From Microbacterium sulfonylureivorans (GTDB lineage Bacteria; Actinomycetota; Actinomycetes; Actinomycetales; Microbacteriaceae), in NCBI RefSeq assembly GCF_003999995.1, contig NZ_RJAD01000002.1:771020-835019 (forward strand): 64,000 nt of DNA, read 5' to 3'. A model generated the notes under the pieces. It was given only the letters and a program-made list of their open reading frames with translations. It had not been told where the DNA came from and ran no database searches. The position numbers and the translations under genes were made by a program. How positions within the stretch are numbered: position 1 is the stretch's first letter; every line of letters starts with the position of its first letter. This document shows positions 1 to 64,000 of the stretch, one piece after another.

Positions 1-435
1 GATGCCGAAGACGCCCTGGCCGCGGCTCACGAGGTCGATGACCTCGTCGTTCGAGGTGCAGAGGTACACCGAGGCTCCGTCGCTCATGAGCGTCGTGCCG
101 GCGAGATCGCGGATGCCCGAGGCGCGGAGCTGATCCACGGCCGTGCGGATCTGCTGGAGCGAGATGCCGGTGTCGAGAAGCCTCTTGACGAGCTTCAGCA
201 CGAGGATGTCACGGAAGCCGTAGAGTCGCTGCGAGCCCGAGCCGCTGGCGCCGCGCACGGTCGGCTCGACGAGCTCGGTGCGGGCCCAGTAGTCGAGCTG
301 GCGGTAGGTGATCCCGGCGGCGCGAGCGGCCACCGCACCGCGGTAGCCCACCTCGTCGTCCATCGCGGGCATGCCGTCGGTGAAGAGGAGTTCGGCGACG
401 AACGGCTCGTTGTCGGCCACTTCTCGAGCAGTCAT
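1..435 (-). CDS. MerR-family transcriptional regulator, C-terminal part outside window
   Basis: The gene runs off the left edge; 145 residues are visible. The translated start is MTAREVADNEPFVAELLF, followed by a MerR-type winged helix (GITYRQLDYWARTELVEP, then the wing residues RLYGFRDILVLKLVKRLLDTG). It is a DNA-binding regulator related to the second MerR gene of the actinobacterial garA locus (Rv1830-like). ATG at 435 is preceded by GGAGGG. It lies 112 bp downstream of ftsR on the same strand and is probably cotranscribed. In mycobacteria a DUF151 nuclease gene separates the two MerR genes; here there is no room for it. Family is clear; target genes are not visible. Confidence 0.88.
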   Translation of the reverse strand, partial: MTAREVADNEPFVAELLFTDGMPAMDDEVGYRGAVAARAAGITYRQLDYWARTELVEPTVRGASGSGSQRLYGFRDILVLKLVKRLLDTGISLQQIRTAVDQLRASGIRDLAGTTLMSDGASVYLCTSNDEVIDLVSRGQGVFGI

Positions 436-547
436 GCTCGCCCCCTCCGGAATCGGATACTTCCACGCTAGATGAGCCACCCCGCTCCGGCAACGACATC
501 GGCTCCTCGGGCCCCGGCGTGTCGCGCGATCGGGCAGCGGCCGGACG

Positions 548-1243
548 TCAGGACAGCAGTCGATCGAGCGCCCCGCGCACGAAGATCGCGCGCACCTCGT
601 CGAGCCGCTTGGCCAGCTCAGGCGCCAGTTCGCCGGCGCGGCCGCGAGACGAAGCATCCGTCCGCCGCAGCAGCGGCGCGAGCGCCTGCTCGACCAGCGC
701 GACGTCGCGCTCGGCGTTCTGCCGGAGCGCGCGCACGTGCCGCGGCTCGATGCCGTGGCGGTCGAGCGCGACGAGCGCGCGCAGCAGCGCGACGGACTGG
801 TCGGTGTAGGCGTCGGACCCGTTCAGGACCCCGGTGCTGATCGCATCGTTGAGCAGCTGCGGCGCCGCACCCGACGCGGCGAGCAGCTCGTCACGGCGAT
901 AGCGGCGCGGCGCGGGCACGATCGACGGCGGCGGGACGGCGGTCGGAGTGGCCGGCTCGCGCCCGGCGTCGACATCGGCGAGGTACTCACGGATCACGAC
1001 GAGCGGCAGATAGTGGTCGCGCTGCAGGGTGAGGGCCAGGCGCAGCCGTTCGAGGTCAGACGGCGAGAACTTTCGGTACCCCGACTCGGTGCGCAGCGGC
1101 GTCACGATCCCCTGGACCTCGAGGAAACGGAGCTTGCTGGAGGTCAGTGAGGGGAACTCGGGCGACAGCCGTGCCAGCACCTGCCCGATGCTGAGAAGAC
1201 CCGCGGACGATGATCGTTCGCGGGCGGATGGGGCGGGCATCAC
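548..1243 (-). CDS. ftsR: MerR-family regulator FtsR
   Basis: 231 residues. An N-terminal MerR helix-turn-helix starts near residue 15 (LLSIGQVLARLSPEFPSL, then KLRFLEVQGIVTP and SGYRKFSPSDLERLR), followed by a linker and a helical effector or dimerisation region (RRYRRDELLAASG). It matches the actinobacterial FtsR / Rv1828 family, which in Corynebacterium activates ftsZ; that role is carried over by homology. ATG at 1243 overlaps the garA stop by 4 bp (ATGA), so the two genes are translationally coupled. It sits between garA and a second MerR gene, the usual order. Confidence 0.87.
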   Translation of the reverse strand: MMPAPSARERSSSAGLLSIGQVLARLSPEFPSLTSSKLRFLEVQGIVTPLRTESGYRKFSPSDLERLRLALTLQRDHYLPLVVIREYLADVDAGREPATPTAVPPPSIVPAPRRYRRDELLAASGAAPQLLNDAISTGVLNGSDAYTDQSVALLRALVALDRHGIEPRHVRALRQNAERDVALVEQALAPLLRRTDASSRGRAGELAPELAKRLDEVRAIFVRGALDRLLS

Positions 1244-1749
1244 CCGTCCGCGGCCTGTACGAGGTCGGCGGGCGAGACGAAGAAGTTCAGCCGGAACTTG
1301 CCGATCCGCACCTCGGCGCCGTTGCGCAGCGTCGAGCGGTCGACCCGTTCGCCGTTGACGTAGGTGCCGTTGAGCGAGCGCTGGTCGACGAGCTCGAACG
1401 AGGTGCCGGTGCGGGTGATCTCCGCATGGCGGCGCGAGACCGTGACGTCGTCGAAGAAGATGTCGGCCTCGGGATGCCTGCCCACGGTCGTGACGTCGGT
1501 GTCGAGGAGGTAGCGTGCGCCGGCTGTCGGACCCGAGCGGACCAGGAACAGTGCGGCTCCGGTCGGCAGCGCGTCGATCGCTTCGAGCTCGGCTTCGGCC
1601 AGTTCGCTGCCGAAGGGCACGAACGAGAGATCGGAGTCATGCCCGAACGTCTGGGTCGTGTCGGTCCCACGGTCGGACTCGCCGGACTCGGGATCTGCGC
1701 CGGAAGCCCGGCGGATGTCGCCCTCGTCGGGTCGGCGGTATTCCTCCAC
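1240..1749 (-). CDS. garA: FHA-domain signalling protein GarA/OdhI-like
   Basis: 169 residues. The N-terminal tail contains TDTTQTF around residue 30, in the position of the phospho-threonine motif of GarA/OdhI. The C-terminal FHA domain spans about residues 70-155, with GRHPEADIFFDDVTVSRRHAEI and SLNGTYVNGERV as phosphothreonine-binding loops. In relatives the unphosphorylated protein inhibits 2-oxoglutarate dehydrogenase and regulates glutamate metabolism, controlled by PknB/PknG-type kinases. The start is GTG at 1749 with AGGAGG 6 nt upstream; a TAGGCT -10 lies at 1771-1776 (minus strand). First gene of garA-ftsR-merR. Confidence 0.88.
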   Translation of the reverse strand: MEEYRRPDEGDIRRASGADPESGESDRGTDTTQTFGHDSDLSFVPFGSELAEAELEAIDALPTGAALFLVRSGPTAGARYLLDTDVTTVGRHPEADIFFDDVTVSRRHAEITRTGTSFELVDQRSLNGTYVNGERVDRSTLRNGAEVRIGKFRLNFFVSPADLVQAADG

Positions 1750-1919
1750 GGTGGTCCTCCTCTGCGTGCAAGCCTATCCGATCACCCGCCGGGCGAAAGG
1801 GTCGGAATCCGCGCGACGCGCGGTTCCGCATTGTTTCGCCCCGTGTCGAGCGGCGTGCCTCGCACGAACCGCCGCCCTAACGTGGGGTGGAGAACGAACC
1901 TACGAGAAGGAGTCCCGTC

Positions 1920-2270
1920 GTGTCGAGCCAGCACCGTCACATCCCGCCCCTCCAGGTGCGTGAGCGTGCGGAGTGCATGTGCGACCACGGCGACGTCTGC
2001 TCCTCCTTCGCTCCGGGGCACGCGCTGCACCTGATCCAGTCCCGACTCGCCTCGGCGACGCCGTCGGACTGGGCAGACGCGATCGTCGAGTCGGTCGATC
2101 CGTCGTCGGGCGAGATCGTCGTGCGCGGGCTCGAAGACGGCGCGCCGGTCGCGCTGTGGAGCGGTGCGGGCGCGGCCATCGTGCTCACGCCGGGAGCGCC
2201 GGTGGCCGTTCACGAGCGCTATCACGTGCTCGCGGTCGGTCGCGAGCGCTTCAACGTCCTTCGCGGCTGA
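1920..2270 (+). CDS. hypothetical protein, small beta-rich, with Cys/His N-terminus
   Basis: 116 residues starting at GTG 1920, chosen because GAGAAGGAG (1904-1912) sits correctly before it; a longer in-frame ATG at 1887 lacks a ribosome site. The N-terminal part has a short metal-like cluster (ERAECMCDHGDVCSSF). The rest is polar with several predicted beta-strands (SGEIVVRGLEDGAPVALWSG) and ends ERFNVLRG. A -10 TAACGT lies at 1878-1883. No signal peptide or membrane helix is seen. I do not recognise the family. It is divergent from garA. Confidence 0.75.
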   Translation: MSSQHRHIPPLQVRERAECMCDHGDVCSSFAPGHALHLIQSRLASATPSDWADAIVESVDPSSGEIVVRGLEDGAPVALWSGAGAAIVLTPGAPVAVHERYHVLAVGRERFNVLRG

Positions 2271-2291
2271 GCCGTCGCGGGTGGGTGCGGC

Positions 2292-2693
2292 TCAGGCCGT
2301 AGCCATCATCATTTCTCTGACCGCCATGCAGGCGTCCATGCAGGCCTTGCAGGCCTGAGCGCACATCTTGCAGACCTCGCTGTGGTCGGCGTGCTCCATG
2401 CACTCGTCCATGCAGGTCTGGCACATCGCGATGCACGCGTCGAGCATCGCCATCATGGATGCCGGAGTCATCCCCTGCATGCGCATCATGGCGCGCATCA
2501 TCGTGTTGCACATGTCCGCGCAGTTCATGCATGCGGGGGCGCACGACATCATCTGCGTGGAGCACACCGTGCACGCCTGCTCGCAGGCCGAGCAGGCGTC
2601 CATACAGGCCTGCAGGACCGACATGTCCATCGTGCTCATGCCGGGCATCGACTTCATGTCCTTCGACATGGCGTCCATCATCATGGAGTCCAT
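2292..2693 (-). CDS. four-helix-bundle copper-binding protein (Csp/DUF326 type)
   Basis: 133 residues with extreme Met and Cys content arranged along amphipathic helices (CMDACSACEQACTVC, MSCAPACMNCADMC, CIAMCQTCMDECMEH, CKMCAQACKACMDAC). This CxxxC spacing lining a four-helix bundle is the signature of bacterial copper storage proteins (Csp), which hold many Cu(I) ions in the bundle core. No signal peptide is visible, so it resembles the cytosolic Csp3 group. The N-terminus MDSMMMDAMSKDMKSMPG is Met-rich. GGAAG and GAGG lie before ATG 2693. It is divergent from a CopC-like gene, which supports a copper role. Confidence 0.88.
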   Translation of the reverse strand: MDSMMMDAMSKDMKSMPGMSTMDMSVLQACMDACSACEQACTVCSTQMMSCAPACMNCADMCNTMMRAMMRMQGMTPASMMAMLDACIAMCQTCMDECMEHADHSEVCKMCAQACKACMDACMAVREMMMATA

Positions 2694-2747
2694 CTGCCCA
2701 CCTCGCTTCCGTGGTTCGTCCGCGAGCAGGAGTGCCCGCCTGCGGCC

Positions 2748-2776
2748 AGGCTACCCGCGGGGTCGCGTGCTGAGAA
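2748..2776 (-). promoter_or_regulatory. promoter of the copper-storage gene with CsoR-like palindrome
   Basis: On the minus strand TTCTCA (2776-2771) and TAGCCT (2753-2748) are 17 bp apart. The spacer end holds the GC-rich near-palindrome ACCCCGCGGGT (2763-2753), touching the -10. Copper-sensing CsoR repressors bind G-tract palindromes of this kind at this position. The regulator assignment is inference only; no csoR gene is in the window. Confidence 0.4.
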
Positions 2777-3030
2777 CCCTCGGCGAGGTTCGATCGTGGT
2801 GATGTCACAAGGAATTCACACACGCCCCCGTGCACAGCGACGCCGCCGCGGACCGCGATGGAGCGCACGAGTCTCATTCCCTCCTCGCCTCGTCGTGTGG
2901 CGCCGCGACCGCGATCGCCTGCCCACCGCCTCGGCGCCGGCGTGGCGCCCTCGGCCGCCACCCGGAAACTCTCGTCGACGCCGCGCTTCCGGCCGCCGCA
3001 CTGCGGCCGGAGTGGTCGAAACGCACCGGC

Positions 3031-3036
3031 TAGGCT
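3031..3036 (+). promoter_or_regulatory. leaderless -10 (TAGGCT, 7 nt before GTG) of CopC gene
   Basis: TAGGCT is followed by 7 nt and then GTG 3044, with no Shine-Dalgarno sequence in between, so transcription should start at or next to the start codon. Confidence 0.6.
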
Positions 3037-3043
3037 CGATCGG

Positions 3044-3736
3044 GTGGAAGCCCCCCGACCCCGCGCCGCTCGCCTGTCCCACTCTCTCACGCTCGTCGCG
3101 GCGGTTCTTCTCGCCGCCTCCGCGCTGCTGATCCCCGCATCTCCGGCGCACGCTCACGACGAGCTGCTGGGCAGCGACCCGGGCGCCGGTGCGAGCCTCG
3201 ACGCCCTGCCGGCGCAGCTCACCCTGACCTTCAGCGGCGCGATCGCAACCGACGAGGGCGCCTCCGAGGTGGCGGTGACGGATGCCGCGGGCACCTCGCT
3301 CGTCGCCGGGGCCCCGTCTGCGCAGGACAACGTGCTGACCCAGCCGCTCGCGGGCGAGGCATCCGGTGAGATCACGGTCCTGTGGAAGACCGTCTCCAGC
3401 GACGGACACCCCATCTCGGGAGAGTTCGCCTTCACCGTGACGGCACCGCCGACGCCCACGCCGACCGAGACGTCGACGCCGACGCCCCTCCCGACCGAGA
3501 CGTCGACGCCCGAGCCCACCCAGACCGCTTCGGCCAGCCCGACCGCCGCTCCCGCGGCCGACGGATCGTCTGCCGTGCCGTGGATCCTCTTCGGGATCGT
3601 CGCCCTGGCCGCAGCCGGCGCCGTCGTGTACCTCCTGGTGTCGCGCTCGCGTCGCGAGAAGGCCCTCGCCGAGAACCGCGAGAAGGTGCTCGGGGGCGCT
3701 CCAGGACCCGACTCCGAGCCTCCCGCCGAGGGATAG
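3044..3736 (+). CDS. CopC-domain copper resistance protein, membrane anchored
   Basis: 230 residues from GTG 3044. Layout: signal peptide ([23 protein letters not shown]), a mature N-terminus with a copper-ligand His ([16 protein letters not shown]), a CopC beta-sandwich ending [21 protein letters not shown], a Pro/Thr-rich wall-spanning linker ([12 protein letters not shown]), one membrane helix ([22 protein letters not shown]) and a basic cytosolic tail. CopC proteins bind extracytoplasmic copper. An upstream in-frame extension is rejected because a leaderless -10 lies directly before 3044. It pairs with the divergent copper-storage protein. Its TAG stop is also the start of the -10 of the next gene. 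Confidence 0.85.
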
Positions 3737-3739
3737 GCT
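3734..3739 (+). promoter_or_regulatory. leaderless -10 (TAGGCT) of lpd overlapping the upstream stop codon
   Basis: The TAG stop codon of the CopC gene (3734-3736) forms the first three bases of TAGGCT, which lies exactly 7 nt before ATG 3747. One hexamer ends one gene and starts transcription of the next. Confidence 0.6.
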
Positions 3740-3746
3740 TGAGGTC

Positions 3747-5144
3747 ATGCCCCATTACGACGTCGTCATCCTCGGCGCGGGCCCCGGCGGGTACGTCGCG
3801 GCCGTCCGCAGCGCTCAGCTCGGCCTCTCGGTCGCGATCATCGAAGAGAAGTACTGGGGCGGTGTCTGCCTCAACGTCGGCTGCATCCCCTCCAAGGCTC
3901 TCCTGAAGAACGCCGACCTCGCGCACCAGTTCCACCACAAGGCCGAGCTCTTCGGCATCTCGGGTGATGTGCACTTCGACTTCGGCGTCGCGTGGGATCG
4001 CAGCCGCAAGGTTGCCGATACCCACGTCAAGGGCATCCACTACCTGATGAAGAAGAACAAGGTCACCGAGTACGAGGGCCGCGGCTCGTTCGTCGACGCC
4101 CACACCATCGACGTCGCGAAGGCCGACGGCTCGAGCGAGCGCGTCACCTTCGACAACGCCATCATCTCCACCGGCTCGAAGGTGCGTCTGCTCCCGGGCG
4201 TGCAGATCGGCGGAAACGTCGTGACGTACGAGGAGCAGATCCTCGCACGCGACCTGCCCCAGTCGATCGTCATCGTCGGCGCCGGCGCCATCGGCATGGA
4301 GTTCGCCTTCGTGATGGTGAACTACGGCGTCAAGGTCACGATCATCGAGTTCCTCGATCGCGCGCTCCCCAACGAGGACGCCGACGTGTCGAAGGAGATC
4401 GCACGCCAGTACAAGGGCTACGGCGTCGACATCCTCACCTCCACCAAGGTCGAGACCGTCACCGACCAGGGCGACAAGGTCACCGTCACCTACACGGCGA
4501 AGGACGGCTCCGCCGGATCGATCGACGCCGACAAGGTCATGATGTCGATCGGCTTCGCCGCGAACGTCGAGGGCTTCGGTCTCGAGAACACCGGTGTGAA
4601 GCTCACCGACCGCGGCGCGATCGACATCGACGACCACATGCGCACCAACGTGCCGCACATCTACGCGATCGGCGACGTCACCGCGAAGCTGCAGCTCGCG
4701 CATGTGGCCGAGGCGCAGGGCGTCGTGGCCGCCGAGACCATCGGCAAGGCCGAGACGATGACGCTCGGCGACTACCGCATGATGCCCCGCGCGACGTTCT
4801 GCTCGCCGCAGGTGGCCTCGTTCGGTCTCACCGAGCAGCAGGCGCGCGACGCGGGCTACGACGTGAAGGTCGCGAAGTTCCCGTTCTCGGCGAACGGCAA
4901 GGCGAACGGCCTGGGCGAGCCCATCGGGTTCGTGAAGCTCATCGCCGACGGCGAGCACCTCGAGCTGCTCGGCGGCCACCTGATCGGCCCCGACGTCTCG
5001 GAGCTCCTTCCCGAGCTGACGCTGGCGCAGAAGTGGGACCTCACCGCCCTCGAGGCGGCGCGCAACGTGCACACCCACCCGACGCTGTCGGAGGCCGTGC
5101 AGGAGGCGTTCCACGGCCTCGCCGGCCACATGATCAACCTCTGA
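3747..5144 (+). CDS. lpd: dihydrolipoyl dehydrogenase
   Basis: 465 residues, full length for the E3 subunit. It reoxidises dihydrolipoamide in the pyruvate and 2-oxoglutarate dehydrogenase complexes, passing electrons to NAD via FAD and a disulfide. Visible: N-terminal FAD motif [17 protein letters not shown], redox-active [10 protein letters not shown] near residue 45, NAD motif [17 protein letters not shown] near 185, second FAD motif [16 protein letters not shown] near 310, and the C-terminal dimer-interface active site HTHPTLSEA near 445. Expression looks leaderless from TAGGCT. It stands alone, followed by a strong terminator. The nearby garA may matter, since GarA/OdhI targets the oxoglutarate dehydrogenase complex. 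Confidence 0.95.
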
Positions 5145-5157
5145 TCCGATCAGAGCA

Positions 5158-5192
5158 CGAAGCCCCGGCGCCCTCGCGGGCCCGGGGCTTCG
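5158..5192 (+). terminator. rho-independent-type hairpin after lpd
   Basis: A perfect 11-bp stem (CGAAGCCCCGG with CCGGGGCTTCG) and GC-rich inner pairs lie 13 bp after the lpd stop. There is no clear T tract, which is common in GC-rich actinobacteria. Confidence 0.75.
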
Positions 5193-5211
5193 TCGTTGCC
5201 GGCAGCAACGC

Positions 5212-5272
5212 GCCGAGGGTGCGCGAACGACCGTCCCCCTCCCGCCGACGTGGTCGTTCGCGCACCCTCGGC
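5212..5272. repeat. 21-bp perfect inverted repeat between convergent genes
   Basis: Arms 5212-5232 and 5252-5272 are perfectly complementary, with a 19-nt pyrimidine-rich loop. The core is GTGCGCGAACGACC. It lies between convergent lpd and the thioesterase gene, 17 bp from the thioesterase stop. It could be the thioesterase terminator or a dispersed intergenic repeat; related words occur at 6737-6797. Confidence 0.7.
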
Positions 5273-5288
5273 ACTCGGTTACCCCAGG

Positions 5289-5786
5289 TCAGGGGCGCAG
5301 CACGAGGAGCGAGCTCGTCGCGGTCGCGAGGGCGGTGCCCGAGGCATCCTCCAGGACGCCCTCGGCGAAGATCACCCGCGACCCGGGCTTGACGACCCGG
5401 CCCCGCGCTCGGAGGAGGCCGGTCGTCGCGAGGATGGGGCGCAGGTACGACACGTTCAGATCGATCGAGGTGTATCCGACGCCGGCGGGAAGCGTCGTGT
5501 GCGCGGCGCAGCCGACGACCGTGTCGAGGAGGGTGCAGGCGAGGCCGCCGTGCACCATGCCGAGCGGGTTGTAGTGGTACTCCCCCGGCTCGCATTCGAA
5601 GACGACCTCGCCGGGCTCGGCCGAAACCATCCAGAAGTTCATGAGCCGCGAGATGGGTGGGGGCGGCAGCTCCTCGGCGATGAGTGCCCGGAGGTAGCTG
5701 AGGCCGTCCAGGCCGCGCGAGGCGGCGAGGGGCGGGCCGGGGTCGTCCCAGCCGAACGTCCGGGTGCGCGGGGAGTCGGTCGTCAT
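5289..5786 (-). CDS. PaaI-family hotdog thioesterase
   Basis: 165 residues. A single hotdog domain lies about residues 50-160 with the PaaI-type active-site stretch HYNPLGMVHGGLACTLLDTVVGCAA, then YTSIDLNVSYLRPI and SRVIFAEGVLEDASG. Such enzymes hydrolyse acyl- or phenylacetyl-CoA-type thioesters; the substrate cannot be read from sequence. It is a single-gene unit expressed from a leaderless-looking TATTCT -10, 7 nt before ATG 5786. Confidence 0.87.
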   Translation of the reverse strand: MTTDSPRTRTFGWDDPGPPLAASRGLDGLSYLRALIAEELPPPPISRLMNFWMVSAEPGEVVFECEPGEYHYNPLGMVHGGLACTLLDTVVGCAAHTTLPAGVGYTSIDLNVSYLRPILATTGLLRARGRVVKPGSRVIFAEGVLEDASGTALATATSSLLVLRP

Positions 5787-5793
5787 GGCTCAC

Positions 5794-5799
5794 AGAATA
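5794..5799 (-). promoter_or_regulatory. leaderless -10 (TATTCT, 7 nt before ATG) of thioesterase gene
   Basis: The minus strand reads TATTCT, 7 nt, ATG 5786. No ribosome site is present. Confidence 0.55.
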
Positions 5800-5821
5800 G
5801 AGCCGGCGGTGCCGTTCGGAC

Positions 5822-6478
5822 TCAGTGGCCGAGCGCCCGGGCGAGCTTCGAATCGGATGCCGCCGCCCGCGCCCCGGCGGCGGTCGCCGCCTTCTCGACC
5901 GCGGCGAAGAAAGCCGCGCGGGCTGCGGGATCGGTCGGCCCCGCCGGGCCGAGCTCGATCTCCCACTCCTGCCACTCGCGCTCGATGCCGGCGCGCTCGT
6001 CGGTGGTGCGCACGTGGTCGTCGGCGAACTCCGCGACGACTTCGCCGGACTCCGACAGCAGGAGGTATGCGACACGCTCGTTGCGGATGCGGGCGAGCGG
6101 CACGAGTGCGGCGTCGCCGACGACCGGGGCGAGCTCGGCCCGCGCCCCGTCGGGGACCGCCTCTGCCCCGCCGAGGGGCCAGTGCAGCTCGATGCGGCCG
6201 CCGTCGGTGCGGCGCGGGCCTTTGATGTGCCAGCCGGCGTCGGGTCCGCCGGTGCGCCGGCGGAGTGCGTAGCCCGCGCGCGCGAGCGCGGCGTCGTCGG
6301 TGTCGATGTACATCGCGTCGAGCGAGCGGGCTTCGCCCGCGCTCACCGAGGCGACACCCGGCAGTCCCGACCAGTCGGGAAGCGGGACGCCCGCGTCGAC
6401 GTCGAACTTCAGCTCGATCTCGATCGAGCGGGCCGGCGCCGCAGCCGCCGAACCGGCATCGGCGTCAGCGGCGCTCAC
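5822..6478 (-). CDS. CYTH-domain protein
   Basis: 218 residues. The CYTH signature ExExK is seen as IEIELKFDVD near residue 20. Charged strands of the triphosphate tunnel follow: YIDTDDAALARAGYALRRRTGG, WHIKGPRRTDGGRIELHWPL and WQEWEIELG. CYTH tunnels bind triphosphates with divalent metal (triphosphatase or adenylyl-cyclase-like); the specific reaction is unknown here. Ala-rich N-terminus. Its start overlaps the end of the 77-residue gene upstream by 14 bp, so the pair is an operon. Confidence 0.85.
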   Translation of the reverse strand: MSAADADAGSAAAAPARSIEIELKFDVDAGVPLPDWSGLPGVASVSAGEARSLDAMYIDTDDAALARAGYALRRRTGGPDAGWHIKGPRRTDGGRIELHWPLGGAEAVPDGARAELAPVVGDAALVPLARIRNERVAYLLLSESGEVVAEFADDHVRTTDERAGIEREWQEWEIELGPAGPTDPAARAAFFAAVEKAATAAGARAAASDSKLARALGH

Positions 6479-6698
6479 TCGCCGAGTCGCTGTAGGGGTC
6501 GATGTCGTCCTGCGACTCGACGAACCAGAACTCGGCCTCGGTGGGGCCGTCGGTGTCGCCGGTGCGCTCGAGGTCGCCCTTGCGCTCGTACACCACCTGG
6601 GTCTCGCTGTAGGGGACGATCAGACGGTCGAGGTCGGAGTTCTCGAGGGGCAGGAGCTGTCCGTCGAGCGGGCCCCCGTGCAGTCGTGCGATAGCCAT
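6465..6698 (-). CDS. conserved small hypothetical protein upstream of CYTH gene
   Basis: 77 residues, soluble and acidic. It starts MAIARLHGGPLDGQLLPLE, with a GGPLDGQ motif seen in small actinobacterial proteins, and has a central LIVPYSETQVVYERKG. No enzyme motif is recognised. ATG 6698 lies 6 nt after TAGGCT (6710-6705), so it is leaderless and leads a two-gene operon with the CYTH protein. Confidence 0.75.
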   Translation of the reverse strand: MAIARLHGGPLDGQLLPLENSDLDRLIVPYSETQVVYERKGDLERTGDTDGPTEAEFWFVESQDDIDPYSDSASERR

Positions 6699-6704
6699 GT
6701 GCCG

Positions 6705-6710
6705 AGCCTA
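6705..6710 (-). promoter_or_regulatory. leaderless -10 (TAGGCT, 6 nt before ATG)
   Basis: The minus strand reads TAGGCT, 6 nt, ATG 6698. Confidence 0.6.
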
Positions 6711-6736
6711 GACCCGGGCGCCCACACGTCCCCTCG

Positions 6737-6797
6737 CCGAGCGCACATGAATTGCGCGAATGAGCATCGCCTGTGCGAACGGATCGTGTGCGCTCGG
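6737..6797. repeat. spaced inverted repeat in divergent intergenic region
   Basis: An 11-bp perfect inverted repeat (CCGAGCGCACA at 6737-6747, TGTGCGCTCGG at 6787-6797) encloses several GCGCGAA / GTGCGAACG words like those in the 5212-5272 repeat. It lies between the 77-residue gene and glgP. Confidence 0.5.
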
Positions 6798-6862
6798 GCA
6801 GATCCCGTGCGTTCGCGGAGCATCCCCCACCCCCGGGTGCAAGCGTTTTCACCTGGTGCCCC

Positions 6863-6868
6863 TAGAAT
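6863..6868 (+). promoter_or_regulatory. leaderless -10 (TAGAAT, 7 nt before GTG) of glgP
   Basis: TAGAAT, 7 nt, GTG 6876. This rules out the much longer upstream in-frame extension as coding. Confidence 0.6.
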
Positions 6869-6875
6869 CGCTCGC

Positions 6876-9437
6876 GTGAAGGCCATCCGAACGTTCACCG
6901 TCCGTCCCGTCCTCGCCGAAACCCTCGCTCCCCTCGACCGCCTCGCCTCCAACTGGCGCTGGTCGTGGAGCCGGGCGACGCACTCCCTCTTCGCCTCGAT
7001 GGATCCGGCGCTGTGGGACGAGATCGGCGCGAACCCGGCCCGCATGCTCGGCGCGCTCGGGCAGGACCGCCTGGACGAGCTCGCCCGCGACGAGGACTTC
7101 GTCCAGCGGGTGCGCGAGGAGGACGAGCGCCTCACGGCGTACCTCGACGGCGAGCGCTGGTTCCAGCGGCTCGACGGCGCGAAGCCCGCCCACATCGCCT
7201 ACTTCTCCCCCGAGTTCGGCGTCGACGGCTCGCTGCCCCAGTATTCGGGGGGACTCGGCATCCTGGCCGGCGATCACCTCAAGAGCGCGTCCGACCTCGG
7301 CGTCCCACTGACGGGCGTCGGCCTCTTCTATCGTGCCGGCTACTTCCGCCAGTCGATCGGCGACGACGGCTGGCAGCGCGAGAGCTACCCGCTCCTCGAC
7401 CCGTACGGCCTGGGCCTGACGCTGCTGCGCGACCACGATGGCTCCCCCGTCGAGATCGCCCTCGACCTGCCCGGCGACCGGCGCCTCCACGCCCGCGTGT
7501 GGGTCGCCGACATCGGCCGGATCCCGCTGCTGCTGCTCGACTCCGAGACGCCGTCGAACTCCGACGAGATGCGCCGCGTCACCGATCGCCTGTACGGCGG
7601 CGGCGGTGAGCACCGGCTCCTGCAGGAGCTGCTGCTCGGCGTCGGCGGCGTCCGCGCCGTGCGCGCGTGGTCGGCGATCGCCGGCCGCCCCGCCCCCGAC
7701 GTCTACCACACGAACGAGGGCCACGCCGGGTTCCAGGGACTCGAGCGCATGTCGGAGCTCATCACGCACGACGGGCTCGGGTTCGACGCGGCCCTCGCCC
7801 AGGTGCGCGCGTCGACGGTGTTCACGACGCACACGCCCGTTCCCGCCGGCATCGACAGGTTCCCGCGAGACCTCATCGCGGACTTCCTCTCGAGCGGCCT
7901 GTTCGCGAACCTCGACGCGGGCCGCGCCATCTCGCTCGGCCTGGAGACCTGGGAGGGCGGCGATCAGGGCGTCTTCAACATGGCGGTCCTCGGTCTCCAC
8001 CTCGGCCAGCACGCCAACGGCGTCTCGGTGCTCCACGGCGAGGTCAGCCGCGGGATGTTCGGGCAGCTCTGGCCCGGCGTCGACCCCGACGAGGTTCCGA
8101 TCACGTCGATCACCAACGGCGTCCACGCCCCGACGTGGGTGCATCCCGCGCTCAAGGCCGTGAGCGAGCGCGTGTTCGGCGACGCCCGCACCGACACGCA
8201 CGACTGGACGAATCGCGAGGCCGTCACCGACGCCGAGCTGTGGGGGGTGCGCCAGCAGATGAAGGGCGAGCTCGTCGCCGTCGCACGGCGGCGGGTCGCG
8301 GCATCCGTCCAGGCCACCGGCTCGGGAGTCGTGCCTGCCTGGGTCGACGACCTCCTCGACCCCGAGGTGCTCACGATCGGCTTCGCGCGCCGTGTGCCGA
8401 CGTACAAGCGCCTGACCCTCATGCTGCGCGACCCCGAGCGGCTGACGCGGCTGCTCACCCACCCGGAGCGTCCCGTGCAGATCGTCATCGGAGGCAAGTC
8501 GCACCCGGCCGACGACTCGGGGAAGATCCTCATCCAGCAGCTCGTGCGCTTCAGCCGCGATCCGAAGGTGCGCGGGCGCATCGTGTTCCTCCCGGACTAC
8601 GACATCACGCTCGCGAAGGACCTCTACCCGGGCTGCGACGTATGGCTCAACAACCCGCTGCGCCCGCTGGAGGCGTGCGGCACGAGCGGAATGAAGGCCG
8701 CGCTCAACGGCGTGCTGAACCTGTCGATCCTCGACGGGTGGTGGGACGAGTGGTACGACGGCGAGAACGGCTGGGCGATCCCCACGGCCGATACCGCGTC
8801 GAACGACGAGGAGCGCGACGATGCCGAGGCATCCGCTCTCTACGACCTCATCGAGCACCAGCTCGTGCCCCGGTTCTACGAGCGCGAGGGCGGGATCCCG
8901 CTCCGGTGGCTCGCGATGGTGCGCCACACGATGACCGAGCTCGGCAAGAAGGCGACGAGCGACCGCATGGTGCAGGACTACGTCACGCGCCTGTACGTGC
9001 CGGCCGCCGCGCACGAGGTCGCCCTGCGCGCCGACGACTTCGCCGAGGCCAGGGCCCTGGCGGCCTTCGTCACACGGGTGAAGGATGCCTGGTCCCGCGT
9101 GTCGATCGCCGGCGTCGACTCGTCGGGCATCCCGGCGCAGGCCCAGGCCGGAGACGCTCTCGAGGTGAGCGCCGCGGTGCGGCTCGACGGGCTCTCGCCC
9201 GACGACGTCGCGGTCGAGCTGGCGTACGGCCGCACGAACGAGGACGACACGCTCGCGCGCGATCACTCGGTCTACCGCCTCTCCCCCTCGGGCCCCGCGG
9301 TCGACGGGGTGACGACGTTCACCGGCACGCTGCCGCTGACCGTGACGGGCACGTTCGGGTACACCGTGCGGGTCGTGCCGACGCATCCGCAGCTCGTGTC
9401 GCCGGTCGAGCTGGGTCTCGTCACCTACGCGTCCTGA
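6876..9437 (+). CDS. glgP: alpha-glucan (glycogen/maltodextrin) phosphorylase
   Basis: 853 residues from GTG 6876. The N-terminal DUF3417 segment typical of actinobacterial GlgP (LAPLDRLASNWRWSW) is followed by GT35 phosphorylase domains: YFSPEFGVDGSLPQYSGGLGILAGDH, the nucleotide-like region EGHAGFQG, and the pyridoxal-phosphate lysine in EACGTSGMKAALNG near residue 606. It releases glucose-1-phosphate from alpha-1,4-glucans in the cytosol. The last 110 residues form an extra beta-rich tail (DALEVSAAVRLDGLSPDDV) usual in this subfamily. It is a single transcription unit with a leaderless-looking promoter. Confidence 0.93.
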   Translation: MKAIRTFTVRPVLAETLAPLDRLASNWRWSWSRATHSLFASMDPALWDEIGANPARMLGALGQDRLDELARDEDFVQRVREEDERLTAYLDGERWFQRLDGAKPAHIAYFSPEFGVDGSLPQYSGGLGILAGDHLKSASDLGVPLTGVGLFYRAGYFRQSIGDDGWQRESYPLLDPYGLGLTLLRDHDGSPVEIALDLPGDRRLHARVWVADIGRIPLLLLDSETPSNSDEMRRVTDRLYGGGGEHRLLQELLLGVGGVRAVRAWSAIAGRPAPDVYHTNEGHAGFQGLERMSELITHDGLGFDAALAQVRASTVFTTHTPVPAGIDRFPRDLIADFLSSGLFANLDAGRAISLGLETWEGGDQGVFNMAVLGLHLGQHANGVSVLHGEVSRGMFGQLWPGVDPDEVPITSITNGVHAPTWVHPALKAVSERVFGDARTDTHDWTNREAVTDAELWGVRQQMKGELVAVARRRVAASVQATGSGVVPAWVDDLLDPEVLTIGFARRVPTYKRLTLMLRDPERLTRLLTHPERPVQIVIGGKSHPADDSGKILIQQLVRFSRDPKVRGRIVFLPDYDITLAKDLYPGCDVWLNNPLRPLEACGTSGMKAALNGVLNLSILDGWWDEWYDGENGWAIPTADTASNDEERDDAEASALYDLIEHQLVPRFYEREGGIPLRWLAMVRHTMTELGKKATSDRMVQDYVTRLYVPAAAHEVALRADDFAEARALAAFVTRVKDAWSRVSIAGVDSSGIPAQAQAGDALEVSAAVRLDGLSPDDVAVELAYGRTNEDDTLARDHSVYRLSPSGPAVDGVTTFTGTLPLTVTGTFGYTVRVVPTHPQLVSPVELGLVTYAS

Positions 9438-9552
9438 CCGCGGCTCGCCCCGGCGCCTCGCTACTTCGCGTCGCCCGCTCTTGCGGCTCTCCGCTCTCGT
9501 CAGGCGTGCGAACCAGCAGCTCGCAGGGCGTCGGAGGCCGACAGCCCGAACA

Positions 9553-9612
9553 TTAAAACGTTCCAACAAACCGGGCCTCCCCGTTGACCGCCGTGTGAGC
9601 GCGAACTAGCGT
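9553..9612 (+). promoter_or_regulatory. promoter and possible LacI-type operator before rhamnogalacturonan lyase
   Basis: TTGACC (9584-9589), exactly 17 bp, TAGCGT (9607-9612). Upstream, TTAAAACGTTCCAA (9553-9566) is an imperfect palindrome centred on AACGTT, in an otherwise GC-rich stretch. LacI-family sugar regulators bind such sites, so substrate-dependent control is plausible but unproven. Confidence 0.5.
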
Positions 9613-9666
9613 CGACGGCGGAAAGCGTATTCCGCGCTTCCAGTCAACCGGGAGAGCGATTCGACG

Positions 9667-12189
9667 ATGAATCTTCGGAGCACATCCGCACGCACACTGG
9701 CAGCCGGCGGCCTCGCCGGCGCCCTGATCCTCGGCATGGTGCAGCCCGCCACGGCGCACGGCACCGGCGGCGACGAGCGTCCACAGCTCGAAGCGCTGGA
9801 CCGCGGGCTCGTCGCGGTGTCGACGGCCGATGGGGTCTTCCTCAGCTGGCGCCTGCTCGCGCCCGAGGCCGGACCCGCCACCGACACAGGCCTGAGCGGC
9901 CCCGCGTTCGCGGTCTTCCGCGACGGCGAGCGCATCGCGACGGTCGAGGACAGCACGAACTTCGCCGATCCCGACGGGACCGCGGCATCCGTCTACTCCG
10001 TCGCGCCGGCGTGGCACGACGTCGTCGGCGATGCGTCTGCCGAGGTGTCGGCGTGGACGAGCGGATACTACGACCTGCCGCTGCAGAGGCCCGCCGACGG
10101 CGTCACGCCGGTCGGCGAGGCGTTCACCTACTCGGCGAACGACGCCGCGGTGGCCGACGTCGACGGCGACGGCGCGTACGAATTCGTCGTGAAGTGGGAC
10201 CCCTCGAACTCGAAGGACGTGTCGCAGAAGGGCTACACCGGCACCGTCTACCTCGACACGTACGAGCTCGACGGCACGCTCCTCAACCGCATCGACCTCG
10301 GGAAGAACATCCGGGCCGGCGCGCACTACACGCAGTTCATGGTCTACGACTTCGACGGCGACGGCCGGTCCGAGACGATGCTGAAGACCGCGCCCGGCAC
10401 GAAGTCGATCACCTACGGACCCGACGGCTCCCCCACGGCCGAGCGCTTCGTCACCATGCCGCAGGCCGACCTCGACGCCGGCTACGCCCACACCGACGAC
10501 TACCGCCTCAGCGCGGCCGGGTATCGCGCCCACCTCGTCGAGATGTTCCAGGGGTGGTCGGAGCATCCCGAGGTCGTGGCGGGCACCTGGCCCGCCACGC
10601 TCGAGGAGGCGTGGGGCATCCCGGTGACGCACGAGTACCCCCTGTCGGAGGCCGCCGCGACCGAGCTGACGGACTACTTCATCTCGACGTACGCCCCGGC
10701 GCGCAGCGCCCGCAACGACCTCACGACGTTCGAGGGGTTCATCGTCGACGGTCCCGAGTACCTCACGGTGTTCGACTCGGCCACCGGCGAGGAGCTCGAG
10801 ACCGTCGCCTACGAGCCCGGTCGCGGCGACGACGGCCTGCTGTGGGGCGACTACGCCATGGCGCGCATCGAGCCGGGGAACCGCGTCGACCGCTTCCTCG
10901 CGGGCGTCGCGTACCTCGACGGCACGCACCCGTCGGCGATCTTCGCCCGCGGCTACTACACGCGCTCGACCGTGGCGGCGTACGACTGGGACGGCGAGCA
11001 CCTCGCCCAGCGCTGGTTCGTCGACAGCGGCCACGTGCCCATGGCCAATCCCTTCAACGACGGCCCGCACGGCCGCGACGGCTCCGACCCCGAGTACGGC
11101 ACCCTCACGACGCAGGGATTCCACTCGCTCAGTGCGGCCGACGTCGACGGCGACGGCAGGCACGAGATCGTCTACGGCTCGGCGACGCTCGACGATGACG
11201 GCGGTCTGCTGTACAGCTCGTTCGACACGCTTCCCGAGGGCAGCGCGGCGCCAGGCGAAGAGGTGCGCCTCGGCCACGGCGACGCGATGCACGTGACCGA
11301 CATCGACCCGAGCCGCCCCGGGCTCGAGATCTGGACCGCGCACGAGGGTGCGACGTACGCCCCCTACGGGTCGGCGATGAGGGATGCCGCGACCGGCGAC
11401 GTGCTGTTCGGCTCGTACTCCGGCCGTGACACGGGTCGCAGCATGATCGGCGACGTCCGCAGCGACGTCGCGGGCATCGAGGTGTGGGCCAGCATGCCCA
11501 ACGGCACGGAGGGCTCGGGCGTGCTCAGCGCGACCGGCGCGTCGGTCGCCCCGACGAGCCCGGGGACGAACCAGTCGATCCGCTGGAGCGCCGACCTCAC
11601 CACGCAGATCGTCAACGGTGCGCTCGAGGTCACCCCGACGATCGACGACTGGACTCGAGGCACCCTGGTCACGGCGACCGGCACCCGCACGAACAACGGC
11701 ACCAAGGGCAACCCGTCGCTGGTGGCCGATGTGCTGGGCGACTGGCGCGAGGAGCTGCTCGTGCGGACGGCGGACTCGTCGGCGCTGCGCATCTTCACCA
11801 GCACCGAAGTGACGGGGCACAAGCTCACGACGCTCATGCACGACGTGCAGTACCGAGCCGAGGCCGCGCGCCAGAACACGACGTACAACCAGCCGTCGTA
11901 CACGGGGTACTACCTCGCGAGCGACATGGACTTCGCGAATGTGCCGCTGCAGACGACTGCGGCGGAGCCGAAGAAGCCCGCCTTCGTCGACCTGCCGGGC
12001 GTGAAGTTCGACATCGTGATCGTGCCGAACGACAGGCGGTTCGACTACTACCTCGACGGCGAGAAGGCGAAGGCGGGCATCCAGCGCGTCGGCCGCGGGG
12101 CCGAGGTGACGGTCACCGCCGTGCCGAAGCCGTACGTCGCGATCGAGTCGGGCGCGAAGAGCACCTGGACGAAGGACTACCGGGGCTGA
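9667..12189 (+). CDS. secreted rhamnogalacturonan lyase, polysaccharide lyase family 11
   Basis: 840 residues. Signal peptide (LAAGGLAGALILGMVQPATAHG), a short beta domain (GLVAVSTADGVFLSWRLL), then the PL11 beta-propeller with repeated calcium-type DxDGDG blades: VADVDGDGAYEFVVKWDPSNS, YDFDGDGRSETMLKTAPG, ADVDGDGRHEIVYGS. Typical family words WGDYAMARIEPGNRVDRFL and RGYYTRSTVAAYDW are present. The enzyme cleaves the rhamnogalacturonan I backbone of plant pectin by beta-elimination outside the cell. An extra C-terminal stretch of about 60 residues (KFDIVIVPNDRRFDYYLDGEKAKAG) is beta-rich. GGGAGAG precedes ATG 9667. It suggests a plant-associated or litter-degrading host. Confidence 0.9.
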   Translation: MNLRSTSARTLAAGGLAGALILGMVQPATAHGTGGDERPQLEALDRGLVAVSTADGVFLSWRLLAPEAGPATDTGLSGPAFAVFRDGERIATVEDSTNFADPDGTAASVYSVAPAWHDVVGDASAEVSAWTSGYYDLPLQRPADGVTPVGEAFTYSANDAAVADVDGDGAYEFVVKWDPSNSKDVSQKGYTGTVYLDTYELDGTLLNRIDLGKNIRAGAHYTQFMVYDFDGDGRSETMLKTAPGTKSITYGPDGSPTAERFVTMPQADLDAGYAHTDDYRLSAAGYRAHLVEMFQGWSEHPEVVAGTWPATLEEAWGIPVTHEYPLSEAAATELTDYFISTYAPARSARNDLTTFEGFIVDGPEYLTVFDSATGEELETVAYEPGRGDDGLLWGDYAMARIEPGNRVDRFLAGVAYLDGTHPSAIFARGYYTRSTVAAYDWDGEHLAQRWFVDSGHVPMANPFNDGPHGRDGSDPEYGTLTTQGFHSLSAADVDGDGRHEIVYGSATLDDDGGLLYSSFDTLPEGSAAPGEEVRLGHGDAMHVTDIDPSRPGLEIWTAHEGATYAPYGSAMRDAATGDVLFGSYSGRDTGRSMIGDVRSDVAGIEVWASMPNGTEGSGVLSATGASVAPTSPGTNQSIRWSADLTTQIVNGALEVTPTIDDWTRGTLVTATGTRTNNGTKGNPSLVADVLGDWREELLVRTADSSALRIFTSTEVTGHKLTTLMHDVQYRAEAARQNTTYNQPSYTGYYLASDMDFANVPLQTTAAEPKKPAFVDLPGVKFDIVIVPNDRRFDYYLDGEKAKAGIQRVGRGAEVTVTAVPKPYVAIESGAKSTWTKDYRG

Positions 12190-12203
12190 TCCCCTCGCAG
12201 AGC

Positions 12204-12246
12204 GGTGAGCGGATGCCGCGGCGCGAGGTCGCGGCATCCGCTCGCC
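12204..12246 (+). terminator. hairpin terminator built from GGATGCC/GGCATCC heptamers
   Basis: A 17-bp stem (12204-12220 with 12230-12246, one G-T pair) with a 9-nt loop follows the lyase stop. Each arm carries one copy of the window-wide heptamer. Confidence 0.8.
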
Positions 12247-12247
12247 G

Positions 12248-12253
12248 TAGGCT
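12248..12253 (+). promoter_or_regulatory. leaderless -10 (TAGGCT, 6 nt before GTG) of amidotransferase gene
   Basis: TAGGCT, 6 nt, GTG 12260, starting one base after the terminator stem. Confidence 0.6.
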
Positions 12254-12259
12254 TGGGGG

Positions 12260-12991
12260 GTGAAGCCGTTCGTCCTCCTCGCCACGCGGGCCGAAGACGT
12301 GCCCGCCGACGAAGAGTACGCGCTGTTCCTGCGGTACACCGGGCTCGGCGAACGGGATCTTGTCCGCGTCCGGCTCGAGGCGGGGCCGATGCCCCGGTTC
12401 GATCTCGACGAGCTGTCGGGCATCTTCGTGGGTGGCGGTCCGTTCAACGCGTCCGACCCGGCCGAGAGGAAGTCGGCCGTGCAGCACCGGGTCGAGGCGG
12501 AGTTCCAGACCCTCCTCGACGACGTCGTCGCCCGCGACTTCCCGTTCCTCGGAGCCTGCTACGGCATCGGCACGCTGGGCGTGCACCAGGGCGCGGTCAT
12601 CGACCGCACCTACACCGAGCCGATCAGCGTGGTGCCGGTCACGCTGACCGAGGCCGGGGCATCCGATCCCCTCCTCGACGGGCTGCCGGGCGAGTTCGGT
12701 GCGTTCGTCGGGCACAAGGAGGCCATCAGCGCCCTCCCCGCCTCGGCGACGCTCCTGGCGTCGTCGCCCGACTGTCCGGTGCAGATGTTCCGGGTCGGCG
12801 AGAACGTGTACGCGACGCAGTTCCATCCCGAGCTCGACGTCGGCGGCATCACCACGCGCATCCACGCCTACGCCGGCTACGGCTACTTCGCCGCAGACGA
12901 GCTCGAGCTCACTCTGGCGGCCGTGCGTCGCGCGTCGGTGTCTCACCCCAGCCGGATGCTGCGCACCTTCGTCGAGCGCTACTCGCGGTAG
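12260..12991 (+). CDS. class I glutamine amidotransferase (GMP-synthase-like)
   Basis: 243 residues. A GATase-1 fold with oxyanion-strand region GIFVGGGPFNASDP, nucleophile elbow FLGACYGIGTLG (Cys near 99) and catalytic His-Glu in ATQFHPELDVGG near 189. It would hydrolyse glutamine to ammonia for a partner reaction; being freestanding, its acceptor is unknown. Family members are often labelled GMP synthase subunit or glutamine amidotransferase. No synthetase partner is adjacent. Single-gene unit, converging on nnrE. Confidence 0.88.
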   Translation: MKPFVLLATRAEDVPADEEYALFLRYTGLGERDLVRVRLEAGPMPRFDLDELSGIFVGGGPFNASDPAERKSAVQHRVEAEFQTLLDDVVARDFPFLGACYGIGTLGVHQGAVIDRTYTEPISVVPVTLTEAGASDPLLDGLPGEFGAFVGHKEAISALPASATLLASSPDCPVQMFRVGENVYATQFHPELDVGGITTRIHAYAGYGYFAADELELTLAAVRRASVSHPSRMLRTFVERYSR

Positions 12992-13011
12992 GGGCTCCCC
13001 CGCCGCCCGGT

Positions 13012-13764
13012 TCAGTCGCCCGCTCTGGGCGGAGGCGGCTGCTCCCCCGGCTGCCGCGGCCGCGGAATCGCCTGCGCGACGATGACGCGGGCGACGGATG
13101 CCTCGCCCGCCGCCTCTTCGCCGGCGAGGCCCGGGCCGAGGCCGAGGTCGACGAGCACGACGTCGCCGGCGAGTTCTGGCCCGCGCCCGGTGACCAGCCC
13201 CGCCTTGACGGCGCCGAACGTCACGGTGACGGCGGCAGGGAGCACGACGTCGTCGGCAGCGCCCGTGTCGGGGTGGAGGCCGCTCGGCAGGTCGACGGCG
13301 ATGGTGCGGGGCATCCCGTCACGCAGCAGCGGGAGCAGCCACGACACCACCTCGCGTGCGGGGCCGCGCAGCGACGACTCGGGCGAAGTGCCGATGCCGA
13401 GGATCCCGTCGAGGACGACCGTGTAGTCAGATGCTTCGGCCACCGCCGTCGCCAGATCGACGACGCGGGCTCCGGCCCGACGCGCGGCGCCGAGCGCGAG
13501 CTCGTGCACGCGGGTGCCGACGGCGAGGACGTCGACCGTGGCGACGGCGGTGAGCTCGGCTGCGGCGTAGAGCGCGTCTCCGCCGTTGTCGCCGCTGCCG
13601 GCGAGGACGAGGATGCGAGGCGACGAGGCATCCTGGACCCGTTCGCGCACGACGGCGGCGAGGGCGGATGCCGCACGTCGCATGAGCGGCTCGCCGGCGT
13701 CGAGGAGCGGATGCTCGGCGGCGCGCACCTGCTCCGCCGTGTAGGTCTGAACGAGCGGCGCCAT
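13012..13764 (-). CDS. nnrE: NAD(P)H-hydrate epimerase (YjeF N-terminal domain)
   Basis: 250 residues, one YjeF_N domain: YTAEQVRAAEHPLLDAGEPLMRRAA, the Rossmann motif VLAGSGDNGGDALYAA, DGILGIGTSPESSLRG, VDLPSGLHPDTG and VTFGAVKAGLV. It epimerises damaged NADHX/NADPHX so a dehydratase can repair it. Only the epimerase is present, with no fused dehydratase; instead a Pro-rich tail (PRPRQPGEQPPPP) ends the protein. It lies 3 bp downstream of the YihY gene and is probably cotranscribed. Confidence 0.88.
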   Translation of the reverse strand: MAPLVQTYTAEQVRAAEHPLLDAGEPLMRRAASALAAVVRERVQDASSPRILVLAGSGDNGGDALYAAAELTAVATVDVLAVGTRVHELALGAARRAGARVVDLATAVAEASDYTVVLDGILGIGTSPESSLRGPAREVVSWLLPLLRDGMPRTIAVDLPSGLHPDTGAADDVVLPAAVTVTFGAVKAGLVTGRGPELAGDVVLVDLGLGPGLAGEEAAGEASVARVIVAQAIPRPRQPGEQPPPPRAGD

Positions 13765-13767
13765 GGG

Positions 13768-14784
13768 TCAGGCCTCCTCGGGCTTCCCGCCACGCCGCGC
13801 CTTCTCGGCGGCCTCGTTCGCGAGTTGGAGCTCCTCCGACGCGACGCGCACGGCGTCTTCTGCACGCTTCACGCGTCGGGCCTCGAAGGTCGGGGCGCCG
13901 AACCGCTCGCGCACGCGGTCCTTGTCTTCGGCCACACCGACGATGATCCAGGTCGACGCGATCAGGATCACCTGCGCCGAGAGGTTGAACCACAGCAGCA
14001 GCGCGATGAGCGCCGCGAACGAGGCGAGCAGGGGGTTGGCGCCGGCACCGCGGACGAACAGCCCCGACAGCTGCTGCAGCACGGTGAGTCCGATCCCGCC
14101 GATGAGCGAGCCGACGATGAGGGTGCGGGGTCGGGCCTTCACCCCGCTGAGCACCACGAATCCGAGGGCGATCACCAGCGCGTCGAGCACGAACACGGCG
14201 ATCAGGGCGAGGCTGCGGGTGGCGAGGTCGGCGACGAACCCCTCGACCCCGAGCCAGTCCCCGACCCAGTCGATGAAGGTCGTCCCATAGAAGGTGACCG
14301 CGGCCGAGAGGATGAACCCGCCGCCGATGAGCGCCGCGAGCAGCAGGTTGCGCAGGATCACCCAGATCCAGAAGACGTCGTCGTGGATCTCGTCGGCGAG
14401 GGTCCGCAGGCCGGCGCGGAGCGAGCCGATGGCGCCGATCGCCGCTCCGACGAGGGCGACGAGCGAGACGATGCCGGTCAGCGTGAGGCCGGGAGGCGCC
14501 GTGATCTGGTCGACCTCGATCACGGCGTCGTCGCCGGTGCCGATCAGCCCCGGGATGGCGGCATCCACGGTATCGACCAGCGCCTGCCACGCCGCAGGGT
14601 TGTCCGCCAGCCACAGGGAGGCGAAAGAGAAGCCGAGAAGGACCGCCGCGAACACCGAGAAGAGGGCTCGGTAGGTGATGCTGTCGGCGAGCATGAATCC
14701 GCGCCGCTCCAGATAGTGGAACCACACGCGGACCGGCTTCAGGGACAGCGCCCACCCCGTTGCCTTCGCGATAAGGTCAGCCAT
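13768..14784 (-). CDS. YihY/virulence factor BrkB family membrane protein
   Basis: 338 residues. After a short amphipathic N-terminus (VRVWFHYLERRGFMLADSITYRALFSVFAAVLLGF, the family hallmark), about six membrane helices follow, including LTGIVSLVALVGAAIGAIGSL and LIGGIGLTVLQQLSGLFV. The C-terminal tail is charged and coiled (RRVKRAEDAVRVASEELQLANEAAEKARR). Function of the family is unsettled (inner-membrane protein, proposed transporter or lipid role). ATG 14784 lies 6 nt after TAGCCT. First gene of an operon with nnrE. Confidence 0.88.
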   Translation of the reverse strand: MADLIAKATGWALSLKPVRVWFHYLERRGFMLADSITYRALFSVFAAVLLGFSFASLWLADNPAAWQALVDTVDAAIPGLIGTGDDAVIEVDQITAPPGLTLTGIVSLVALVGAAIGAIGSLRAGLRTLADEIHDDVFWIWVILRNLLLAALIGGGFILSAAVTFYGTTFIDWVGDWLGVEGFVADLATRSLALIAVFVLDALVIALGFVVLSGVKARPRTLIVGSLIGGIGLTVLQQLSGLFVRGAGANPLLASFAALIALLLWFNLSAQVILIASTWIIVGVAEDKDRVRERFGAPTFEARRVKRAEDAVRVASEELQLANEAAEKARRGGKPEEA

Positions 14785-14790
14785 CCCGCC

Positions 14791-14796
14791 AGGCTA
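14791..14796 (-). promoter_or_regulatory. leaderless -10 (TAGCCT, 6 nt before ATG) of YihY gene
   Basis: The minus strand reads TAGCCT, 6 nt, ATG 14784. Confidence 0.55.
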
Positions 14797-14807
14797 TCCA
14801 GTCGCCG

Positions 14808-14838
14808 CCTCTCGTCGCCGGGCGTTGACATCGAGAGG
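14808..14838 (-). terminator. possible terminator of T4P cluster 1
   Basis: A 7-bp inverted repeat (CCTCTCG / CGAGAGG) with a 17-nt loop lies just beyond the pilC1 stop; a second small repeat ACAGT-GG-ACTGT lies nearer the stop. Weak stems, called from position. Confidence 0.35.
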
Positions 14839-14856
14839 GGAACAGTCCACTGTGCG

Positions 14857-16095
14857 TCAGCCGGCCTGTCCGAGCTCGCCGTAGATCGAGAAGATCGGCA
14901 TGTAGAGCGAGATGACCATGCCGCCGATGATGATGCCGATTCCGACGATGAGGATCGGCTCGATCGATGCGGTGAGCTGCGACGTCGCCGCCTCGACCTC
15001 GTTCTCGTAGAACTCGGCGATGCTCTTGAGCATGTCTGCCAGAGTTCCCGACTCCTCGCCGACGGCGATCATCTGCGCGACCATCGGCGGGAAGACCTCT
15101 GCCTTGGAGAGCGGACCGGAGAACGACTTCCCCTGCGTGACCGACTCCTGGATCTCGCGAACCGCCTGCTCGATCTTCCAGTTGTTGGAGGCGGCACCCA
15201 CGATCGACAGCGCCTGCACGAGAGGCACTCCCGCGTCCAGCATCATCGAGAGGCTGCGGGCGAACCGCGCCACGGCGATCTTCGTGGTCAGCGGCCCGAC
15301 CACCGGAAGCTTGAGCCGCCACGGATCCACCACGCGGCGCACCTTCTCCTCCCGGCGATTGCGCACCCACCAGAGCCACCCGGCCGCGCCCACCGCGATC
15401 GCGATGGGGAGGATCCACAGCATGTTGTTCGACAGTGTCACGAGGATCTGGGTCGGGAGGGGCAGCGCCGACCCGAGGTTGGTGAACATGCCCTCGAAGA
15501 TCGGCACGACGAACGTCACCATCGCCACCACGCCGAGTATGGCGATCACGAAGACGATGATCGGATAGGTCGTCGCCGACTTGATCTTGCCCTGCAGCTC
15601 GGCCTCGCCCTGATAGGTCTCGGCGATGGTCGACAGGGATTCGCCGAGGAAGCCGCCGGACTCGCCGACGCGGATCATGCTGACCATGAGCGGCGGGAAG
15701 ACGTCGGGGTGCGCGGCGAGTGCGAGCGAGAACGACGATCCGGACTCCACGGCGGCGCGCACGCTGAGGAGCGCGCTCTGCAGCCGCTTGTCCTCCGCCT
15801 GCTCGACCAGGATCGACAGCGTGCGCATGAGCGGGAGCCCCGCGTTGATGAGGCCCGCCATCTGCTTCGAGAAGACCGCCAGCGTGCCGACCTTGACGCG
15901 CCTCTCGAAGCCGGGAATCGAGACGTCCCGATTGAGGCCCGTCTTCGAGGTGAGCTTCACCTCGAGCGGTGTGAGTCCCTGTGCGCGCAGCTTCGCCGTC
16001 ACACCCGTCGCGCCCGAGGCCTCGAGTGTTCCCTTGACGATGCCGCCGCCGGTCGCGTCGATCGCGCGGTACGTGTACTCCTCGACGAGCGCCAT
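14857..16095 (-). CDS. pilC: type IV pilus inner-membrane platform protein PilC, copy 1
   Basis: 412 residues. Two tandem T2SSF domains: first FSKQMAGLINAGLPLMRTLSIL, second FARSLSMMLDAGVPLVQALSIV, each followed by the GESGG / GEESG motif (SMIRVGESGGFLGESL, QMIAVGEESGTLADML). Three strong membrane helices, the last near the C-terminus (IEPILIVGIGIIIGGMVISLYMPIF). An N-terminal extension (EEYTYRAIDATGGGIVKGTLEA) is usual. It anchors the assembly and retraction ATPases. ATG 16095 shares one base with the pilT1 stop. Last gene of cluster 1; pilC2 at 25551-26786 is its paralogue. Confidence 0.94.
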   Translation of the reverse strand: MALVEEYTYRAIDATGGGIVKGTLEASGATGVTAKLRAQGLTPLEVKLTSKTGLNRDVSIPGFERRVKVGTLAVFSKQMAGLINAGLPLMRTLSILVEQAEDKRLQSALLSVRAAVESGSSFSLALAAHPDVFPPLMVSMIRVGESGGFLGESLSTIAETYQGEAELQGKIKSATTYPIIVFVIAILGVVAMVTFVVPIFEGMFTNLGSALPLPTQILVTLSNNMLWILPIAIAVGAAGWLWWVRNRREEKVRRVVDPWRLKLPVVGPLTTKIAVARFARSLSMMLDAGVPLVQALSIVGAASNNWKIEQAVREIQESVTQGKSFSGPLSKAEVFPPMVAQMIAVGEESGTLADMLKSIAEFYENEVEAATSQLTASIEPILIVGIGIIIGGMVISLYMPIFSIYGELGQAG

Positions 16096-17234
16096 CAGTG
16101 CCCCCATCCGACCGGCTGGGCGTCGGCGTGCGCCGACCACGCATCGGCGTCGAGGTCACGTGGCCGCACGCGTACGCCGTCGAGCGACGCGGGGTCGGTC
16201 GCATAGCTCTTCGCGAGCGCCAGCGAGATCGACCCGTCCTCGACGAGTCTCTTCAGGTCCTGGTCGAGCGTGTGCATGCCCAGGCTCCCTCCCGCCTGCA
16301 GCATCGAGTAGATCTGACTGACCTGTCCCTCACGGATGAGGTTGGCGATGGCGGGCGTGTTCACGAGGACCTCGGTCGCGATCACACGACCGTCCTCCTG
16401 CGCTCGCGGCAGAAGCGTCTGGCTGATGATCCCCTGCAGCGTGTCGCCGAGCTGCGTGCGCACCTGCGCCTGCTGATCGGGTGCGAACGCGTCGACGATG
16501 CGGTTGATCGACTTCGCCGCACTCTGGGTGTGGAGCGTGGAGAGCACCAGGTGACCCGTCTCGGCCGCGGAAAGGGCGGTGGAGATGGATGCCGGATCGC
16601 GGAGCTCTCCGATCAGGATGACGTCGGGGTCCTGCCGCAGGACCCGGCGCAGCGCCTCGGAGAACGAGGCCGTGTCGCTGCCGATCTCGCGCTGGTGGAT
16701 GAGCGACCGCCGGCTGGTGTGCTGGAACTCGACCGGATCCTCGACGGTGACGATGTGCGCCGGGAGGGTGCGATTGACGACGTCGATCATCGAGCTGAGC
16801 GTCGTGGACTTGCCGGAACCGGTCGGACCGGTCACGAGGACCAGCCCCCGCGGCCGCAGGACGAGCTCGCGCGCTGCGGCGGGAACCCCCAGCTCGTCCA
16901 GCGGGCGGATCTGGTCGGGGATGAAGCGCATCGCCACGGCGACATCGCCCAGCTGCCGGAAGACGTTGACGCGGAAGCGGGCGACGTTCGGCACCGTGTG
17001 GGAGAGGTCGACCTCGCCGTGGGTGCGGAACTCTTCCAGCTGGTCGCGCGACATGAGGCTGCCGACGGCCTCGTCGAGCCACGCCGGCGACGTGGCCTCA
17101 GCCCAGCCGGGGATCGGGGTGAGATCACCGTCCACCCGCATGAGAGCGGGGAGTCGCGCCGTCAGGTGCACGTCGGACGCTCGCGAGCGCGCCGCGGTCG
17201 CGAGCATCGAGGTCAGGTCTTCGGATGCGGTCAT
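16095..17234 (-). CDS. pilT: type IV pilus retraction ATPase PilT, copy 1
   Basis: 379 residues starting at MTASEDL (17234), chosen because it lies 1 bp after the pilO1 stop; longer readings run into pilO1. Motifs: SDVHLTARLPALMRVDGDL, Walker A GPTGSGKSTT, Asp box VTVEDPVEFQH, Walker B region DPDVILIGELRD, and His box SAAETGHLVLSTLHTQSA. Hexameric cytoplasmic motor that depolymerises pili and so powers twitching or DNA import. The C-terminal 40 residues (DGVRVRPRDLDADAWSAH) are also conserved in PilT2. Confidence 0.94.
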   Translation of the reverse strand: MTASEDLTSMLATAARSRASDVHLTARLPALMRVDGDLTPIPGWAEATSPAWLDEAVGSLMSRDQLEEFRTHGEVDLSHTVPNVARFRVNVFRQLGDVAVAMRFIPDQIRPLDELGVPAAARELVLRPRGLVLVTGPTGSGKSTTLSSMIDVVNRTLPAHIVTVEDPVEFQHTSRRSLIHQREIGSDTASFSEALRRVLRQDPDVILIGELRDPASISTALSAAETGHLVLSTLHTQSAAKSINRIVDAFAPDQQAQVRTQLGDTLQGIISQTLLPRAQEDGRVIATEVLVNTPAIANLIREGQVSQIYSMLQAGGSLGMHTLDQDLKRLVEDGSISLALAKSYATDPASLDGVRVRPRDLDADAWSAHADAQPVGWGH

Positions 17235-17235
17235 G

Positions 17236-17919
17236 TCAGTCCTCCGTGCGGACGAGGGCGAGGGTGGTGACCGAGAGGGTGTCGCCCTCGAAGGCCGCGT
17301 CGATGGTTGCGAGCAGGCGAGGTCCGCGGCCGAGGGCGTCGATGAACGCACCCGCCGCATCGGCGTCGGCGACGGTCACGGTGATGGTGACGGGGATCTG
17401 CAGCTGCGGCGAGGCGGTGGGCTCGGTCTCCGGCGCAGGCTCGGCCGCGGCTGCGCCGTCGTCGGTGGCGGGCGCCTGACCGCTCGCGTCGTCGGCGGCC
17501 TCGCCTTCGGCGGCGGCGGGTTCGTCGGCGGGGGCGGCCTCCGCGTCGTCGCCGGCGAGGCCGGCGCGTGGTGTCCAGGGCTCGGGGTCGGCGGCTGAGA
17601 CACTCTGGATCTCCGCTCCCGTCGCCCGTGCGGCGTCGACCACGATCTGCATGACGTCGTCGAGCTGGGGGGATGCCGCGATCTGCCGCCGGAGTCCGGA
17701 CACCTCTCCGGTCAGCGCCTCGATCTCGTCCTGGGCGCCGGTGAGCGTGGCGACGCGAACCTCGTACACCTCGTTGGTCTGGGCGACCGTGGCCGTGTCG
17801 CCGTCGATGGAGCGCGCCGAGCTCCACATCGGCAGGGCGATCATCGTCACACCGGCGACGAGCAGCGCCACCACGACGACGACGCCGACCAGATTGATCA
17901 TCTGACGGGGGATGTTCAC
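17236..17919 (-). CDS. pilO: PilO-like type IV pilus alignment protein, copy 1
   Basis: 227 residues from GTG 17919 (GTGA overlap with pilN1). A single N-terminal membrane helix (LVGVVVVVALLVAGVTMIALPMW), a coiled-coil region (YEVRVATLTGAQDEIEALTGEV), then an Ala/Glu/Asp/Pro-rich disordered insert at about residues 110-175, then a ferredoxin-like beta domain (PVTITVTVADADAAGAFIDALGRGPRLLATI). PilO with PilN links PilM to the pilus machinery. The family is assigned from position and layout more than from sequence. The acidic low-complexity insert is unusual and also present in copy 2. Confidence 0.8.
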   Translation of the reverse strand: MNIPRQMINLVGVVVVVALLVAGVTMIALPMWSSARSIDGDTATVAQTNEVYEVRVATLTGAQDEIEALTGEVSGLRRQIAASPQLDDVMQIVVDAARATGAEIQSVSAADPEPWTPRAGLAGDDAEAAPADEPAAAEGEAADDASGQAPATDDGAAAAEPAPETEPTASPQLQIPVTITVTVADADAAGAFIDALGRGPRLLATIDAAFEGDTLSVTTLALVRTED

Positions 17920-18554
17920 TCCGCCTCCTTGTAGGCGCCGGTGTAGACGGATTGGTCGAACACGACGCGCAGCTCGTAGGTGTAGCCGCCCTCGGCCGAC
18001 TGAACCACCCAGCCGTCCGCCTCCATGACTCCGGCAAGCCCGCGGACCGCCCGCACGATGGGCACGACCTCCTGCGGACCTGCACTGGCGATCGTCACCG
18101 TGCCCGCCGCACCGATCTCCGCGGCGGGGTCCTCCCCTTGCGGCGCGCCGGCCGGCGCGAGGCTGAAGCCCGCGATCTCCGCTCCGCCCGGGAGCGTGGC
18201 GCCGATCGCGTCGACGAGACCGTCGAAGCGGAGGTCGGTCGCCATCGCCTCGCTGCGGAACGTGGTGAGCTCCGACTGCAGATCGAGCTGCGCCTGGACG
18301 TCCGAGAGCTCGGCCATCTGCGAGAGGAGCTCCTGCGTTCGGAGGTTCTCGGCCAGAAGGCGCTGGGCGGCGGTGAGCTGCAGCCAGAACGCACCAGCCG
18401 TTGCGATCGCCACGACGGCGATCACGGCGACGAGCGCCGCGATCCATCGGCGGAGAAGCTTCACGCCGTCACGGCGCGCGGTCTCGGACGGCGGGATCAG
18501 GTTGACGAACGGCGTTCCCGCGATGAGGATCGCGGACGTCTTCGCGATCGCCAT
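17916..18554 (-). CDS. pilN: PilN-like type IV pilus alignment protein, copy 1
   Basis: 212 residues. The short cytoplasmic N-terminus carries the PilM-binding type motif (TPFVNLIPPSETARRDG), then one membrane helix (WIAALVAVIAVVAIATAGAFWL), a coiled coil (ERLL-type, TQELLSQMAELSDVQAQLDLQSEL) and a beta-rich domain ending YTYELRVVFDQSVYTG. The same closing words occur in copy 2 (VTFDQSIYSG). Start overlaps the pilM1 stop by one base. Confidence 0.83.
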   Translation of the reverse strand: MAIAKTSAILIAGTPFVNLIPPSETARRDGVKLLRRWIAALVAVIAVVAIATAGAFWLQLTAAQRLLAENLRTQELLSQMAELSDVQAQLDLQSELTTFRSEAMATDLRFDGLVDAIGATLPGGAEIAGFSLAPAGAPQGEDPAAEIGAAGTVTIASAGPQEVVPIVRAVRGLAGVMEADGWVVQSAEGGYTYELRVVFDQSVYTGAYKEAE

Positions 18555-19609
18555 CAGCGCCTCTCCCCCAGCGCGAGGCCGACGGTCGTGAGCAGGTCGA
18601 GACCGACGGTCCCCTGGGGCGCGATCTTCGCCGAGACGACGTCGCTCGCGCTGATGTATGCCACGGGGAGCGGCAGACTGGCCGCGAGCGAATCGCCCAC
18701 CTCGGCCGCGGCGGCTCCGGCGCCGGTGAGGATCACGCGCGATACCGGCACGTCGTTCGCGCGCCCCGCGTAGAACGACAGTGTGCTGCGCATGCGCCCC
18801 ACAAGGTCGGCGAGCGCCGCCTCGGTCATGCCGGCGGCTCGTTCGCTCCGGGCCACGGCTCCGCGGCGGCGCCGTGACGAGGAGGATCCCGAGGCCGCAG
18901 CACCGACGAGCTCTTCGACGACGAGGTCCGCCTCCTCCTCCACAGGGGGCGCGGCGGCGAGCTGGCGCTCGCGCACGGCGTCGGTGAGGATCTCGAGCGG
19001 GAGGATGCGGACGAAGCGGGGCACACCGTCGCGCACGATCACGACGTAGCTGGTGTGGTCGCCGAGGTGCAGCGCCGCCACGGACTCACCCGGTGCGGCG
19101 AGGCGGCTCACGGCCCGCGCGAGCCCGAAGGGCGCGAGGTCGACCGCATCGACCGTCAGCTTCGCCTTCCCGATCGTCGAGACGAGCAGCTCCACGGTCT
19201 CCGCGACCGCGGCCACCAGAAGCCCCGTGATCTCTCCGCCGGTCTGCGACGAGGCGTAGAAGTCGAGCACCGCCTGGTCGGCGGGCACCGGCAGGAGGTC
19301 CTGCACCTGGAACGGGAGCGCCTGCCGCAGGAGGTCGGGGCGGAGAGCCTGCGTCGTGTACTCGCGAACCAGGATGCGGCGGCTGCCGATGCCGAGCACC
19401 ACTCGCCTGCTCGAGAACCGCGCGCCGCTCCAGAGCCGGTGCAGCGCCAGCGTGACGGCGTCGGGATCGAGCACCTCAGAGTCCTTCGCGGCGCCGTCCG
19501 GAAGAGGAACCGCCCCGAAGGCGACGAGAGTCGGCGTGCGGCCGGTCGTCACCTCGGCGGCGCGTACGCCCTCCTCTGTGATCTCCAGCCCGATGATCGT
19601 CTTGGCCAT
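18554..19609 (-). CDS. pilM: PilM actin-like type IV pilus protein, copy 1
   Basis: 351 residues from ATG 19609 (AAGGAGAGGAG upstream). Actin/FtsA-like fold: phosphate-1 loop TIIGLEITEEGVRAAEV, SSRRVVLGIGSRRILVREYTT, adenosine region GESVAALHLGDHTSYVVIV and RVILTGAGAAAAEVGDSL. It forms the cytoplasmic ring that binds PilN. A Ser/Arg-rich insert (GSSSSRRRRGAVARSERAAG) interrupts the region before the last subdomain. 32 bp separate it from pilD. Confidence 0.9.
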   Translation of the reverse strand: MAKTIIGLEITEEGVRAAEVTTGRTPTLVAFGAVPLPDGAAKDSEVLDPDAVTLALHRLWSGARFSSRRVVLGIGSRRILVREYTTQALRPDLLRQALPFQVQDLLPVPADQAVLDFYASSQTGGEITGLLVAAVAETVELLVSTIGKAKLTVDAVDLAPFGLARAVSRLAAPGESVAALHLGDHTSYVVIVRDGVPRFVRILPLEILTDAVRERQLAAAPPVEEEADLVVEELVGAAASGSSSSRRRRGAVARSERAAGMTEAALADLVGRMRSTLSFYAGRANDVPVSRVILTGAGAAAAEVGDSLAASLPLPVAYISASDVVSAKIAPQGTVGLDLLTTVGLALGERR

Positions 19610-19641
19610 CGTCCGTCTCCTCTCCTTATCGCGCGACCGCG

Positions 19642-20466
19642 TCACGCGATCGCGAACAGCCCTACGTACCACTGGGCGATGGACTCGCCCCAGACGATCC
19701 CGACCCATGCGCCGGCAAGCATGAACGGCCCGAACGGGATGGCCGACTTGCGCCCGGCGCGACGAAGGAGCATCAGCGCGATGCCGAAGACGCCGCCGAC
19801 CAGGAACGCGGCGAAGGCACCGACCGCGAAGGAGCCCCAGCCGAGCCAGGCGAGATACGCACCCACCACTCCTGCGAGCTTCACGTCGCCGCCGCCCATG
19901 CCCGCCGGGCGGATGACGCGAAGCAGGAAGTAGAAGAGGTAGAGCGCCACGGCGCCGATCCCCGCGCGCAGCAGCGCCGACCAGTCCGCGCCGAGAAGGC
20001 ACGCCGCGGTGAAGAGCACGGCGACCACGCCGTAGCCCGGCAGCACGATGCTGTTCGGCAGGCGGCGCGTGTCGAGGTCGATGAGCGCGAGCGCGATGCT
20101 GATGGCCGCGAAGTAGAGGTACGCGACCGTGACGACGACGGATGCCGCGTTCCACGCGCCTTCGCCGAGGAACAGCCACGCGACACCGGCGAACGCCAGC
20201 GCTGTCGCGAGCTCCACGAGCGGGTAGCGCACCGAGATCGGAGCACCGCACGACGCGCAGCGGCCGCGCAGGGCGAGCCACGAGACCACGGGAACGTTCT
20301 GCCACGGACGCACGGGCGCACCGCATGACGGGCAGCGGCTCTCACGGGTGAGAGGGATGCCGGCCGGCACGCGATAGATCACGACGTTGAGGAACGACCC
20401 GATGACGAGGCCGAGCAGTCCGGCGAAGACGAGCACGAGCGCGAGGGCGGCGGGGGCGAGGGTCAC
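19642..20466 (-). CDS. pilD: prepilin peptidase / N-methyltransferase PilD
   Basis: 274 residues from GTG 20466. Complete type 4 prepilin peptidase: first helix with GLVIGSFLNVVIYRVPAG, then the cytoplasmic zinc-type domain with two CxxC pairs (CPSCGAPVRPWQNVP and GRCASCGAPIS), then membrane helices holding both catalytic aspartates (ALIDLDTRRLPN and GMGGGDVKLAG). It cleaves after the Gly of prepilin leaders and methylates the new N-terminus. It is the only complete PilD in the window; cluster 2 carries a version lacking everything between the first helix and the last 52 residues. GTGA overlap with pilX1. Confidence 0.95.
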   Translation of the reverse strand: MTLAPAALALVLVFAGLLGLVIGSFLNVVIYRVPAGIPLTRESRCPSCGAPVRPWQNVPVVSWLALRGRCASCGAPISVRYPLVELATALAFAGVAWLFLGEGAWNAASVVVTVAYLYFAAISIALALIDLDTRRLPNSIVLPGYGVVAVLFTAACLLGADWSALLRAGIGAVALYLFYFLLRVIRPAGMGGGDVKLAGVVGAYLAWLGWGSFAVGAFAAFLVGGVFGIALMLLRRAGRKSAIPFGPFMLAGAWVGIVWGESIAQWYVGLFAIA

Positions 20467-22022
20467 GGGATCTCCTGGGGCGCGATGTCGCGCTGCGAGA
20501 CGAGCGCACCGAGCAAGCCTGTCCCACCGCCCGCTCCGCTGCCCGACGACATTCCGGGGAGGGCGATCGGATCGGCGGTGAAGTCCAGGCCGCTGCCGTG
20601 GCTCCAGCCTCCACCGTAGAACGAGCCGCTCCAGGCGTCGCGGATGCCTCCGGCGTTGCCCGACACAGTGATCTTGCAGGGGGTGTAGATCATCGCCGCG
20701 ATGCTGGTAGCGGTCACGGTCCCGTTGATGATCGTCGGCCCGTAACCGCTGCCGCACGAGGGCTTGTTGTCGGTGGGGGTGATGTCCTCGGTGACGAACC
20801 AAACTTTGGGCTTCGAAGGCAGACCGGCCGCGGCTTTCATCGTGAGGGTCGTCAGGTCCGGGTTCTTGGCGAGAATCACAAGATTCGTCTTGATCGAGAC
20901 GACGGGAGTCGAGCCGTTCCCAGATCGGAGATTCGTGCAAGCGCGTGCGTCGATGATGGTGGGGGCGCTGTAACCGGCGAGCGAGGTCCATCCTGTTCCC
21001 GGTGACTCATTGAAATACCCGCACGACCCGGGACCGCTGCCGGAATTGACGAGTGTCACGACGGCGTAGCCCGGCCAGTCCGCTGCCTTGTACTTGTACT
21101 CGAACCACGGCGGCAGCGTCGGCGGTGTAGGGCCGGCCACCGTCGAAGGACGCACGACACCGCCGGTGACGGCTCCCTGGTCCTGGTTGAACGTGCGGGT
21201 CGAGGGCAGTGTCAGGGTTCCGTCGATGCGCACGTTTCCCAGTGACACGTTGCCGCTGGTGGTGACCGACTTGCCGACGCGCTTGCCGCCCCACCCGAAG
21301 TTGAGAGCCCCGTTTGCATGGATGTTTCCGAGGATCGTCCCCTCCACCTTCCCGGCGCCGGTCCCCGAGGTTGACAGGTCTCCTTCGATCGTGTCGCTCG
21401 CGCAGCAGATGTCGACGATGCCGCCCGCGCGGACATTGCCTTTGATCGTGCAGCCGCCGCTCGCCTCGATGTTGCCCCCGACCGTGATGTTTCCCGGAAG
21501 CATCGTGTGACAGTCGAAGGTCGCCTGAGGGACGACGATGTCGAGCAGCCGCCCCGTCGCCATGGGTCTCACTTCGTAAGTGAAGTCCACGCTCCCGGTC
21601 CCGAAGAACACCATGTCGCCCGCGATCGACGGCGTCTCGGTGTAGCGGTAGACGGCCTGGGTCGTCGTCATGCCCGTTCCGGCCTTGCCCGTGGCCGTGA
21701 TCGTGGCCACGCCGGCGCCGCACGTCACGCTGTAGCTGAAGGTCGGGGACTTGGCATCCGTCCCGTCGACCCGTACGTCGTGCAGGGCACCTGGGCAGGC
21801 GAGGGAGCCGCGGCGCAGCGCGCTCACGGCCTCGGCGAGGCCGGCGTCGGCCGAGGCGCGCGACTGCGCGGTGCTGCGGCTGTCGGAGAGGGTCGCCGTC
21901 GTGTTCGTCACGATCGCGGCGAGGGCGAGTCCGCCGATGCTCAGCACGAGCATGACGACGAGCGCCGAGACGAGCGTCGATCCGCGGTCGCCCGGGTCTG
22001 CGAGCCGCGCTCCGCGTGTCAC
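20463..22022 (-). CDS. PilX-like minor pilin with large beta-helical passenger, copy 1
   Basis: 519 residues from GTG 22022 (GTGA overlap with pilW1). N-terminal pilin-like helix (GSTLVSALVVMLVLSIGGLALAAIVT) without the usual Glu5, then AQSRASADAGLAEAV as in PilX-type proteins. The middle (about 175-290) is a run of short G-rich hexapeptide-like rungs (GNITVGGNIEASGGCTIKG) resembling bactofilin or parallel beta-helix structure, followed by a Cys-containing globular part. Probably an exported tip or minor pilus subunit with adhesive or structural role (inference). GC content is lower than in flanking genes. Paralogue at 30628-32196, much diverged. Confidence 0.78.
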   Translation of the reverse strand: MTRGARLADPGDRGSTLVSALVVMLVLSIGGLALAAIVTNTTATLSDSRSTAQSRASADAGLAEAVSALRRGSLACPGALHDVRVDGTDAKSPTFSYSVTCGAGVATITATGKAGTGMTTTQAVYRYTETPSIAGDMVFFGTGSVDFTYEVRPMATGRLLDIVVPQATFDCHTMLPGNITVGGNIEASGGCTIKGNVRAGGIVDICCASDTIEGDLSTSGTGAGKVEGTILGNIHANGALNFGWGGKRVGKSVTTSGNVSLGNVRIDGTLTLPSTRTFNQDQGAVTGGVVRPSTVAGPTPPTLPPWFEYKYKAADWPGYAVVTLVNSGSGPGSCGYFNESPGTGWTSLAGYSAPTIIDARACTNLRSGNGSTPVVSIKTNLVILAKNPDLTTLTMKAAAGLPSKPKVWFVTEDITPTDNKPSCGSGYGPTIINGTVTATSIAAMIYTPCKITVSGNAGGIRDAWSGSFYGGGWSHGSGLDFTADPIALPGMSSGSGAGGGTGLLGALVSQRDIAPQEIP

Positions 22023-22636
22023 CAGCACGTGAGGGTGTCCGTTCCTTCGATGACGGCCTGTGCGGTCACGCCATTGGAGAGCGCGACGGTCGCGTCGCCA
22101 CGGACGATGTCGAGGCCGATCGTCAGCGCCTGCCCGCTGCGCGAGAACGCGTCGGTGCGCCCGTCGCCGTCGGCGTCGATCGGGACGAACTTGGGCGTCC
22201 CATCGGGATTGTTCCCGTCGCGACGAGACAGCGACGGTCGTGCACCGTCGCCGCTCGCCGCGTCGCCGTCGACGAGCACGGTCCACGTGCTCGTGTCGGA
22301 GGTGGAGATGACGGATGCCGCGACCCGGTACCGCACATCGCCACCGGTCGTCACGACCCATGCCCGGCACTCCCGACCGCCCCCCGGGGTCGAGACCTTC
22401 GCGATCAGCGCACGATTGGCCGAAGTGATCGTGAAGGCCGTGGCATTGCGCAACGACGTCTGGATGGAGTTGCCGACCACAACGGACTGACCGGTCGCGG
22501 CATCGCGATCTGTGGTCTGCGCCTGGGCGCGGAGTCCGTCTGCGAACATGAGGGCCAGCAATCCTAGGAAGAGCGCCGAGACGGCGAGATAGATGATGAG
22601 TTCGACGAGGGTGACCCCGTCGTCGTCGCGGATCAC
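22019..22636 (-). CDS. PilW-like minor prepilin, copy 1
   Basis: 205 residues from GTG 22636. Class III prepilin signal DDDG with cleavage before VTLVELIIYLAVSALFLGLLAL, including the hallmark Glu at mature position 5. The rest is a globular domain (NSIQTSLRNATAFTITSANRALI) with a calcium-like DADGDGRTDAF. Minor pilins of this kind prime pilus assembly. Start and stop both overlap neighbours by 4 bp. Confidence 0.85.
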   Translation of the reverse strand: MIRDDDGVTLVELIIYLAVSALFLGLLALMFADGLRAQAQTTDRDAATGQSVVVGNSIQTSLRNATAFTITSANRALIAKVSTPGGGRECRAWVVTTGGDVRYRVAASVISTSDTSTWTVLVDGDAASGDGARPSLSRRDGNNPDGTPKFVPIDADGDGRTDAFSRSGQALTIGLDIVRGDATVALSNGVTAQAVIEGTDTLTCW

Positions 22637-23040
22637 GGTGCCGAGACCGAGACGCGCGTCGCGAGGCGGGTGACGGCTTCGCCGGGAGCGGCGCGATCCT
22701 CGACGACCACCGTCACGAGGACGGCTCCGGGGTACACCGACGGGCACGCCCCGATCGCGGTGTCGGCTTGCAACCCCGTGCCGGCGGTGTCCTGCACGTC
22801 CACCGCCGCCCTCCCCTGCAGGGTCGCGCAGCTGGTCGGCGTGCCCGGGTCGTTCGGGAACGCCGCCTTGATCGGTGCCACCTGCGCGTTGGCGAAGGTG
22901 GTCGCCGCCACGAGGTCGCGGTTGACGACGCTCGTGTTGGTCGCTCCGATGATGAGCGGCAGCACCGCGAGGGCGAGCACCATGAGCAGGAACATCGCGA
23001 CGATGACCTCGACGATGCTGAAGCCCTTGGAGTCACTCAT
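22633..23040 (-). CDS. PilV-like minor prepilin, copy 1
   Basis: 135 residues from ATG 23040, preceded by GGAGGGGG. Prepilin leader MSDSKG, cleavage before FSIVEVIVAMFLLMVLALAVLPL with Glu5. The globular part has two Cys (SCATLQG, IGACPSVYPG) that could pair. It lies 69 bp after pilA1, separated by a strong hairpin. Confidence 0.86.
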   Translation of the reverse strand: MSDSKGFSIVEVIVAMFLLMVLALAVLPLIIGATNTSVVNRDLVAATTFANAQVAPIKAAFPNDPGTPTSCATLQGRAAVDVQDTAGTGLQADTAIGACPSVYPGAVLVTVVVEDRAAPGEAVTRLATRVSVSAP

Positions 23041-23065
23041 GTGATCCCCCCTCCACGCGGAGGTA

Positions 23066-23097
23066 CGCCGGGGCCGGCCAGGCAACCGGCCCCGGCG
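23066..23097 (-). terminator. strong hairpin between pilA1 and pilV1, likely partial terminator
   Basis: A perfect 12-bp GC stem (CGCCGGGGCCGG with CCGGCCCCGGCG), 8-nt loop, 13 bp after the pilA1 stop and before the pilV1 ribosome site. Probably reduces read-through so the major pilin outnumbers the rest of the operon. Confidence 0.7.
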
Positions 23098-23109
23098 AGT
23101 CTGTGAGGA

Positions 23110-23508
23110 TTACGGAGCGGGGGTCGCGCTGGCGGGGCAGCCCGGGCCGGAGTACTGGGTCGTCTGGCCGGTCTTGTCGGCCTTCACGCAGAAATTGTCG
23201 AGCGTGCGATCCGCCGAGTTCCACGCGACGGTGATTCCGTCAGTGCTCAGGTTGTCGAAATCGAAGGTGGCCAGGTCGTCCTGCGCGATCGCGGAGGCGG
23301 CCTGAGTCGCCCCGTTCGCGGCCGCGGTGCTGAGCGCGTTCTCCTGCGCCTCGGCCTGGATGTTCAGGAAGATCGGGATGGCGATGGCCGCAAGGATGCC
23401 GAGCACCACGACGACGACGATGAGCTCGATGAGTGAGAAGCCGGCGTCGCCGTTCTCCTCGCGACGGGCCTTCTCGGACTGGATGTAGCTGCGAATGAAC
23501 GTGCGCAT
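23110..23508 (-). CDS. pilA: major type IV pilin PilA, copy 1
   Basis: 132 residues. Long charged leader of 23 residues ending DAG, cleavage before FSLIELIVVVVVLGILAAIAIPIFLNIQ with Glu5, the classic pilin helix. The mature C-terminal domain is small (about 80 residues) with one disulfide candidate (NFCVKADKTG ... GPGCPASATP). ATG 23508 is preceded by a weak AAGAAAG. First gene of cluster 1 with its own promoter about 120 nt upstream. Same length as PilA2, nearly identical helix, divergent globular domain. Confidence 0.95.
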   Translation of the reverse strand: MRTFIRSYIQSEKARREENGDAGFSLIELIVVVVVLGILAAIAIPIFLNIQAEAQENALSTAAANGATQAASAIAQDDLATFDFDNLSTDGITVAWNSADRTLDNFCVKADKTGQTTQYSGPGCPASATPAP

Positions 23509-23634
23509 GTGCGATCACTTTCTTGATCCGTGGATAAAATATCCCTGATCAGACGCCGTTTTCGCCCAGTCGGCCAGTCGACTCAGAGGTTCATGTCGGA
23601 TTCATGCATCTGCATGACTCCGCTCCCCGCCAGC

Positions 23635-23714
23635 AACATTAGAGACTTCTCATAGAAAATCAAACAGGATTTTCCGCAGGATTGGGCAAGCAGTTTCCTG
23701 AGGGTTTGCTGAGG
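23635..23714 (-). promoter_or_regulatory. promoter and operator of T4P cluster 1
   Basis: On the minus strand: TTGATT -35 (23663-23658), ATGAGA-N4-TCTAAT palindrome (23653-23638) filling the spacer, and -10 TAATGT or AATGTT ending at 23635. Upstream, CCTGAGG and GCTGAGG words (23697-23703 and 23708-23714, plus-strand reading) repeat with an 11-bp period. The surrounding 23630-23700 is unusually AT-rich for this genome. The same layout occurs before pilA2. Confidence 0.6.
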
Positions 23715-23768
23715 TAGACCCGCCGCCCGAATCGCGCCATAGGATGGCGTCGGGGATAGGGGTGTTTC

Positions 23769-25436
23769 ATGAGAGGACTCGCACAGACGCTCGTGCTCAC
23801 TGGGGCTGTCCGAGCCGCCGACATGTCGGCGGCAATGGCCGAAGCAGGCGAGGGTCCGGAACTTCAGCAGCTGCTCGTGAGCTCGAAGCTCGTGACCGAG
23901 GCCCAGGTTGCAGAGGCGATCGCGCTGCATACCGGACACCGGTTCGTGGACCTGTCGAACATGCCGCTCGATCCGAGCGTCGTCGCCCTGGTTCCCGGTG
24001 CGCTGTGCCGCAAGTACAGTCTCATCCCCATCGATCGGTCGACCAACCGCCTGACTGTCGGCATCCTCGACCCCACCGACATCGTCGCGCTCGACGACGT
24101 CGCGAGCATCACCGATCTGTTCGTCGAGCCCGTCGTGGTGGCGAAGGATGCGCTCACGCAGATGTTCGAGCGGTTCCTGCGATCCGACGAAGAGCTCAGC
24201 GAGCTCTCGATGACCATCGAGGAGTCGACCGAGACGAGCCAGTCGGCGTTCACCGAGTCTCTCGAGGAGCAGGACAACGACGCCCCGATCGTGCGCTTCG
24301 TGAACCTGCTCATCGCGCAGGCGATCAACGACCGTGCGAGCGACATCCATGTCGAGCCCGGAGAGAAGCAGCTGACGGTGCGTTTCCGCATCGACGGCGT
24401 GCTGCACGAGATGCAGAAGGCCGACCGCGCCATCCAGGACGGCATCATCTCGCGCCTCAAGATCATGTCGGCGATCGACATCGCCGAGAAGCGCAAGCCG
24501 CAGGACGGCCGCCTCTCCGTCACCCACGAGGGTCGTTCGGTCGACCTCCGCGTGGCGACGCTGCCCACCGTGTGGGGCGAGAAGATCGTCATGAGAATCC
24601 TCGACAACACCGGTCAGACGATGACCATGCGAGACCTGCTCTTCTCGAGCACGAACGACAAGCGGTTCCGCGAGTCGATCATGAAGCCGCACGGCATGAT
24701 CCTCGCCACCGGCCCGACCGGTTCGGGCAAGTCGACGAGCCTCTACACGGCGCTGCGGGCGATCGCGAACCCGAAGATCAACGTCATCACCGTCGAAGAC
24801 CCGGTGGAGTACCGCATCGCGGGCATCAACCAGGTGCAGGTGAACAACCGCGCCGGCCTGACGTTCTCGTCGGCGCTGCGCTCGATCCTGCGCAGCGACC
24901 CCGACGTGGTCCTCGTCGGCGAGATCCGCGACTTCGAGACGGCGAACATCTCGATCGAGGCCGCCCTCACCGGCCACCTCGTGCTCTCGACGCTTCACAC
25001 GAACGACGCGCCGTCGGCGCTGACGCGACTGACCGAGATCGGCTGCGAGCCGTTCCTCGTCGCGACCGCGCTGTCGTGCGTGATCGCGCAGCGCCTGTCG
25101 CGTCGACTGTGCATGAAGTGCCGCGAGCCTCTCGTCGAACCGACCGAGGTGCTCACCTCGCTGGGATTCCCGCACGATCCGCAGGACGTGCCGATGCTGT
25201 ACCGGGCGGCAGGATGCCCCGCGTGCAGCAACACCGGGTACCGAGGTCGCGTCGCCCTCCACGAGGTGATGACGCTCAGCGACGACATCGAATCGCTCGT
25301 CGTGACGCGCGCGACGGGTTCGGAGATCCGCCAGGTGGCGATCCGGCAGGGCATGGTGCCGCTCCGTCAGGACGGCTGGTCGAAGGTCGCGCAGGGCCTC
25401 ACGACGATCGAGGAAGTCCTTCGCGTCACAGTCTGA
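23769..25436 (+). CDS. pilB: type IV pilus assembly ATPase PilB, sole copy
   Basis: 555 residues. N-terminal MshEN-type domain (LQQLLVSSKLVTEAQVAEAIALHTG), N2 domain (ASDIHVEPGEKQLTVRFRIDGVLHE), Walker A GPTGSGKST near residue 315, Asp box VEDPVEYRIAGINQVQV, Walker B DPDVVLVGEIRD, His box TGHLVLSTLHTNDAP, and a tetracysteine zinc site (CMKC near 447, CPAC near 483). It drives pilus extension. It is the only gene in the two pilus clusters on the plus strand: divergent from pilA1 and convergent with pilC2. Candidate -10 TAGGAT lies at about 23742, with ATAGGGG before ATG 23769. Confidence 0.95.
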   Translation: MRGLAQTLVLTGAVRAADMSAAMAEAGEGPELQQLLVSSKLVTEAQVAEAIALHTGHRFVDLSNMPLDPSVVALVPGALCRKYSLIPIDRSTNRLTVGILDPTDIVALDDVASITDLFVEPVVVAKDALTQMFERFLRSDEELSELSMTIEESTETSQSAFTESLEEQDNDAPIVRFVNLLIAQAINDRASDIHVEPGEKQLTVRFRIDGVLHEMQKADRAIQDGIISRLKIMSAIDIAEKRKPQDGRLSVTHEGRSVDLRVATLPTVWGEKIVMRILDNTGQTMTMRDLLFSSTNDKRFRESIMKPHGMILATGPTGSGKSTSLYTALRAIANPKINVITVEDPVEYRIAGINQVQVNNRAGLTFSSALRSILRSDPDVVLVGEIRDFETANISIEAALTGHLVLSTLHTNDAPSALTRLTEIGCEPFLVATALSCVIAQRLSRRLCMKCREPLVEPTEVLTSLGFPHDPQDVPMLYRAAGCPACSNTGYRGRVALHEVMTLSDDIESLVVTRATGSEIRQVAIRQGMVPLRQDGWSKVAQGLTTIEEVLRVTV

Positions 25437-25465
25437 CTCCCTGACTCCCGCACACGTAGCACCGC

Positions 25466-25495
25466 CCCCGGGGGCTGGTCCAGCCTCGCCCGGGG
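25466..25495. terminator. bidirectional terminator between pilB and pilC2
   Basis: CCCCGGG-GGCTGG / CCAGCC-tcg-CCCGGGG gives a 13-bp interrupted stem, 30 bp after the pilB stop and 55 bp from the pilC2 stop. Confidence 0.65.
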
Positions 25496-25550
25496 ACGGC
25501 GTTCGACGTCCCTGCCCGAATGGGAGGGGATAGGGGCGTCGAGTCGGTGG

Positions 25551-26786
25551 CTACTGCGCGCTGAGATCGCCGTAGAGAGTGAAGATGGGCAGGTAGAGCG
25601 AGATCACCATCGCACCGATCACGACGCCGAGCACGACGATGAGGAGCGGCTCGATCGTCGCCGACAGCTGCGACGTGGCGGTCTCGACCTCGTCCTCGTA
25701 GAAATCGGCGATGCTGGCGAGCATCTCCGACAGCGTGCCCGACTCCTCGCCCACCGAGACCATCTGCGACACCATCGGCGGAAAGACCGCGGCCTTCGCG
25801 AGCGGCCCTGCGAACGACTTGCCCTGCCGGATCGACTCCTGGATCTCGCGGACCGCCTGTTCGATCTTCCAGTTGTTCGACGCCTGCCCCACGATCGCGA
25901 GAGCTTGGATGATCGGCACACCCGCGTCGAGCATCATCGACAGGTTCCGCGTGAAGCGGGCGACGGCGATCTTCGTGGCGATCTTGCCGAAGACGGGCAG
26001 CTTGAGCTTGAGCGGGTCGACGATCCGGCGCATCTGCTCGGTGTTCTTGTTGCGCGACCACCACGCCCAGATCACGATCGCCACGATCGCGATCAGCGGC
26101 AGAATCCACCACATGTTGCGCGAGATGTTGACCAGGATCTGAGTCGGCAGCGGCAGCTCGTTGCCGAGGCCCGCGAACATCTGCTCGAAGACCGGGACGA
26201 CGAACGTGACCATCGCCAGCACACCGACGACCGCGATCACGAGCACGATGATCGGGTACGTGATGGCCGCGCGGATCCTGTTCTGCAGCTCGGCTTCGCG
26301 CTTGTAGTTCTCCGCGATCGAGGTGAGGGCCTGGCCGAGGAAGCCGCCCGCCTCACCCACCTTGACGATGCTCAGCATCAGCGGAGGAAAGACATCGGGA
26401 TGCCGCGACAGCGCGCCCGAGAACGACGAGCCGCCTTCGACATCGGCCTGCACCGCGACCAGCGCGGGCTGGAGCTTCTTGTCCTCGGTCTGATCGATGA
26501 GCACGGCGAGCGTGCGCATGAGCGGCAGGCCGGCGTTGAGCAGTCCCGCCATCTGCCGCGCGAAGATCGCGAGCGACTTCGCCGGCACCTGCTTGGTGAT
26601 GCCCGGCATCCGCAGGTCCCGGTTGAGGCCGGTCTTCGACTTGAGGGTCACTTCGAGGGGAGTGAGCCCCTGCGCCTTGAGCTTGCCGGTGACGGCGGTC
26701 TCCGTCGGCGCCTCGATCGTGCCCTTGACGACCCCGCCCCCGCGCGGATCGACCGCCCGGTAGACGAACTCCTGTACGACAGCCAT
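25551..26786 (-). CDS. pilC: type IV pilus platform protein PilC, copy 2
   Basis: 411 residues. Same layout as PilC1: N-terminal QEFVYRAVDPRGGGVVKGTIEA, two T2SSF domains (FARQMAGLLNAGLPLMRTLAVL; FTRNLSMMLDAGVPIIQALAIV), GEAGG / GEESG motifs, and a final helix IEPLLIVVLGVVIGAMVISLYLPIF. The two PilCs are alike along the whole length (more than half identical by eye), so the duplication covers the full gene. Last gene of cluster 2, starting 1 bp after pilT2. Confidence 0.94.
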   Translation of the reverse strand: MAVVQEFVYRAVDPRGGGVVKGTIEAPTETAVTGKLKAQGLTPLEVTLKSKTGLNRDLRMPGITKQVPAKSLAIFARQMAGLLNAGLPLMRTLAVLIDQTEDKKLQPALVAVQADVEGGSSFSGALSRHPDVFPPLMLSIVKVGEAGGFLGQALTSIAENYKREAELQNRIRAAITYPIIVLVIAVVGVLAMVTFVVPVFEQMFAGLGNELPLPTQILVNISRNMWWILPLIAIVAIVIWAWWSRNKNTEQMRRIVDPLKLKLPVFGKIATKIAVARFTRNLSMMLDAGVPIIQALAIVGQASNNWKIEQAVREIQESIRQGKSFAGPLAKAAVFPPMVSQMVSVGEESGTLSEMLASIADFYEDEVETATSQLSATIEPLLIVVLGVVIGAMVISLYLPIFTLYGDLSAQ

Positions 26787-26787
26787 G

Positions 26788-28005
26788 TCAGTTCCTCAGA
26801 TCCTGGTCGGGCGTGCCGAAGCGCGATCCCATGCCGATGCTGGTGCCGACGGTCTTGCTCGTCGCGATCGAGTGAGGATCCGGCTGATGCCACTCCCCCG
26901 CGTGGAGCGCCCAGCCCTCGACGTCGAGGTCACGCGGGCGCACGTGGACTCCGTCGAGCGTCTTCGGGTCGACGGCGAACGACTTCGCGACGTTGACCGC
27001 GATCGTCCCGTCCTCGACGAGACGGCGAAGGTCCTGATCGAGCGTGTGCATGCCGACCGACGAACCGGCCTGCATGGCGGAGTACAGCTGCGCCACCTGC
27101 CCCTCGCGGATCATGTTGGCGACCGCCGGCGTGTTGATCAGCACCTCGGTCGCGATGGTGCGGCCGTCGGTCTGCGACAGCGGCATGAGAGTCTGACTGA
27201 TGATCCCCTGCAGCGTGTCGCCGAGCTGCGTGCGGATCTGTGCCTGCTGATCCGACGGGAACACGTCGACGATGCGGTTGACGGCCTTGGCCGCGCCCTG
27301 GGTGTGCAGTGTCGACAGGACGAGGTGGCCGGTCTCGGCGGCGGAGAGGGCTGTGCGGATCGACTCCGGATCTCGGAGCTCGCCGATGAGGATCACATCG
27401 GGGTCTTGCCGGAGGACGCGCCGCAGCGCCTCCGCGAACGACGAGGTGTCGCTGCCGACCTCGCGCTGGTGGATGAGCGCCCGCTTGCTCTCGTGGTGGA
27501 ACTCGATCGGGTCCTCGATCGTGATGATGTGCGCCGGAATGAGCTGATTGACGATGTCGATCATCGCCGTCAGCGTCGTCGACTTGCCCGATCCCGTCGG
27601 ACCGGTGAGCAGCACGAGTCCGCGGGGCCTGAGGGCGAGGTCGCGCGCGATCGGCGGCGCCCCGAGCTCTTCGAGCGAGTACACGCGATCGGGGATGAAG
27701 CGGAGCGCGATCGCGATCGATCCGAGCTGACGGAAGACGTTCACGCGGAATCGCCCGAGTCCGGGGCTCGCGAGCGCGAGATCGACCTCCTGGCGCTCCG
27801 CGAACTCCTCGCGCTGCATCGCCGACATGAAGCCGAGCGCCGCGGCGTCGACCCACGCTTCGCTCAGAGGTTCGGGGAACCCGCCCACGGGCACCAGATC
27901 GCCGTCCACGCGCATGAGCGGGGGTCGACCTGCCGTGATGTGCACGTCCGAGGCCCGGTGACGGGCGGCCCGGGCGAGCAGCGCGTCCATGGTGATGTCG
28001 GTCAT
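26788..28005 (-). CDS. pilT: type IV pilus retraction ATPase PilT, copy 2
   Basis: 405 residues, 26 longer than PilT1 because of a C-terminal tail (VGTSIGMGSRFGTPDQDLRN). Core motifs are present: SDVHITAGRPPLMRVDGDLV, Walker A GPTGSGKSTT, TIEDPIEFHHESKRA, ILIGELRDPESIRT, AAETGHLVLSTLHTQGA. ATG 28005 lies 3 bp after the pilO2 stop. Two retraction motors with one assembly motor is an uneven set. Confidence 0.94.
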   Translation of the reverse strand: MTDITMDALLARAARHRASDVHITAGRPPLMRVDGDLVPVGGFPEPLSEAWVDAAALGFMSAMQREEFAERQEVDLALASPGLGRFRVNVFRQLGSIAIALRFIPDRVYSLEELGAPPIARDLALRPRGLVLLTGPTGSGKSTTLTAMIDIVNQLIPAHIITIEDPIEFHHESKRALIHQREVGSDTSSFAEALRRVLRQDPDVILIGELRDPESIRTALSAAETGHLVLSTLHTQGAAKAVNRIVDVFPSDQQAQIRTQLGDTLQGIISQTLMPLSQTDGRTIATEVLINTPAVANMIREGQVAQLYSAMQAGSSVGMHTLDQDLRRLVEDGTIAVNVAKSFAVDPKTLDGVHVRPRDLDVEGWALHAGEWHQPDPHSIATSKTVGTSIGMGSRFGTPDQDLRN

Positions 28006-28008
28006 CGT

Positions 28009-28707
28009 TCAACCCTCCGAGTCGACGAACGTCAACGCGCTGACCTGCACCTCGACGGCGGTGCCCGTGAGAGTGGTCGTCGCGGTGATCCCCGCGAGCA
28101 GTCGCGGCCCGGCTCGCAGAGCGTCGAGGAACCGCGTCACCTGCGCCATGTCGTTCGCGGTCACCGCGATCGTGAAGTCGACCTGCTGCCGACCTGTGAG
28201 GGGCGCATCGGCGCCTTCGTCGATGACGGTTCCCGCGTCGGTCGCCACGCCCTCGGCCGCCTCGGTCGCCTCGCCTTCGGCCGCGGCGCCGTCCGTGCCG
28301 TCCTCCGGAGCGGGTGCCGGTACGGCGACCGGCTCCTCGCCGGGCGCGCTCGCGGCGGTGCGCGCGACGAACGCCGCAGACTCGCCCGCGGTCGCACTCG
28401 TGATCGTGACGCCCGCGGTATCTGCGGCGCGCCCGACGACCTCGAACACGTCGTCGAGCTGGTTGGCTGCCGGGATCTCGGTGCGCAGGGCCGCAACCGA
28501 CGCGTCGATCTCGCCCTGACGATCGGCCTCGGTCTCGAGCGTGTCGACCTGCGCCTGGTAGAGAGCGTTGGTGTCGGCGACAGTGGCTGTCTCGCCGTCG
28601 ACGGCGAGCGACTGCATCCACATGGGCAGCGCGACGAGCGCGACGCCCACGGCGACCACGCCCAGCGAGACGACCAGGCCGATGATGGTGACGAGCTGCT
28701 TGGGCAT
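28009..28707 (-). CDS. pilO: PilO-like alignment protein, copy 2
   Basis: 232 residues. One N-terminal helix (VTIIGLVVSLGVVAVGVALVALPMW), coiled coil (YQAQVDTLETEADRQGEIDASV), an Ala/Glu/Pro-rich disordered insert (about residues 120-175, EEPVAVPAPAPEDGTDGA) and a C-terminal ferredoxin-like domain (QVDFTIAVTANDMAQVTRFLDALRAGPRLLAG). Same layout as PilO1 with weak identity outside the helix and DALRAGPRLLA region. ATG 28707 shares one base with the pilN2 stop. Confidence 0.8.
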   Translation of the reverse strand: MPKQLVTIIGLVVSLGVVAVGVALVALPMWMQSLAVDGETATVADTNALYQAQVDTLETEADRQGEIDASVAALRTEIPAANQLDDVFEVVGRAADTAGVTITSATAGESAAFVARTAASAPGEEPVAVPAPAPEDGTDGAAAEGEATEAAEGVATDAGTVIDEGADAPLTGRQQVDFTIAVTANDMAQVTRFLDALRAGPRLLAGITATTTLTGTAVEVQVSALTFVDSEG

Positions 28708-29354
28708 CAGTCTTCCTCTCCCTCGGCGGCGTACCGGCCGGAGTAGATGCTTTGGTCGAACGTGACCGTGAGCAGGTAGGTGTAGGCGCCCTCGGTGACA
28801 CTGCTCGACGTGACGGACTGCCCGTCGGCGTAGAGCACGCCTGGCACCTGCCGGAGATCGCGCACAGCGGCGACGATGTCGATCGGGTTGGCGCTGCCGA
28901 CCGAGACCGTGCCGGTGAGACCGGGCTCGGCCGAGGGGTCGTCGCCCTGCGGCACTCCGCCGCTGACGAGGTCGAAACCGGTCAGGGCAGCGCCGCTGGG
29001 CAGGCTGGCGGCGATCGATGCGACGACGGGGGCCCATGCGAAGTCCGCCCCCATGGCCTCCGCGCGGAAGCCCGTGAGCTCCTGCTCGGTGGCGAGCGCC
29101 TGGCTGACGTCCGCGAGAGCGGCGAGTTCGCCGAGGAGCGCGTTCGTCTCCGCCTGCTCGGCGGCGAGCCGCTGATCGGCCGCCCACTTGAGTGCGAAGG
29201 CTCCGGCGATGACGAGCAGGGCGACGACGATCGCGGCGAGCACGCCCCACATCCAGCCGCGCAGGACTGTGTCGCGCTCGCGGCGGGCGACCTCCGATCG
29301 CGGCATGAGGTTGATGCGCGGCACTCCGCCGACCGGCGGATTGAGAGCGGTCAT
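28707..29354 (-). CDS. pilN: PilN-like alignment protein, copy 2
   Basis: 215 residues. N-terminal PilM-contact motif VPRINLMPRSEVARRERD, one helix (WGVLAAIVVALLVIAGAFAL), coiled coil (ERLAAEQAETNALLGELAALAD), then a beta domain with GVPQGDDPSAEPGLTGTVSVGS and LTVTFDQSIYSGRY. It matches PilN1 in order and closing words. Start overlaps the pilM2 stop by one base. Confidence 0.83.
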   Translation of the reverse strand: MTALNPPVGGVPRINLMPRSEVARRERDTVLRGWMWGVLAAIVVALLVIAGAFALKWAADQRLAAEQAETNALLGELAALADVSQALATEQELTGFRAEAMGADFAWAPVVASIAASLPSGAALTGFDLVSGGVPQGDDPSAEPGLTGTVSVGSANPIDIVAAVRDLRQVPGVLYADGQSVTSSSVTEGAYTYLLTVTFDQSIYSGRYAAEGEED

Positions 29355-30373
29355 CAGCGCACCTCCCCGAGAGCGATGCCGACGGTCGACACCAGATTGA
29401 GCGCGAGATCGCCCGTCGTCTGCACGGCACGCACCCCGACGATCTCCTCGACCGAGACGCTCCGCAGCGGCGCGTCGATGACCGTGGTGAGGGTCTCCAT
29501 CACCCCGGGTACAGAGACTCCAGCGCCGGTGACGAACACCTGCTCGATCGGCGCCGCCCCGGGCCGCCCCGCGAAGAAGGCGAGGGTGCTGCGCACCCGC
29601 GCCGCCAGGTCGGAGACGATCGGATGGTGGGATGCCGCAGCCCGAAGGCCGCTGCGGGCCCGCGTGGTGGGCGGCACGAGCTCGAGCGACGACTCGAGCA
29701 CGGCGACGGCATCCATCGTCACGGGCGACTGCCGCAGCGATGCCATCGTGGGCACGTCGAGCGGGAGGATGCGCACGAACTGCGGGACTCCGCCGCGCGA
29801 GACGACGACCTGCGTGGTGTGGTCGCCGATGAACACGGTCGCCACGGTCTGGCCGGGATCGGAGAGCCGGGCCGTCGCCCGGGCGAGGCCGAACGCGGTC
29901 AGATCCACCCCTCGGGCGCGGAGCTTGACCTTGCCCAGGGTGGCGATGATCTGCTCGACCGTCTCCGACACGGCGGCCACCAGAAGGCCGCTCACCCGGT
30001 CTCCGTCCTGGCCGAGCGGGAAGAAGTCGAGCACGGCCTGGCTCGCGGGCACGGGCAGCAGGTCCTGCACCTGGTAGGGCAGCGCTTCGCGGAGGAGATC
30101 GGGCCGCATCGCCTGTGTGGTGTACTCGCGCACCAGGATGCGCCTGCTGGCGACGCCGAGCACGACGTCCCGGCTCTTGAAGCGGGCTCCTGTCCAGAGT
30201 TGACGCAGCGCGACGGCAACGGTGCCCGAGTCGAGCACCTCCGAGTCCTTCGCGGCGTCGGGCGGCAGCGGCACCTCACCGCAGGCGATCACCTGCGGAT
30301 TTCGAGACACGGTGATCTCAGCGGCGCGGACGCTCTCCTCCGTCAGTTCGAGTCCGACGATCGTTTTCCCCAT
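29354..30373 (-). CDS. pilM: PilM actin-like protein, copy 2
   Basis: 339 residues from ATG 30373 (AAAGGAAG upstream). TIVGLELTEESVRAAEITV, RDVVLGVASRRILVREYTTQ, GQTVATVFIGDHTTQVVVS and QVFVTGAGVSVPGVM are the actin-type nucleotide-binding segments. It lacks the Ser/Arg insert of PilM1. It lies 15 bp downstream of the shortened PilD gene. Confidence 0.9.
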   Translation of the reverse strand: MGKTIVGLELTEESVRAAEITVSRNPQVIACGEVPLPPDAAKDSEVLDSGTVAVALRQLWTGARFKSRDVVLGVASRRILVREYTTQAMRPDLLREALPYQVQDLLPVPASQAVLDFFPLGQDGDRVSGLLVAAVSETVEQIIATLGKVKLRARGVDLTAFGLARATARLSDPGQTVATVFIGDHTTQVVVSRGGVPQFVRILPLDVPTMASLRQSPVTMDAVAVLESSLELVPPTTRARSGLRAAASHHPIVSDLAARVRSTLAFFAGRPGAAPIEQVFVTGAGVSVPGVMETLTTVIDAPLRSVSVEEIVGVRAVQTTGDLALNLVSTVGIALGEVR

Positions 30374-30388
30374 GAACGATCTTCCTTT

Positions 30389-30625
30389 CTAGTTGCCCGA
30401 ATAGAGGCTGATGTGGGCGTGGCCGAGGGCCTCGCCGGCGAAGACGCCCGTCCAGGCGCCGGTGAGCATGAAGGGACCGAACGGAATGGCGGTCTTGCGT
30501 CCGGCGCGTCGCGCGGCGATGAGGGCGAGCCCGACGATTCCTCCGACGACGACGCTCAGGAACGATCCGATCGCGAGACCGAAGACTCCCGCGACGACGA
30601 CGAGCAGCAGATCGAGAGGACTCAT
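30389..30625 (-). CDS. PilD-derived 78-residue membrane protein, catalytic region deleted
   Basis: 78 residues from ATG 30625 (GGAG 8 nt upstream), at the pilD position of cluster 2. Residues 1-26 match the start of PilD collinearly (GLAIGSFLSVV against GLVIGSFLNVV). The rest matches the last 52 residues of PilD (RRAGRKTAIPFGPFMLTGAW against RRAGRKSAIPFGPFMLAGAW). About 195 intervening residues, including both CxxC pairs and both catalytic aspartates, are missing, yet the frame is open. It cannot be a peptidase. It is either a decaying remnant or a kept two-helix membrane protein; the intact reading frame and ribosome site argue for translation. Confidence 0.8.
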   Translation of the reverse strand: MSPLDLLLVVVAGVFGLAIGSFLSVVVGGIVGLALIAARRAGRKTAIPFGPFMLTGAWTGVFAGEALGHAHISLYSGN

Positions 30626-30627
30626 GA

Positions 30628-32196
30628 TCAGAGCTCCGTCTGGTACACGAGGCCGCCGAGGCGCTGCACGAGCGAGCCCTCGGCGACGCCGCCCGCGCCC
30701 TTGATCTTGCATCCGAGCTGGTCGAAGGCCGGGCTCCACGACATCGACTTGCAGGTGTACGTCGCGCTCGCGTGCATATGGGTCGAGTCGTTCGTGTAGT
30801 ACTGCCCGGAGAAGCTCGACGTCGCGGTGCCGGTGATCCCGCACGGGGTGTACATCATGATCCGCACGTTCGCGTCGACGGCGCCCGACACGTCGAACTT
30901 GTCGTTCTGGTTGCCGTTGCCGCAGTTCGGCACGGGCTCGCCCCCCGTGTAGTTGCGCGTGGCGTCGGAGTGGATGAAGAGGATCTGGCGGTTGTTGCCG
31001 TCATCACCGACCGTGCCGTTCACGTCCACCAGCAGCCGCACGCTCGGCTTGGCGATCATCACGACATCGCGAACCGGCGTGACATTGCCCAGGGTGATGT
31101 CGACGGCACCGTTGCCGCATCCCGTGAAGTCGAGCACGAGCCGACTGCCGGGAGTCTCGACGAGCTGCTTGATGGTCGGGTTGGGGTTGTTCCTGATGAG
31201 GTTGCAGACGTTCGTTGCCGAGTAGACGGTGCCCCACCCGGTGTTGTCGAGGTCGATCCACTTGGTCGCGGCCCTGAGCCATTCGAGCGTCGGTTCGAAC
31301 ACCGGGTCGGTCGGGCTGTTCGGAGTGCGTGTGCCGGGCGCGGTCCATTTCGAACCGACCGAGATCGAGTTCCTGCTCGTCAGGTTGCCGGTGACGGATG
31401 CCTGCGTGCTGCCCTGATCGCTGAGCGTCAGGTTGCCCTTGGCGGTGACGAACCCGTCGATCAGGGCACCGCCGTTGGACGAGATGTCGACGTACCCGTT
31501 CGTCGTGATGTCACCGCGCACCTTGATGGCCTGGCTATTGCTCGTCACATTGCCGTTCGACCAGATATCGCCGTTGACCTGGCAGTTGTTCGCGAAGTTG
31601 GTGTCCCCCTGCAGCACGTAGAGGTCGCCGTCGAGAATGCCGTCGACGTTGCACGACCAGTTGCCGTCGCGCAGCACCAGGTCGCCGGTGTAGTGCGAGA
31701 CTCCGGCCGTGAACCCTCCGGAGAAGTAGGTGACGACGCCGCCCGGCTGCTGCGAGTAGGCCACCTGCCATGGGTACACGGCATCGATGGTCGCGGTGGA
31801 TCCGTCCGCCCCGGTGCCGGTGGAGCGGATCACGACGTACCGCGTCGTCGAGGTGGGACAGCCGGCTGCAACCCCGGGGGCGGTCGCCGAGGCGGGCTGA
31901 TTGCCGGCGGTCGAGTAGACGGCGCTCAAGTAGATCGGGTCCGTCCCCGTGAACGTGATCGCCGAGCAGCCGGCGGCGATCGAGGCGACGGCCACGTCTC
32001 GCCCCGACTCGGCCGCCACGAACGCCTGCGTCTCGCTGCGGTTCTGCGCGTTCGCCTGGATGGTGAAGAGCACGGATGCCGCCACCACCGACGCCACGAT
32101 GAAGCCGACGAGCATCACGATGACGACGGTGATGAGCACGGCGCCTTCGTCGCCCTTGCCGCGAGCGCGGCGCAAGATCTTGTCGATCACCAGCAT
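30628..32196 (-). CDS. PilX-like minor pilin with beta-helical passenger, copy 2
   Basis: 522 residues from ATG 32196 (GGGGGTGAG upstream; GTG 32190 giving a GTGA overlap is an alternative). N-terminal helix (GAVLITVVIVMLVGFIVASVVAASVLFTI) then NRSETQAFVAAESGRDVAVA as in PilX. Central rungs (LDGDLYVLQGDTNFANNCQVNGDIWSN; short G-D-I/L steps) look like a parallel beta-helix, followed by a Cys-rich globular end (NVCNLIRNN, TGCGNGAVDI, TPCGITGTA). Similar size and plan to PilX1 but little sequence identity: the fastest-diverging part of the two clusters, as expected for a surface-exposed subunit. Confidence 0.78.
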   Translation of the reverse strand: MLVIDKILRRARGKGDEGAVLITVVIVMLVGFIVASVVAASVLFTIQANAQNRSETQAFVAAESGRDVAVASIAAGCSAITFTGTDPIYLSAVYSTAGNQPASATAPGVAAGCPTSTTRYVVIRSTGTGADGSTATIDAVYPWQVAYSQQPGGVVTYFSGGFTAGVSHYTGDLVLRDGNWSCNVDGILDGDLYVLQGDTNFANNCQVNGDIWSNGNVTSNSQAIKVRGDITTNGYVDISSNGGALIDGFVTAKGNLTLSDQGSTQASVTGNLTSRNSISVGSKWTAPGTRTPNSPTDPVFEPTLEWLRAATKWIDLDNTGWGTVYSATNVCNLIRNNPNPTIKQLVETPGSRLVLDFTGCGNGAVDITLGNVTPVRDVVMIAKPSVRLLVDVNGTVGDDGNNRQILFIHSDATRNYTGGEPVPNCGNGNQNDKFDVSGAVDANVRIMMYTPCGITGTATSSFSGQYYTNDSTHMHASATYTCKSMSWSPAFDQLGCKIKGAGGVAEGSLVQRLGGLVYQTEL

Positions 32197-32711
32197 GGTG
32201 AACTCACCCCCGTCGGCGTCGAGCGGGTCGACACCTCTCCTGAGAACCGCACCGGTGCGGAGTCGGTCTCGATGTCGAACGTGTAGACGAGGTGCTGGCC
32301 CGTCGCGACGAAGAACGGCGTGGCGCCGTTCTTCTTGACGCCCGTGTTCCACACCGTCCACGACGTGGTGGTGGATGGCAGCAGACCCGAGGACTGGGCG
32401 AGCCGAGAAGTCCCGGTCGCGAGGTAGAAGGCCTGACACTGCTGAGAGCCGGTGAGAGACGTCCGCACCCGCAGCTCCTGCTGATCGGGCGACACCTCGA
32501 AGTCGAGCGCGTTGCGCATCGCGCGTTCGATGGTCGATCCCATCGACTGACCGCGGTTCGTCGCTTCGCTCACGCTGGTCACGTCCTTCTGGGTGTTCCA
32601 CGAGTTGATGAGGATCATCGCGGTCGTGAGCACGACGATGCTGGCGAGCAGCACGTAGACGATGAGTTCGATGAGCGAAACGCCCGCGTCACGATGGCTG
32701 TCGTGGTTCAT
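32187..32711 (-). CDS. PilW-like minor prepilin, copy 2
   Basis: 174 residues. Leader MNHDSHRDAG, cleavage before VSLIELIVYVLLASIVVLTTAMIL with Glu5. The globular part (STIERAMRNALDFEVSPDQQELRVRT) parallels PilW1 but is 31 residues shorter and lacks the DADGDG loop. Ends SSPCW; PilW1 ends LTCW. Start overlaps the pilV2 stop by 4 bp. Confidence 0.85.
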   Translation of the reverse strand: MNHDSHRDAGVSLIELIVYVLLASIVVLTTAMILINSWNTQKDVTSVSEATNRGQSMGSTIERAMRNALDFEVSPDQQELRVRTSLTGSQQCQAFYLATGTSRLAQSSGLLPSTTTSWTVWNTGVKKNGATPFFVATGQHLVYTFDIETDSAPVRFSGEVSTRSTPTGVSSPCW

Positions 32712-33082
32712 GGCACGTAGATGATCGCGGTCGTTGTAGCCAGCGTCGTGCCGGATGAATCAACGGCAGTCAGCGCGAGCTTCACGGTCTTCGTCGTCAC
32801 GGGACACGAACCGACTGTGCCGGAGGTGCTGATCGTGCGACCCGCGCCGTCGGTCACGGTCTTCGATACCGCGACAGCCGAGAGATTCGGACACGTCGGA
32901 GTGTCCCGCGCCTCCTCGACGAGAGCATTGAGTTCGCGAGTAGCGGTGGCGACGGCAGACTGCTGCGACGAGTAACGGAGGCCCTGCCACAAAGCCGGCA
33001 AGAGTGCGACCGCCACCAAGGCGAGGAGGAACATCGCGATCAGGATCTCTACGACACTGAATCCGCGTTCATCCTTCTGCAT
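32708..33082 (-). CDS. PilV-like minor prepilin, copy 2
   Basis: 124 residues. Leader MQKDERG, cleavage before FSVVEILIAMFLLALVAVALLPAL with Glu5. The globular region has two Cys (TPTCPNLSAV, VGSCPVTTKT). 75 bp downstream of pilA2, beyond a hairpin, as in cluster 1. GAGGGAGATACGG lies before ATG 33082. Confidence 0.86.
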   Translation of the reverse strand: MQKDERGFSVVEILIAMFLLALVAVALLPALWQGLRYSSQQSAVATATRELNALVEEARDTPTCPNLSAVAVSKTVTDGAGRTISTSGTVGSCPVTTKTVKLALTAVDSSGTTLATTTAIIYVP

Positions 33083-33109
33083 CCGTATCTCCCTCTCTCG
33101 GGTGGTCCA

Positions 33110-33138
33110 GACCGGAGCCCGATGAACGGACCCCGGCC
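33110..33138 (-). terminator. hairpin between pilA2 and pilV2
   Basis: An 8-bp stem with two G-T pairs (GACCGGAG with CCCCGGCC, plus-strand reading), 20 bp after pilA2. Weaker than the cluster 1 hairpin but at the same place. Confidence 0.45.
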
Positions 33139-33157
33139 TGAACTGCGGCGGTATTGA

Positions 33158-33556
33158 CTACACGCAACCCGAGTTGGTTGCATTCGCCTTGGGACCGGCG
33201 TACTTCGTCACACCGTCGACGGTCGCCTTTACGCAGATGGCCTCGATCGTGGTCGCTGCAGACACACCCCAGTCGACATCCGACACCTTGCCGTTCTCGA
33301 GGTTCGTGAAGCTGACGGTCTGACCCTGCGCGATCTGAGCGGCCGCCTGAGTCGCGCCGTTCGCCGCGACCGAAAGGGCAGCGTTGTTCTTCGCATCCGC
33401 CTGGATGTTAAGGAAGATCGGGATCGCGATCGCGGCGAGAATGCCGAGGATCACGACGACGATGATGAGCTCGATCAGCGAGAATCCGCCGTCTTCGCCC
33501 CGCTCTTCGCGCTGCTTCTTGAGCGCGTCCCGGTAGTTGATGATTGATGCACGCAT
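33158..33556 (-). CDS. pilA: major type IV pilin PilA, copy 2
   Basis: 132 residues from ATG 33556, preceded by GGGGAGACA. Leader of 23 residues ending DGG, cleavage before FSLIELIIVVVILGILAAIAIPIFLNIQ with Glu5. Small C-terminal domain with one Cys pair (EAICVKATVDG ... ATNSGCV). The leader and helix closely resemble PilA1, as does the following AANGATQAAxxIAQ; the rest differs. First gene of cluster 2, with a leader RNA of about 220 nt. Confidence 0.95.
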   Translation of the reverse strand: MRASIINYRDALKKQREERGEDGGFSLIELIIVVVILGILAAIAIPIFLNIQADAKNNAALSVAANGATQAAAQIAQGQTVSFTNLENGKVSDVDWGVSAATTIEAICVKATVDGVTKYAGPKANATNSGCV

Positions 33557-33683
33557 GTGCGCTGTCTCCCCTGTGATGGTTGGTTGAAGACAGCCCCGAT
33601 GAACCGCGCGTGAGCACGGCAGATCCCGTGCATGACAGAGCACGGTGAAACCACGCGATCAATCAGCGTGGTCGATTCGAAAA

Positions 33684-33714
33684 CCCCAGTTTCGTAGAAG
33701 AATCCCCAGTTTCG
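33684..33714 (-). repeat. two CCCCAGTTTCG direct repeats in the pilA2 leader
   Basis: Copies at 33684-33694 and 33704-33714, period exactly 20 bp (two DNA turns). They lie downstream of the predicted start of transcription, so could act in DNA (repressor) or in the leader RNA. Confidence 0.6.
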
Positions 33715-33784
33715 CGTCCCAGCACTTCATCAGAGCCGGGTCTGGAACGCACGCACAGGATGCGTGAATCCCCTCCCACCCTTG

Positions 33785-33880
33785 AGCATGAGATGTCTCT
33801 CATCGACTGTCAACGGACTCTGCCCCTGGTCTTCCTCAGGAACGCCTCAGGATCCGGCATCCGCCATTGACTTGCTCAGG
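33785..33880 (-). promoter_or_regulatory. promoter and operator of T4P cluster 2
   Basis: On the minus strand: consensus -35 TTGACA (33813-33808), a perfect ATGAGA-N4-TCTCAT palindrome (33803-33788) in the spacer, and -10 CATGCT (33790-33785) at 17 bp. Upstream, CCTCAGG words at 33834-33840 and 33845-33851 (11-bp period) and GCTCAGG at 33874-33880. The -35 and palindrome align without gaps to those of cluster 1. Confidence 0.65.
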
Positions 33881-33957
33881 TTTTTGCCGGGACGCGTAAT
33901 AGCGGGCGTCACGGGCGCTTCGTCTCGCCTCGCTGGTCAATCGACCGCAGGGTCGAG

Positions 33958-34257
33958 CTACCCGTCCAGCACCTCGATCCGAACGACCACCGCTCCCCCG
34001 TCGACCAGCCCCTCGGCATCCCGCACAGCCTTCTTCAGCGGCAGCACGTACGAGCCGCTCTGCGACGACGGGAAGATCGACGTCGACCACTCCGAGCCGC
34101 CGACGCGGGCACGCACGCGCACCGAACCGAAGCCGCGATAGGGGCGCGGGATCTCGCGGATCTCCTCGCTCAGCTCGGGCGGCACAGCGGTGAAGAACCA
34201 GGAGGCATCGTCTCGGGCATCCCACCGGAAGATCTCGCCCTCGAACTCGATGATCAT
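33958..34257 (-). CDS. DUF1905 domain protein
   Basis: 99 residues, all one DUF1905 beta-barrel-like domain: IEFEGEIFRWDARDDASWFFTAVP, FGSVRVRARVGGSEWSTSIFPS, SYVLPLKKAVRDAEGL. Function is unknown; relatives often sit next to YdeI-type or stress genes. ATG 34257 lies 6 nt after TAGCCT (34269-34264), so it has its own leaderless promoter although the next gene upstream is only 9 bp away. Confidence 0.85.
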   Translation of the reverse strand: MIIEFEGEIFRWDARDDASWFFTAVPPELSEEIREIPRPYRGFGSVRVRARVGGSEWSTSIFPSSQSGSYVLPLKKAVRDAEGLVDGGAVVVRIEVLDG

Positions 34258-34263
34258 GCGACG

Positions 34264-34269
34264 AGGCTA
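34264..34269 (-). promoter_or_regulatory. leaderless -10 (TAGCCT, 6 nt before ATG) of DUF1905 gene
   Basis: The minus strand reads TAGCCT, 6 nt, ATG 34257. The hexamer overlaps the stop region of the upstream membrane-protein gene. Confidence 0.5.
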
Positions 34270-34710
34270 CCGAGGGCCGCCGACCGCGCGCGGTGCGCTC
34301 AGCGGACCGCTCTCGCCGGCCAGGTATCTCCAGATCACGGCGACGACGGCGACGAGGGCGCACAGCGTCAGGATCGGCAGGCCGAGCTGCGGCAGCAGCG
34401 AACACGGGAACACCAGCAGCAGGAGCACCGAGCCGTACGCCGGCGCGGCGACCATGACCGACCACGCCGCCGAGCCCATCACCATCCAGCCGAGGCCCGC
34501 GAGCAAGCCCTCGCCGACCGCTCCTGCGATGACCAGCCGGCCGTCGACGACCCCGCACTCGGGCGAGGCGATCACGAACGGCCGCAGCCGGTACATCCCC
34601 CACCACAGCAGCACCAGCGTGGCGGCCAGGGCGGCGGCCCAGACGAGCGCGAACAGCGCCCGCCGCCACGCGCTCGGTCGCGCGCTACCCGAAGGCGCCG
34701 ACTCCGCCAT
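34267..34710 (-). CDS. hypothetical membrane protein, about four helices
   Basis: 147 residues. Helices at about 15-38 (ALFALVWAAALAATLVLLWWGMY), 58-78, 82-104 (VMVAAPAYGSVLLLLVFPCSLL) and 108-125 (LPILTLCALVAVVAVIW), with ASPECGVVDGRLVI between the first two. I do not recognise the family. ATG 34710 lies 26 bp inside the end of the SRPBCC gene, so the two are coupled. Confidence 0.7.
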   Translation of the reverse strand: MAESAPSGSARPSAWRRALFALVWAAALAATLVLLWWGMYRLRPFVIASPECGVVDGRLVIAGAVGEGLLAGLGWMVMGSAAWSVMVAAPAYGSVLLLLVFPCSLLPQLGLPILTLCALVAVVAVIWRYLAGESGPLSAPRAVGGPR

Positions 34711-35110
34711 GACGATCGACCAGGCGCTGCAGGCAGTTCGACCAGCCCTCGACGTGACTCTCCCGCTCGTCGGCCGAGAGGAACCCGGTGTGCCTCACGG
34801 TCACGCGGGTCGAGGCATCCGCTGCCCTTTCGAGCGTGAGCTCGGCGTCGGTGGCGTGGTCCTCGCCCTCCCACCGCCACTCGAGCCGCAGCCGGGCGGG
34901 CGGGTCGATGGTGAGAATGCGCCCGAGCACAGCGAGCCCGGCCACCTCCGAGCGGATCTCCCAGCGTCCGAGCTCGGCCGCTTCGACCATGGCCTCGGTC
35001 GCGAAGTCGGGGCGCCACACCCACATCGCCAGGCGCGAAGCATCCGTGAGATCGCTCCAGATCTCATCGACGGATGCCGCGACCAGCGCGCTCTCGGTCA
35101 ACTCGAACAT
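34685..35110 (-). CDS. SRPBCC-family protein (polyketide cyclase/START-like)
   Basis: 141 residues from ATG 35110. A Bet v1-like fold: opening VAASVDEIWSDLTDASRLAMWVW, strands EIRSEVAGLAVLGRILTIDPP and LRLEWRWEGEDHATDAELTLE, closing helix HVEGWSNCLQRLVDRHG. Such proteins bind hydrophobic ligands; many are Aha1-type. The start is set by a leaderless TACCGT -10, 7 nt upstream, rather than the longer frame. Confidence 0.83.
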   Translation of the reverse strand: MFELTESALVAASVDEIWSDLTDASRLAMWVWRPDFATEAMVEAAELGRWEIRSEVAGLAVLGRILTIDPPARLRLEWRWEGEDHATDAELTLERAADASTRVTVRHTGFLSADERESHVEGWSNCLQRLVDRHGGVGAFG

Positions 35111-35117
35111 GCCCGAC

Positions 35118-35123
35118 ACGGTA
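35118..35123 (-). promoter_or_regulatory. leaderless -10 (TACCGT, 7 nt before ATG) of SRPBCC gene
   Basis: The minus strand reads TACCGT, 7 nt, ATG 35110. Confidence 0.5.
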
Positions 35124-35205
35124 GCGCAGGGCACGGCCTCGCGGGGTCGTCGCTTTCGCGGGCGCCGAGTCTGAGAGACCGGCCGTTGGTCGCCCGAACG
35201 CCTGA

Positions 35206-36012
35206 TCAGCGGCCGAACTCAGGAGCCCAGTCATCGCCGTCGGGGGTCCATTCGGCAGTGGCCGCGGCATCCGCCCCTCGCGCCGCCGGCTCGCGCCGCC
35301 GCCAGGCTGCACCCTCGGGCCAGCTCGCGGCGAACGTCGACGCGACCTTGAACACGCGCCGTGACAGGCCGCTGACGGTCTGCAGCGGCCGCGCCGACAC
35401 CGGCATGCGCAGCTGCGGGTCGTAGCGAACACCGTCGGCCGGGCGAAGCCGGATCGTCAGGTCGAGATCGTCGTGGATGGCGGCGTTGTCGCGCGCGACG
35501 CGATCGCGCACGCGCTCCCAGACGGGAGTGCGCATCGCGAAGTTCGAGCCGAAGACGAGAGGGATGCCGAGCCACTTGCGGATCCAGTAGTGCCCGCCGC
35601 CGATGTACCAGTGCTCGCCCAGATAGTTCGTGAGGGGGCTGCCGCCGTAGAACTCCGCGCCGCCCGTCAGCACGCCGAGCCCCGGATCTGCCACGAAGGC
35701 ACGCACGAGACGGGCGATCCAATCGGGATGCGGCCTCGAGTCGGCGTCGAGCCTCGCGATGATGTCGGTGTCGGCCATGGCCTCGTCGTACCCCCGCGCG
35801 GCGGCCGGCCAGATGCCCACGCTCGGCTCGGCGACCACCACGGCGCCGTAGCGCGCGGCGGTCTCGGCCGAGCCATCGCTGCTGCCGTTGTCGACGACGA
35901 TCACACGGTCGGCCGGATGGGTCTGAGCCGCGAGCGCGGCGAGGCAGTCGTCGAGGAAACCGGCGTCGTCGCGGCACGGAATGACGACCGTGACGCGAGG
36001 GACGAGGGGCAC
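35206..36012 (-). CDS. glycosyltransferase family 2
   Basis: 268 residues from GTG 36012. GT-A fold: RVTVVIPCRDDAGFLDDCLAAL at the N-terminus, VVDNGSSDGSAETAA, DxD-type metal site ARLDADSRPHPDW, acceptor region GEHWYIGGGHYWIRKWLG and HDDLDLTIRLRP. Transfers a sugar from a nucleotide donor, probably to an envelope glycan or lipid; the substrate is unknown. No membrane helix. GTG 36012 is preferred over GTG 36018 because TAGGGT ends 6 nt before it. Confidence 0.87.
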   Translation of the reverse strand: MPLVPRVTVVIPCRDDAGFLDDCLAALAAQTHPADRVIVVDNGSSDGSAETAARYGAVVVAEPSVGIWPAAARGYDEAMADTDIIARLDADSRPHPDWIARLVRAFVADPGLGVLTGGAEFYGGSPLTNYLGEHWYIGGGHYWIRKWLGIPLVFGSNFAMRTPVWERVRDRVARDNAAIHDDLDLTIRLRPADGVRYDPQLRMPVSARPLQTVSGLSRRVFKVASTFAASWPEGAAWRRREPAARGADAAATAEWTPDGDDWAPEFGR

Positions 36013-36018
36013 ACGCAC

Positions 36019-36024
36019 ACCCTA
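36019..36024 (-). promoter_or_regulatory. leaderless -10 (TAGGGT, 6 nt before GTG) of GT2 gene
   Basis: The minus strand reads TAGGGT, 6 nt, GTG 36012. Confidence 0.5.
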
Positions 36025-36075
36025 CTCTCGCCCGGCGACCTCGCCCGACGCGTCGGCAGGGTTTCGAGAAAGTCG

Positions 36076-36104
36076 TTGCCATTCCGAAGCGTTCGTAGTA
36101 CTTT
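36076..36104 (+). promoter_or_regulatory. promoter of DUF222-HNH gene
   Basis: TTGCCA (36076-36081), 17 bp, TACTTT (36099-36104). Transcription would start near 36112, leaving a leader of about 70 nt that contains a 9-codon ORF (ATG 36139 to TGA 36168). Confidence 0.5.
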
Positions 36105-36181
36105 TGTTCACATCAGGGAGTGCCCGCCCGCGAAACTCATGGCGATCCATCGCGATCGCTCGCGGTGAAAGGCGCACGACC

Positions 36182-37645
36182 ATCGAAGCTATCGACGATC
36201 CGTTGGCGGGTCTCGCCGACGCGTTGACCTCGGTGGCGGCTGCCTGGCGCACCGCGGTCGGCGGAGACCGCGTGGCCGTCGACGGCCTGGATCACGCCGA
36301 ACTCGTCGCCCTCAACAGCACGATCGGCGCCCTGCGCCGGCGCGTCGAGGCCGTGCATGCGCGCGTCGCCTCCGAGATCGCGCGGCAGTCGCGACCCGAG
36401 CTCGGCGCCGACGGACTCGCGAAGAAGAACGGCTACCGCAGCCCCGCCATCCTGATCGCCGCGACCACCGGCACAACCGTCGGCGACGCCGCGCGGCTCG
36501 TGACGGTAGGCGAGGCCACGGCTCCTCGGCGAATGTTCAGTGGCGCGGATGCCCCCGCCCGCCACCCGCACGTCGCCGCGGCCCTCTCGGCCGGGCGTAT
36601 CGGCATGCCGGGCGCGTCGGCGATCATCGCGATGCTCGACCGGGTGGCGCTGCGGGCCGACGCGACGGCGGTCGACGATGCCGAGCAGCTGCTGGCCGGT
36701 CGGGCGGCAGGGCTCACGCTCGACCAGCTCGGCAAGATGATCGCGCGCGTCGAGGCCCACCTCGATCCCGACGGGCTCGAGCCGCAGGAGCACGAACTCC
36801 GTCGCGAGCGCAGCATGGTCATGTTCGAGCGGGGCGGCATGATGCACCTCAACGCCAAGCTCGATCCCGAGTCGGCCGCGCCCGTGAGGGCCGCGATCGA
36901 GGCGATCGTGACGGCCGAGTTCCGCAACGAGGGGTCTGCGGCGAGCGCCGGCGGTGGTGCGGACGCCGGTGCCGGTGCCGGTTTCGATGCGCGTGCCGGC
37001 GGAGCGGACGGGCACGGGGCAGCCTGCGGCGGCGTTGCCGAGCCCGGAGACGCGGATGCCCCTCGCCGCACGCTCCCCCAGCGCCGGGCCGACGCGCTGG
37101 CGCTCCTCGCCTCTCACGTGCTCGGATGTTCCGACGACGCGCCGATCGAAGGCGCGACCGTGGTGGTGCGGGTGACCCTGGCCGATCTGCAGGCGGGAAC
37201 GGGCAGCGCCACCATCGACGGCATCGACCGCCCCGTGTCCATCCCTGCGGCGCGCCGCCTGGCGGCATCGGGCGGCGTCATCCCCTGCGTGCTCGGCGGC
37301 GACAGCGAGATCCTCGACTGGGGTCGTCGCAAGAGGCTCTTCACCCCGGCCCAGCGGCTCGCCCTCGCCGAGCGCGACGGAGGCTGCGCGATGTGCGGGC
37401 TGCCACCGGGCATGACGAAGGCCCATCACATCCGATGGTGGGCTCGGGATGCCGGACCAACCGACCTCGACAACGGCGTGCTGTTGTGCGAGACATGTCA
37501 CCATCGCATCCACGACAACGGATGGGAGATCCGGGTCGACGGGCGCGGCGTCGACGGACGGGTGTGGTTCGTCCCACCCGCGCACGTCGACCTGGAGCGA
37601 ACACCACGGCTGGGCGGGAAGGCACGCTTCGCATGCGTCGCCTGA
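36182..37645 (+). CDS. DUF222 / HNH endonuclease protein
   Basis: About 487 residues. N-terminal DUF222 (13E12-type) helical region (LAGLADALTSVAAAWR, AARLVTVGEATAPRR, ALSAGRIGMPGASAIIAML), a Gly/Ala-rich spacer (about residues 255-295), and a C-terminal HNH nuclease: CAMCGLPPGMTKAHHIRWW, then DLDNGVLLCETCHHRIHDNGWEI. Family members are numerous in actinobacteria and act as putative nucleases; target unknown. The start is uncertain: there is no in-frame ATG or GTG near the domain start. ATC 36182 lies 9 nt after GAAAGG and fits best; TTG 36203 is the alternative. Confidence 0.8.
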   Translation: MEAIDDPLAGLADALTSVAAAWRTAVGGDRVAVDGLDHAELVALNSTIGALRRRVEAVHARVASEIARQSRPELGADGLAKKNGYRSPAILIAATTGTTVGDAARLVTVGEATAPRRMFSGADAPARHPHVAAALSAGRIGMPGASAIIAMLDRVALRADATAVDDAEQLLAGRAAGLTLDQLGKMIARVEAHLDPDGLEPQEHELRRERSMVMFERGGMMHLNAKLDPESAAPVRAAIEAIVTAEFRNEGSAASAGGGADAGAGAGFDARAGGADGHGAACGGVAEPGDADAPRRTLPQRRADALALLASHVLGCSDDAPIEGATVVVRVTLADLQAGTGSATIDGIDRPVSIPAARRLAASGGVIPCVLGGDSEILDWGRRKRLFTPAQRLALAERDGGCAMCGLPPGMTKAHHIRWWARDAGPTDLDNGVLLCETCHHRIHDNGWEIRVDGRGVDGRVWFVPPAHVDLERTPRLGGKARFACVA

Positions 37646-37912
37646 GGTGCGTGAGCACAGTGAGCAGCGTGCGCGGACCCGCGGGTCAGGCATATCGGGG
37701 GATGCGTGAGCAGCCCTGGTGGAGCAAGCGGGTCAACCCGCCACGGCCTCCACCGTGAGCCCGGCCGCATTCTCGAGCCAGCCCGCGTGGTGGCCGGGCC
37801 ACCGGCCGCACTTCACCCGGTTGGGGTGACGCACCCGCCCTCCGTCGGCAGAACGATGTAGTCGCCAGAGATCGCCCCCCGCGACCTCGCCTCTGGAAGG
37901 GAACCACCACAC

Positions 37913-38320
37913 ATGTCCGACACTCAGCAGCGCACAGGATGGGCCGGTTGGGCAGTATTCGCCGGCATCGTCATGATCATCGCCGGAGCATTCGACGCGC
38001 TCCTCGGCCTCACGGCAGTCCTTCAGCCCGGCACGACGACCATCATCGCGAACGGCGAAGGCACCGCCCTGCTGCTCGACGTCGCGGGCTGGGGCTGGTG
38101 GCACCTGATCATCGGTCTCGCCATCGTCCTCACGGGCATCTTCGTGCTCCGCGGAGCGACCTGGGCGCGCGTCATCGCGATCATCCTCGTCGCCCTCAAC
38201 GCCATCAGCCAGCTCGGCCTGCTCGGCGTGCAGCCCTGGTGGTCGCTCATCGTCATCGCGCTCGACATCCTCGTCATCTACGCGCTGACCGTCCACGGCA
38301 AGGAGCTTCAGCGCAGCTGA
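37913..38320 (+). CDS. small four-helix membrane protein (DUF7144-like)
   Basis: 135 residues. Four hydrophobic helices: WAVFAGIVMIIAGAFDALLGL, WWHLIIGLAIVLTGIFVL, ARVIAIILVALNAISQL and WWSLIVIALDILVIYAL, with a soluble loop (LQPGTTTIIANGEGTALLLDV) after the first. It resembles the DUF7144 membrane family; function unknown. GGAAGGG precedes ATG 37913 by 10 nt. Single gene closed by a strong terminator. Confidence 0.78.
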   Translation: MSDTQQRTGWAGWAVFAGIVMIIAGAFDALLGLTAVLQPGTTTIIANGEGTALLLDVAGWGWWHLIIGLAIVLTGIFVLRGATWARVIAIILVALNAISQLGLLGVQPWWSLIVIALDILVIYALTVHGKELQRS

Positions 38321-38339
38321 CCTCCCACCGTCCCTGAAC

Positions 38340-38381
38340 GTGAAGGGCGCCGTACCAAGCCAGGGGTACGGTGCCCTTCAC
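38340..38381 (+). terminator. strong hairpin terminator with T-rich tail
   Basis: A 17-bp stem (38340-38356 with 38365-38381, one G-T pair), 8-nt loop, followed by CTCTTTC. 19 bp after the membrane-protein stop. Confidence 0.85.
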
Positions 38382-38449
38382 TCTTTCGTGCGCGCGCGGA
38401 GCGCTCGGAGACCGCCCGCGACGGGCGAGCGCTCTCCCGGGATCCGCCC

Positions 38450-38478
38450 TTGAAACCGCTCCCACGATTTGGTTACAG
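38450..38478 (+). promoter_or_regulatory. promoter of secreted beta-helix protein
   Basis: TTGAAA (38450-38455), 17 bp, TTACAG (38473-38478). The spacer carries CGCTCCCA, one half of the palindrome bound by some actinobacterial LacI-type sugar regulators. Confidence 0.45.
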
Positions 38479-38538
38479 TCCTGTAAGTAGGCGGCATACC
38501 TGCCGCGCGACATCCCTCGACGAAGAGAGGACTTTCGC

Positions 38539-40422
38539 ATGACCAGCCACTCCCCCCACCGCCCGAGGACGCGGCTCGCAGCCGTCGTCACCGGTGCGGC
38601 GCTCATCGCCGGAGCGCTCATGGCCACCCCGGCCGTCGCCGCCCCGCCGCGGGCCGTCGACCCCTTCGACCCCGACTTCGGGCCGAACGTCACCATCTAC
38701 AGCCCCAACACTCCGCAGAGTCAGATCCAGACCGAGCTCGACGCTCTGCACACCCAGCAGGTGAACGCCGAGATGAGCACCGAGCGCCGCGCGGTGTACT
38801 TCCTCCCCGGCCAGTACGGCTCGACCGCCGATCCCCTGCAGTTCAACGTCGGCTACTACACCGACGTCGCCGGTCTCGGAGCCTCACCCGAAGACGTCAG
38901 GATCAACGGCGGCATCGAGGTCTACAACCGCTGCCTCGCCGACGGCGGCACCGGCAACTGCCTCGCTCTCGTCAACTTCTGGCGCACGATCTCGAACCTC
39001 TCGATCGACGTGAACAAGGCGGGCCAGGACGGATGCCGCGCCAGCGCGAACTTCTGGGCCGTGTCGCAGGCGGTCTCGATGCGCCGCGTCGACATCTCGG
39101 GCGCCAACATGTCGCTCATGGACTACTGCACCGCAGGCCCGCAGTACGCGAGCGGCGGGTTCATCGCCGACTCGCGCCTGCCCTTCGTGGTCAGCGGGTC
39201 GCAGCAGCAGTGGCTCATCCGCGACAGCGAGGTGGCCGGCTGGTCGAACGGCGTGTGGAACCAGGTGTTCTCGGGCGTCGTGGGCGCCCCCGACGACGCC
39301 GGCTTCCCGAGCCCGCCGTACACGACGATCGACGAGACGCCGATCAGCCGTGAGAAGCCGTACCTGTACGTCGACGACGACGGCCGCTACAACGTGCGCG
39401 TGCCCGCCGTGCAGCACGACTCCAGCGGTGTCACGTGGGCCGACGGGGAGACGGAGGGGCGCAGCATCCCCATCACCGACTTCTTCATCGCGACCCCCGA
39501 CGACTCGGTGAAGGACATCAACAACGCCCTCGCCCGCGGTCAGCACCTGATCCTCACGCCCGGTGTGTATGACATCGATCGAACGATCGAGGTCAAGCGC
39601 GCCGACACGGTGGTGCTCGGCCTGGGTCACGCGACCCTCACGGCCGTCGGCGGAGCGATCCCGCTCGAGGTGAAGGATGCCCCGGGCATCGTCGTCGCCG
39701 GAGTCACCATCGACGCCGGCACCGAGTTGTCGCCCGTGCTGCTGCGCGTCGGCAAGGCCAAGGGCGGAAAGCCGCTCGGCGCCGCGAACCCGATCACGCT
39801 CAGCGACGTGTACTTCCGCGTCGGCGGACCGCACATCGGCAAGTCGACGACCGCACTCGAGGTGAACTCCGACAACGTTCTCATCGACCACACGTGGGTC
39901 TGGCGCGGTGACCACGGCGTCGAGGGCTTCACCGAGGGCTTCAACGGCGACACCGACCGCTGGAACACCAACACCGGCACGAACGGCGTCATCGTCAACG
40001 GCGACAACGTCACCGCGACGGGCCTGTTCGTCGAGCACTTCCAGACCTACAACACCCTATGGAAGGGGGAGAACGGCCGCGTGATCCTCTACCAGAACGA
40101 GCTGCCGTACGACCCGCCGACCCAGGCGGACTGGACGCAGCCCGACGGCACGCTCGGCTACCCCGGCTACGTCGTCGACAAGAAGGTGAAGAAGCACCGC
40201 CTCGACGGTGCCGGCGTCTACGTCTTCAACCAGAACAACCCGTCGATCATCACGGCCAACGGCTTCTCGGTCCCGGAGGCGCCCGGTGTGCAGCTGCACC
40301 ACATCATGACGGTGAACCTCAGCGCCGGCACGATCCAGCACGTCGTGAACGGCGTCGGCGGTCAGGCCGACAACACCAACACCGGCGTTCCGCAGTACAT
40401 CGTGGACTACCCCACGCCGTAG
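38539..40422 (+). CDS. secreted right-handed beta-helix (pectate-lyase-like fold) protein
   Basis: 627 residues. Signal peptide (LAAVVTGAALIAGALMATPAVAAP). Two beta-helix-like segments: the first with the pectate-lyase-3 style opening AVYFLPGQYGSTADPLQFNVG and ISNLSIDVNKAG, the second opening INNALARGQHLILTPGVYDIDRTIEV and NVLIDHTWVWRGDHG. The plan recalls GH55/pectate lyase superfamily enzymes; as I recall, relatives carry inconsistent names, including adenylyl cyclase, which the sequence does not support. Likely an extracellular polysaccharide-acting enzyme with unknown substrate. GAGAGG precedes ATG 38539. Confidence 0.72.
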   Translation: MTSHSPHRPRTRLAAVVTGAALIAGALMATPAVAAPPRAVDPFDPDFGPNVTIYSPNTPQSQIQTELDALHTQQVNAEMSTERRAVYFLPGQYGSTADPLQFNVGYYTDVAGLGASPEDVRINGGIEVYNRCLADGGTGNCLALVNFWRTISNLSIDVNKAGQDGCRASANFWAVSQAVSMRRVDISGANMSLMDYCTAGPQYASGGFIADSRLPFVVSGSQQQWLIRDSEVAGWSNGVWNQVFSGVVGAPDDAGFPSPPYTTIDETPISREKPYLYVDDDGRYNVRVPAVQHDSSGVTWADGETEGRSIPITDFFIATPDDSVKDINNALARGQHLILTPGVYDIDRTIEVKRADTVVLGLGHATLTAVGGAIPLEVKDAPGIVVAGVTIDAGTELSPVLLRVGKAKGGKPLGAANPITLSDVYFRVGGPHIGKSTTALEVNSDNVLIDHTWVWRGDHGVEGFTEGFNGDTDRWNTNTGTNGVIVNGDNVTATGLFVEHFQTYNTLWKGENGRVILYQNELPYDPPTQADWTQPDGTLGYPGYVVDKKVKKHRLDGAGVYVFNQNNPSIITANGFSVPEAPGVQLHHIMTVNLSAGTIQHVVNGVGGQADNTNTGVPQYIVDYPTP

Positions 40423-40440
40423 CGCACAGCAGCACGAGAG

Positions 40441-40484
40441 CGGATGCCCCGGCCCGGCGGACTGACGTCGGACCGGGGCATCCG
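40441..40484 (+). terminator. hairpin terminator built from GGATGCC/GGCATCC heptamers
   Basis: A perfect 12-bp stem (CGGATGCCCCGG with CCGGGGCATCCG), 20-nt loop, 18 bp after the beta-helix protein stop. Second terminator in the window whose arms contain the enriched heptamer. Confidence 0.75.
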
Positions 40485-40627
40485 TCCGTTCCCTGCCCGC
40501 AGGGCCGAAGTCGCCGCCCGTCGCGCTTCGGACCGGGCGTCAAGGAATGAGGAGACACGCCGCGCCAGGCGACCCCCCGACCCGTCCGCAGCACGGATCT
40601 CCTGCGTTCTTCACGGCATGGCGCCTC

Positions 40628-40633
40628 TAGGAT
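40628..40633 (+). promoter_or_regulatory. leaderless -10 (TAGGAT, 7 nt before ATG) of DUF1294 gene
   Basis: TAGGAT, 7 nt, ATG 40641. Confidence 0.55.
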
Positions 40634-40640
40634 CGAGCGC

Positions 40641-41120
40641 ATGCCCCTCGCCTCCGCGACGCACGGCGCCCGCGACGCCGCGTCCGACCGACCTCGAGAT
40701 CTGTCCCGGCCGCTCCCCTCGGCGGCCAGCTGGACCGTGCTCCTCACCTTCGTCGCCGCCTTCGCGGTCGCCTTCGTCGTCCTGGGGCTCCCCTGGTGGA
40801 TGCCGGCCCTCTACCTGGGGATGAGCCTCATCGCGTTCGCGGCCTACGGCTTCGACAAGGCCGCCGCACGCCGCGACGCACCGCGCACGCCCGAGAAGTC
40901 GCTGCTCGCGCTCGGCCTCCTGTGCGGCTGGCCCGGCGCGCTCGTCGCGCAGCAGGCGTTCCGCCACAAGACGCGCAAGCGCTCGTTCCGCCGCGCGTTC
41001 TGGCGCACGGTCGTGCTCAACGTCGTCCTGCTCGGGGCGTTCGTCGCGCTCGCGACGCTGCGCGGCTGGGACCTCGATCCCGCCTGGCTTCCGAGCCCCG
41101 GCCGGCTGTTCGGCATCTGA
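40641..41120 (+). CDS. DUF1294 membrane protein
   Basis: 159 residues. A soluble N-terminus of about 30 residues, two helices (SWTVLLTFVAAFAVAFVVLGL, WWMPALYLGMSLIAFAAYG), then the DUF1294 core DKAAARRDAPRTPEKSLLALGLLCGWPGALVAQQ with the conserved FRHKTRKRSFRRAFW, then a last helix (VVLNVVLLGAFVALATL). Function unknown; in other bacteria the domain can be fused to a cold-shock domain, which is absent here. Confidence 0.85.
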   Translation: MPLASATHGARDAASDRPRDLSRPLPSAASWTVLLTFVAAFAVAFVVLGLPWWMPALYLGMSLIAFAAYGFDKAAARRDAPRTPEKSLLALGLLCGWPGALVAQQAFRHKTRKRSFRRAFWRTVVLNVVLLGAFVALATLRGWDLDPAWLPSPGRLFGI

Positions 41121-41160
41121 CCCGTCACGGGCCGCCGCGCCGTCGCCGCCGCGCCGTCGC

Positions 41161-41193
41161 GCCATCCACCGGTCACCAGAGCGGGTGGATGGC
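41161..41193. terminator. terminator hairpin overlapping the end of the aldo/keto reductase gene
   Basis: A perfect 10-bp stem (41161-41170 with 41184-41193) encloses the reductase stop codon (41173-41175) in its loop. Convergent genes share it. Confidence 0.6.
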
Positions 41194-42165
41194 CTCCCGC
41201 AGATCCCGGTCGTAGACGCCCCGCACGACCCGGTCGAACGCGTCGACGTCGAACCGGCCCTCGAGAAGGGCCGCGGCATCCGCGTTCGCTCCCGCCTGCG
41301 CCACGTTGCGGGCGCCCGGGATCACACTCGTCACGCCGTCCTGCGCGGCGATCCACGCGAGCGTCGCGGCAGGCAGGGTCACACCGGCCGGGAGCGTCGC
41401 GGCCAGCTCGGCCGCGGCATCCAGTCCCACCCCAAAGTCGACGCCCGAGAACGTCTCGCCCCGGTCGAACGCCTCGCCGTGACGGTTGAAGGTGCGGTGA
41501 TCGTTCTCGGCGAACGTCGTCGACGCCGTGTACCGCCCCGAGAGCAAACCCGACGCGAGGGGCACGCGCGCGAAGATCGCGACACCGGCGGCGGACGCCG
41601 CGGGCAGCACCTCGTCGAGCGGCTTGAGTCGGAACGGGTTGAAGATGATCTGCACGTTCGTCACGTTCGGCCGAGCGATCGCGGCGAGCGCCTGCGCGCA
41701 CGTCTCGACCGAGACGCCGTATGCCGCGATCGTCCCGTCGGCGACAAGCGCATCGAGGGCGTCGTACGTCGCGTCGTCGTCGATCACGGCGGTCGGCGGG
41801 CAGTGCAGCTGCACGAGGTCGAGCGTGTCGACGCCGAGGTTCGCGCGCGAACGGTCGGTCCACGCGCGGAAGCTCTCGGCCGTGTAGTTCTCGGGCTCCT
41901 GCGCGACACGGCGGCCCATCTTCGTCGCGACCGTGATCCCGTGATCGGCTCGCCTCGCGAGGAAGCGCCCGATGATCGACTCGCTCCGCCCGTCGCCGTA
42001 TACGTCGGCAGTGTCGAACAGCGTCACACCGTGATCGGCGGATGCCGCCAGCACCGCGGTCGCATCGTCCTCGCTCACCGCACCCCAGTCGGCGCCGAGC
42101 TGCCAGGTTCCGAGGCCGATCGCCGACACATCGCGTCCGGTGCGGCCGAGAGGGCGCTGCTGCAT
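41173..42165 (-). CDS. aldo/keto reductase
   Basis: 330 residues from ATG 42165 (GGAAGGAT upstream). TIM-barrel AKR: PLGRTGRDVSAIGLGTWQLG, catalytic Asp/Tyr region TLFDTADVYGDGRSE, Lys in TVATKMGR, His in LVQLHCPPTAV, cofactor end VIPGARNVAQAGANADAA. NADPH-dependent carbonyl reduction, oxidoreductase of the YajO/perakine-type group; substrate unknown. 69 bp downstream of the L,D-transpeptidase start on the same strand, with no common signal. Confidence 0.9.
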   Translation of the reverse strand: MQQRPLGRTGRDVSAIGLGTWQLGADWGAVSEDDATAVLAASADHGVTLFDTADVYGDGRSESIIGRFLARRADHGITVATKMGRRVAQEPENYTAESFRAWTDRSRANLGVDTLDLVQLHCPPTAVIDDDATYDALDALVADGTIAAYGVSVETCAQALAAIARPNVTNVQIIFNPFRLKPLDEVLPAASAAGVAIFARVPLASGLLSGRYTASTTFAENDHRTFNRHGEAFDRGETFSGVDFGVGLDAAAELAATLPAGVTLPAATLAWIAAQDGVTSVIPGARNVAQAGANADAAALLEGRFDVDAFDRVVRGVYDRDLREAIHPLW

Positions 42166-42234
42166 AGGGGATCCTTCCGAGTCGGCGCACCCGGACGGGG
42201 CGACCGCGATCCAGCATGCCAGGTCCGGCACCCC

Positions 42235-43125
42235 TCAGGGGCGGATGACGACCGGCGTCCCGTACGGCAGCTCCGCGAGCTTCGCGATCGCTTCGGGATC
42301 GAGGCGGATGCACCCGTTCGAGATCGGGCCGGAGCGCTCGTCGTGGTAGTGGAACGCCGTGACCGCGACATCCGCTCCCCCGAACCCGTCGAGGGTAGGC
42401 GACTGCACCGACAGGTAGACGATCGGGTTTCCGCGCGTGTACCAGTACTCGGGCACGACCCGCGTCGTCATGATGTACGCGCGGCCGAGGGGCGTCGGCG
42501 TCGCGTCCGCGCCCCACGCGAAGTCCGTCGCGATCCGCTCGGAGTCGCCGCCGCGCACGATGTCGACGGTGCGGTCCGAAATGCTCACCTCGACGGCGAT
42601 GTCGGATGCCGCGAGCTCGACGTCCTGCATTCGCATCCATCCGGTCACCTGCCCCGGGTCGCCCTTCGACGGCACGGCCTGACGCCCCACCAGCAGCACC
42701 TTGACCCAGTCGTCCTGGTGCTCGACGACCGGGACCGTCGTGCCGTCGAACGGGAGCTCGCGCGGCAGATAGCCGACGGGCTCGCCGGTCGGATCCGCCC
42801 ACACCGGCGCACCGATGCCGCTCGGCAGCGCGGTCTCCCCCAGGGGCACGATGAACGGGTCGTCGTCGACGAGGAGACCGGGGATCACCGCGAACACGCT
42901 CACCTGCGGCAGGGCCGTCACGTCGTACGACGCCGTGTTCGCCGCGAAGCCGGTCGGCGTCGGGGTCGGGGTGGGCGTCGGGCTGGGGCTCGGGGTCGTC
43001 GTCGCGCGGGGCGAGGGAGCGGATGCCACGGGCCCGGCCGGACGCACGAGGAGCGCCGCCGCCAGCACGCCGACGATCACGACGGCGATGCCGCCGCCGA
43101 CCAGCCACGCACGACGTGTCCCCAT
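42235..43125 (-). CDS. L,D-transpeptidase, membrane anchored
   Basis: 296 residues from ATG 43125. One N-terminal helix (RAWLVGGGIAVVIVGVLAAALLV), a Pro/Thr wall linker (PSPSPTPTPTPTPTG), an SH3-like region (PVGYLPRELPFDGTTVPVVEHQDDWVKVLLVG), and a YkuD catalytic domain with HYHDERSGPISNGCIRL carrying the catalytic His and Cys. It forms 3-3 cross-links in peptidoglycan. GGAGGG directly abuts the ATG, too close to act as a ribosome site; a GACCAT hexamer 6 nt upstream suggests leaderless initiation. Confidence 0.9.
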   Translation of the reverse strand: MGTRRAWLVGGGIAVVIVGVLAAALLVRPAGPVASAPSPRATTTPSPSPTPTPTPTPTGFAANTASYDVTALPQVSVFAVIPGLLVDDDPFIVPLGETALPSGIGAPVWADPTGEPVGYLPRELPFDGTTVPVVEHQDDWVKVLLVGRQAVPSKGDPGQVTGWMRMQDVELAASDIAVEVSISDRTVDIVRGGDSERIATDFAWGADATPTPLGRAYIMTTRVVPEYWYTRGNPIVYLSVQSPTLDGFGGADVAVTAFHYHDERSGPISNGCIRLDPEAIAKLAELPYGTPVVIRP

Positions 43126-43169
43126 CCCTCCATGGTCGGGGCGAGGAGGGGATGCCGCAACCTGCCGGA

Positions 43170-43952
43170 TCAGGTCGTGACGGCGGCGGGCGCGGCGGTC
43201 GCCGCCGCGTCCCCCGTGCTGCGGAACGTCCAGAAGACGAACACGAGAGCGAGGACCTCGCCGACGATGCCGACGTAGAGCCCGAGGGTCGCCGCCGCAC
43301 CGGCGGGCGCGTGGCCCGACGCGAACGTGGTGAAGTCCCACGCCCCGTGGAGGACCATCGCCCAGATGAGGCTTCCGGTCACCCGCCGCACGATGTAGAA
43401 GGCCGTCCCGCCGAGGAACGCGAACCCGATCTGCTGGACGGTGTCGAGCGCCGGAGCCCCCATGAGGACGTTCACGCCGTGCATGAGCGCGAACAGCGCG
43501 CTCGAGATGAACCAGGCGAGCGGCTCGCGAACGCTGCCGCGCAAGCCGGTGAGGAGGAGGCCCCGGGTCACGATCTCCTCGTTGAACCCGACCAGGACGG
43601 CGAGGAGGAGAAGCCCGACGACATACGAGCCCTCCATGCGGCTCCAGTCGACCCCGAGGCTCAGCGTCAGCACGACCGCCACGGCCATGAGTGCGGGCGC
43701 GACGACCGGCCACTTGTGGTGGCTGCGGCGCTCCTCGCGGATCGCGGGCTTCCACCAGCCCAGGACGGTCGTCGCCACGACGGCGACCACGGCCCCGACC
43801 GCGAGGAAGAGCACGGCTCCGCGGAACAGCGTGTCGGCGCTGTCGCCCAGGTCGGTGTACGGAACGCCGGACAGGAGGCCGACGACGAAGATGACGACGA
43901 CGTAGGTCGCCCAGACGGCAATGCCGATCCAGGCCTTGGGGGCGACGCGCAT
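43170..43952 (-). CDS. CPBP-family intramembrane metalloprotease
   Basis: 260 residues from ATG 43952 (GAGAGGAA upstream). About eight helices. CPBP/Abi motifs: FNEEIVTRGLLLTGLRG (EExxxR), FALMHGVNVLMG (His) and MVLHGAWDF (His), the presumed metal-binding set of type II CAAX-like proteases. Substrate unknown; the family includes prenyl proteases and bacteriocin-immunity proteins. 44 bp upstream of the L,D-transpeptidase gene on the same strand. Confidence 0.88.
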   Translation of the reverse strand: MRVAPKAWIGIAVWATYVVVIFVVGLLSGVPYTDLGDSADTLFRGAVLFLAVGAVVAVVATTVLGWWKPAIREERRSHHKWPVVAPALMAVAVVLTLSLGVDWSRMEGSYVVGLLLLAVLVGFNEEIVTRGLLLTGLRGSVREPLAWFISSALFALMHGVNVLMGAPALDTVQQIGFAFLGGTAFYIVRRVTGSLIWAMVLHGAWDFTTFASGHAPAGAAATLGLYVGIVGEVLALVFVFWTFRSTGDAAATAAPAAVTT

Positions 43953-44040
43953 GGGTTCCTCTCGACGGTCTCGTGCGTCCATCCTGTCGCACCGACTACG
44001 GGTCGCAGCGCCGCGGCGCTGCGGGGCGTCGTGGTTCGCG

Positions 44041-44469
44041 TCAGCGGCCGTCGGGCCGCGCCGTCACACCGACGGGACGGGACCGGGTGACGACGGCATC
44101 CGCACCGACGAGGAGCACGATCGTCAGCAGGTAGACCAGCAGGTCGCGTCCGTCGAAGACCGTTCCGAGCAGTAGCATCGCGGGCGGGAAGACCGCCCCG
44201 AGCTCGAGCGGGACGCCGGTGAGCTGGAAGAGCTCCACCGCCACACACCACGCACCGGAGATGGCTCCCACCGCGAGCGGCGGCACTCGTGGCGCGAGGA
44301 TCACCACGGCGAGGTACGCCGCCGCCGCATAGAGCGCATCGCCGGCGATGTCGGTCGCGGTGGTGTCGGGAAGCATCGCGTGGACGGCGAGTCCGGCGGC
44401 GACCACGGCGAGCAGGAGGACGGCCGCGACGACGCGACGCGTCCGTCGGCGTGGGGCGGGGGCATCCAT
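44041..44469 (-). CDS. DUF2809 membrane protein
   Basis: 142 residues from ATG 44469. Helices VVAAVLLLAVVAAGLAVHAML, ALYAAAAYLAVVILAP, LAVGAISGAWCVAVELFQLTG and LLVYLLTIVLLVGADAVV; the core VELFQLTGVPLELG ... LLLGTVFDGRDLLVY matches DUF2809. Function unknown. The longer upstream frame runs through the tRNA and is rejected. CAGAAT lies exactly 6 nt before the ATG. Confidence 0.83.
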   Translation of the reverse strand: MDAPAPRRRTRRVVAAVLLLAVVAAGLAVHAMLPDTTATDIAGDALYAAAAYLAVVILAPRVPPLAVGAISGAWCVAVELFQLTGVPLELGAVFPPAMLLLGTVFDGRDLLVYLLTIVLLVGADAVVTRSRPVGVTARPDGR

Positions 44470-44475
44470 CCGTCG

Positions 44476-44481
44476 ATTCTG
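44476..44481 (-). promoter_or_regulatory. leaderless -10 (CAGAAT, 6 nt before ATG) of DUF2809 gene
   Basis: The minus strand reads CAGAAT, 6 nt, ATG 44469; 61 bp from the tRNA. Confidence 0.45.
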
Positions 44482-44542
44482 CCGGATGAGCGCAGAGTGC
44501 GAGAAAGGGCCGGCCTGTTCGGCCGACCCTTTCTCGATGTGG

Positions 44543-44616
<74 letters not shown>

Positions 44617-44714
44617 ATGTCCGGACCGGGGCCCGGACAACTCCCCTATCCTAACCGGTCGCGGGACCGCTCGCGAACGCGACCGGGACTCTCGCGCGTG
44701 TCGCAGCCGACCGG

Positions 44715-44720
44715 TAGCGT
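44715..44720 (+). promoter_or_regulatory. leaderless -10 (TAGCGT, 6 nt before ATG) of GNAT gene
   Basis: TAGCGT, 6 nt, ATG 44727. Confidence 0.55.
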
Positions 44721-44726
44721 CACGGC

Positions 44727-45314
44727 ATGGCGCAGATCACGATCGAACCGGCGACATCCGAGCGTTTCGGCGACGCCCAGCACGCCCTCACCGGCGGCGG
44801 CGATGGGACCGCCTGCCAGTGCCAGTGGTGGACGATCACGAACGCGGAGTTCCAGCGCACGACCACCGCGGAGCGTCAGGAGATGCTCCGCGCCGAGATC
44901 GTGTCCGGACCGCCGCCGGCCCTCATCGCGTACGTCGACGACCAGCCGGCGGGCTGGGTCCGCGTCGGGCCGCGCACCGCCCAGGTGCGCCTGTCCCGCA
45001 CGAAGAACTACTCCGCGAACTCGGAAGAGCCGTGGGACGACGACGCGGTGTGGGCCGTCAGCTGCTTCGTCGTCCGCCGGGAGCACCGTGGCGAGGGGCT
45101 CAACGCCCGTCTCCTCGAGGCTGCCGTCGACTACGCCCGCGCGGGCGGCGCACGCGTCGTCGAGGCGTACCCGGTCGATCCGGCCGCCGGGCGGAAGAAG
45201 TCGCCCAACGAGCTGTACCACGGCACCGTCTCGACGTTCGTCGCGGCGGGCTTCCGCGAAGTGGCGCGCCCGCGGCCCGACCTCGCCATCGTCGCCCTCG
45301 ATCTCACGGTCTGA
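44727..45314 (+). CDS. GNAT-family N-acetyltransferase
   Basis: 195 residues. GNAT core: CQCQWWTITNAEF near the N-terminus, strand PALIAYVDDQPAGWVRVGP, acetyl-CoA loop VSCFVVRREHRGEGLNARLLEAAVDYA, and closing GTVSTFVAAGFREVARPRPDLAI. The CQCQWW and KKSPNELYHG words match a GNAT subgroup common in actinobacteria; substrate unknown. Confidence 0.88.
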   Translation: MAQITIEPATSERFGDAQHALTGGGDGTACQCQWWTITNAEFQRTTTAERQEMLRAEIVSGPPPALIAYVDDQPAGWVRVGPRTAQVRLSRTKNYSANSEEPWDDDAVWAVSCFVVRREHRGEGLNARLLEAAVDYARAGGARVVEAYPVDPAAGRKKSPNELYHGTVSTFVAAGFREVARPRPDLAIVALDLTV

Positions 45315-45389
45315 GCGGGGCGGGCATCCGGATTCACCGCCGCGCTCGGCGTGCGACGATGGTCTCTGCCCCGCTCATCGAGGAGGATC

Positions 45390-46076
45390 ATGCCGCGGCT
45401 CTGGATCGGATTCGTCCCCTACGTCGCGCTCTCGCTCGTCCACGTCGCGGCGCTCACCCTCGACGCGGACGCCGTCGCCGCCCCGACCAAGCTCGCCTTG
45501 ATGCCGGCGCTCGCGCTCGCCGTCGTCTGGGGCGCACGCGGCGCGTGGACCGGCGCCCACACCCTGCTCGTCGTCGCGGTCGGCCTGTCGTGGCTGGGCG
45601 ACGGCGCCGGCGCCTTCTTCCCGTGGGCTCCCACGGTGCCGATGATGCTGCTGTGGTTCGGCCTCGCGCACCTCTGCTACATCTGGCTGTTCTGGCGCGT
45701 GCTGGCCGTTCGACGACCGCCGCTGTGGTCTGCGGTGTACGCGGTCTGGTGGGTCGTGCTCCTCGCGGTGCTGTGGCAGAGCCTCGGCGGGCTCCTCGTG
45801 CCCGTCGCCGTCTACGGGCTCGTGCTCGGCGCGACCGCAGCCGGAGCCGCCCGCTGCCATCCGGTGATCGCGTGGGGCGGCGTCTTCTTCCTCGCCTCCG
45901 ACACCGTGCTCGCCTTCCGCCTGTTCGTCCCCGACGCGATGCCCGACTGGACCAGCCCCGTCGTGATGCTGACGTACTGCCTCGGGCAGGGGCTCATCGC
46001 CGCGGGCGTGCTGATCGCGGTGCGGCTGCGTCGCGACGACGCCGTCGCCGCCGCACCGACCGAGGCGGTCGCATGA
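45390..46076 (+). CDS. YhhN/TMEM86 family membrane protein (lysoplasmalogenase-like)
   Basis: 228 residues from ATG 45390 with AGGAGG 4 nt upstream. About eight helices; family words TKLALMPALALAVVWG, SWLGDGAGAFFPW, LAHLCYIWLFW, FFLASDTVLAFRLF and VVMLTYCLGQGLIAAG. Characterised relatives hydrolyse the vinyl ether bond of lysoplasmalogen; activity here is unproven. Translationally coupled (ATGA) to the S4 protein. Confidence 0.87.
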   Translation: MPRLWIGFVPYVALSLVHVAALTLDADAVAAPTKLALMPALALAVVWGARGAWTGAHTLLVVAVGLSWLGDGAGAFFPWAPTVPMMLLWFGLAHLCYIWLFWRVLAVRRPPLWSAVYAVWWVVLLAVLWQSLGGLLVPVAVYGLVLGATAAGAARCHPVIAWGGVFFLASDTVLAFRLFVPDAMPDWTSPVVMLTYCLGQGLIAAGVLIAVRLRRDDAVAAAPTEAVA

Positions 46077-46471
46077 CGGATGCCTCGGCCCGCGTCGACG
46101 CGTGGCTCTGGGCCGTCCGGGTCTACAAGACGCGGTCGGCGGCGACGACCGCGTGCCGGGCCGGGCACGTGCGGGTCAACGGCGAGAAGGCGAAGGCCGC
46201 TCAGCCGGTGAAGCCCGGCGACGAGCTGCGTGTGCGCATCAGCGGGTTCGACCGGATCCTCGTGGTCAAGAAGCCGATCACCAAGCGCGTCGGCGCGGTG
46301 CTCGCCGCCGAGGCCGTCGATGATCGCACACCTCCTCCCCCGCCGCGCGAGCTCACCGCGTTCGTACCCGTGCGCGACCGCGGCGCCGGGCGGCCGACCA
46401 AGCGCGAGCGCCGTGACATCGATCGCCTGCGAGGACGCGACCACGGCGATCCCGGCGACTTCGACGACTGA
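46073..46471 (+). CDS. S4-domain RNA-binding protein, Hsp15-like
   Basis: 132 residues. S4 domain at residues 6-70: RVDAWLWAVRVYKTRSAATTACRAGHVRVNG then KPGDELRVRI, followed by a basic tail (KKPITKRVGA, RPTKRERRDIDRLRGRDHG). Hsp15-type proteins bind stalled 50S subunits. Starts 4 bp inside the YhhN gene. Confidence 0.88.
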   Translation: MTDASARVDAWLWAVRVYKTRSAATTACRAGHVRVNGEKAKAAQPVKPGDELRVRISGFDRILVVKKPITKRVGAVLAAEAVDDRTPPPPPRELTAFVPVRDRGAGRPTKRERRDIDRLRGRDHGDPGDFDD

Positions 46472-46494
46472 GCCGCTTCGCCCGATCCTCCACG

Positions 46495-47403
46495 TCAGTC
46501 CTGCGCCGCCAGGAGATCGAGGAGCCAGCGGGTGCTGCGGACAGCGGCTCGGGCATCCGTCACCCGCGCCGCGAGCTCACGGTCGCTCGTCACGGCGGTG
46601 ACGGTGCGGCCCGCCGCGACGAGCCGCCGCACCGCGGAGACGATCGCATCGTCGCCGGATGCCTCCGCCCGCACGATCTCGAGGCCAGGCACGTCTCCGG
46701 CGCCGCGCCCCTGCCCTTCGAGCACGACGACCCACTCGGGGAACCAGGAGTGCTCGGGCAGGCCGAGGGCGGCCGCCGGCACGCCCGACGCGACGAGACC
46801 GCCGATCCGCCCGGTCAGCCGCGCGGCAGCTCCGGCGCGATCGTTCCACCAGCCGTCCGGCACAGAGCCGACCACGTTCGCGGCATCGACGACGACGACG
46901 GGACGCACGTCGAGGAGATCCCTCAGGCCGTCCCACGAGGCCGCGAAGCCCGGATGGAGCGGATGCCGCGCCACCTCGTCGACGGGCACCCACGCCAGCT
47001 CGCGGCTCTCCGGGTCGCTGATCACGGGCTCGAACGGCACCGAGACGTCGCCGATCAGCGTCGCATAGCTCCAGTAGCCGAGGTCGAGCACCGACAGCAG
47101 CCGCGGGCGGATCGAGGCATCCGGAACCCCCGCCTCTTCCGCTGCCTCGCGCCGCGCGCCATCGCACGCGGACTCACCCTCGTGACGCGCCCCTCCGGGC
47201 AGCGCCCATGTGTCGCCGAAGTGGCTCCACGACACGCGATGCTGCAGGAGCACACCACGATCGGCGTCGAGCGCGAGCAGCCCGGCAGCGCCGAACCGCC
47301 CCCAGTACCGCTCTCCCGTGGGCGCGACGACCCAGGCGTCGCCAGGGTCGCGAGGACCCGACGGACGCCGCGGCTCACCGGGGACGGGAGGCTCGATGGT
47401 CAC
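46495..47403 (-). CDS. Nudix hydrolase fused to a NYN/PIN-like nuclease domain
   Basis: 302 residues from GTG 47403 (GTG 47406 possible). Nudix domain at about 20-165 with box GGARHEGESACDGARREAAEEAG, complete. Then a second domain at about 168-300 with NYN-type metal residues: VVVVDAANVVGSVPDGWW, GDDAIVSAVRRLVAAG and TVTAVTSDRELAARV. NYN domains are RNA/tRNA nucleases; Nudix removes nucleoside diphosphate-linked moieties, so the fusion suggests RNA-end or nucleotide processing. CAGGCT ends 6 nt before GTG 47403. 93 bp after der, separate promoter likely. Confidence 0.82.
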   Translation of the reverse strand: MTIEPPVPGEPRRPSGPRDPGDAWVVAPTGERYWGRFGAAGLLALDADRGVLLQHRVSWSHFGDTWALPGGARHEGESACDGARREAAEEAGVPDASIRPRLLSVLDLGYWSYATLIGDVSVPFEPVISDPESRELAWVPVDEVARHPLHPGFAASWDGLRDLLDVRPVVVVDAANVVGSVPDGWWNDRAGAAARLTGRIGGLVASGVPAAALGLPEHSWFPEWVVVLEGQGRGAGDVPGLEIVRAEASGDDAIVSAVRRLVAAGRTVTAVTSDRELAARVTDARAAVRSTRWLLDLLAAQD

Positions 47404-47499
47404 CACGCCAGCCTGTCACACCGACGCGGAATCGCTCCCGGCGCCTGCATCGCATCGACGCAGACGCCGCGCCGGCACGAACGCCCTGCAGCGCGACCG

Positions 47500-49053
47500 T
47501 CAGCGCTGGCGACGCTCGCGCACCCGCATGTTGATCACGATCGGCGAACCCTCGAAGCCGTAGATCTCGCGCAGGCGACGCTGGATGAACCGGCGGTAAC
47601 CCGGGTCGAGGAAGCCGGTCGTGAAGAGCACGAAGGTCGGCGGCCGGGTGGACGCCTGTGTGCCGAAGAGGATGCGCGGCTGCTTTCCCCCGCGAACCGG
47701 GTGCGGGTGCTCGTTGACGAGCTCCGACAGGAACGCGTTGAACTTGCCCGTCGGGATGCGCTGATCCCACGACTCGAGCGCGGTCTCGAGCGCCGGAACG
47801 AGCTTGTCGAGGTGACGGCCGGTGCGGGCCGAGATGTTGACGCGCGGGGCCCACGCGACGTGCGCGAGGTCCTGTTCGATCTCCCGCTCGAGATAGCGGC
47901 GGCGCTCGATGTCCTCGTAGTGGGGCGTGTTCAGGAGATCCCACTTGTTGTAGGCCAGCACCAGAGCGCGGCCCGACTCGAGCACGAGGTCGATGATGCG
48001 CACATCCTGCTCGCTGATCGGCTCGCTGACGTCGAGGACGACGACGGCGACCTCGGCCTTCTCGAGCGCGGTCGACGTGCGCAGCGACGCGTAGAAGTCG
48101 GCGCCCTGCTGAAGGTGGACGCGACGGCGGATTCCGGCCGTGTCGACGAAGCGCCACAGCTTGCCGCCGACGTCGACGACCTCGTCCACCGGGTCGCGGG
48201 TCGTGCCGGCGAGCTCGTTGACGACGACCCGCTCCTCACCTGCGGCCTTGTTGAGCAGCGACGACTTGCCGACGTTCGGGCGCCCCAGGATCGCGACGCG
48301 ACGCGGTCCGCCGATCTCGTGCTTGGCGACCGCCGAGACCTCGGGCAGCACCTTCATGATCGCGTCGAGCAGGTCGGCGACGCCGCGGCCGTGGATCGCC
48401 GACACCGGGAACGGCTCGCCGAGGCCGAGGTTCCACAGCGCGGCGGCCTCGGGCTCCTGGCGGGAGTCGTCGATCTTGTTGGCGACGAGGAACACCGGCT
48501 TTCCGCTCTTGCGCAGCAGCTTCACGACGTGCTCGTCGGTCGAGGTCGCGCCGACCATGGCGTCGACGACGAACATCACCACGTCGCACAGGTCGATCGC
48601 GACCTCGGCCTGCGCGGCGACCGAGCGGTCGATGCCCTTGGCGTCGGGCTCCCAGCCGCCGGTGTCGACGAGCGAGAAGCGGCGATCCATCCATTCGGCC
48701 TTGTACGTCACGCGGTCGCGCGTGACACCGGGGGTGTCCTCCACGACGGCCTCGCGACGCCCCAGGATGCGGTTCACCAGCGCCGACTTGCCCACGTTCG
48801 GTCGTCCGACGATCGCCACGACCGGCAGCGCCGGCAGGTACTCGATCCCGTCCTCGCCGAGCGCGAGGCCCGCGAGGAGCTCGGCGTCCTCCTCGTCGAG
48901 GTCGTAGTCCTCGAGGCCCGCGCGCAGTGCGGCGGCCCGCTGTTCGGCGAGCTCCTCGTCGAGGTCTGCGAGGTTCTCGGCGAGGTGGTCCTCGCCGGCT
49001 TCGTACTCTTCGGCGTCGCGGCTGTCAGACGCCCCACGGTTGTCAGAGGTCAT
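47500..49053 (-). CDS. der: ribosome-assembly GTPase Der (EngA)
   Basis: 517 residues. An acidic N-terminal extension of about 75 residues ([21 protein letters not shown]), then two GTPase domains, each with P-loop ([24 protein letters not shown]), switch DTGG / DTAG and NKID / NKWD, and a C-terminal KH-like domain ending [16 protein letters not shown]. Needed for 50S maturation. Start lies 11 bp inside the end of cmk. Confidence 0.95.
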
Positions 49054-49783
49054 TGTGCGCTCCCGTCTGTGCAGGCACGTTCGTGCGGATCACGCCGATG
49101 ACGGCGTCCACGGTCTGGTCGAAATCGAGGTGGGTCGAATCGACGACCTCGACGCCGGGCGCGGCGCTGAGGAAGTCGACGACGGTGGAGTCGGAGGCGT
49201 CGCGCTTGTGCAGGGCCGCGGCGACGGCCGAGGCATCCTGCGTCGTCAGCTCGGCGCTGCGGCGGGCGGCTCGCACCTCCGGAGCGGCGGTCAGGAGGAT
49301 CCGCACGGGTGCGTCGGGGGCGACGACGGTGGTGATGTCGCGCCCTTCGACGACCACGCCGGGGCGACCGGATGCCGCGACCATCGAGCGGAAGAGGGCG
49401 TTCACCGCCTGCCGCACGGCGGGCACGCGGGCGACGCCGCTCACCGCCTCGGAGACGCGGGGCTCGCGGATCGCGGCGGTCACGTCGGTCGCGCCGACGC
49501 GCACCCAGTGCTCGTCGGGGTCGAGCGAGATGGCGTAGTCGAAGTCGCCCATGACGTCGAGGACGGAAGACGAGTCCGACGTGTCGGTGCCGCGCTCGAG
49601 GGCGAGCCAGGCGAGCGCGCGGTAGGCGGCCCCGGTATCGAGGAAGCCGTAGCCGAGGCGGCGCGCGACCTGCTTCGAGACGCTGGACTTGCCGCTGCCC
49701 GCGGGACCGTCGATCGCGACGATCACGGTGTCGAGGTGCGCCTCGGCGGCCGGCGCGCCGGCACCTGTCGAGGGGTCAGTCAT
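49043..49783 (-). CDS. cmk: cytidylate kinase
   Basis: 246 residues from ATG 49783. P-loop [38 protein letters not shown], the CMP-binding insert region [21 protein letters not shown], and [22 protein letters not shown]. Phosphorylates CMP/dCMP. The longer upstream frame lies inside tyrA and is rejected. Overlaps tyrA by 8 bp. Confidence 0.93.
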
Positions 49784-50900
49784 TGGTGGTGCTCGCAATC
49801 TTCCAGCCGCGGGCCTCGAGGCCCTCCACGGCACGTCGTACGGCGCCGGGCACGACGCTGATCTCGGCCAGGCCGAACTGGGCGCCCGGCGAGTGCTCGA
49901 GGCGCAGGTCTTCCACGTTGACGTCGAGTTCGCCGAGCTCGCCGAAGAGGCGGCCGAGCTGTCCGGGGGTGTCGTCGACCATGACGACGACCTGCTCGAA
50001 ACGGCGGTTCTGCCCGTGCTTGCCGGGGAGGCGCTCGACGCCCTCGTTGCCGCGGCGGATCGTGTCGGCGACAGCCCGGCGCGCACCCGGCGCATCGGGG
50101 CTGCGCAGCGCATCCGCGACGGCCGACAGGTCGCCGGCGAGGGCATCGAGCACGTCGACCACCGGGGTCGCGTTGGCGCCGAGGATCTGCACCCACAGCT
50201 CCGGGGCGGATGCCGCGATCCGCGTCGTGTCGCGCACGCCCTGGCCTGCGAGGCTCAGCGATCCGTCGGGCGCGTCGACGAACCGCCCGGCGAGCAGGCT
50301 CGCGACGAGCTGGGGAACGTGCGAGACGAGCGCGACGGAGCGGTCGTGGTCTTCGGGGCTCATCTCGATCGGCATCGCCCCGAGGTCGAGCGCCAGGCCC
50401 TCGACGAGGGCGAGGTCGTCGGCGGGGGTCTCGCCGTCACGGCACACGACCCACGGACGCCCGATGAAGATGTCGGCGCGGGCGGCGATCGCTCCCCCGC
50501 GCTCGCGGCCGGCGAGCGGGTGCGAGCCGATGTAGTGCGTGAGGTCGACGCCGCGCTCGCGGAGGGTGCGCAGCGGCTCGAGCTTGACACTCGCGACATC
50601 GGTCACCACCGCGCCCGGGTACCGCGTGAGCTCGCGCTCGATCACGTCTGCGGTGACGTCCGGCGGAACCGCGACCACGATGAGAGCGGGGTCGTCGCCG
50701 GCCTCGGCGCGTCGTCCGGCGCCGTAGTCGACGGCGAGGCGCAGCTGCGCGGGCGACGTGTCGTCGAGGGCGACGTCGATGCCGAGCGCCGACAGCGCGT
50801 GCCCGATGCTCGAGCCGAGCAGTCCGGCGCCGACGACACGCACCGTCCCCCGCACTCGCGGGGCACGCACGCGCGCGGGCGCAGACGTGGAATCGGTCAC
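49776..50900 (-). CDS. tyrA: prephenate dehydrogenase with C-terminal ACT domain
   Basis: 374 residues. NAD-binding [24 protein letters not shown]-binding [11 protein letters not shown], catalytic His in [16 protein letters not shown] and [21 protein letters not shown], then an ACT domain ([34 protein letters not shown]) likely giving tyrosine feedback. Makes 4-hydroxyphenylpyruvate. Set within the rluB-cmk block, where mycobacteria have no tyrA. Start overlaps rluB by 4 bp. Confidence 0.93.
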
Positions 50901-51715
50901 TCGTTCTCCTGGTCGCTCCGCGCGTCGGAGCTGTCGCGGGGCTCGGGGGCGTCGCCCGCCGCGCGACGCGCGAGAGTCAGCAGATCGCCCCGCTCCACTT
51001 TAGTCAACTCACGTGCCTGCCCGGCTGGCAGTGTTCCCAGGTGGAGCGGCCCGAACTGCCGGCGCACGAGCTCGACCACGGGATGCCCCACCTCCGCCAG
51101 CATGCGTCGCACGATGCGGTTGCGGCCCGAGTGGAGGGTCAGCTCGACGAGCGAGCCGCCTCCCTCGGCGGAGCTCGACAGCAGGCGGGCCTTGTCGGCG
51201 GCGATCGGGCCGTCTTCGAGGTCGACCCCACGCGTCAGGCGCTGGATCGTCTGCGGCGTCACTCGCCCCTCGACCTTCGCGATGTAGACCTTCGTGACGC
51301 CGAACGACGGGTGGGCGAGCACGTGCGCGAGCCCGCCGTCGTTGGTGAGCACGAGGAGGCCGCTGGTCTCGGCATCCAGTCGTCCCACGTTGTAGAGGCG
51401 CTCGTCCCAGTCCTTGGTGAAGCGCCGCAGGTCGGGGCGGCCGCGGTCGTCCTTCATCGAGCTGACCACGCCCGTCGGCTTGTTGAGCATGACGTAGCGC
51501 TTGGACTGGTCGAGCTGGACGGCGGTGCCGTCGACGTCGACGAGGTCGCTCTCTGGGTCGATGCGCGAGCCGAGCTCGGTCACGACCTGGCCGTTGACGC
51601 GCACGCGGCCGGCCACAATGAGGTCCTCGGCGACGCGGCGCGAGGCCACACCGGCGTTGGCGAGCACCTTCTGCAGGCGGACGCCCTCGGTGGAGTCCTT
51701 CGGGGTGTCGGTCAT
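50897..51715 (-). CDS. rluB: 23S rRNA pseudouridine synthase, RluB/RsuA family
   Basis: 272 residues. S4 domain (RLQKVLANAGVASRRVAEDLIVAGRVRVNG), then the RsuA-type catalytic motif NVGRLDAETSGLLVLTNDGGLAHVLAHP with the active Asp, KVYIAKVEG and GRNRIVRRMLAEVGHPV. Modifies large-subunit rRNA. It follows scpB with a 4-bp overlap. Confidence 0.92.
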   Translation of the reverse strand: MTDTPKDSTEGVRLQKVLANAGVASRRVAEDLIVAGRVRVNGQVVTELGSRIDPESDLVDVDGTAVQLDQSKRYVMLNKPTGVVSSMKDDRGRPDLRRFTKDWDERLYNVGRLDAETSGLLVLTNDGGLAHVLAHPSFGVTKVYIAKVEGRVTPQTIQRLTRGVDLEDGPIAADKARLLSSSAEGGGSLVELTLHSGRNRIVRRMLAEVGHPVVELVRRQFGPLHLGTLPAGQARELTKVERGDLLTLARRAAGDAPEPRDSSDARSDQENE

Positions 51716-52320
51716 CGTCGTGCCTCTTCGTCGAATCCGTCCGCGCCGTCGTCGAGCAGCGGGGAGATGTGCGGCAGCTCGTCGAGCGAGTTGATGCCGA
51801 GGTTCACCAGCAGCGCGTCGGTGGTGCCGTAGTTGATGGCGCCGGTCTCGGCATCCGTGAACAGCTCCGTGATCAGTCCGCGCGCCAGCAGTGTGCGCAC
51901 GACCGAGTCGACGTTCACCGCGCGGATCGACGCGACCTGGCCCCTCGTGACCGGCTGCTTGTAGGCGATCACGGCGAGGGTCTCGAGGGCTGCCTGCGAC
52001 AGCCGCGAAGGCGCCTGGGAGTTGACGAACTCGCTCACGAGGTCGTCGTGCTCCTCGCGCACGTACAGGCGCCAGCCGCCGCCGACCTCACGCAGCTCGA
52101 ATCCGCGCACCGGACCGCCGGTCTCGCCGTCGTAGTCGGCGACGAGGCCCTCGATCGCCTGGCGCACGGCGGGGACGGGCGAGCCCACCGCCGCAGCGAG
52201 GCTCACGAGGCTCTGCGGCTCCTCGACGATCAGCAGGATCGCCTCCAGCCGGCGGGCGACGTCGGCCGGGCCCTGCGGTGCTGCGGGTGCTTCGGCGGTC
52301 TGCGACGGGTCATCGGTCAT
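51712..52320 (-). CDS. scpB: segregation and condensation protein B
   Basis: 202 residues from ATG 52320. Tandem winged helices: LEAILLIVEEPQSLVSLAAAVG, LREVGGGWRLYVREEHDDLVSEF, then SQAALETLAVIAYKQPVTRGQVASIRAVNVDSVVRTLLARGLI, the ScpB hallmark. Works with ScpA and SMC as kleisin accessory. Overlaps scpA by 11 bp. Confidence 0.94.
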   Translation of the reverse strand: MTDDPSQTAEAPAAPQGPADVARRLEAILLIVEEPQSLVSLAAAVGSPVPAVRQAIEGLVADYDGETGGPVRGFELREVGGGWRLYVREEHDDLVSEFVNSQAPSRLSQAALETLAVIAYKQPVTRGQVASIRAVNVDSVVRTLLARGLITELFTDAETGAINYGTTDALLVNLGINSLDELPHISPLLDDGADGFDEEARR

Positions 52321-53125
52321 AGTCGGCTCCCAGGGTGGCGAGGTTCTCATCGGACCAGCGCTGCGCGCTCCAGCGCAGGGTCAGCTCGCCGAGCGGCTCC
52401 AGCTGCTCGAACGAGAGGGCGGCATGGCGGTACAGCTCCAGCACCGACAGGAAGCGGGCGACGACGACACCCGGCTGGGTGACGCCGGCGACGAGCTCGC
52501 GGAAGCTCAGGCTGCCGGCATCCCGCAGCAGAGTGACCACCACCGCCGCCTGCTCGCGGATGCTGATGAGCGGCGCGTGGAGGTGATCGAGGCCGACGTG
52601 CGGGATCTCCTTCGGCGTCATCGCCAGCAGGGCGAGCGCGGCGAAGTCCTCGGCGTTGAGCGTCCACACGAGCTCGGGCACGGCGTTGCGGTACTTCTCG
52701 TCGAGACGCACCGACCGGGTGTGGCGCCGGTCCTCGCGCTGGAGGCACCGGGCGAACCACGCCGACACCTCCTTGAAGGCTCGGTACTGCAGCAGTCGCG
52801 CGAACAGCAGGTCGCGGGCCTCGAGGAGAGCCACGGACTCCGCGTCGACGAGCTCGCCCTGAGGCAGGAGCCCGGCGACCTTCATGTCGAGGAGGGTCGC
52901 GGCCACGACGAGGAACTCGGATGCCTCGTCCAGCTCCTCGTCGGGACCGAGCTGGCGCAGGTAGGCGATGAACTCGTCGGTCACCCGAGACAGCGACACC
53001 TCGGTGATGTCGAGCTCGTGTTTGGAGATGAGCGTCAGGAGGAGGTCGAACGGCCCGTCGAACACGCCCAGCGAGACACGGAACCCGTCACCGGGGGCGG
53101 AGTCCTCGTCAGGCGACGGCGCCAC
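52310..53125 (-). CDS. scpA: segregation and condensation protein A (kleisin)
   Basis: 271 residues. SLGVFDGPFDLLLTLISKHELDITEVSLSRVTDEFIAYL at the N-terminus, FLVVAATLLDMKVAGLLPQ, and C-terminal winged helix VVARFLSVLELYRHAALSFEQLEPLGELTLRW. Bridges SMC heads. Overlaps parA by 17 bp. Confidence 0.94.
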   Translation of the reverse strand: MAPSPDEDSAPGDGFRVSLGVFDGPFDLLLTLISKHELDITEVSLSRVTDEFIAYLRQLGPDEELDEASEFLVVAATLLDMKVAGLLPQGELVDAESVALLEARDLLFARLLQYRAFKEVSAWFARCLQREDRRHTRSVRLDEKYRNAVPELVWTLNAEDFAALALLAMTPKEIPHVGLDHLHAPLISIREQAAVVVTLLRDAGSLSFRELVAGVTQPGVVVARFLSVLELYRHAALSFEQLEPLGELTLRWSAQRWSDENLATLGADYDR

Positions 53126-54014
53126 GGGCGACCAGCTCCCGCGCCAGCCGCAGGTAGGCCTGGGCGGCGGCGTGCTCGGGCGCGAACTCGGTGATCGGCA
53201 TGCCCGACACGGATGCGTCGGGGAACTTCACGGTGCGGCCGATCACGGTCTCGAGCACGTCGTCGCCGAACGCGTCGACGACCCGCTCGAGCACCTCGCG
53301 CGAGTGCAGCGTCCGCGCGTCGTACATCGTCGCAAGGACGCCGTCGAGCGTGATGGTCGGATTCAGGCGATCGCGGACCTTGTCGATCGTCTCGATGAGC
53401 ATCGCCACGCCGCGCAGCGCGAAGAACTCGCACTCGAGCGGGATGATGACGCCGTGGCTCGCCGTGAGGGCATTGACGGTCAGGAGGCCGAGCGACGGCT
53501 GGCAGTCGATGAGGATGACGTCGTAGTCGGGCGCGAGCTTGCGCAGCGCGCGGGAGAGCGTCTGCTCGCGCGCGACCTCGTTCACCAGGTGCACCTCGGC
53601 GGCCGACAGGTCGATGTTCGCCGGGACCACGTCGAGGTTCTCGACGCGCGTCTGCACGACGACCTCGTGCGGCTCGCGTTTGCCGTCGAGCAGGAGGTCG
53701 TAGATGGTGGGGATGTCGTGGGTCTGGATGCCGAGACCGGCCGACAGCGCGCCCTGCGGGTCGAAGTCGACAGCGAGCACCTTGCGCCCATAGCTCGCGA
53801 GCGCGGCGGCCAGGTTGATGGTGGTCGTCGTCTTGCCGACGCCGCCCTTCTGGTTGCACAGCGAGATGATCCGCGCGGGACCGGTGCCGTCGAGCTTCGC
53901 CGGGGTCGGGAAGCCGTGGTACGGACGTCCGGTGGGACCGAGCGGGGTCCCGTCCTCTGAGGCCGTCGTCGCGCCCCGCTTGCTGCCCGCCACAGACTCT
54001 CCTGACTTTCCCAT
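53109..54014 (-). CDS. parA: ParA/Soj-family ATPase
   Basis: 301 residues from ATG 54014 (a GTG at 54023 is possible). Deviant Walker A CNQKGGVGKTTTTINLAAALA, Walker A-prime VDFDPQGALSAGLG, Walker B ILIDCQPSLGLLTVNAL, then the DNA-binding surface region. There is no parB next to it; this scpAB-linked ParA is distinct from the oriC parAB pair. TAGAAT lies 11 nt before ATG 54014. Confidence 0.92.
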   Translation of the reverse strand: MGKSGESVAGSKRGATTASEDGTPLGPTGRPYHGFPTPAKLDGTGPARIISLCNQKGGVGKTTTTINLAAALASYGRKVLAVDFDPQGALSAGLGIQTHDIPTIYDLLLDGKREPHEVVVQTRVENLDVVPANIDLSAAEVHLVNEVAREQTLSRALRKLAPDYDVILIDCQPSLGLLTVNALTASHGVIIPLECEFFALRGVAMLIETIDKVRDRLNPTITLDGVLATMYDARTLHSREVLERVVDAFGDDVLETVIGRTVKFPDASVSGMPITEFAPEHAAAQAYLRLARELVARGAVA

Positions 54015-54061
54015 GCCGTGCACCGATTCTAGTCACGGCGGGACCTCTCACCCGCGAGCGT

Positions 54062-55006
54062 TCAGCGGGCGCGCGGGTGAGAGGTCGCGTAGACGTCCCT
54101 CAGCGCGTCGACCGACACATAGGTGTAGATCTGCGTCGTCGACACGGAGGCGTGGCCGAGCAGCTCCTGCACGACCCGGACATCGGCCCCGCCCTGCAGC
54201 AGATGCGTGGCGAACGAGTGTCGGAGCGTATGCGGCGAGACATGCGCGGTCAGATGTGCGCGCTCGGCGGCGGAGTGGATGACGAGCCATGCGCTCTGAC
54301 GTGACAGCGGGGCGCCACGAGCGCCGAGGAACAGCTTCGGGGTCGCCTTCCCGCGGCGTGACAGCTCAGGACGCGAACGCGTGACGTAGGCGTCGACGGC
54401 TGCGCGCGCGTACGACCCGACGGGCACGATGCGCTCCTTCGCGCCCTTGCCGCGCACCCGCAGCACGTCGCCGTGCGCGACGTCGTCGACGTCGAGCTGG
54501 ACGATCTCCGACACGCGGGCCCCCGTCGCGTAGAGCAGCTCCAGCAGCGCGCGATCGCGCAGGCCCAGAAGGTCGCCGGGTGCGGCGCCGGGCGCGACCG
54601 CCGCCTCGGTCGACGGCGCCGGGCCCGCGGCATCCAGCAGGGCCTCCACCTGGTCGATCGTGAGCGCCTTCGGCAGCCGGCGCGGCTGCTTCGGCGGACG
54701 CAGCCGCACCGAGGGATCGGCGTCCTCCACCCCCTCGCGCGCCAGGAACCGGTGCAGCCCCCGCACGGACGACTGCAGCCGTGCGAGGGAGGACGGCGCG
54801 ACCGGCGGCTGCGCGGACGCCCGCTCGGCGGCGAACTCCGCGACGATCGCCGCGGTGACCTCCGACGAGTCGTCGATGCCCTGCGCCGCGAGCCAGGCGA
54901 CATACCCGGCGAGGTCGCGCCGGTAGGCCGCGACAGTGTTGTCGGAGAGGCCGCGCTCGATCGAGATGTGGCGCAGGTACGCGTCCACCGCCCTCTCAAG
55001 CCGCAT
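54062..55006 (-). CDS. xerD: tyrosine recombinase XerD
   Basis: 314 residues from ATG 55006 (GGAGGT upstream). SAM-like N-terminal domain (YLRHISIERGLSDNTVAAYRRDLAGYVAWL), catalytic set R in YATGARVSEIVQLDV, K region VRGKGAKERIVPVG, HxxR in SPHTLRHSFATHLLQGG, and His/Tyr in LGHASVSTTQIYTYVS. Resolves chromosome dimers at dif. A Pro/Ala-rich loop of about 20 residues (AGPAPSTEAAVAPGAAPG) enlarges the central part. Confidence 0.94.
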   Translation of the reverse strand: MRLERAVDAYLRHISIERGLSDNTVAAYRRDLAGYVAWLAAQGIDDSSEVTAAIVAEFAAERASAQPPVAPSSLARLQSSVRGLHRFLAREGVEDADPSVRLRPPKQPRRLPKALTIDQVEALLDAAGPAPSTEAAVAPGAAPGDLLGLRDRALLELLYATGARVSEIVQLDVDDVAHGDVLRVRGKGAKERIVPVGSYARAAVDAYVTRSRPELSRRGKATPKLFLGARGAPLSRQSAWLVIHSAAERAHLTAHVSPHTLRHSFATHLLQGGADVRVVQELLGHASVSTTQIYTYVSVDALRDVYATSHPRAR

Positions 55007-55029
55007 CTGAGACCTCCGCGCGCCCCATG

Positions 55030-57328
<2,299 letters not shown>

Positions 57329-57392
57329 TTATCCTATCCCACGTCGGTGACGGCAAGCTGAGCAAACGCACACGTGTCGTCCTCGTTTCCGA

Positions 57393-59084
57393 TCAGACGG
57401 CCTCGGCGCGAAGGCCGAGAAGCTCACGGGCATGGGTGAGCGCGGCGTCCGAGTCGGGCATTCCCGAGAGCAGACGCGCCATCTCGGCTTCGCGATCGGC
57501 TCCCTCGAGCCTGCGGACGTCGGATGCCGTCACCGAGCCGTCGCCGGCCTTCACCACCGTCAGATGATTGGTGGCGAACGCCGCCACCTGGGCGAGATGG
57601 GTGACCGCGATGACCTGCGACGACTGGGCGAGCCGGGCGAGCCGCCGACCGACCTCGATCGCCGCCGCGCCGCCGATGCCGGCATCCACCTCGTCGAACA
57701 CGAACGTCGGAACAGGGTCGACACCGGCGATGACGACCTCGATCGCGAGCATCACCCGACTGAGCTCACCGCCGGACGCCCCGCGCGAGACCGCACGCGG
57801 ATCCGCGCCCTTGTGCGGGGCGAGCAGGATCGCCACGTCGTCGCGGCCGGCGGCCGTCTCAGCACCGGGCGACACCGCGACCGACAGTCGCGCATCGGGC
57901 ATCGCCAGGGCGTGCAGCTCGTGCGTGACGGCCGATCCCAGTCGCGCGGCGGCGGCGGTGCGGGCGGCGGTGAGCGTCGCGGCGGCCTCGTCGAGAGCGG
58001 ATGCCGCGGCATCCCTCTCCTCCGCCAGCCGCTCGACGCGCTCGCCGTCGTCGTCGAGCTCGGCCAGTCGGGCGGAACCGGTGTCGAGCAGGTCGATCGC
58101 GTCGTCGAGGCTCCCGTGCGCGCGGATGAGCGTCGACAGCACCGCGCGCCGCTCCTCGACGGCGGCGAGCTCGTGCGGACCCGTCTCGTCGAGGTCGGCG
58201 AGGTATCCGGCCAGCGCCGCGGCGAGATCGGACGCGCGATACCCGAGGTCGGCCACCTGACCCGCGAGTTCTTCGAGGACGGGGTCGTGTGCCCGCTCGA
58301 GCGCCCGTCGTGCCTCCGCGAGGAGGGAGGAGGCATCCGGAGCGTCACCCTCACCTGAGAGCGCATCGTGAGCCGTCGCCGCGGCGATGCGGAGCTCCTC
58401 GGCGTTGGCGAGTCGCTCGGCGCGGACGGAGAGCTCGGCGTCCTCCCCCGGCAGCGGTGCGGCCTGCTTGATGTCGGCCAGCTGCGCGCGCAGTTCATCG
58501 GCCTCTCGGGCTCGCTCGTCGCGGGCGGTGGTGAGCTCCGTGAGCTCGCGGTCGGCGGCTCGCCACCGCTCGTACGCATCGCGGTAGATCGCCTTCGCCG
58601 CCTGGACCGGATCGCCGCCGAAGCGGTCGAGCGCGTCGCGCTGCGCGGCGGTGGTGCGCAGCCGCAGCTGATCGGACTGACCGTGCACCACGACGAGGTC
58701 GTCGGCGAGATCGGCGAGCACGCCCGCGGGGGCGGAACGCCCGCCCACCGAGGCGCGTCCGCGACCCTCACTCGAGATCGAGCGTCCGACGAAGAGCTCG
58801 GCCGTGCCGTCGCCGAGCGGCTCGACGTCGCCTCCGGCCTCGCGGACGCGCGCGGCCACGGCCCCCGACTCGGGCACGATCCACACGCCGTCGACCGTGG
58901 CCTGCGATGCTCCCGCGCGCACGGCGCCCGAGTCGGCGCGCTGGCCGAGAAGGAGCCCGAGCCCGGTCACCACCATCGTCTTGCCCGCCCCGGTCTCGCC
59001 CGTGATGGCCGTGAATCCGGGACCGATCGGCAGCGTCGCCTCCGCGATGACGCCCAGGTCGCGCAGACGCATCTCCTCGATCAC
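57393..59084 (-). CDS. recN: DNA repair protein RecN
   Basis: 563 residues from GTG 59084 (GTGA overlap with nadK). SMC-like: Walker A FTAITGETGAGKTMVVTGL, long coiled coils (RERAREADELRAQLADIKQ), ABC signature SRGASGGELSRVMLAIE, Walker B VFDEVDAGIGGAAA, H-loop VIAVTHLAQVAAFA. Acts in double-strand-break repair. Contains GGATGCCGCGGCATCC, a perfect 16-bp palindrome of the enriched heptamer (57999-58014). Confidence 0.94.
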   Translation of the reverse strand: MIEEMRLRDLGVIAEATLPIGPGFTAITGETGAGKTMVVTGLGLLLGQRADSGAVRAGASQATVDGVWIVPESGAVAARVREAGGDVEPLGDGTAELFVGRSISSEGRGRASVGGRSAPAGVLADLADDLVVVHGQSDQLRLRTTAAQRDALDRFGGDPVQAAKAIYRDAYERWRAADRELTELTTARDERAREADELRAQLADIKQAAPLPGEDAELSVRAERLANAEELRIAAATAHDALSGEGDAPDASSLLAEARRALERAHDPVLEELAGQVADLGYRASDLAAALAGYLADLDETGPHELAAVEERRAVLSTLIRAHGSLDDAIDLLDTGSARLAELDDDGERVERLAEERDAAASALDEAAATLTAARTAAAARLGSAVTHELHALAMPDARLSVAVSPGAETAAGRDDVAILLAPHKGADPRAVSRGASGGELSRVMLAIEVVIAGVDPVPTFVFDEVDAGIGGAAAIEVGRRLARLAQSSQVIAVTHLAQVAAFATNHLTVVKAGDGSVTASDVRRLEGADREAEMARLLSGMPDSDAALTHARELLGLRAEAV

Positions 59085-60025
59085 GGCGTCGTCCCGGTGA
59101 TCGCGGCGGGCCCCCGCCAGCCGTCGACCGGCAGTCGGAACTTTCGCACCAGACGGTCGGTGAACGATGCCGGGTGCAGGCGCGCCAGGCGGACGGGACG
59201 ATCGGATCGCCGCACCACGACGCGCGCGCCCGGCGGCAGATCGTGCGAACGACGGCCGTCGCACCACAGGATGCCGACGCCGTTGGTGCGCTCGAGCACC
59301 TCGATGGCGACCGCGTGCTCGGGACCGACGACCAGCGGCTTGGCGAAGAGCGCGTGCGCCGACAGCGGCACCACCGAGATCGCGTCGACCGTCGGCCAGA
59401 TGACCGGTCCGCCGGCCGAGAAGTTGTAGGCCGTCGATCCGGTCGGCGTCGAGACCACGACCCCGTCACACCCGAAGCTCGACAGCGGACGCCCGTCGAC
59501 CTCGATCACCACCTCGAGCATGCGCTCACGGCTCGCCTTCTCGACGGTGGCCTCGTTGAGCGCCCACGTCTCGTAGATGACCGAGTCGGAGGAGTCCTTC
59601 ACGCGCACCTGGAGGGCGAGGCGCTCCTCGACCTCGTAGTCGTGATCGATCGCACGGCGCACGGCGTCGTCCATGTCGTCGCGCTCGATCTCTGCGAGGA
59701 AGCCGACGTGCCCCATGTTGATGCCGAGCACCGGCGCGGTGCCGTCGCGCACGAGTTCGGCCGCGCGGAGGATGGTGCCGTCGCCGCCCAGCACGATCGC
59801 CAGTTCGATGTCGCGCACGGCCACGTCGTCGCCGAGCACCTTGACATCGCCGAGCGACGGCCTCACGGCCGACAGCTCGTCGCGGTCCTCGGCGGCGAGC
59901 ACGGGCTGGGCCCCGCCCGCGCGCAGCGCGGCCACGACACGCTCGGCGGCGAACACGGTGTCGTCGCGGTGGGCGTGGGCGACGACGAGGATGCTGCGCT
60001 CGGCGCGTGCGTCGGTGCTGGTCAT
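59081..60025 (-). CDS. nadK: NAD kinase
   Basis: 314 residues from ATG 60025. GGDGT motif in IVLGGDGTILRAAELVRDG, GINMGHVGFLAEIERDD, NEATVEKASRERMLEV, GDGVVVSTPTGSTAYNFSAGGP (here CDGVVVSTPTGS). Makes NADP from NAD. ATGA overlap with tlyA, GTGA overlap with recN. Confidence 0.94.
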   Translation of the reverse strand: MTSTDARAERSILVVAHAHRDDTVFAAERVVAALRAGGAQPVLAAEDRDELSAVRPSLGDVKVLGDDVAVRDIELAIVLGGDGTILRAAELVRDGTAPVLGINMGHVGFLAEIERDDMDDAVRRAIDHDYEVEERLALQVRVKDSSDSVIYETWALNEATVEKASRERMLEVVIEVDGRPLSSFGCDGVVVSTPTGSTAYNFSAGGPVIWPTVDAISVVPLSAHALFAKPLVVGPEHAVAIEVLERTNGVGILWCDGRRSHDLPPGARVVVRRSDRPVRLARLHPASFTDRLVRKFRLPVDGWRGPAAITGTTP

Positions 60026-60822
60026 CGGCTCCCCGCCAGTCGGTTCACGGTGCTCAACCATTCTGTCGGATTGCTCCCGCGGCCCGGCGCGAGGTGCGCG
60101 ATGTACTCGGAATTCCCGTGCGTGCCCAGGATCGGGGAGGAGACGACGCCGCAGGTGCCGAGTCCGGCGTCCCACGCCGCCCACAGCACGCCGGCGACCG
60201 CGTCCGCCCGGAGATCGGGGTTGGTCACGAGACCGCCCTTGACGGCGGTGCGGCCGACCTCGAACTGGGGCTTGACGAGCAGGACGAGGTCGGCGTCGTC
60301 GGCCGCCACAGCCAGCGCCGCGGGCAGGACGTGCGAGAGCGAGATGAAGGAGAGGTCTCCGGTGATCACCGACGGCCGCCCGGCGATCCCGCTCTGTTCG
60401 GCGAGCGACTCCGGGGTCATGTGCCGGACATTGAATCCCTCGATCGAGATCACGCCGGGGTCGTCTGCGACGGATGCCGCGAGCTGGCCGTGACCGACAT
60501 CCACCGCGATGACGGGCTCGGCGCCGCGTTCGCGGAGGACCTGCGTGAAGCCCCCGGTCGACGCGCCCATATCGAGCGCGAGGCGACCCGAGACATCGAC
60601 GCCGAACGCGTCGAGGCCGGCGATGAGCTTGTGTGCGGCGCGGCTGACGTAGTGATCGGTCCCCGCGACCTCGATCACGGCGGAGTCGGCGACGGCGGTC
60701 GAAGCCTTGACGACCGTCGTGCCGTCGACGGACACGAGCCCCTCGGAGATCAGGGTCGCCGCGTGGGTGCGGGAGCGCGCGAGTCCCCGAGCGGCCAGCG
60801 CTGCGTCGAGGCGAGCGGTCAT
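60022..60822 (-). CDS. tlyA: TlyA-family rRNA 2'-O-methyltransferase/hemolysin
   Basis: 266 residues from ATG 60822. S4 domain (ARLDAALAARGLARSRTHAATLISEGLVSVDG), then a FtsJ-like methyltransferase: SRAAHKLIAGLDAFG, SAM loop ALDMGASTGGFTQVLRERG, VITGDLSFISL, LVLLVKPQFEVGR. In mycobacteria TlyA methylates 16S and 23S rRNA and sets capreomycin sensitivity. ATGA overlap with a 55-residue gene. Confidence 0.93.
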   Translation of the reverse strand: MTARLDAALAARGLARSRTHAATLISEGLVSVDGTTVVKASTAVADSAVIEVAGTDHYVSRAAHKLIAGLDAFGVDVSGRLALDMGASTGGFTQVLRERGAEPVIAVDVGHGQLAASVADDPGVISIEGFNVRHMTPESLAEQSGIAGRPSVITGDLSFISLSHVLPAALAVAADDADLVLLVKPQFEVGRTAVKGGLVTNPDLRADAVAGVLWAAWDAGLGTCGVVSSPILGTHGNSEYIAHLAPGRGSNPTEWLSTVNRLAGSR

Positions 60823-60986
60823 GAGGCCGCTGCGCCGGGCGCGGCCTCGAGGCGGCGTGCGAGCGTGTCGTGCAGCGCGTCGTAGGCGTCGGCGCGGGTC
60901 GCGAGCGGCTGAGCCTCGATCACCTCGAGGGTCGAGAGCAGATCGCCGGGGTCGTTCTCGTGCTCGTGCTCGTCGGGCGGGACCAT
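60819..60986 (-). CDS. small conserved protein upstream of tlyA (Rv1693-like)
   Basis: 55 residues: MVPPDEHEHENDPGDLLSTL, then VIEAQPLATRADAYDALHDTL and RRLEAAPGAAAS. Acidic N-terminus, amphipathic helical rest. Mycobacteria have a small gene (Rv1693) at the same place between the HAD hydrolase and tlyA, which supports reality. ATG 60986 lies 6 nt after TATCCT, and the stop overlaps tlyA (ATGA). Function unknown. Confidence 0.82.
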   Translation of the reverse strand: MVPPDEHEHENDPGDLLSTLEVIEAQPLATRADAYDALHDTLARRLEAAPGAAAS

Positions 60987-60992
60987 GCCCCC

Positions 60993-60998
60993 AGGATA
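60993..60998 (-). promoter_or_regulatory. leaderless -10 (TATCCT, 6 nt before ATG) starting the tlyA-nadK-recN operon
   Basis: The minus strand reads TATCCT, 6 nt, ATG 60986. Confidence 0.55.
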
Positions 60999-61024
60999 CG
61001 GGGATCCTCCCCCGCGGGCCGTGA

Positions 61025-62062
61025 TCAGGGCCGGTGGAACGGATCCGCGTACAGGCGCTCCGGCACACGGAATCCGAAGATCGCGCGCCCGCTCCCCCAG
61101 ATCGCGGCCGCACCGGCGCGCACGAGGTCGATGGGGCGGTCCCCCTCCGATACGATCCGCACGTCGGGGCCGTCGATAGCGACCGAGGCTCCGCGCACGG
61201 TGGCCGTGCCGTCCTTGAGGCGCACCTCCGGGTACGGTTCGTGGAGTTCGCGGAGGTCGCCGAGGATGTAGGTCGGCTGCGAGCCGGCCGGCGCGGCGAG
61301 CACGTGCTTGGGTCGATCGATGCCGGTGAGCACGAGAGCCGACGCGATGCCGGCGCGGTTGGCGCCGAGGATGTCGGTGTCGAGGCGATCCCCGAGGAAG
61401 AGCGGATGCTTCGCCCCGAACCTGGCGACGGCCTCTTCGAAGATCGGCACCTCGGGCTTGCCTGCGACGGTCGCGAGCCGGCCGATCGCGGTGTGGACCG
61501 CCGACACGAGCGTGCCGTTCCCCGGTGCGACCCCGCGCGCCTGCGGGATCGTCCAGTCGGTGTTGGTCGCGATCCAGGGGATCCCGCCCTCCTCCTCCGG
61601 CACCTTGAGGGCGAACGCGGCCTCGGCGAGCTGCGTCCAGCCGACCTCTGGCGCGAAGCCCTGCACGACGGCGGCCGGAGAATCCTCCGCACTGCGCGTC
61701 ATCACGAAGCCCGCCTTCTCGACCTCGTCGACGAGCCCGTCGCCACCGACCACGAGCACGGTCGACCCGGGCGCGATGCGCTGGGCGAGGAGGCGCATGG
61801 CGGCCTGGGGACTCGTGACGACCTCGTCGGCCGCGGTCACGAGACCGAGCCCCGTCAGGTGCGCCGCGACCGAGGCATCCGTCCGCGAGGCGTTGTTCGT
61901 GATGTACGCCAGCGTGCGTCCCTCGCGAGCACGGTTGAGGCTTTCGACCGCGTGGGGCAGTGCGCCGGCGCCCGCGTAGACCACGCCGTCGAGATCCGCG
62001 AGGACCACGTCGACTCCGTCGAGCGGGCCGGCAGGCTCAGACCGGCGGCCGAACAGCGGCAT
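61025..62062 (-). CDS. HAD-IIA family sugar-phosphatase-like hydrolase
   Basis: 345 residues. HAD motif I VVLADLDGVVYAGAGALP, motif II YITNNASRTDASVAAHL, motif III/IV KPEVPIFEEAV and FLGDRLDTDILGANRAGIASALVLTG. Resembles NagD / 4-nitrophenylphosphatase-type enzymes; substrate unknown. About 80 extra residues at the C-terminus (LRELHEPYPEVRLKDGTATVRG) are typical of the actinobacterial group. Start shares one base with the upstream gene stop. Confidence 0.9.
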   Translation of the reverse strand: MPLFGRRSEPAGPLDGVDVVLADLDGVVYAGAGALPHAVESLNRAREGRTLAYITNNASRTDASVAAHLTGLGLVTAADEVVTSPQAAMRLLAQRIAPGSTVLVVGGDGLVDEVEKAGFVMTRSAEDSPAAVVQGFAPEVGWTQLAEAAFALKVPEEEGGIPWIATNTDWTIPQARGVAPGNGTLVSAVHTAIGRLATVAGKPEVPIFEEAVARFGAKHPLFLGDRLDTDILGANRAGIASALVLTGIDRPKHVLAAPAGSQPTYILGDLRELHEPYPEVRLKDGTATVRGASVAIDGPDVRIVSEGDRPIDLVRAGAAAIWGSGRAIFGFRVPERLYADPFHRP

Positions 62063-63798
62063 CAGCGGTCGGAGCCTTCCGCCTCGTCGGTCTCGTCCGC
62101 CGCGTCGTCGATGCCGGCCTCGGCGAGGATCTCGGCCACCTCGTCCTCGACGGTGAGAGCCGGGGCGGAATCGGATGCCTCGTCGGCGGGCATCGCCTCG
62201 TTCGCCTCGTCCGGAGTGTCGCCCGCGACGTCGTCATCGTCGTCATCTGACTCTTCGCCGGCGGACGGCGTCTCAGCGGACTCGTCGTCCGCAACGTCGT
62301 CGTGGGCGAAGTCCTCGTCGAACTCGTCGCCGCCCTCTTCGATGACCTCGTCGACGAAGACGGTCTCGAGGTCGCCGATGCCGGACGCCGCGTCGATGGC
62401 GTCGGCCGCCACCAGCGCACGTTCGTGCCAGCGTGCCGCCTCGTCATCGCGACCGAGTTCCTCCAGGACCGTCGCGCGGGCAGCGAACAGCGCGGGACTC
62501 CATTCGAAGGCGCGGTCGGGATCGAGCTCCGGGATGTCGAGCTCGGACAGAGCGCGTTCCGGCTCGCCGAGGTCGAGACGGGCGCCCGACATGGCGATGG
62601 CGAGCTCGACGCGCACGTCGGTGGGCAGGGAGGAGCGTTCGACGCTGCGGCCCACCTCGAGGGCGCGATCCGGACGACCCACGCCTCGTTCGCTGTCGAC
62701 CATGAGGGCGATCTGGTCGTCCTTGCCCGAAATGCGACGGTAGGTGCGCAGCTCACGGAGAGCGAGCGCGTAATCGCCCGTCGCGTAGGCGGTGATCGCG
62801 AGCGTCTCGCGGACGATCGCGATGCGGCCGGCACGGCGTGAAGCCGAGAGAGCGTGCTGGTGAGCGAGCTCAGGATCTTCATCGATGAGCTGCGAGGCCA
62901 TCGCGAGGTGACGCGCCACCTGCTCGGCGTTCTCCTTGCTGAGGGTCTTGAGCTCGTTTCGAGCGCCCTGATTCAGGTCGTGCGGAGTGATGGCGTCGGG
63001 AATCACCGGGTCGTCGTGATGCGCGCGGACCGGACGGTTCTCCTCCGGACGGAGTGCACGATCCGGACGATCCGCCCCCCCGCGGGCGGGACGGTCATTG
63101 CGCCCGCTGCTGTAGGAGGGACGGTCGCCGTCGCGCTTCGGGTACGACGGACGGTCGCCGTCGCGCTTCGCGTACGGCTTCCTGTCTCCGTCGCGCTTCG
63201 CGTAGGGCTTGTGGTCGCCATCGCGCTTCGCGTACGGCTTCTTGTCACCGTCGCGGCTCGCGTAGGGACGGTCTCCGTCGCGCTTCGCGTACGGCTTCTT
63301 GTCACCGTCGCGGCTCGCGTAGGGACGGTCGCCGTCGCGCTTCGCGTAGGGCTTGTGGTCGCCGTCGCGCTTCGCGTAGGGCTTGTGGTCGCCGTCGCGG
63401 CTCGCGTAGGGACGGTCTCCGTCGCGCTTCGCGTAGGGACGGTCTCCGTCGCGCTTCGCGTAGGGCTTGTGGTCGCCGTCACGCTTCACATAAGGCTTCT
63501 TGTCACCGTCGCGGCTCGCGTAGGGACGGTCGCCATCGCGCTTCGCGTACGGCTTGTGGTCGCCGTCACGCTTCACATAAGGCTTTTTGTCGCTGTCGCG
63601 GCTCGCGTAGGGACGGTCGCCATCGCGCTTCGCGTACGGCTTGTGATCGCCATCGCGCTTCACATAAGGCTTCTTGCCACCGTCACGCTTCGGGTACGAC
63701 TTGCTCGCGCCGGAGTCGCGGGCTCGAGGAGGACGGTCTCCAGCGCGTCCTCGCGGCTCGCGATCGGCTGCGCTGTCGCGCGGCTCCTGGTCGGCCAT
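62062..63798 (-). CDS. TPR-like protein with long PYAKRDGD tandem-repeat N-terminus
   Basis: 578 residues. Residues about 32-226 are some 20 copies of a 9-10 residue unit, PYAKRDGDR, PYASRDGDKK and similar, highly basic and disordered. Residues about 265-480 are a helical TPR-like array (HLAMASQLIDEDPELAHQHA, ELRTYRRISGKDDQIALMVDSE), then an acidic tail. Mycobacterial Rv1691 occupies the same place and has the TPR-like part. The repeat tract suggests RNA or acidic-partner binding (inference). TAGGCT lies about 30 nt upstream and GGAAGGAT before ATG 63798. Confidence 0.85.
   Translation of the reverse strand: MADQEPRDSAADREPRGRAGDRPPRARDSGASKSYPKRDGGKKPYVKRDGDHKPYAKRDGDRPYASRDSDKKPYVKRDGDHKPYAKRDGDRPYASRDGDKKPYVKRDGDHKPYAKRDGDRPYAKRDGDRPYASRDGDHKPYAKRDGDHKPYAKRDGDRPYASRDGDKKPYAKRDGDRPYASRDGDKKPYAKRDGDHKPYAKRDGDRKPYAKRDGDRPSYPKRDGDRPSYSSGRNDRPARGGADRPDRALRPEENRPVRAHHDDPVIPDAITPHDLNQGARNELKTLSKENAEQVARHLAMASQLIDEDPELAHQHALSASRRAGRIAIVRETLAITAYATGDYALALRELRTYRRISGKDDQIALMVDSERGVGRPDRALEVGRSVERSSLPTDVRVELAIAMSGARLDLGEPERALSELDIPELDPDRAFEWSPALFAARATVLEELGRDDEAARWHERALVAADAIDAASGIGDLETVFVDEVIEEGGDEFDEDFAHDDVADDESAETPSAGEESDDDDDDVAGDTPDEANEAMPADEASDSAPALTVEDEVAEILAEAGIDDAADETDEAEGSDR
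63115..63705. repeat. imperfect 27/30-bp coding tandem repeat
   Basis: About 20 units of 27 or 30 bp encoding PYAKRDGD-type peptides. Several blocks of two or three units are almost identical, showing recent slippage. Not CRISPR: no unique spacers, and it keeps frame. Confidence 0.85.
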
Positions 63799-63844
63799 TG
63801 CTCTCGATCCTTCCCGGTGGCTGGACTCAGCCTAGTTAACGCGA

Positions 63845-63872
63845 AATGGCCACCCTGCATTGGGTGGCCATT
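63845..63872 (-). terminator. terminator of the rRNA operon
   Basis: A perfect 11-bp stem (AATGGCCACCC with GGGTGGCCATT), 6-nt loop, followed on the minus strand by TTTCGCG. Lies about 20 bp after 5S rRNA. Confidence 0.85.
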
Positions 63873-63892
63873 CCGGTAATGGAAGTCCGGCG

Positions 63893-64000
63893 GTGTCCTA
63901 CTCTCCCACAGGGTCCCCCCTGCAGTACCATCGGCGCTGAGAGGCTTAGCTTCCGGGTTCGGAATGTGACCGGGCGTTTCCCTCTCGCTATGGCCGCCGA
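63893..64000 (-). rRNA. rrf: 5S ribosomal RNA, 5' end at or beyond window edge
   Basis: The minus strand reads GGCGGCCATAGCGAGAGGGAAACGCC, then CATTCCGAACCCGGAAG and GATGGTACTGC ... GGGAGAGTAGGACACCGCC: the standard 5S landmarks. The 3' end pairs with the 5' end. About 108 nt are visible; the first few bases may lie outside. The last gene of an rRNA operon on the minus strand. Confidence 0.95.

Follow-up and report, generated by a model that had tools for sequence, protein, structure and literature searches.

Tandem type IV pilus clusters of two lineages in Microbacterium sulfonylureivorans, predicted to share one extension ATPase

The single-cluster T4aP loci of other Microbacterium have a pilB on one strand and the genes pilA-V-W-X-D-M-N-O-T-C on the other. 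The T4aP locus described for Bifidobacterium has pilB together with pilT, followed on the other strand by nine genes, the first of which are pilA, pilV, pilW and pilX (PMC13091076). The locus analysed here lies in a window of 64,000 nucleotides (the whole stretch of DNA that was analysed) from M. sulfonylureivorans, and differs from the single-cluster actinobacterial loci in having a second core without a pilB, and in that the core adjacent to pilB has no working pilD. It consists of two tandem, collinear type IV pilus (T4P) clusters, both on the minus strand, here called L (14857-23508) and R (25551-33556). The gene order A-V-W-X-D-M-N-O-T-C is present twice, with a lone pilB between the two copies on the plus strand (23769-25436). 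The features are as follows.

14857..16095, minus: pilC_L, platform protein, 412 aa; T2SSF, E 4e-63; 68% identity to pilC_R
16095..17234, minus: pilT_L, retraction ATPase, 379 aa; T2SSE; TIGR01420 pilT_fam, 446 bits (cut-off 319)
17236..17901, minus: pilO_L, 221 aa; from position and 35% identity to pilO_R (E 1e-23); no Pfam match
17916..18554, minus: pilN_L, 212 aa; from position and 47% identity to pilN_R
18554..19609, minus: pilM_L, 351 aa; PilM_2, E 1e-15
19642..20466, minus: pilD_L, full prepilin peptidase, 274 aa; A24_N_bact, E 9e-33; Peptidase_A24, E 1e-14
20463..22022, minus: pilX_L, large pilin-like protein, 519 aa; hydrophobic N-terminal segment, position and 25% identity to pilX_R (E 2e-14); no Pfam match
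22019..22636, minus: pilW_L, minor pilin, 205 aa; N_methyl, E 0.001, below the Pfam cut-off
22633..23040, minus: pilV_L, minor pilin, 135 aa; N_methyl, E 2e-6
23110..23508, minus: pilA_L, major pilin, 132 aa; N_methyl, E 2e-7
23509..23768, no strand: divergent intergenic region between pilA_L and pilB, 260 bp; alignable across the four genomes sharing the junction
23769..25436, plus: pilB, sole extension ATPase, 555 aa, R lineage by tree and AU test; MshEN and T2SSE, E 3e-136
25551..26786, minus: pilC_R, 411 aa; T2SSF, E 4e-64
26788..28005, minus: pilT_R, 405 aa; T2SSE; TIGR01420, 448 bits (cut-off 319)
28009..28707, minus: pilO_R, 232 aa; from position and identity to pilO_L
28707..29354, minus: pilN_R, 215 aa; from position and identity to pilN_L
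29354..30373, minus: pilM_R, 339 aa; PilM_2, E 1e-17
30389..30625, minus: pilD_R remnant, 78 aa, in frame, without catalytic core; no Pfam match
30628..32196, minus: pilX_R, 522 aa; from identity to pilX_L
32187..32711, minus: pilW_R, minor pilin, 174 aa; N_methyl, E 0.001, below the cut-off
32708..33082, minus: pilV_R, minor pilin, 124 aa; N_methyl, E 2e-6
33158..33556, minus: pilA_R, major pilin, 132 aa; N_methyl, E 8e-7; 50% identity to pilA_L

Identity between L and R is 70% for PilT, 68% for PilC, 52% for PilM, 50% for PilA and 47% for PilN, and falls to 35% for PilO, 34% for PilV, 26% for PilW and 25% for PilX. This agrees with a preliminary description of the locus, in which PilX and PilO were diverged and PilC and PilT close; the twin gene order, the lone pilB on the opposite strand and the lengths of PilA (132/132) and PilC (412/411) given there are likewise reproduced. 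Its right end, 33880, is wrong, as the R cluster stops at 33556, and the two clusters are not both complete as it had them, pilD_R being gutted to 78 residues.

The class III prepilin N-methylation motif is found in both clusters, N_methyl scoring above its cut-off in PilA and PilV; PilW of both clusters is below the cut-off, and PilX of L and R has no match to this profile. Each cluster also has a platform protein (PilC, with two T2SSF domains), a retraction ATPase (PilT, above the TIGR01420 cut-off as listed) and a PilM-N-O alignment complex, in which PilM carries PilM_2 and scores below the cut-off of TIGR01175 pilM, while PilN and PilO are assigned by position and L/R identity only. An extension ATPase of its own lineage adjoins R. 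No L-type PilB was found in the genome for L. The best NCBIfam model for the window PilB is TIGR02538, at 632.8 bits, which is below the cut-off of 675.65. Where R would have its own prepilin peptidase with a catalytic core, there is the 78-residue remnant. The genome has no match to the Secretin (PilQ) profile, as expected for a monoderm. The locus does not have the TadA-type ATPase with TadB/TadC of a Tad/Flp (T4cP) system, its ATPases being of the PilB and PilT types; Tad-like genes lie elsewhere. From this gene content, the locus is predicted to encode two T4aP-type pilus machines of a single-membrane cell, making surface filaments that extend and retract, and sharing one PilB for extension and one prepilin peptidase, PilD_L. 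We put the probability of this reading, taken as a whole, at roughly 75%.

With an E-value limit of 1e-20, a search of the whole genome gave five T2SSE matches. One is a full-profile match (455 bits) and is PilB, and two are the PilT proteins. The remaining two are off the locus, each adjoining T2SSF genes, and look like Tad/CpaF ATPases; they align with PilB or PilT only over a stretch, at 32% and 38% identity. The preliminary description had called for a search of the rest of the genome for a second pilB. With all candidates scored, none was found in this genome, which is given as 99.99% complete. A second PilB stretch was also not found in window positions 9001-40000 at E 1e-4, nor a pilB_L remnant between the BrkB-like gene and pilC_L, where the gap is just 72 bp. 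Scored in the same way, G000, G095, G170, G017 and G198 have one PilB each. M. gallinarum Sa1CUA4 and M. flavescens JCM 3877 are further strains with two clusters and a single pilB. The earlier proposal of one motor for two pilus types thus stands as regards the single PilB and the separate PilT and PilC of each core; that L and R share the motor is what we infer.

The same description explained the tandem by an old duplication whose copies have since diverged, which was examined here as one that took place within this lineage. The clusters are indeed collinear, adjacent and on the same strand, but a single clade holding PilC of both L and R from the double-cluster species is rejected under the model used (AU test, p 1.4e-60), and PilC, PilT and PilM of L and R, with PilD where it is whole, group with different single-cluster species. 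Duplication within the lineage is thereby refuted for PilC, L and R each falling in a lineage that other species carry singly, and we regard it as extremely improbable for the locus. On these trees, L and R are two lineages within the genus, usually single and with a pilB each, which have been joined at one site. Unrelated sources for the clusters, which that description had named as grounds for refutation, are half borne out: the lineages are different, but both belong to the T4P family of the genus.

In a quick tree of PilB, the window protein falls inside an R-type clade of 24 rows (SH-aLRT 100), and L-type PilB forms a separate clade of 14 rows (support 100). Forcing the four PilB of this group into the L-type clade is rejected (AU test, p 2e-4). 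This places the shared PilB in the R lineage; it is 72% identical to the PilB of G012. In the fork of L-type PilC (support 94), L-type PilB is present in 13 of the 14 rows when the four genomes are excluded. Since the single PilB is of R type and pilD_R is gutted, L has no pilB of its own and R no pilD of its own.

PilD_L is the sole A24 peptidase above cut-off in the whole genome, one further A24-like match being weak and partial (15 bits, below cut-off). The pilD_R remnant consists of the first 27 or so codons of a prepilin peptidase fused to the last 51, and is about 198 codons shorter, catalytic core included, than the full-length pilD_R of G095 and G170. Its last 51 codons keep a third-position bias, with dN 0.07 and dS 0.47 against G170 and dN 0.10 and dS 0.45 against G095; dN is about twice the G095-G170 value for the same codons (0.04). 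A conserved function for the 78-residue protein was considered. However, the fusion is absent from all 11 other matches when 57 candidates were scored in a protein search, and a fairly recent deletion accounts equally well for the codon pattern. The gap may also be a false deletion from the assembly.

Selection was analysed by comparing the window with two species that hold both clusters, the dS being roughly 0.5 to 0.8. PilB, PilD_L, and PilC, PilT and PilM of both clusters have dN/dS of 0.07 to 0.19, and the machinery genes of both clusters overall 0.07 to 0.36, which indicates purifying selection on both sets, in keeping with the earlier statement that both copies are retained. PilA is fast-changing (0.39 to 0.74). 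Apart from pilD_R, every gene of both clusters has an open reading frame in the window. To look for adaptation to a swapped motor, R-like states were counted that are fixed across all four L clusters: 0 for PilC, PilT and PilN and 1 for PilM, PilO and PilD; single L-only control rows have 0-5 for PilC and 0-2 for each of PilT, PilM, PilN, PilO and PilD. No R-like adaptation beyond the controls is thus seen in these six proteins of L, a result that weighs on the shared-motor reading in neither direction.

The best evidence that the R-type PilB drives L comes from Microbacterium sp. CFH 31415 (G017), which keeps a constrained PilB without the R cluster. In this genome the R-type PilB still adjoins L, and the right flank resumes 73 bp past its last codon; there is one PilC (L type) and one PilB (R type). 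Against G095, this PilB has dN 0.008 and dS 0.30 over 555 codons, indicating strong purifying selection. A relative that keeps the motor of a lost machine suggests that pilus motors are swappable between machines in nature.

Two PilC with one PilB are found in four of 366 genomes of the genus, the six two-PilC genomes having been rechecked with all candidates scored, so that the set-up is uncommon, as had been claimed. A one-pilB tandem is seen again in G198 and, in another genus, in G556, which has three clusters, two PilB and one A24 peptidase. Against sharing, the multi-cluster genomes G074 and G281, of the same genus, keep one PilB per PilC, and so do, in the family sample, G443 with three of each and G477 and G595 with two of each. 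A T4P locus of M. trichothecenolyticum (L076) is broken. An internal TGA in the match to one PilT of G074 lies right at its beginning, ahead of the gene as aligned, and no broken PilT is claimed there.

It could be argued that L is extended by another ATPase, either PilT_L working both ways or a Tad/CpaF-like one, and that PilB serves R only. CpaF of Caulobacter drives both extension and retraction, and PilT aids the start of MSHA pilus extension in Vibrio cholerae (PMC9815625); the two off-locus T2SSE genes beside T2SSF genes would supply a candidate. However, their resemblance to PilB or PilT covers only a stretch, L-type PilB accompanies nearly every other member of the L-type PilC fork, and the intact, strongly constrained R-type PilB of CFH 31415, which has L only, would be unexplained unless R was lost very recently. 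We consider this quite improbable. A little less so, though still unlikely, is that one cluster is decaying and its pilus no longer made, whether R with its gutted pilD or L without pilB. The deletion in a pilD_R that is full in G095 and G170, the disappearance of R from CFH 31415 and the broken locus of M. trichothecenolyticum point in that direction; against it stand the open reading frames and low dN/dS of the remaining machinery, and the report that two systems can be served by a single PilD (PMC6668835). Function may still have been lost in one cluster very recently.

Pilins, minor pilins, a PilM-N-O frame, a platform PilC and a retraction ATPase PilT are encoded separately for each machine. 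If PilB and PilD_L are shared, as we prefer, PilD_L would mature the pilins of both clusters, PilB would dock on PilC_L and PilC_R in turn and so extend either filament, and PilT_L and PilT_R would each retract their own. Historically, L would have been resident and the R unit would have joined it at the same site; pilB_L would already have been lost, or never have lain next to this L, in the ancestor that the four genomes share. The middle of pilD_R would then have been deleted on the window's own line, and CFH 31415 would have shed the R cluster, the R-type PilB staying as motor of L. We hypothesise that the T4P machines of this locus have undergone motor capture and reciprocal loss. A wider proposal, which we hold at even odds, is that PilB is a transferable module: where two units meet at a single chromosomal site, one of the motors would disappear and the survivor would drive both platforms, reciprocal loss (pilB from one unit, pilD from the other) could make the machines mutually dependent, and later loss of the donor cluster would leave the resident machine on a foreign motor, about 28% different from the type usual in its lineage by the comparison with G012. 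Judged by layout and lineage, one-pilB tandems would then have at least three origins in the family, and CFH 31415 would be a finished natural swap.

To our knowledge, it is not settled how tightly extension motor and platform have to match in T4P assembly. The close relatives span one cluster with its own motor, two with two, two with one, and one with the motor of another lineage, and motor-platform specificity is therefore directly testable. They also show a route for the exchange of parts between pilus machines. No report of a two-cluster, one-pilB set-up was found in the open-access literature, among the matches listed.

Thermus thermophilus has a single pilus machine. It makes wide and narrow pili, two filament types per cell (PMC7203116), as is predicted here. 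The Thermus filaments are described as differing by pilin (PilA4 and PilA5), with PilA4 required for both (PMC7203116), whereas the present locus has two sets of pilins, PilM-N-O, PilC and PilT. The MSHA and competence pili of V. cholerae are likewise two T4aP machines with a common motor ATPase; there PilT is common and the extension motors are separate (PMC9815625), whereas here each cluster has a PilT and the extension motor is single. The separate extension motors of V. cholerae count against the sharing of one here. In Haloferax volcanii, work on PilB1-C1 and PilB3-C3 has shown that a PilB-PilC pair can serve another pilin set, although pilB and pilC were tested there as a pair and the cross-complementation reported was one-way only (PMC6491452). 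The first of these findings is a precedent for sharing, and the one-way rescue counts against it. Finally, prepilin peptidases are described as exchangeable, one being shared between type IV filament systems and MSH loci having none of their own (PMC6668835); at the present locus, a single genome preserves the lost second pilD as an in-frame remnant.

The window carries a pair of type IV pilus (T4P) clusters, here named L and R, on its minus strand between 14857 and 33556. They are collinear, and in both of them the order in the direction of transcription is pilA-V-W-X-D-M-N-O-T-C. They flank a single pilB.

14857-23508, minus strand, cluster L
23769-25436, plus strand, pilB
25551-33556, minus strand, cluster R

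PilC, PilT, PilM, PilB, PilD_L and most of the pilins are matched by Pfam and NCBIfam models, and PilN, PilO and PilX are assigned by their position and by L/R identity. No secretin was found in the whole genome, which fits a single-membrane cell. The related PilB loci are mainly from the same genus (22 of 26 named loci are from Microbacterium). The divergent region of 260 bp between pilA_L and pilB can be aligned across four genomes: that of the window and those of M. gallinarum (G095), M. flavescens (G170) and Microbacterium sp. CFH 31415 (G017). A gene for a DUF222 and HNH protein adjoins the locus (35981-37645, plus strand).

In a search of the whole genome, in which all 59 candidates were scored, T2SSE was matched five times (E 1e-20 or better). 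Two of the matches are the PilT and one is a full-length PilB; the remaining two are genes located elsewhere, which adjoin T2SSF genes and look like Tad/CpaF ATPases. The search bears out the single pilB of the preliminary description; no pilB belongs to cluster L itself.

That description also called both clusters complete. This word has to be withdrawn for R, while the observation stands otherwise. The product of pilD_R (30389-30625) has only 78 residues: its start is fused in frame to the last 51 codons, and about 198 codons are missing by comparison with the pilD_R genes of G170 and G095, both taken as 276 codons long. The missing part includes the cysteine motifs and the catalytic region. 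Of the 57 candidates scored in a search of about 5.8 billion proteins, 12 matched, one being the window's own protein. None of the other 11 has the same fusion, all being C-terminal-half pieces or fused to other sequence. The only Peptidase_A24 match over the cut-off in the genome is pilD_L, with one partial match of 15 bits, under the cut-off, elsewhere. R is thus without a working pilD of its own. PilD_L might also serve the two Tad-like sets of ATPase and T2SSF genes elsewhere in the genome (G000:C2:70846-73519 and G000:C3:431665-432848; loci L052 and L053), since no other A24 peptidase is over the cut-off.

Quick trees were built from the genus loci for PilB (64 rows), PilC (67), PilT (63), PilM (66) and PilD (66). 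PilC, PilT, PilM and PilD of L cluster with those of G170_L, G095_L and G017 (support 99-100), in a lineage that forms the sole cluster of other species. PilC, PilT and PilM of R cluster with G170_R and G095_R (99, 92 and 99) in a different lineage, where PilD_R of G170 and G095 is also found. A duplication had been proposed for the two clusters, but a single PilC clade for L and R of these genomes is rejected (p 1.4e-60). A meeting of two lineages, with reciprocal loss, replaces duplication as their origin. The PilB of the window lies inside a 24-row R-type clade (SH-aLRT 100), and L-type PilB forms a separate 14-row clade (support 100); joining the four PilB of the group to the latter is rejected (p 2e-4). 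With the four genomes left out, L-type PilB is present in 13 of the 14 rows of the L-type PilC fork (support 94). The exception is G114, which is long-branched for PilB.

G017 may be a natural motor swap: it has an L cluster and one PilC, no R cluster, and an R-type PilB. Its right flank picks up 73 bp past the last PilB codon. Its PilB is nested with those of G095 and G170 (99), and the simpler reading is therefore that R was lost. A PilB serving only R should be free to decay there, a point on which the date of the loss bears; the gene is intact, with dN 0.008 and dS 0.30 against G095 (555 codons).

Selection was estimated between the window and G170 and G095, and also G017 for L and PilB. 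That both copies are kept, as previously suggested, agrees with dN/dS of 0.07 to 0.19 for PilB, PilC, PilT, PilM and PilD_L. The values are 0.21 to 0.36 for PilN and PilO, 0.12 to 0.60 for PilV, PilW and PilX, and 0.39 to 0.74 for PilA, for which three comparisons were possible.

It is worth adding that the pilX-W-V-A block of cluster L in G095 (L009) is divergent (PilX 33%, PilW 49% and PilV 55% to the window), unlike its PilC, PilT, PilM and PilD (83-93%). The PilX is nearest to that of G076 (65%), and the block looks like an exchanged pilin cassette. In G170 (L080/L074) the PilW_L match is split into two pieces that overlap, pointing to a frameshift or an error in the sequencing.

Most of the single-cluster loci examined that have a BrkB-like gene show the order BrkB-like gene, pilB, then pilC to pilA. 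This gene is seen within the stretch covered in 44 of 69 long-PilB loci; in 40 of the 44 a pil gene is no more than 600 bp away from it, and in 38 pilB is. It is not seen in the other 25, in some of which the stretch ends first; in some, perhaps, the T4P locus sits at another place. In the window, 72 bp separate the BrkB-like gene from pilC_L, with no intervening pilB_L. When two genes of the left flank are placed in a tree of 39 rows, the window falls with G012, the carrier of an L unit, and with G242, whose unit is R-type but from another subgroup (fork 99). G012 is close for PilC_L and PilM_L as well (forks 87 and 97), although PilT_L is discordant, lying beside M. fluvii (87). The nearest relatives of PilC_R are in G194, G331 and G333; the flanks of these genomes are distant from those of the window. 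We infer, with moderate weight, that L was the resident and the R unit the incomer.

Other layouts occur at related loci. In L041 (G015) and L043 (G076), pilT and pilC do not close the pilA operon but are on the pilB strand, directly 3' of pilB, an arrangement that looks like an inversion of the motor genes. The locus of M. trichothecenolyticum DSM 8608 (L050/L076) is decayed: the PilB match stops at residue 225, PilX and PilM are cut, and no match to PilC, PilT, PilO, PilN or PilV was found.

Among 366 genomes of the genus, 106 have a PilC match (E 1e-80) and 112 a PilB match (E 1e-60). Up to five PilC and three PilB candidates were scored per genome, and the counts of extra copies are therefore lower bounds. 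Two PilC occur in at least six: the window's genome, G095, G170, G198, G074 and G281. With all candidates searched, the first four have one PilB and the last two have two. In G198 the tandem is a separate one, and its pilB stands at one of the outer ends. In a family sample of 299 genomes (PilC match in 146, PilB match in 148), four besides the window's have more than one PilC.

Genomes of the family sample, other than the window's, with more than one PilC
G443, 3 PilC, 3 PilB
G477 (77% complete), 2 PilC, 2 PilB
G595, 2 PilC, 2 PilB
G556 (another genus), 3 PilC, 2 PilB

One PilB per PilC is kept in G074, G281, G443, G477 and G595. G556 (G556:C11:112000-185000, L102-L104) has two pilB and one A24 peptidase for its three T4P clusters; the third is located behind the second, has no pilB, and no pilD was detected in it, nor was one seen in the first. 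Judged by layout and lineage, tandems with one pilB have at least three separate origins.

The prediction that L and R share one extension motor is well supported by these sequence comparisons. Most likely, PilD_L would process the prepilins of L and R alike, each PilM-N-O-PilC base would carry its own filament, PilB would extend it by docking to PilC_L or PilC_R, and PilT_L or PilT_R would retract it. What the sequences themselves show is the gene content, the ancestry and the selection. No published report of two T4P cores with one PilB was found in the open-access literature searched. Precedents that bear on it include several pilus operons in many Gram-positives (PMC3244431) and interchangeable prepilin peptidases (PMC6668835). 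A pilB1-C1 deletion in Haloferax is rescued by PilB3-C3, and the opposite rescue fails (PMC6491452), and in the T4aP of V. cholerae it is PilT that is common, the extension motors being separate (PMC9815625).
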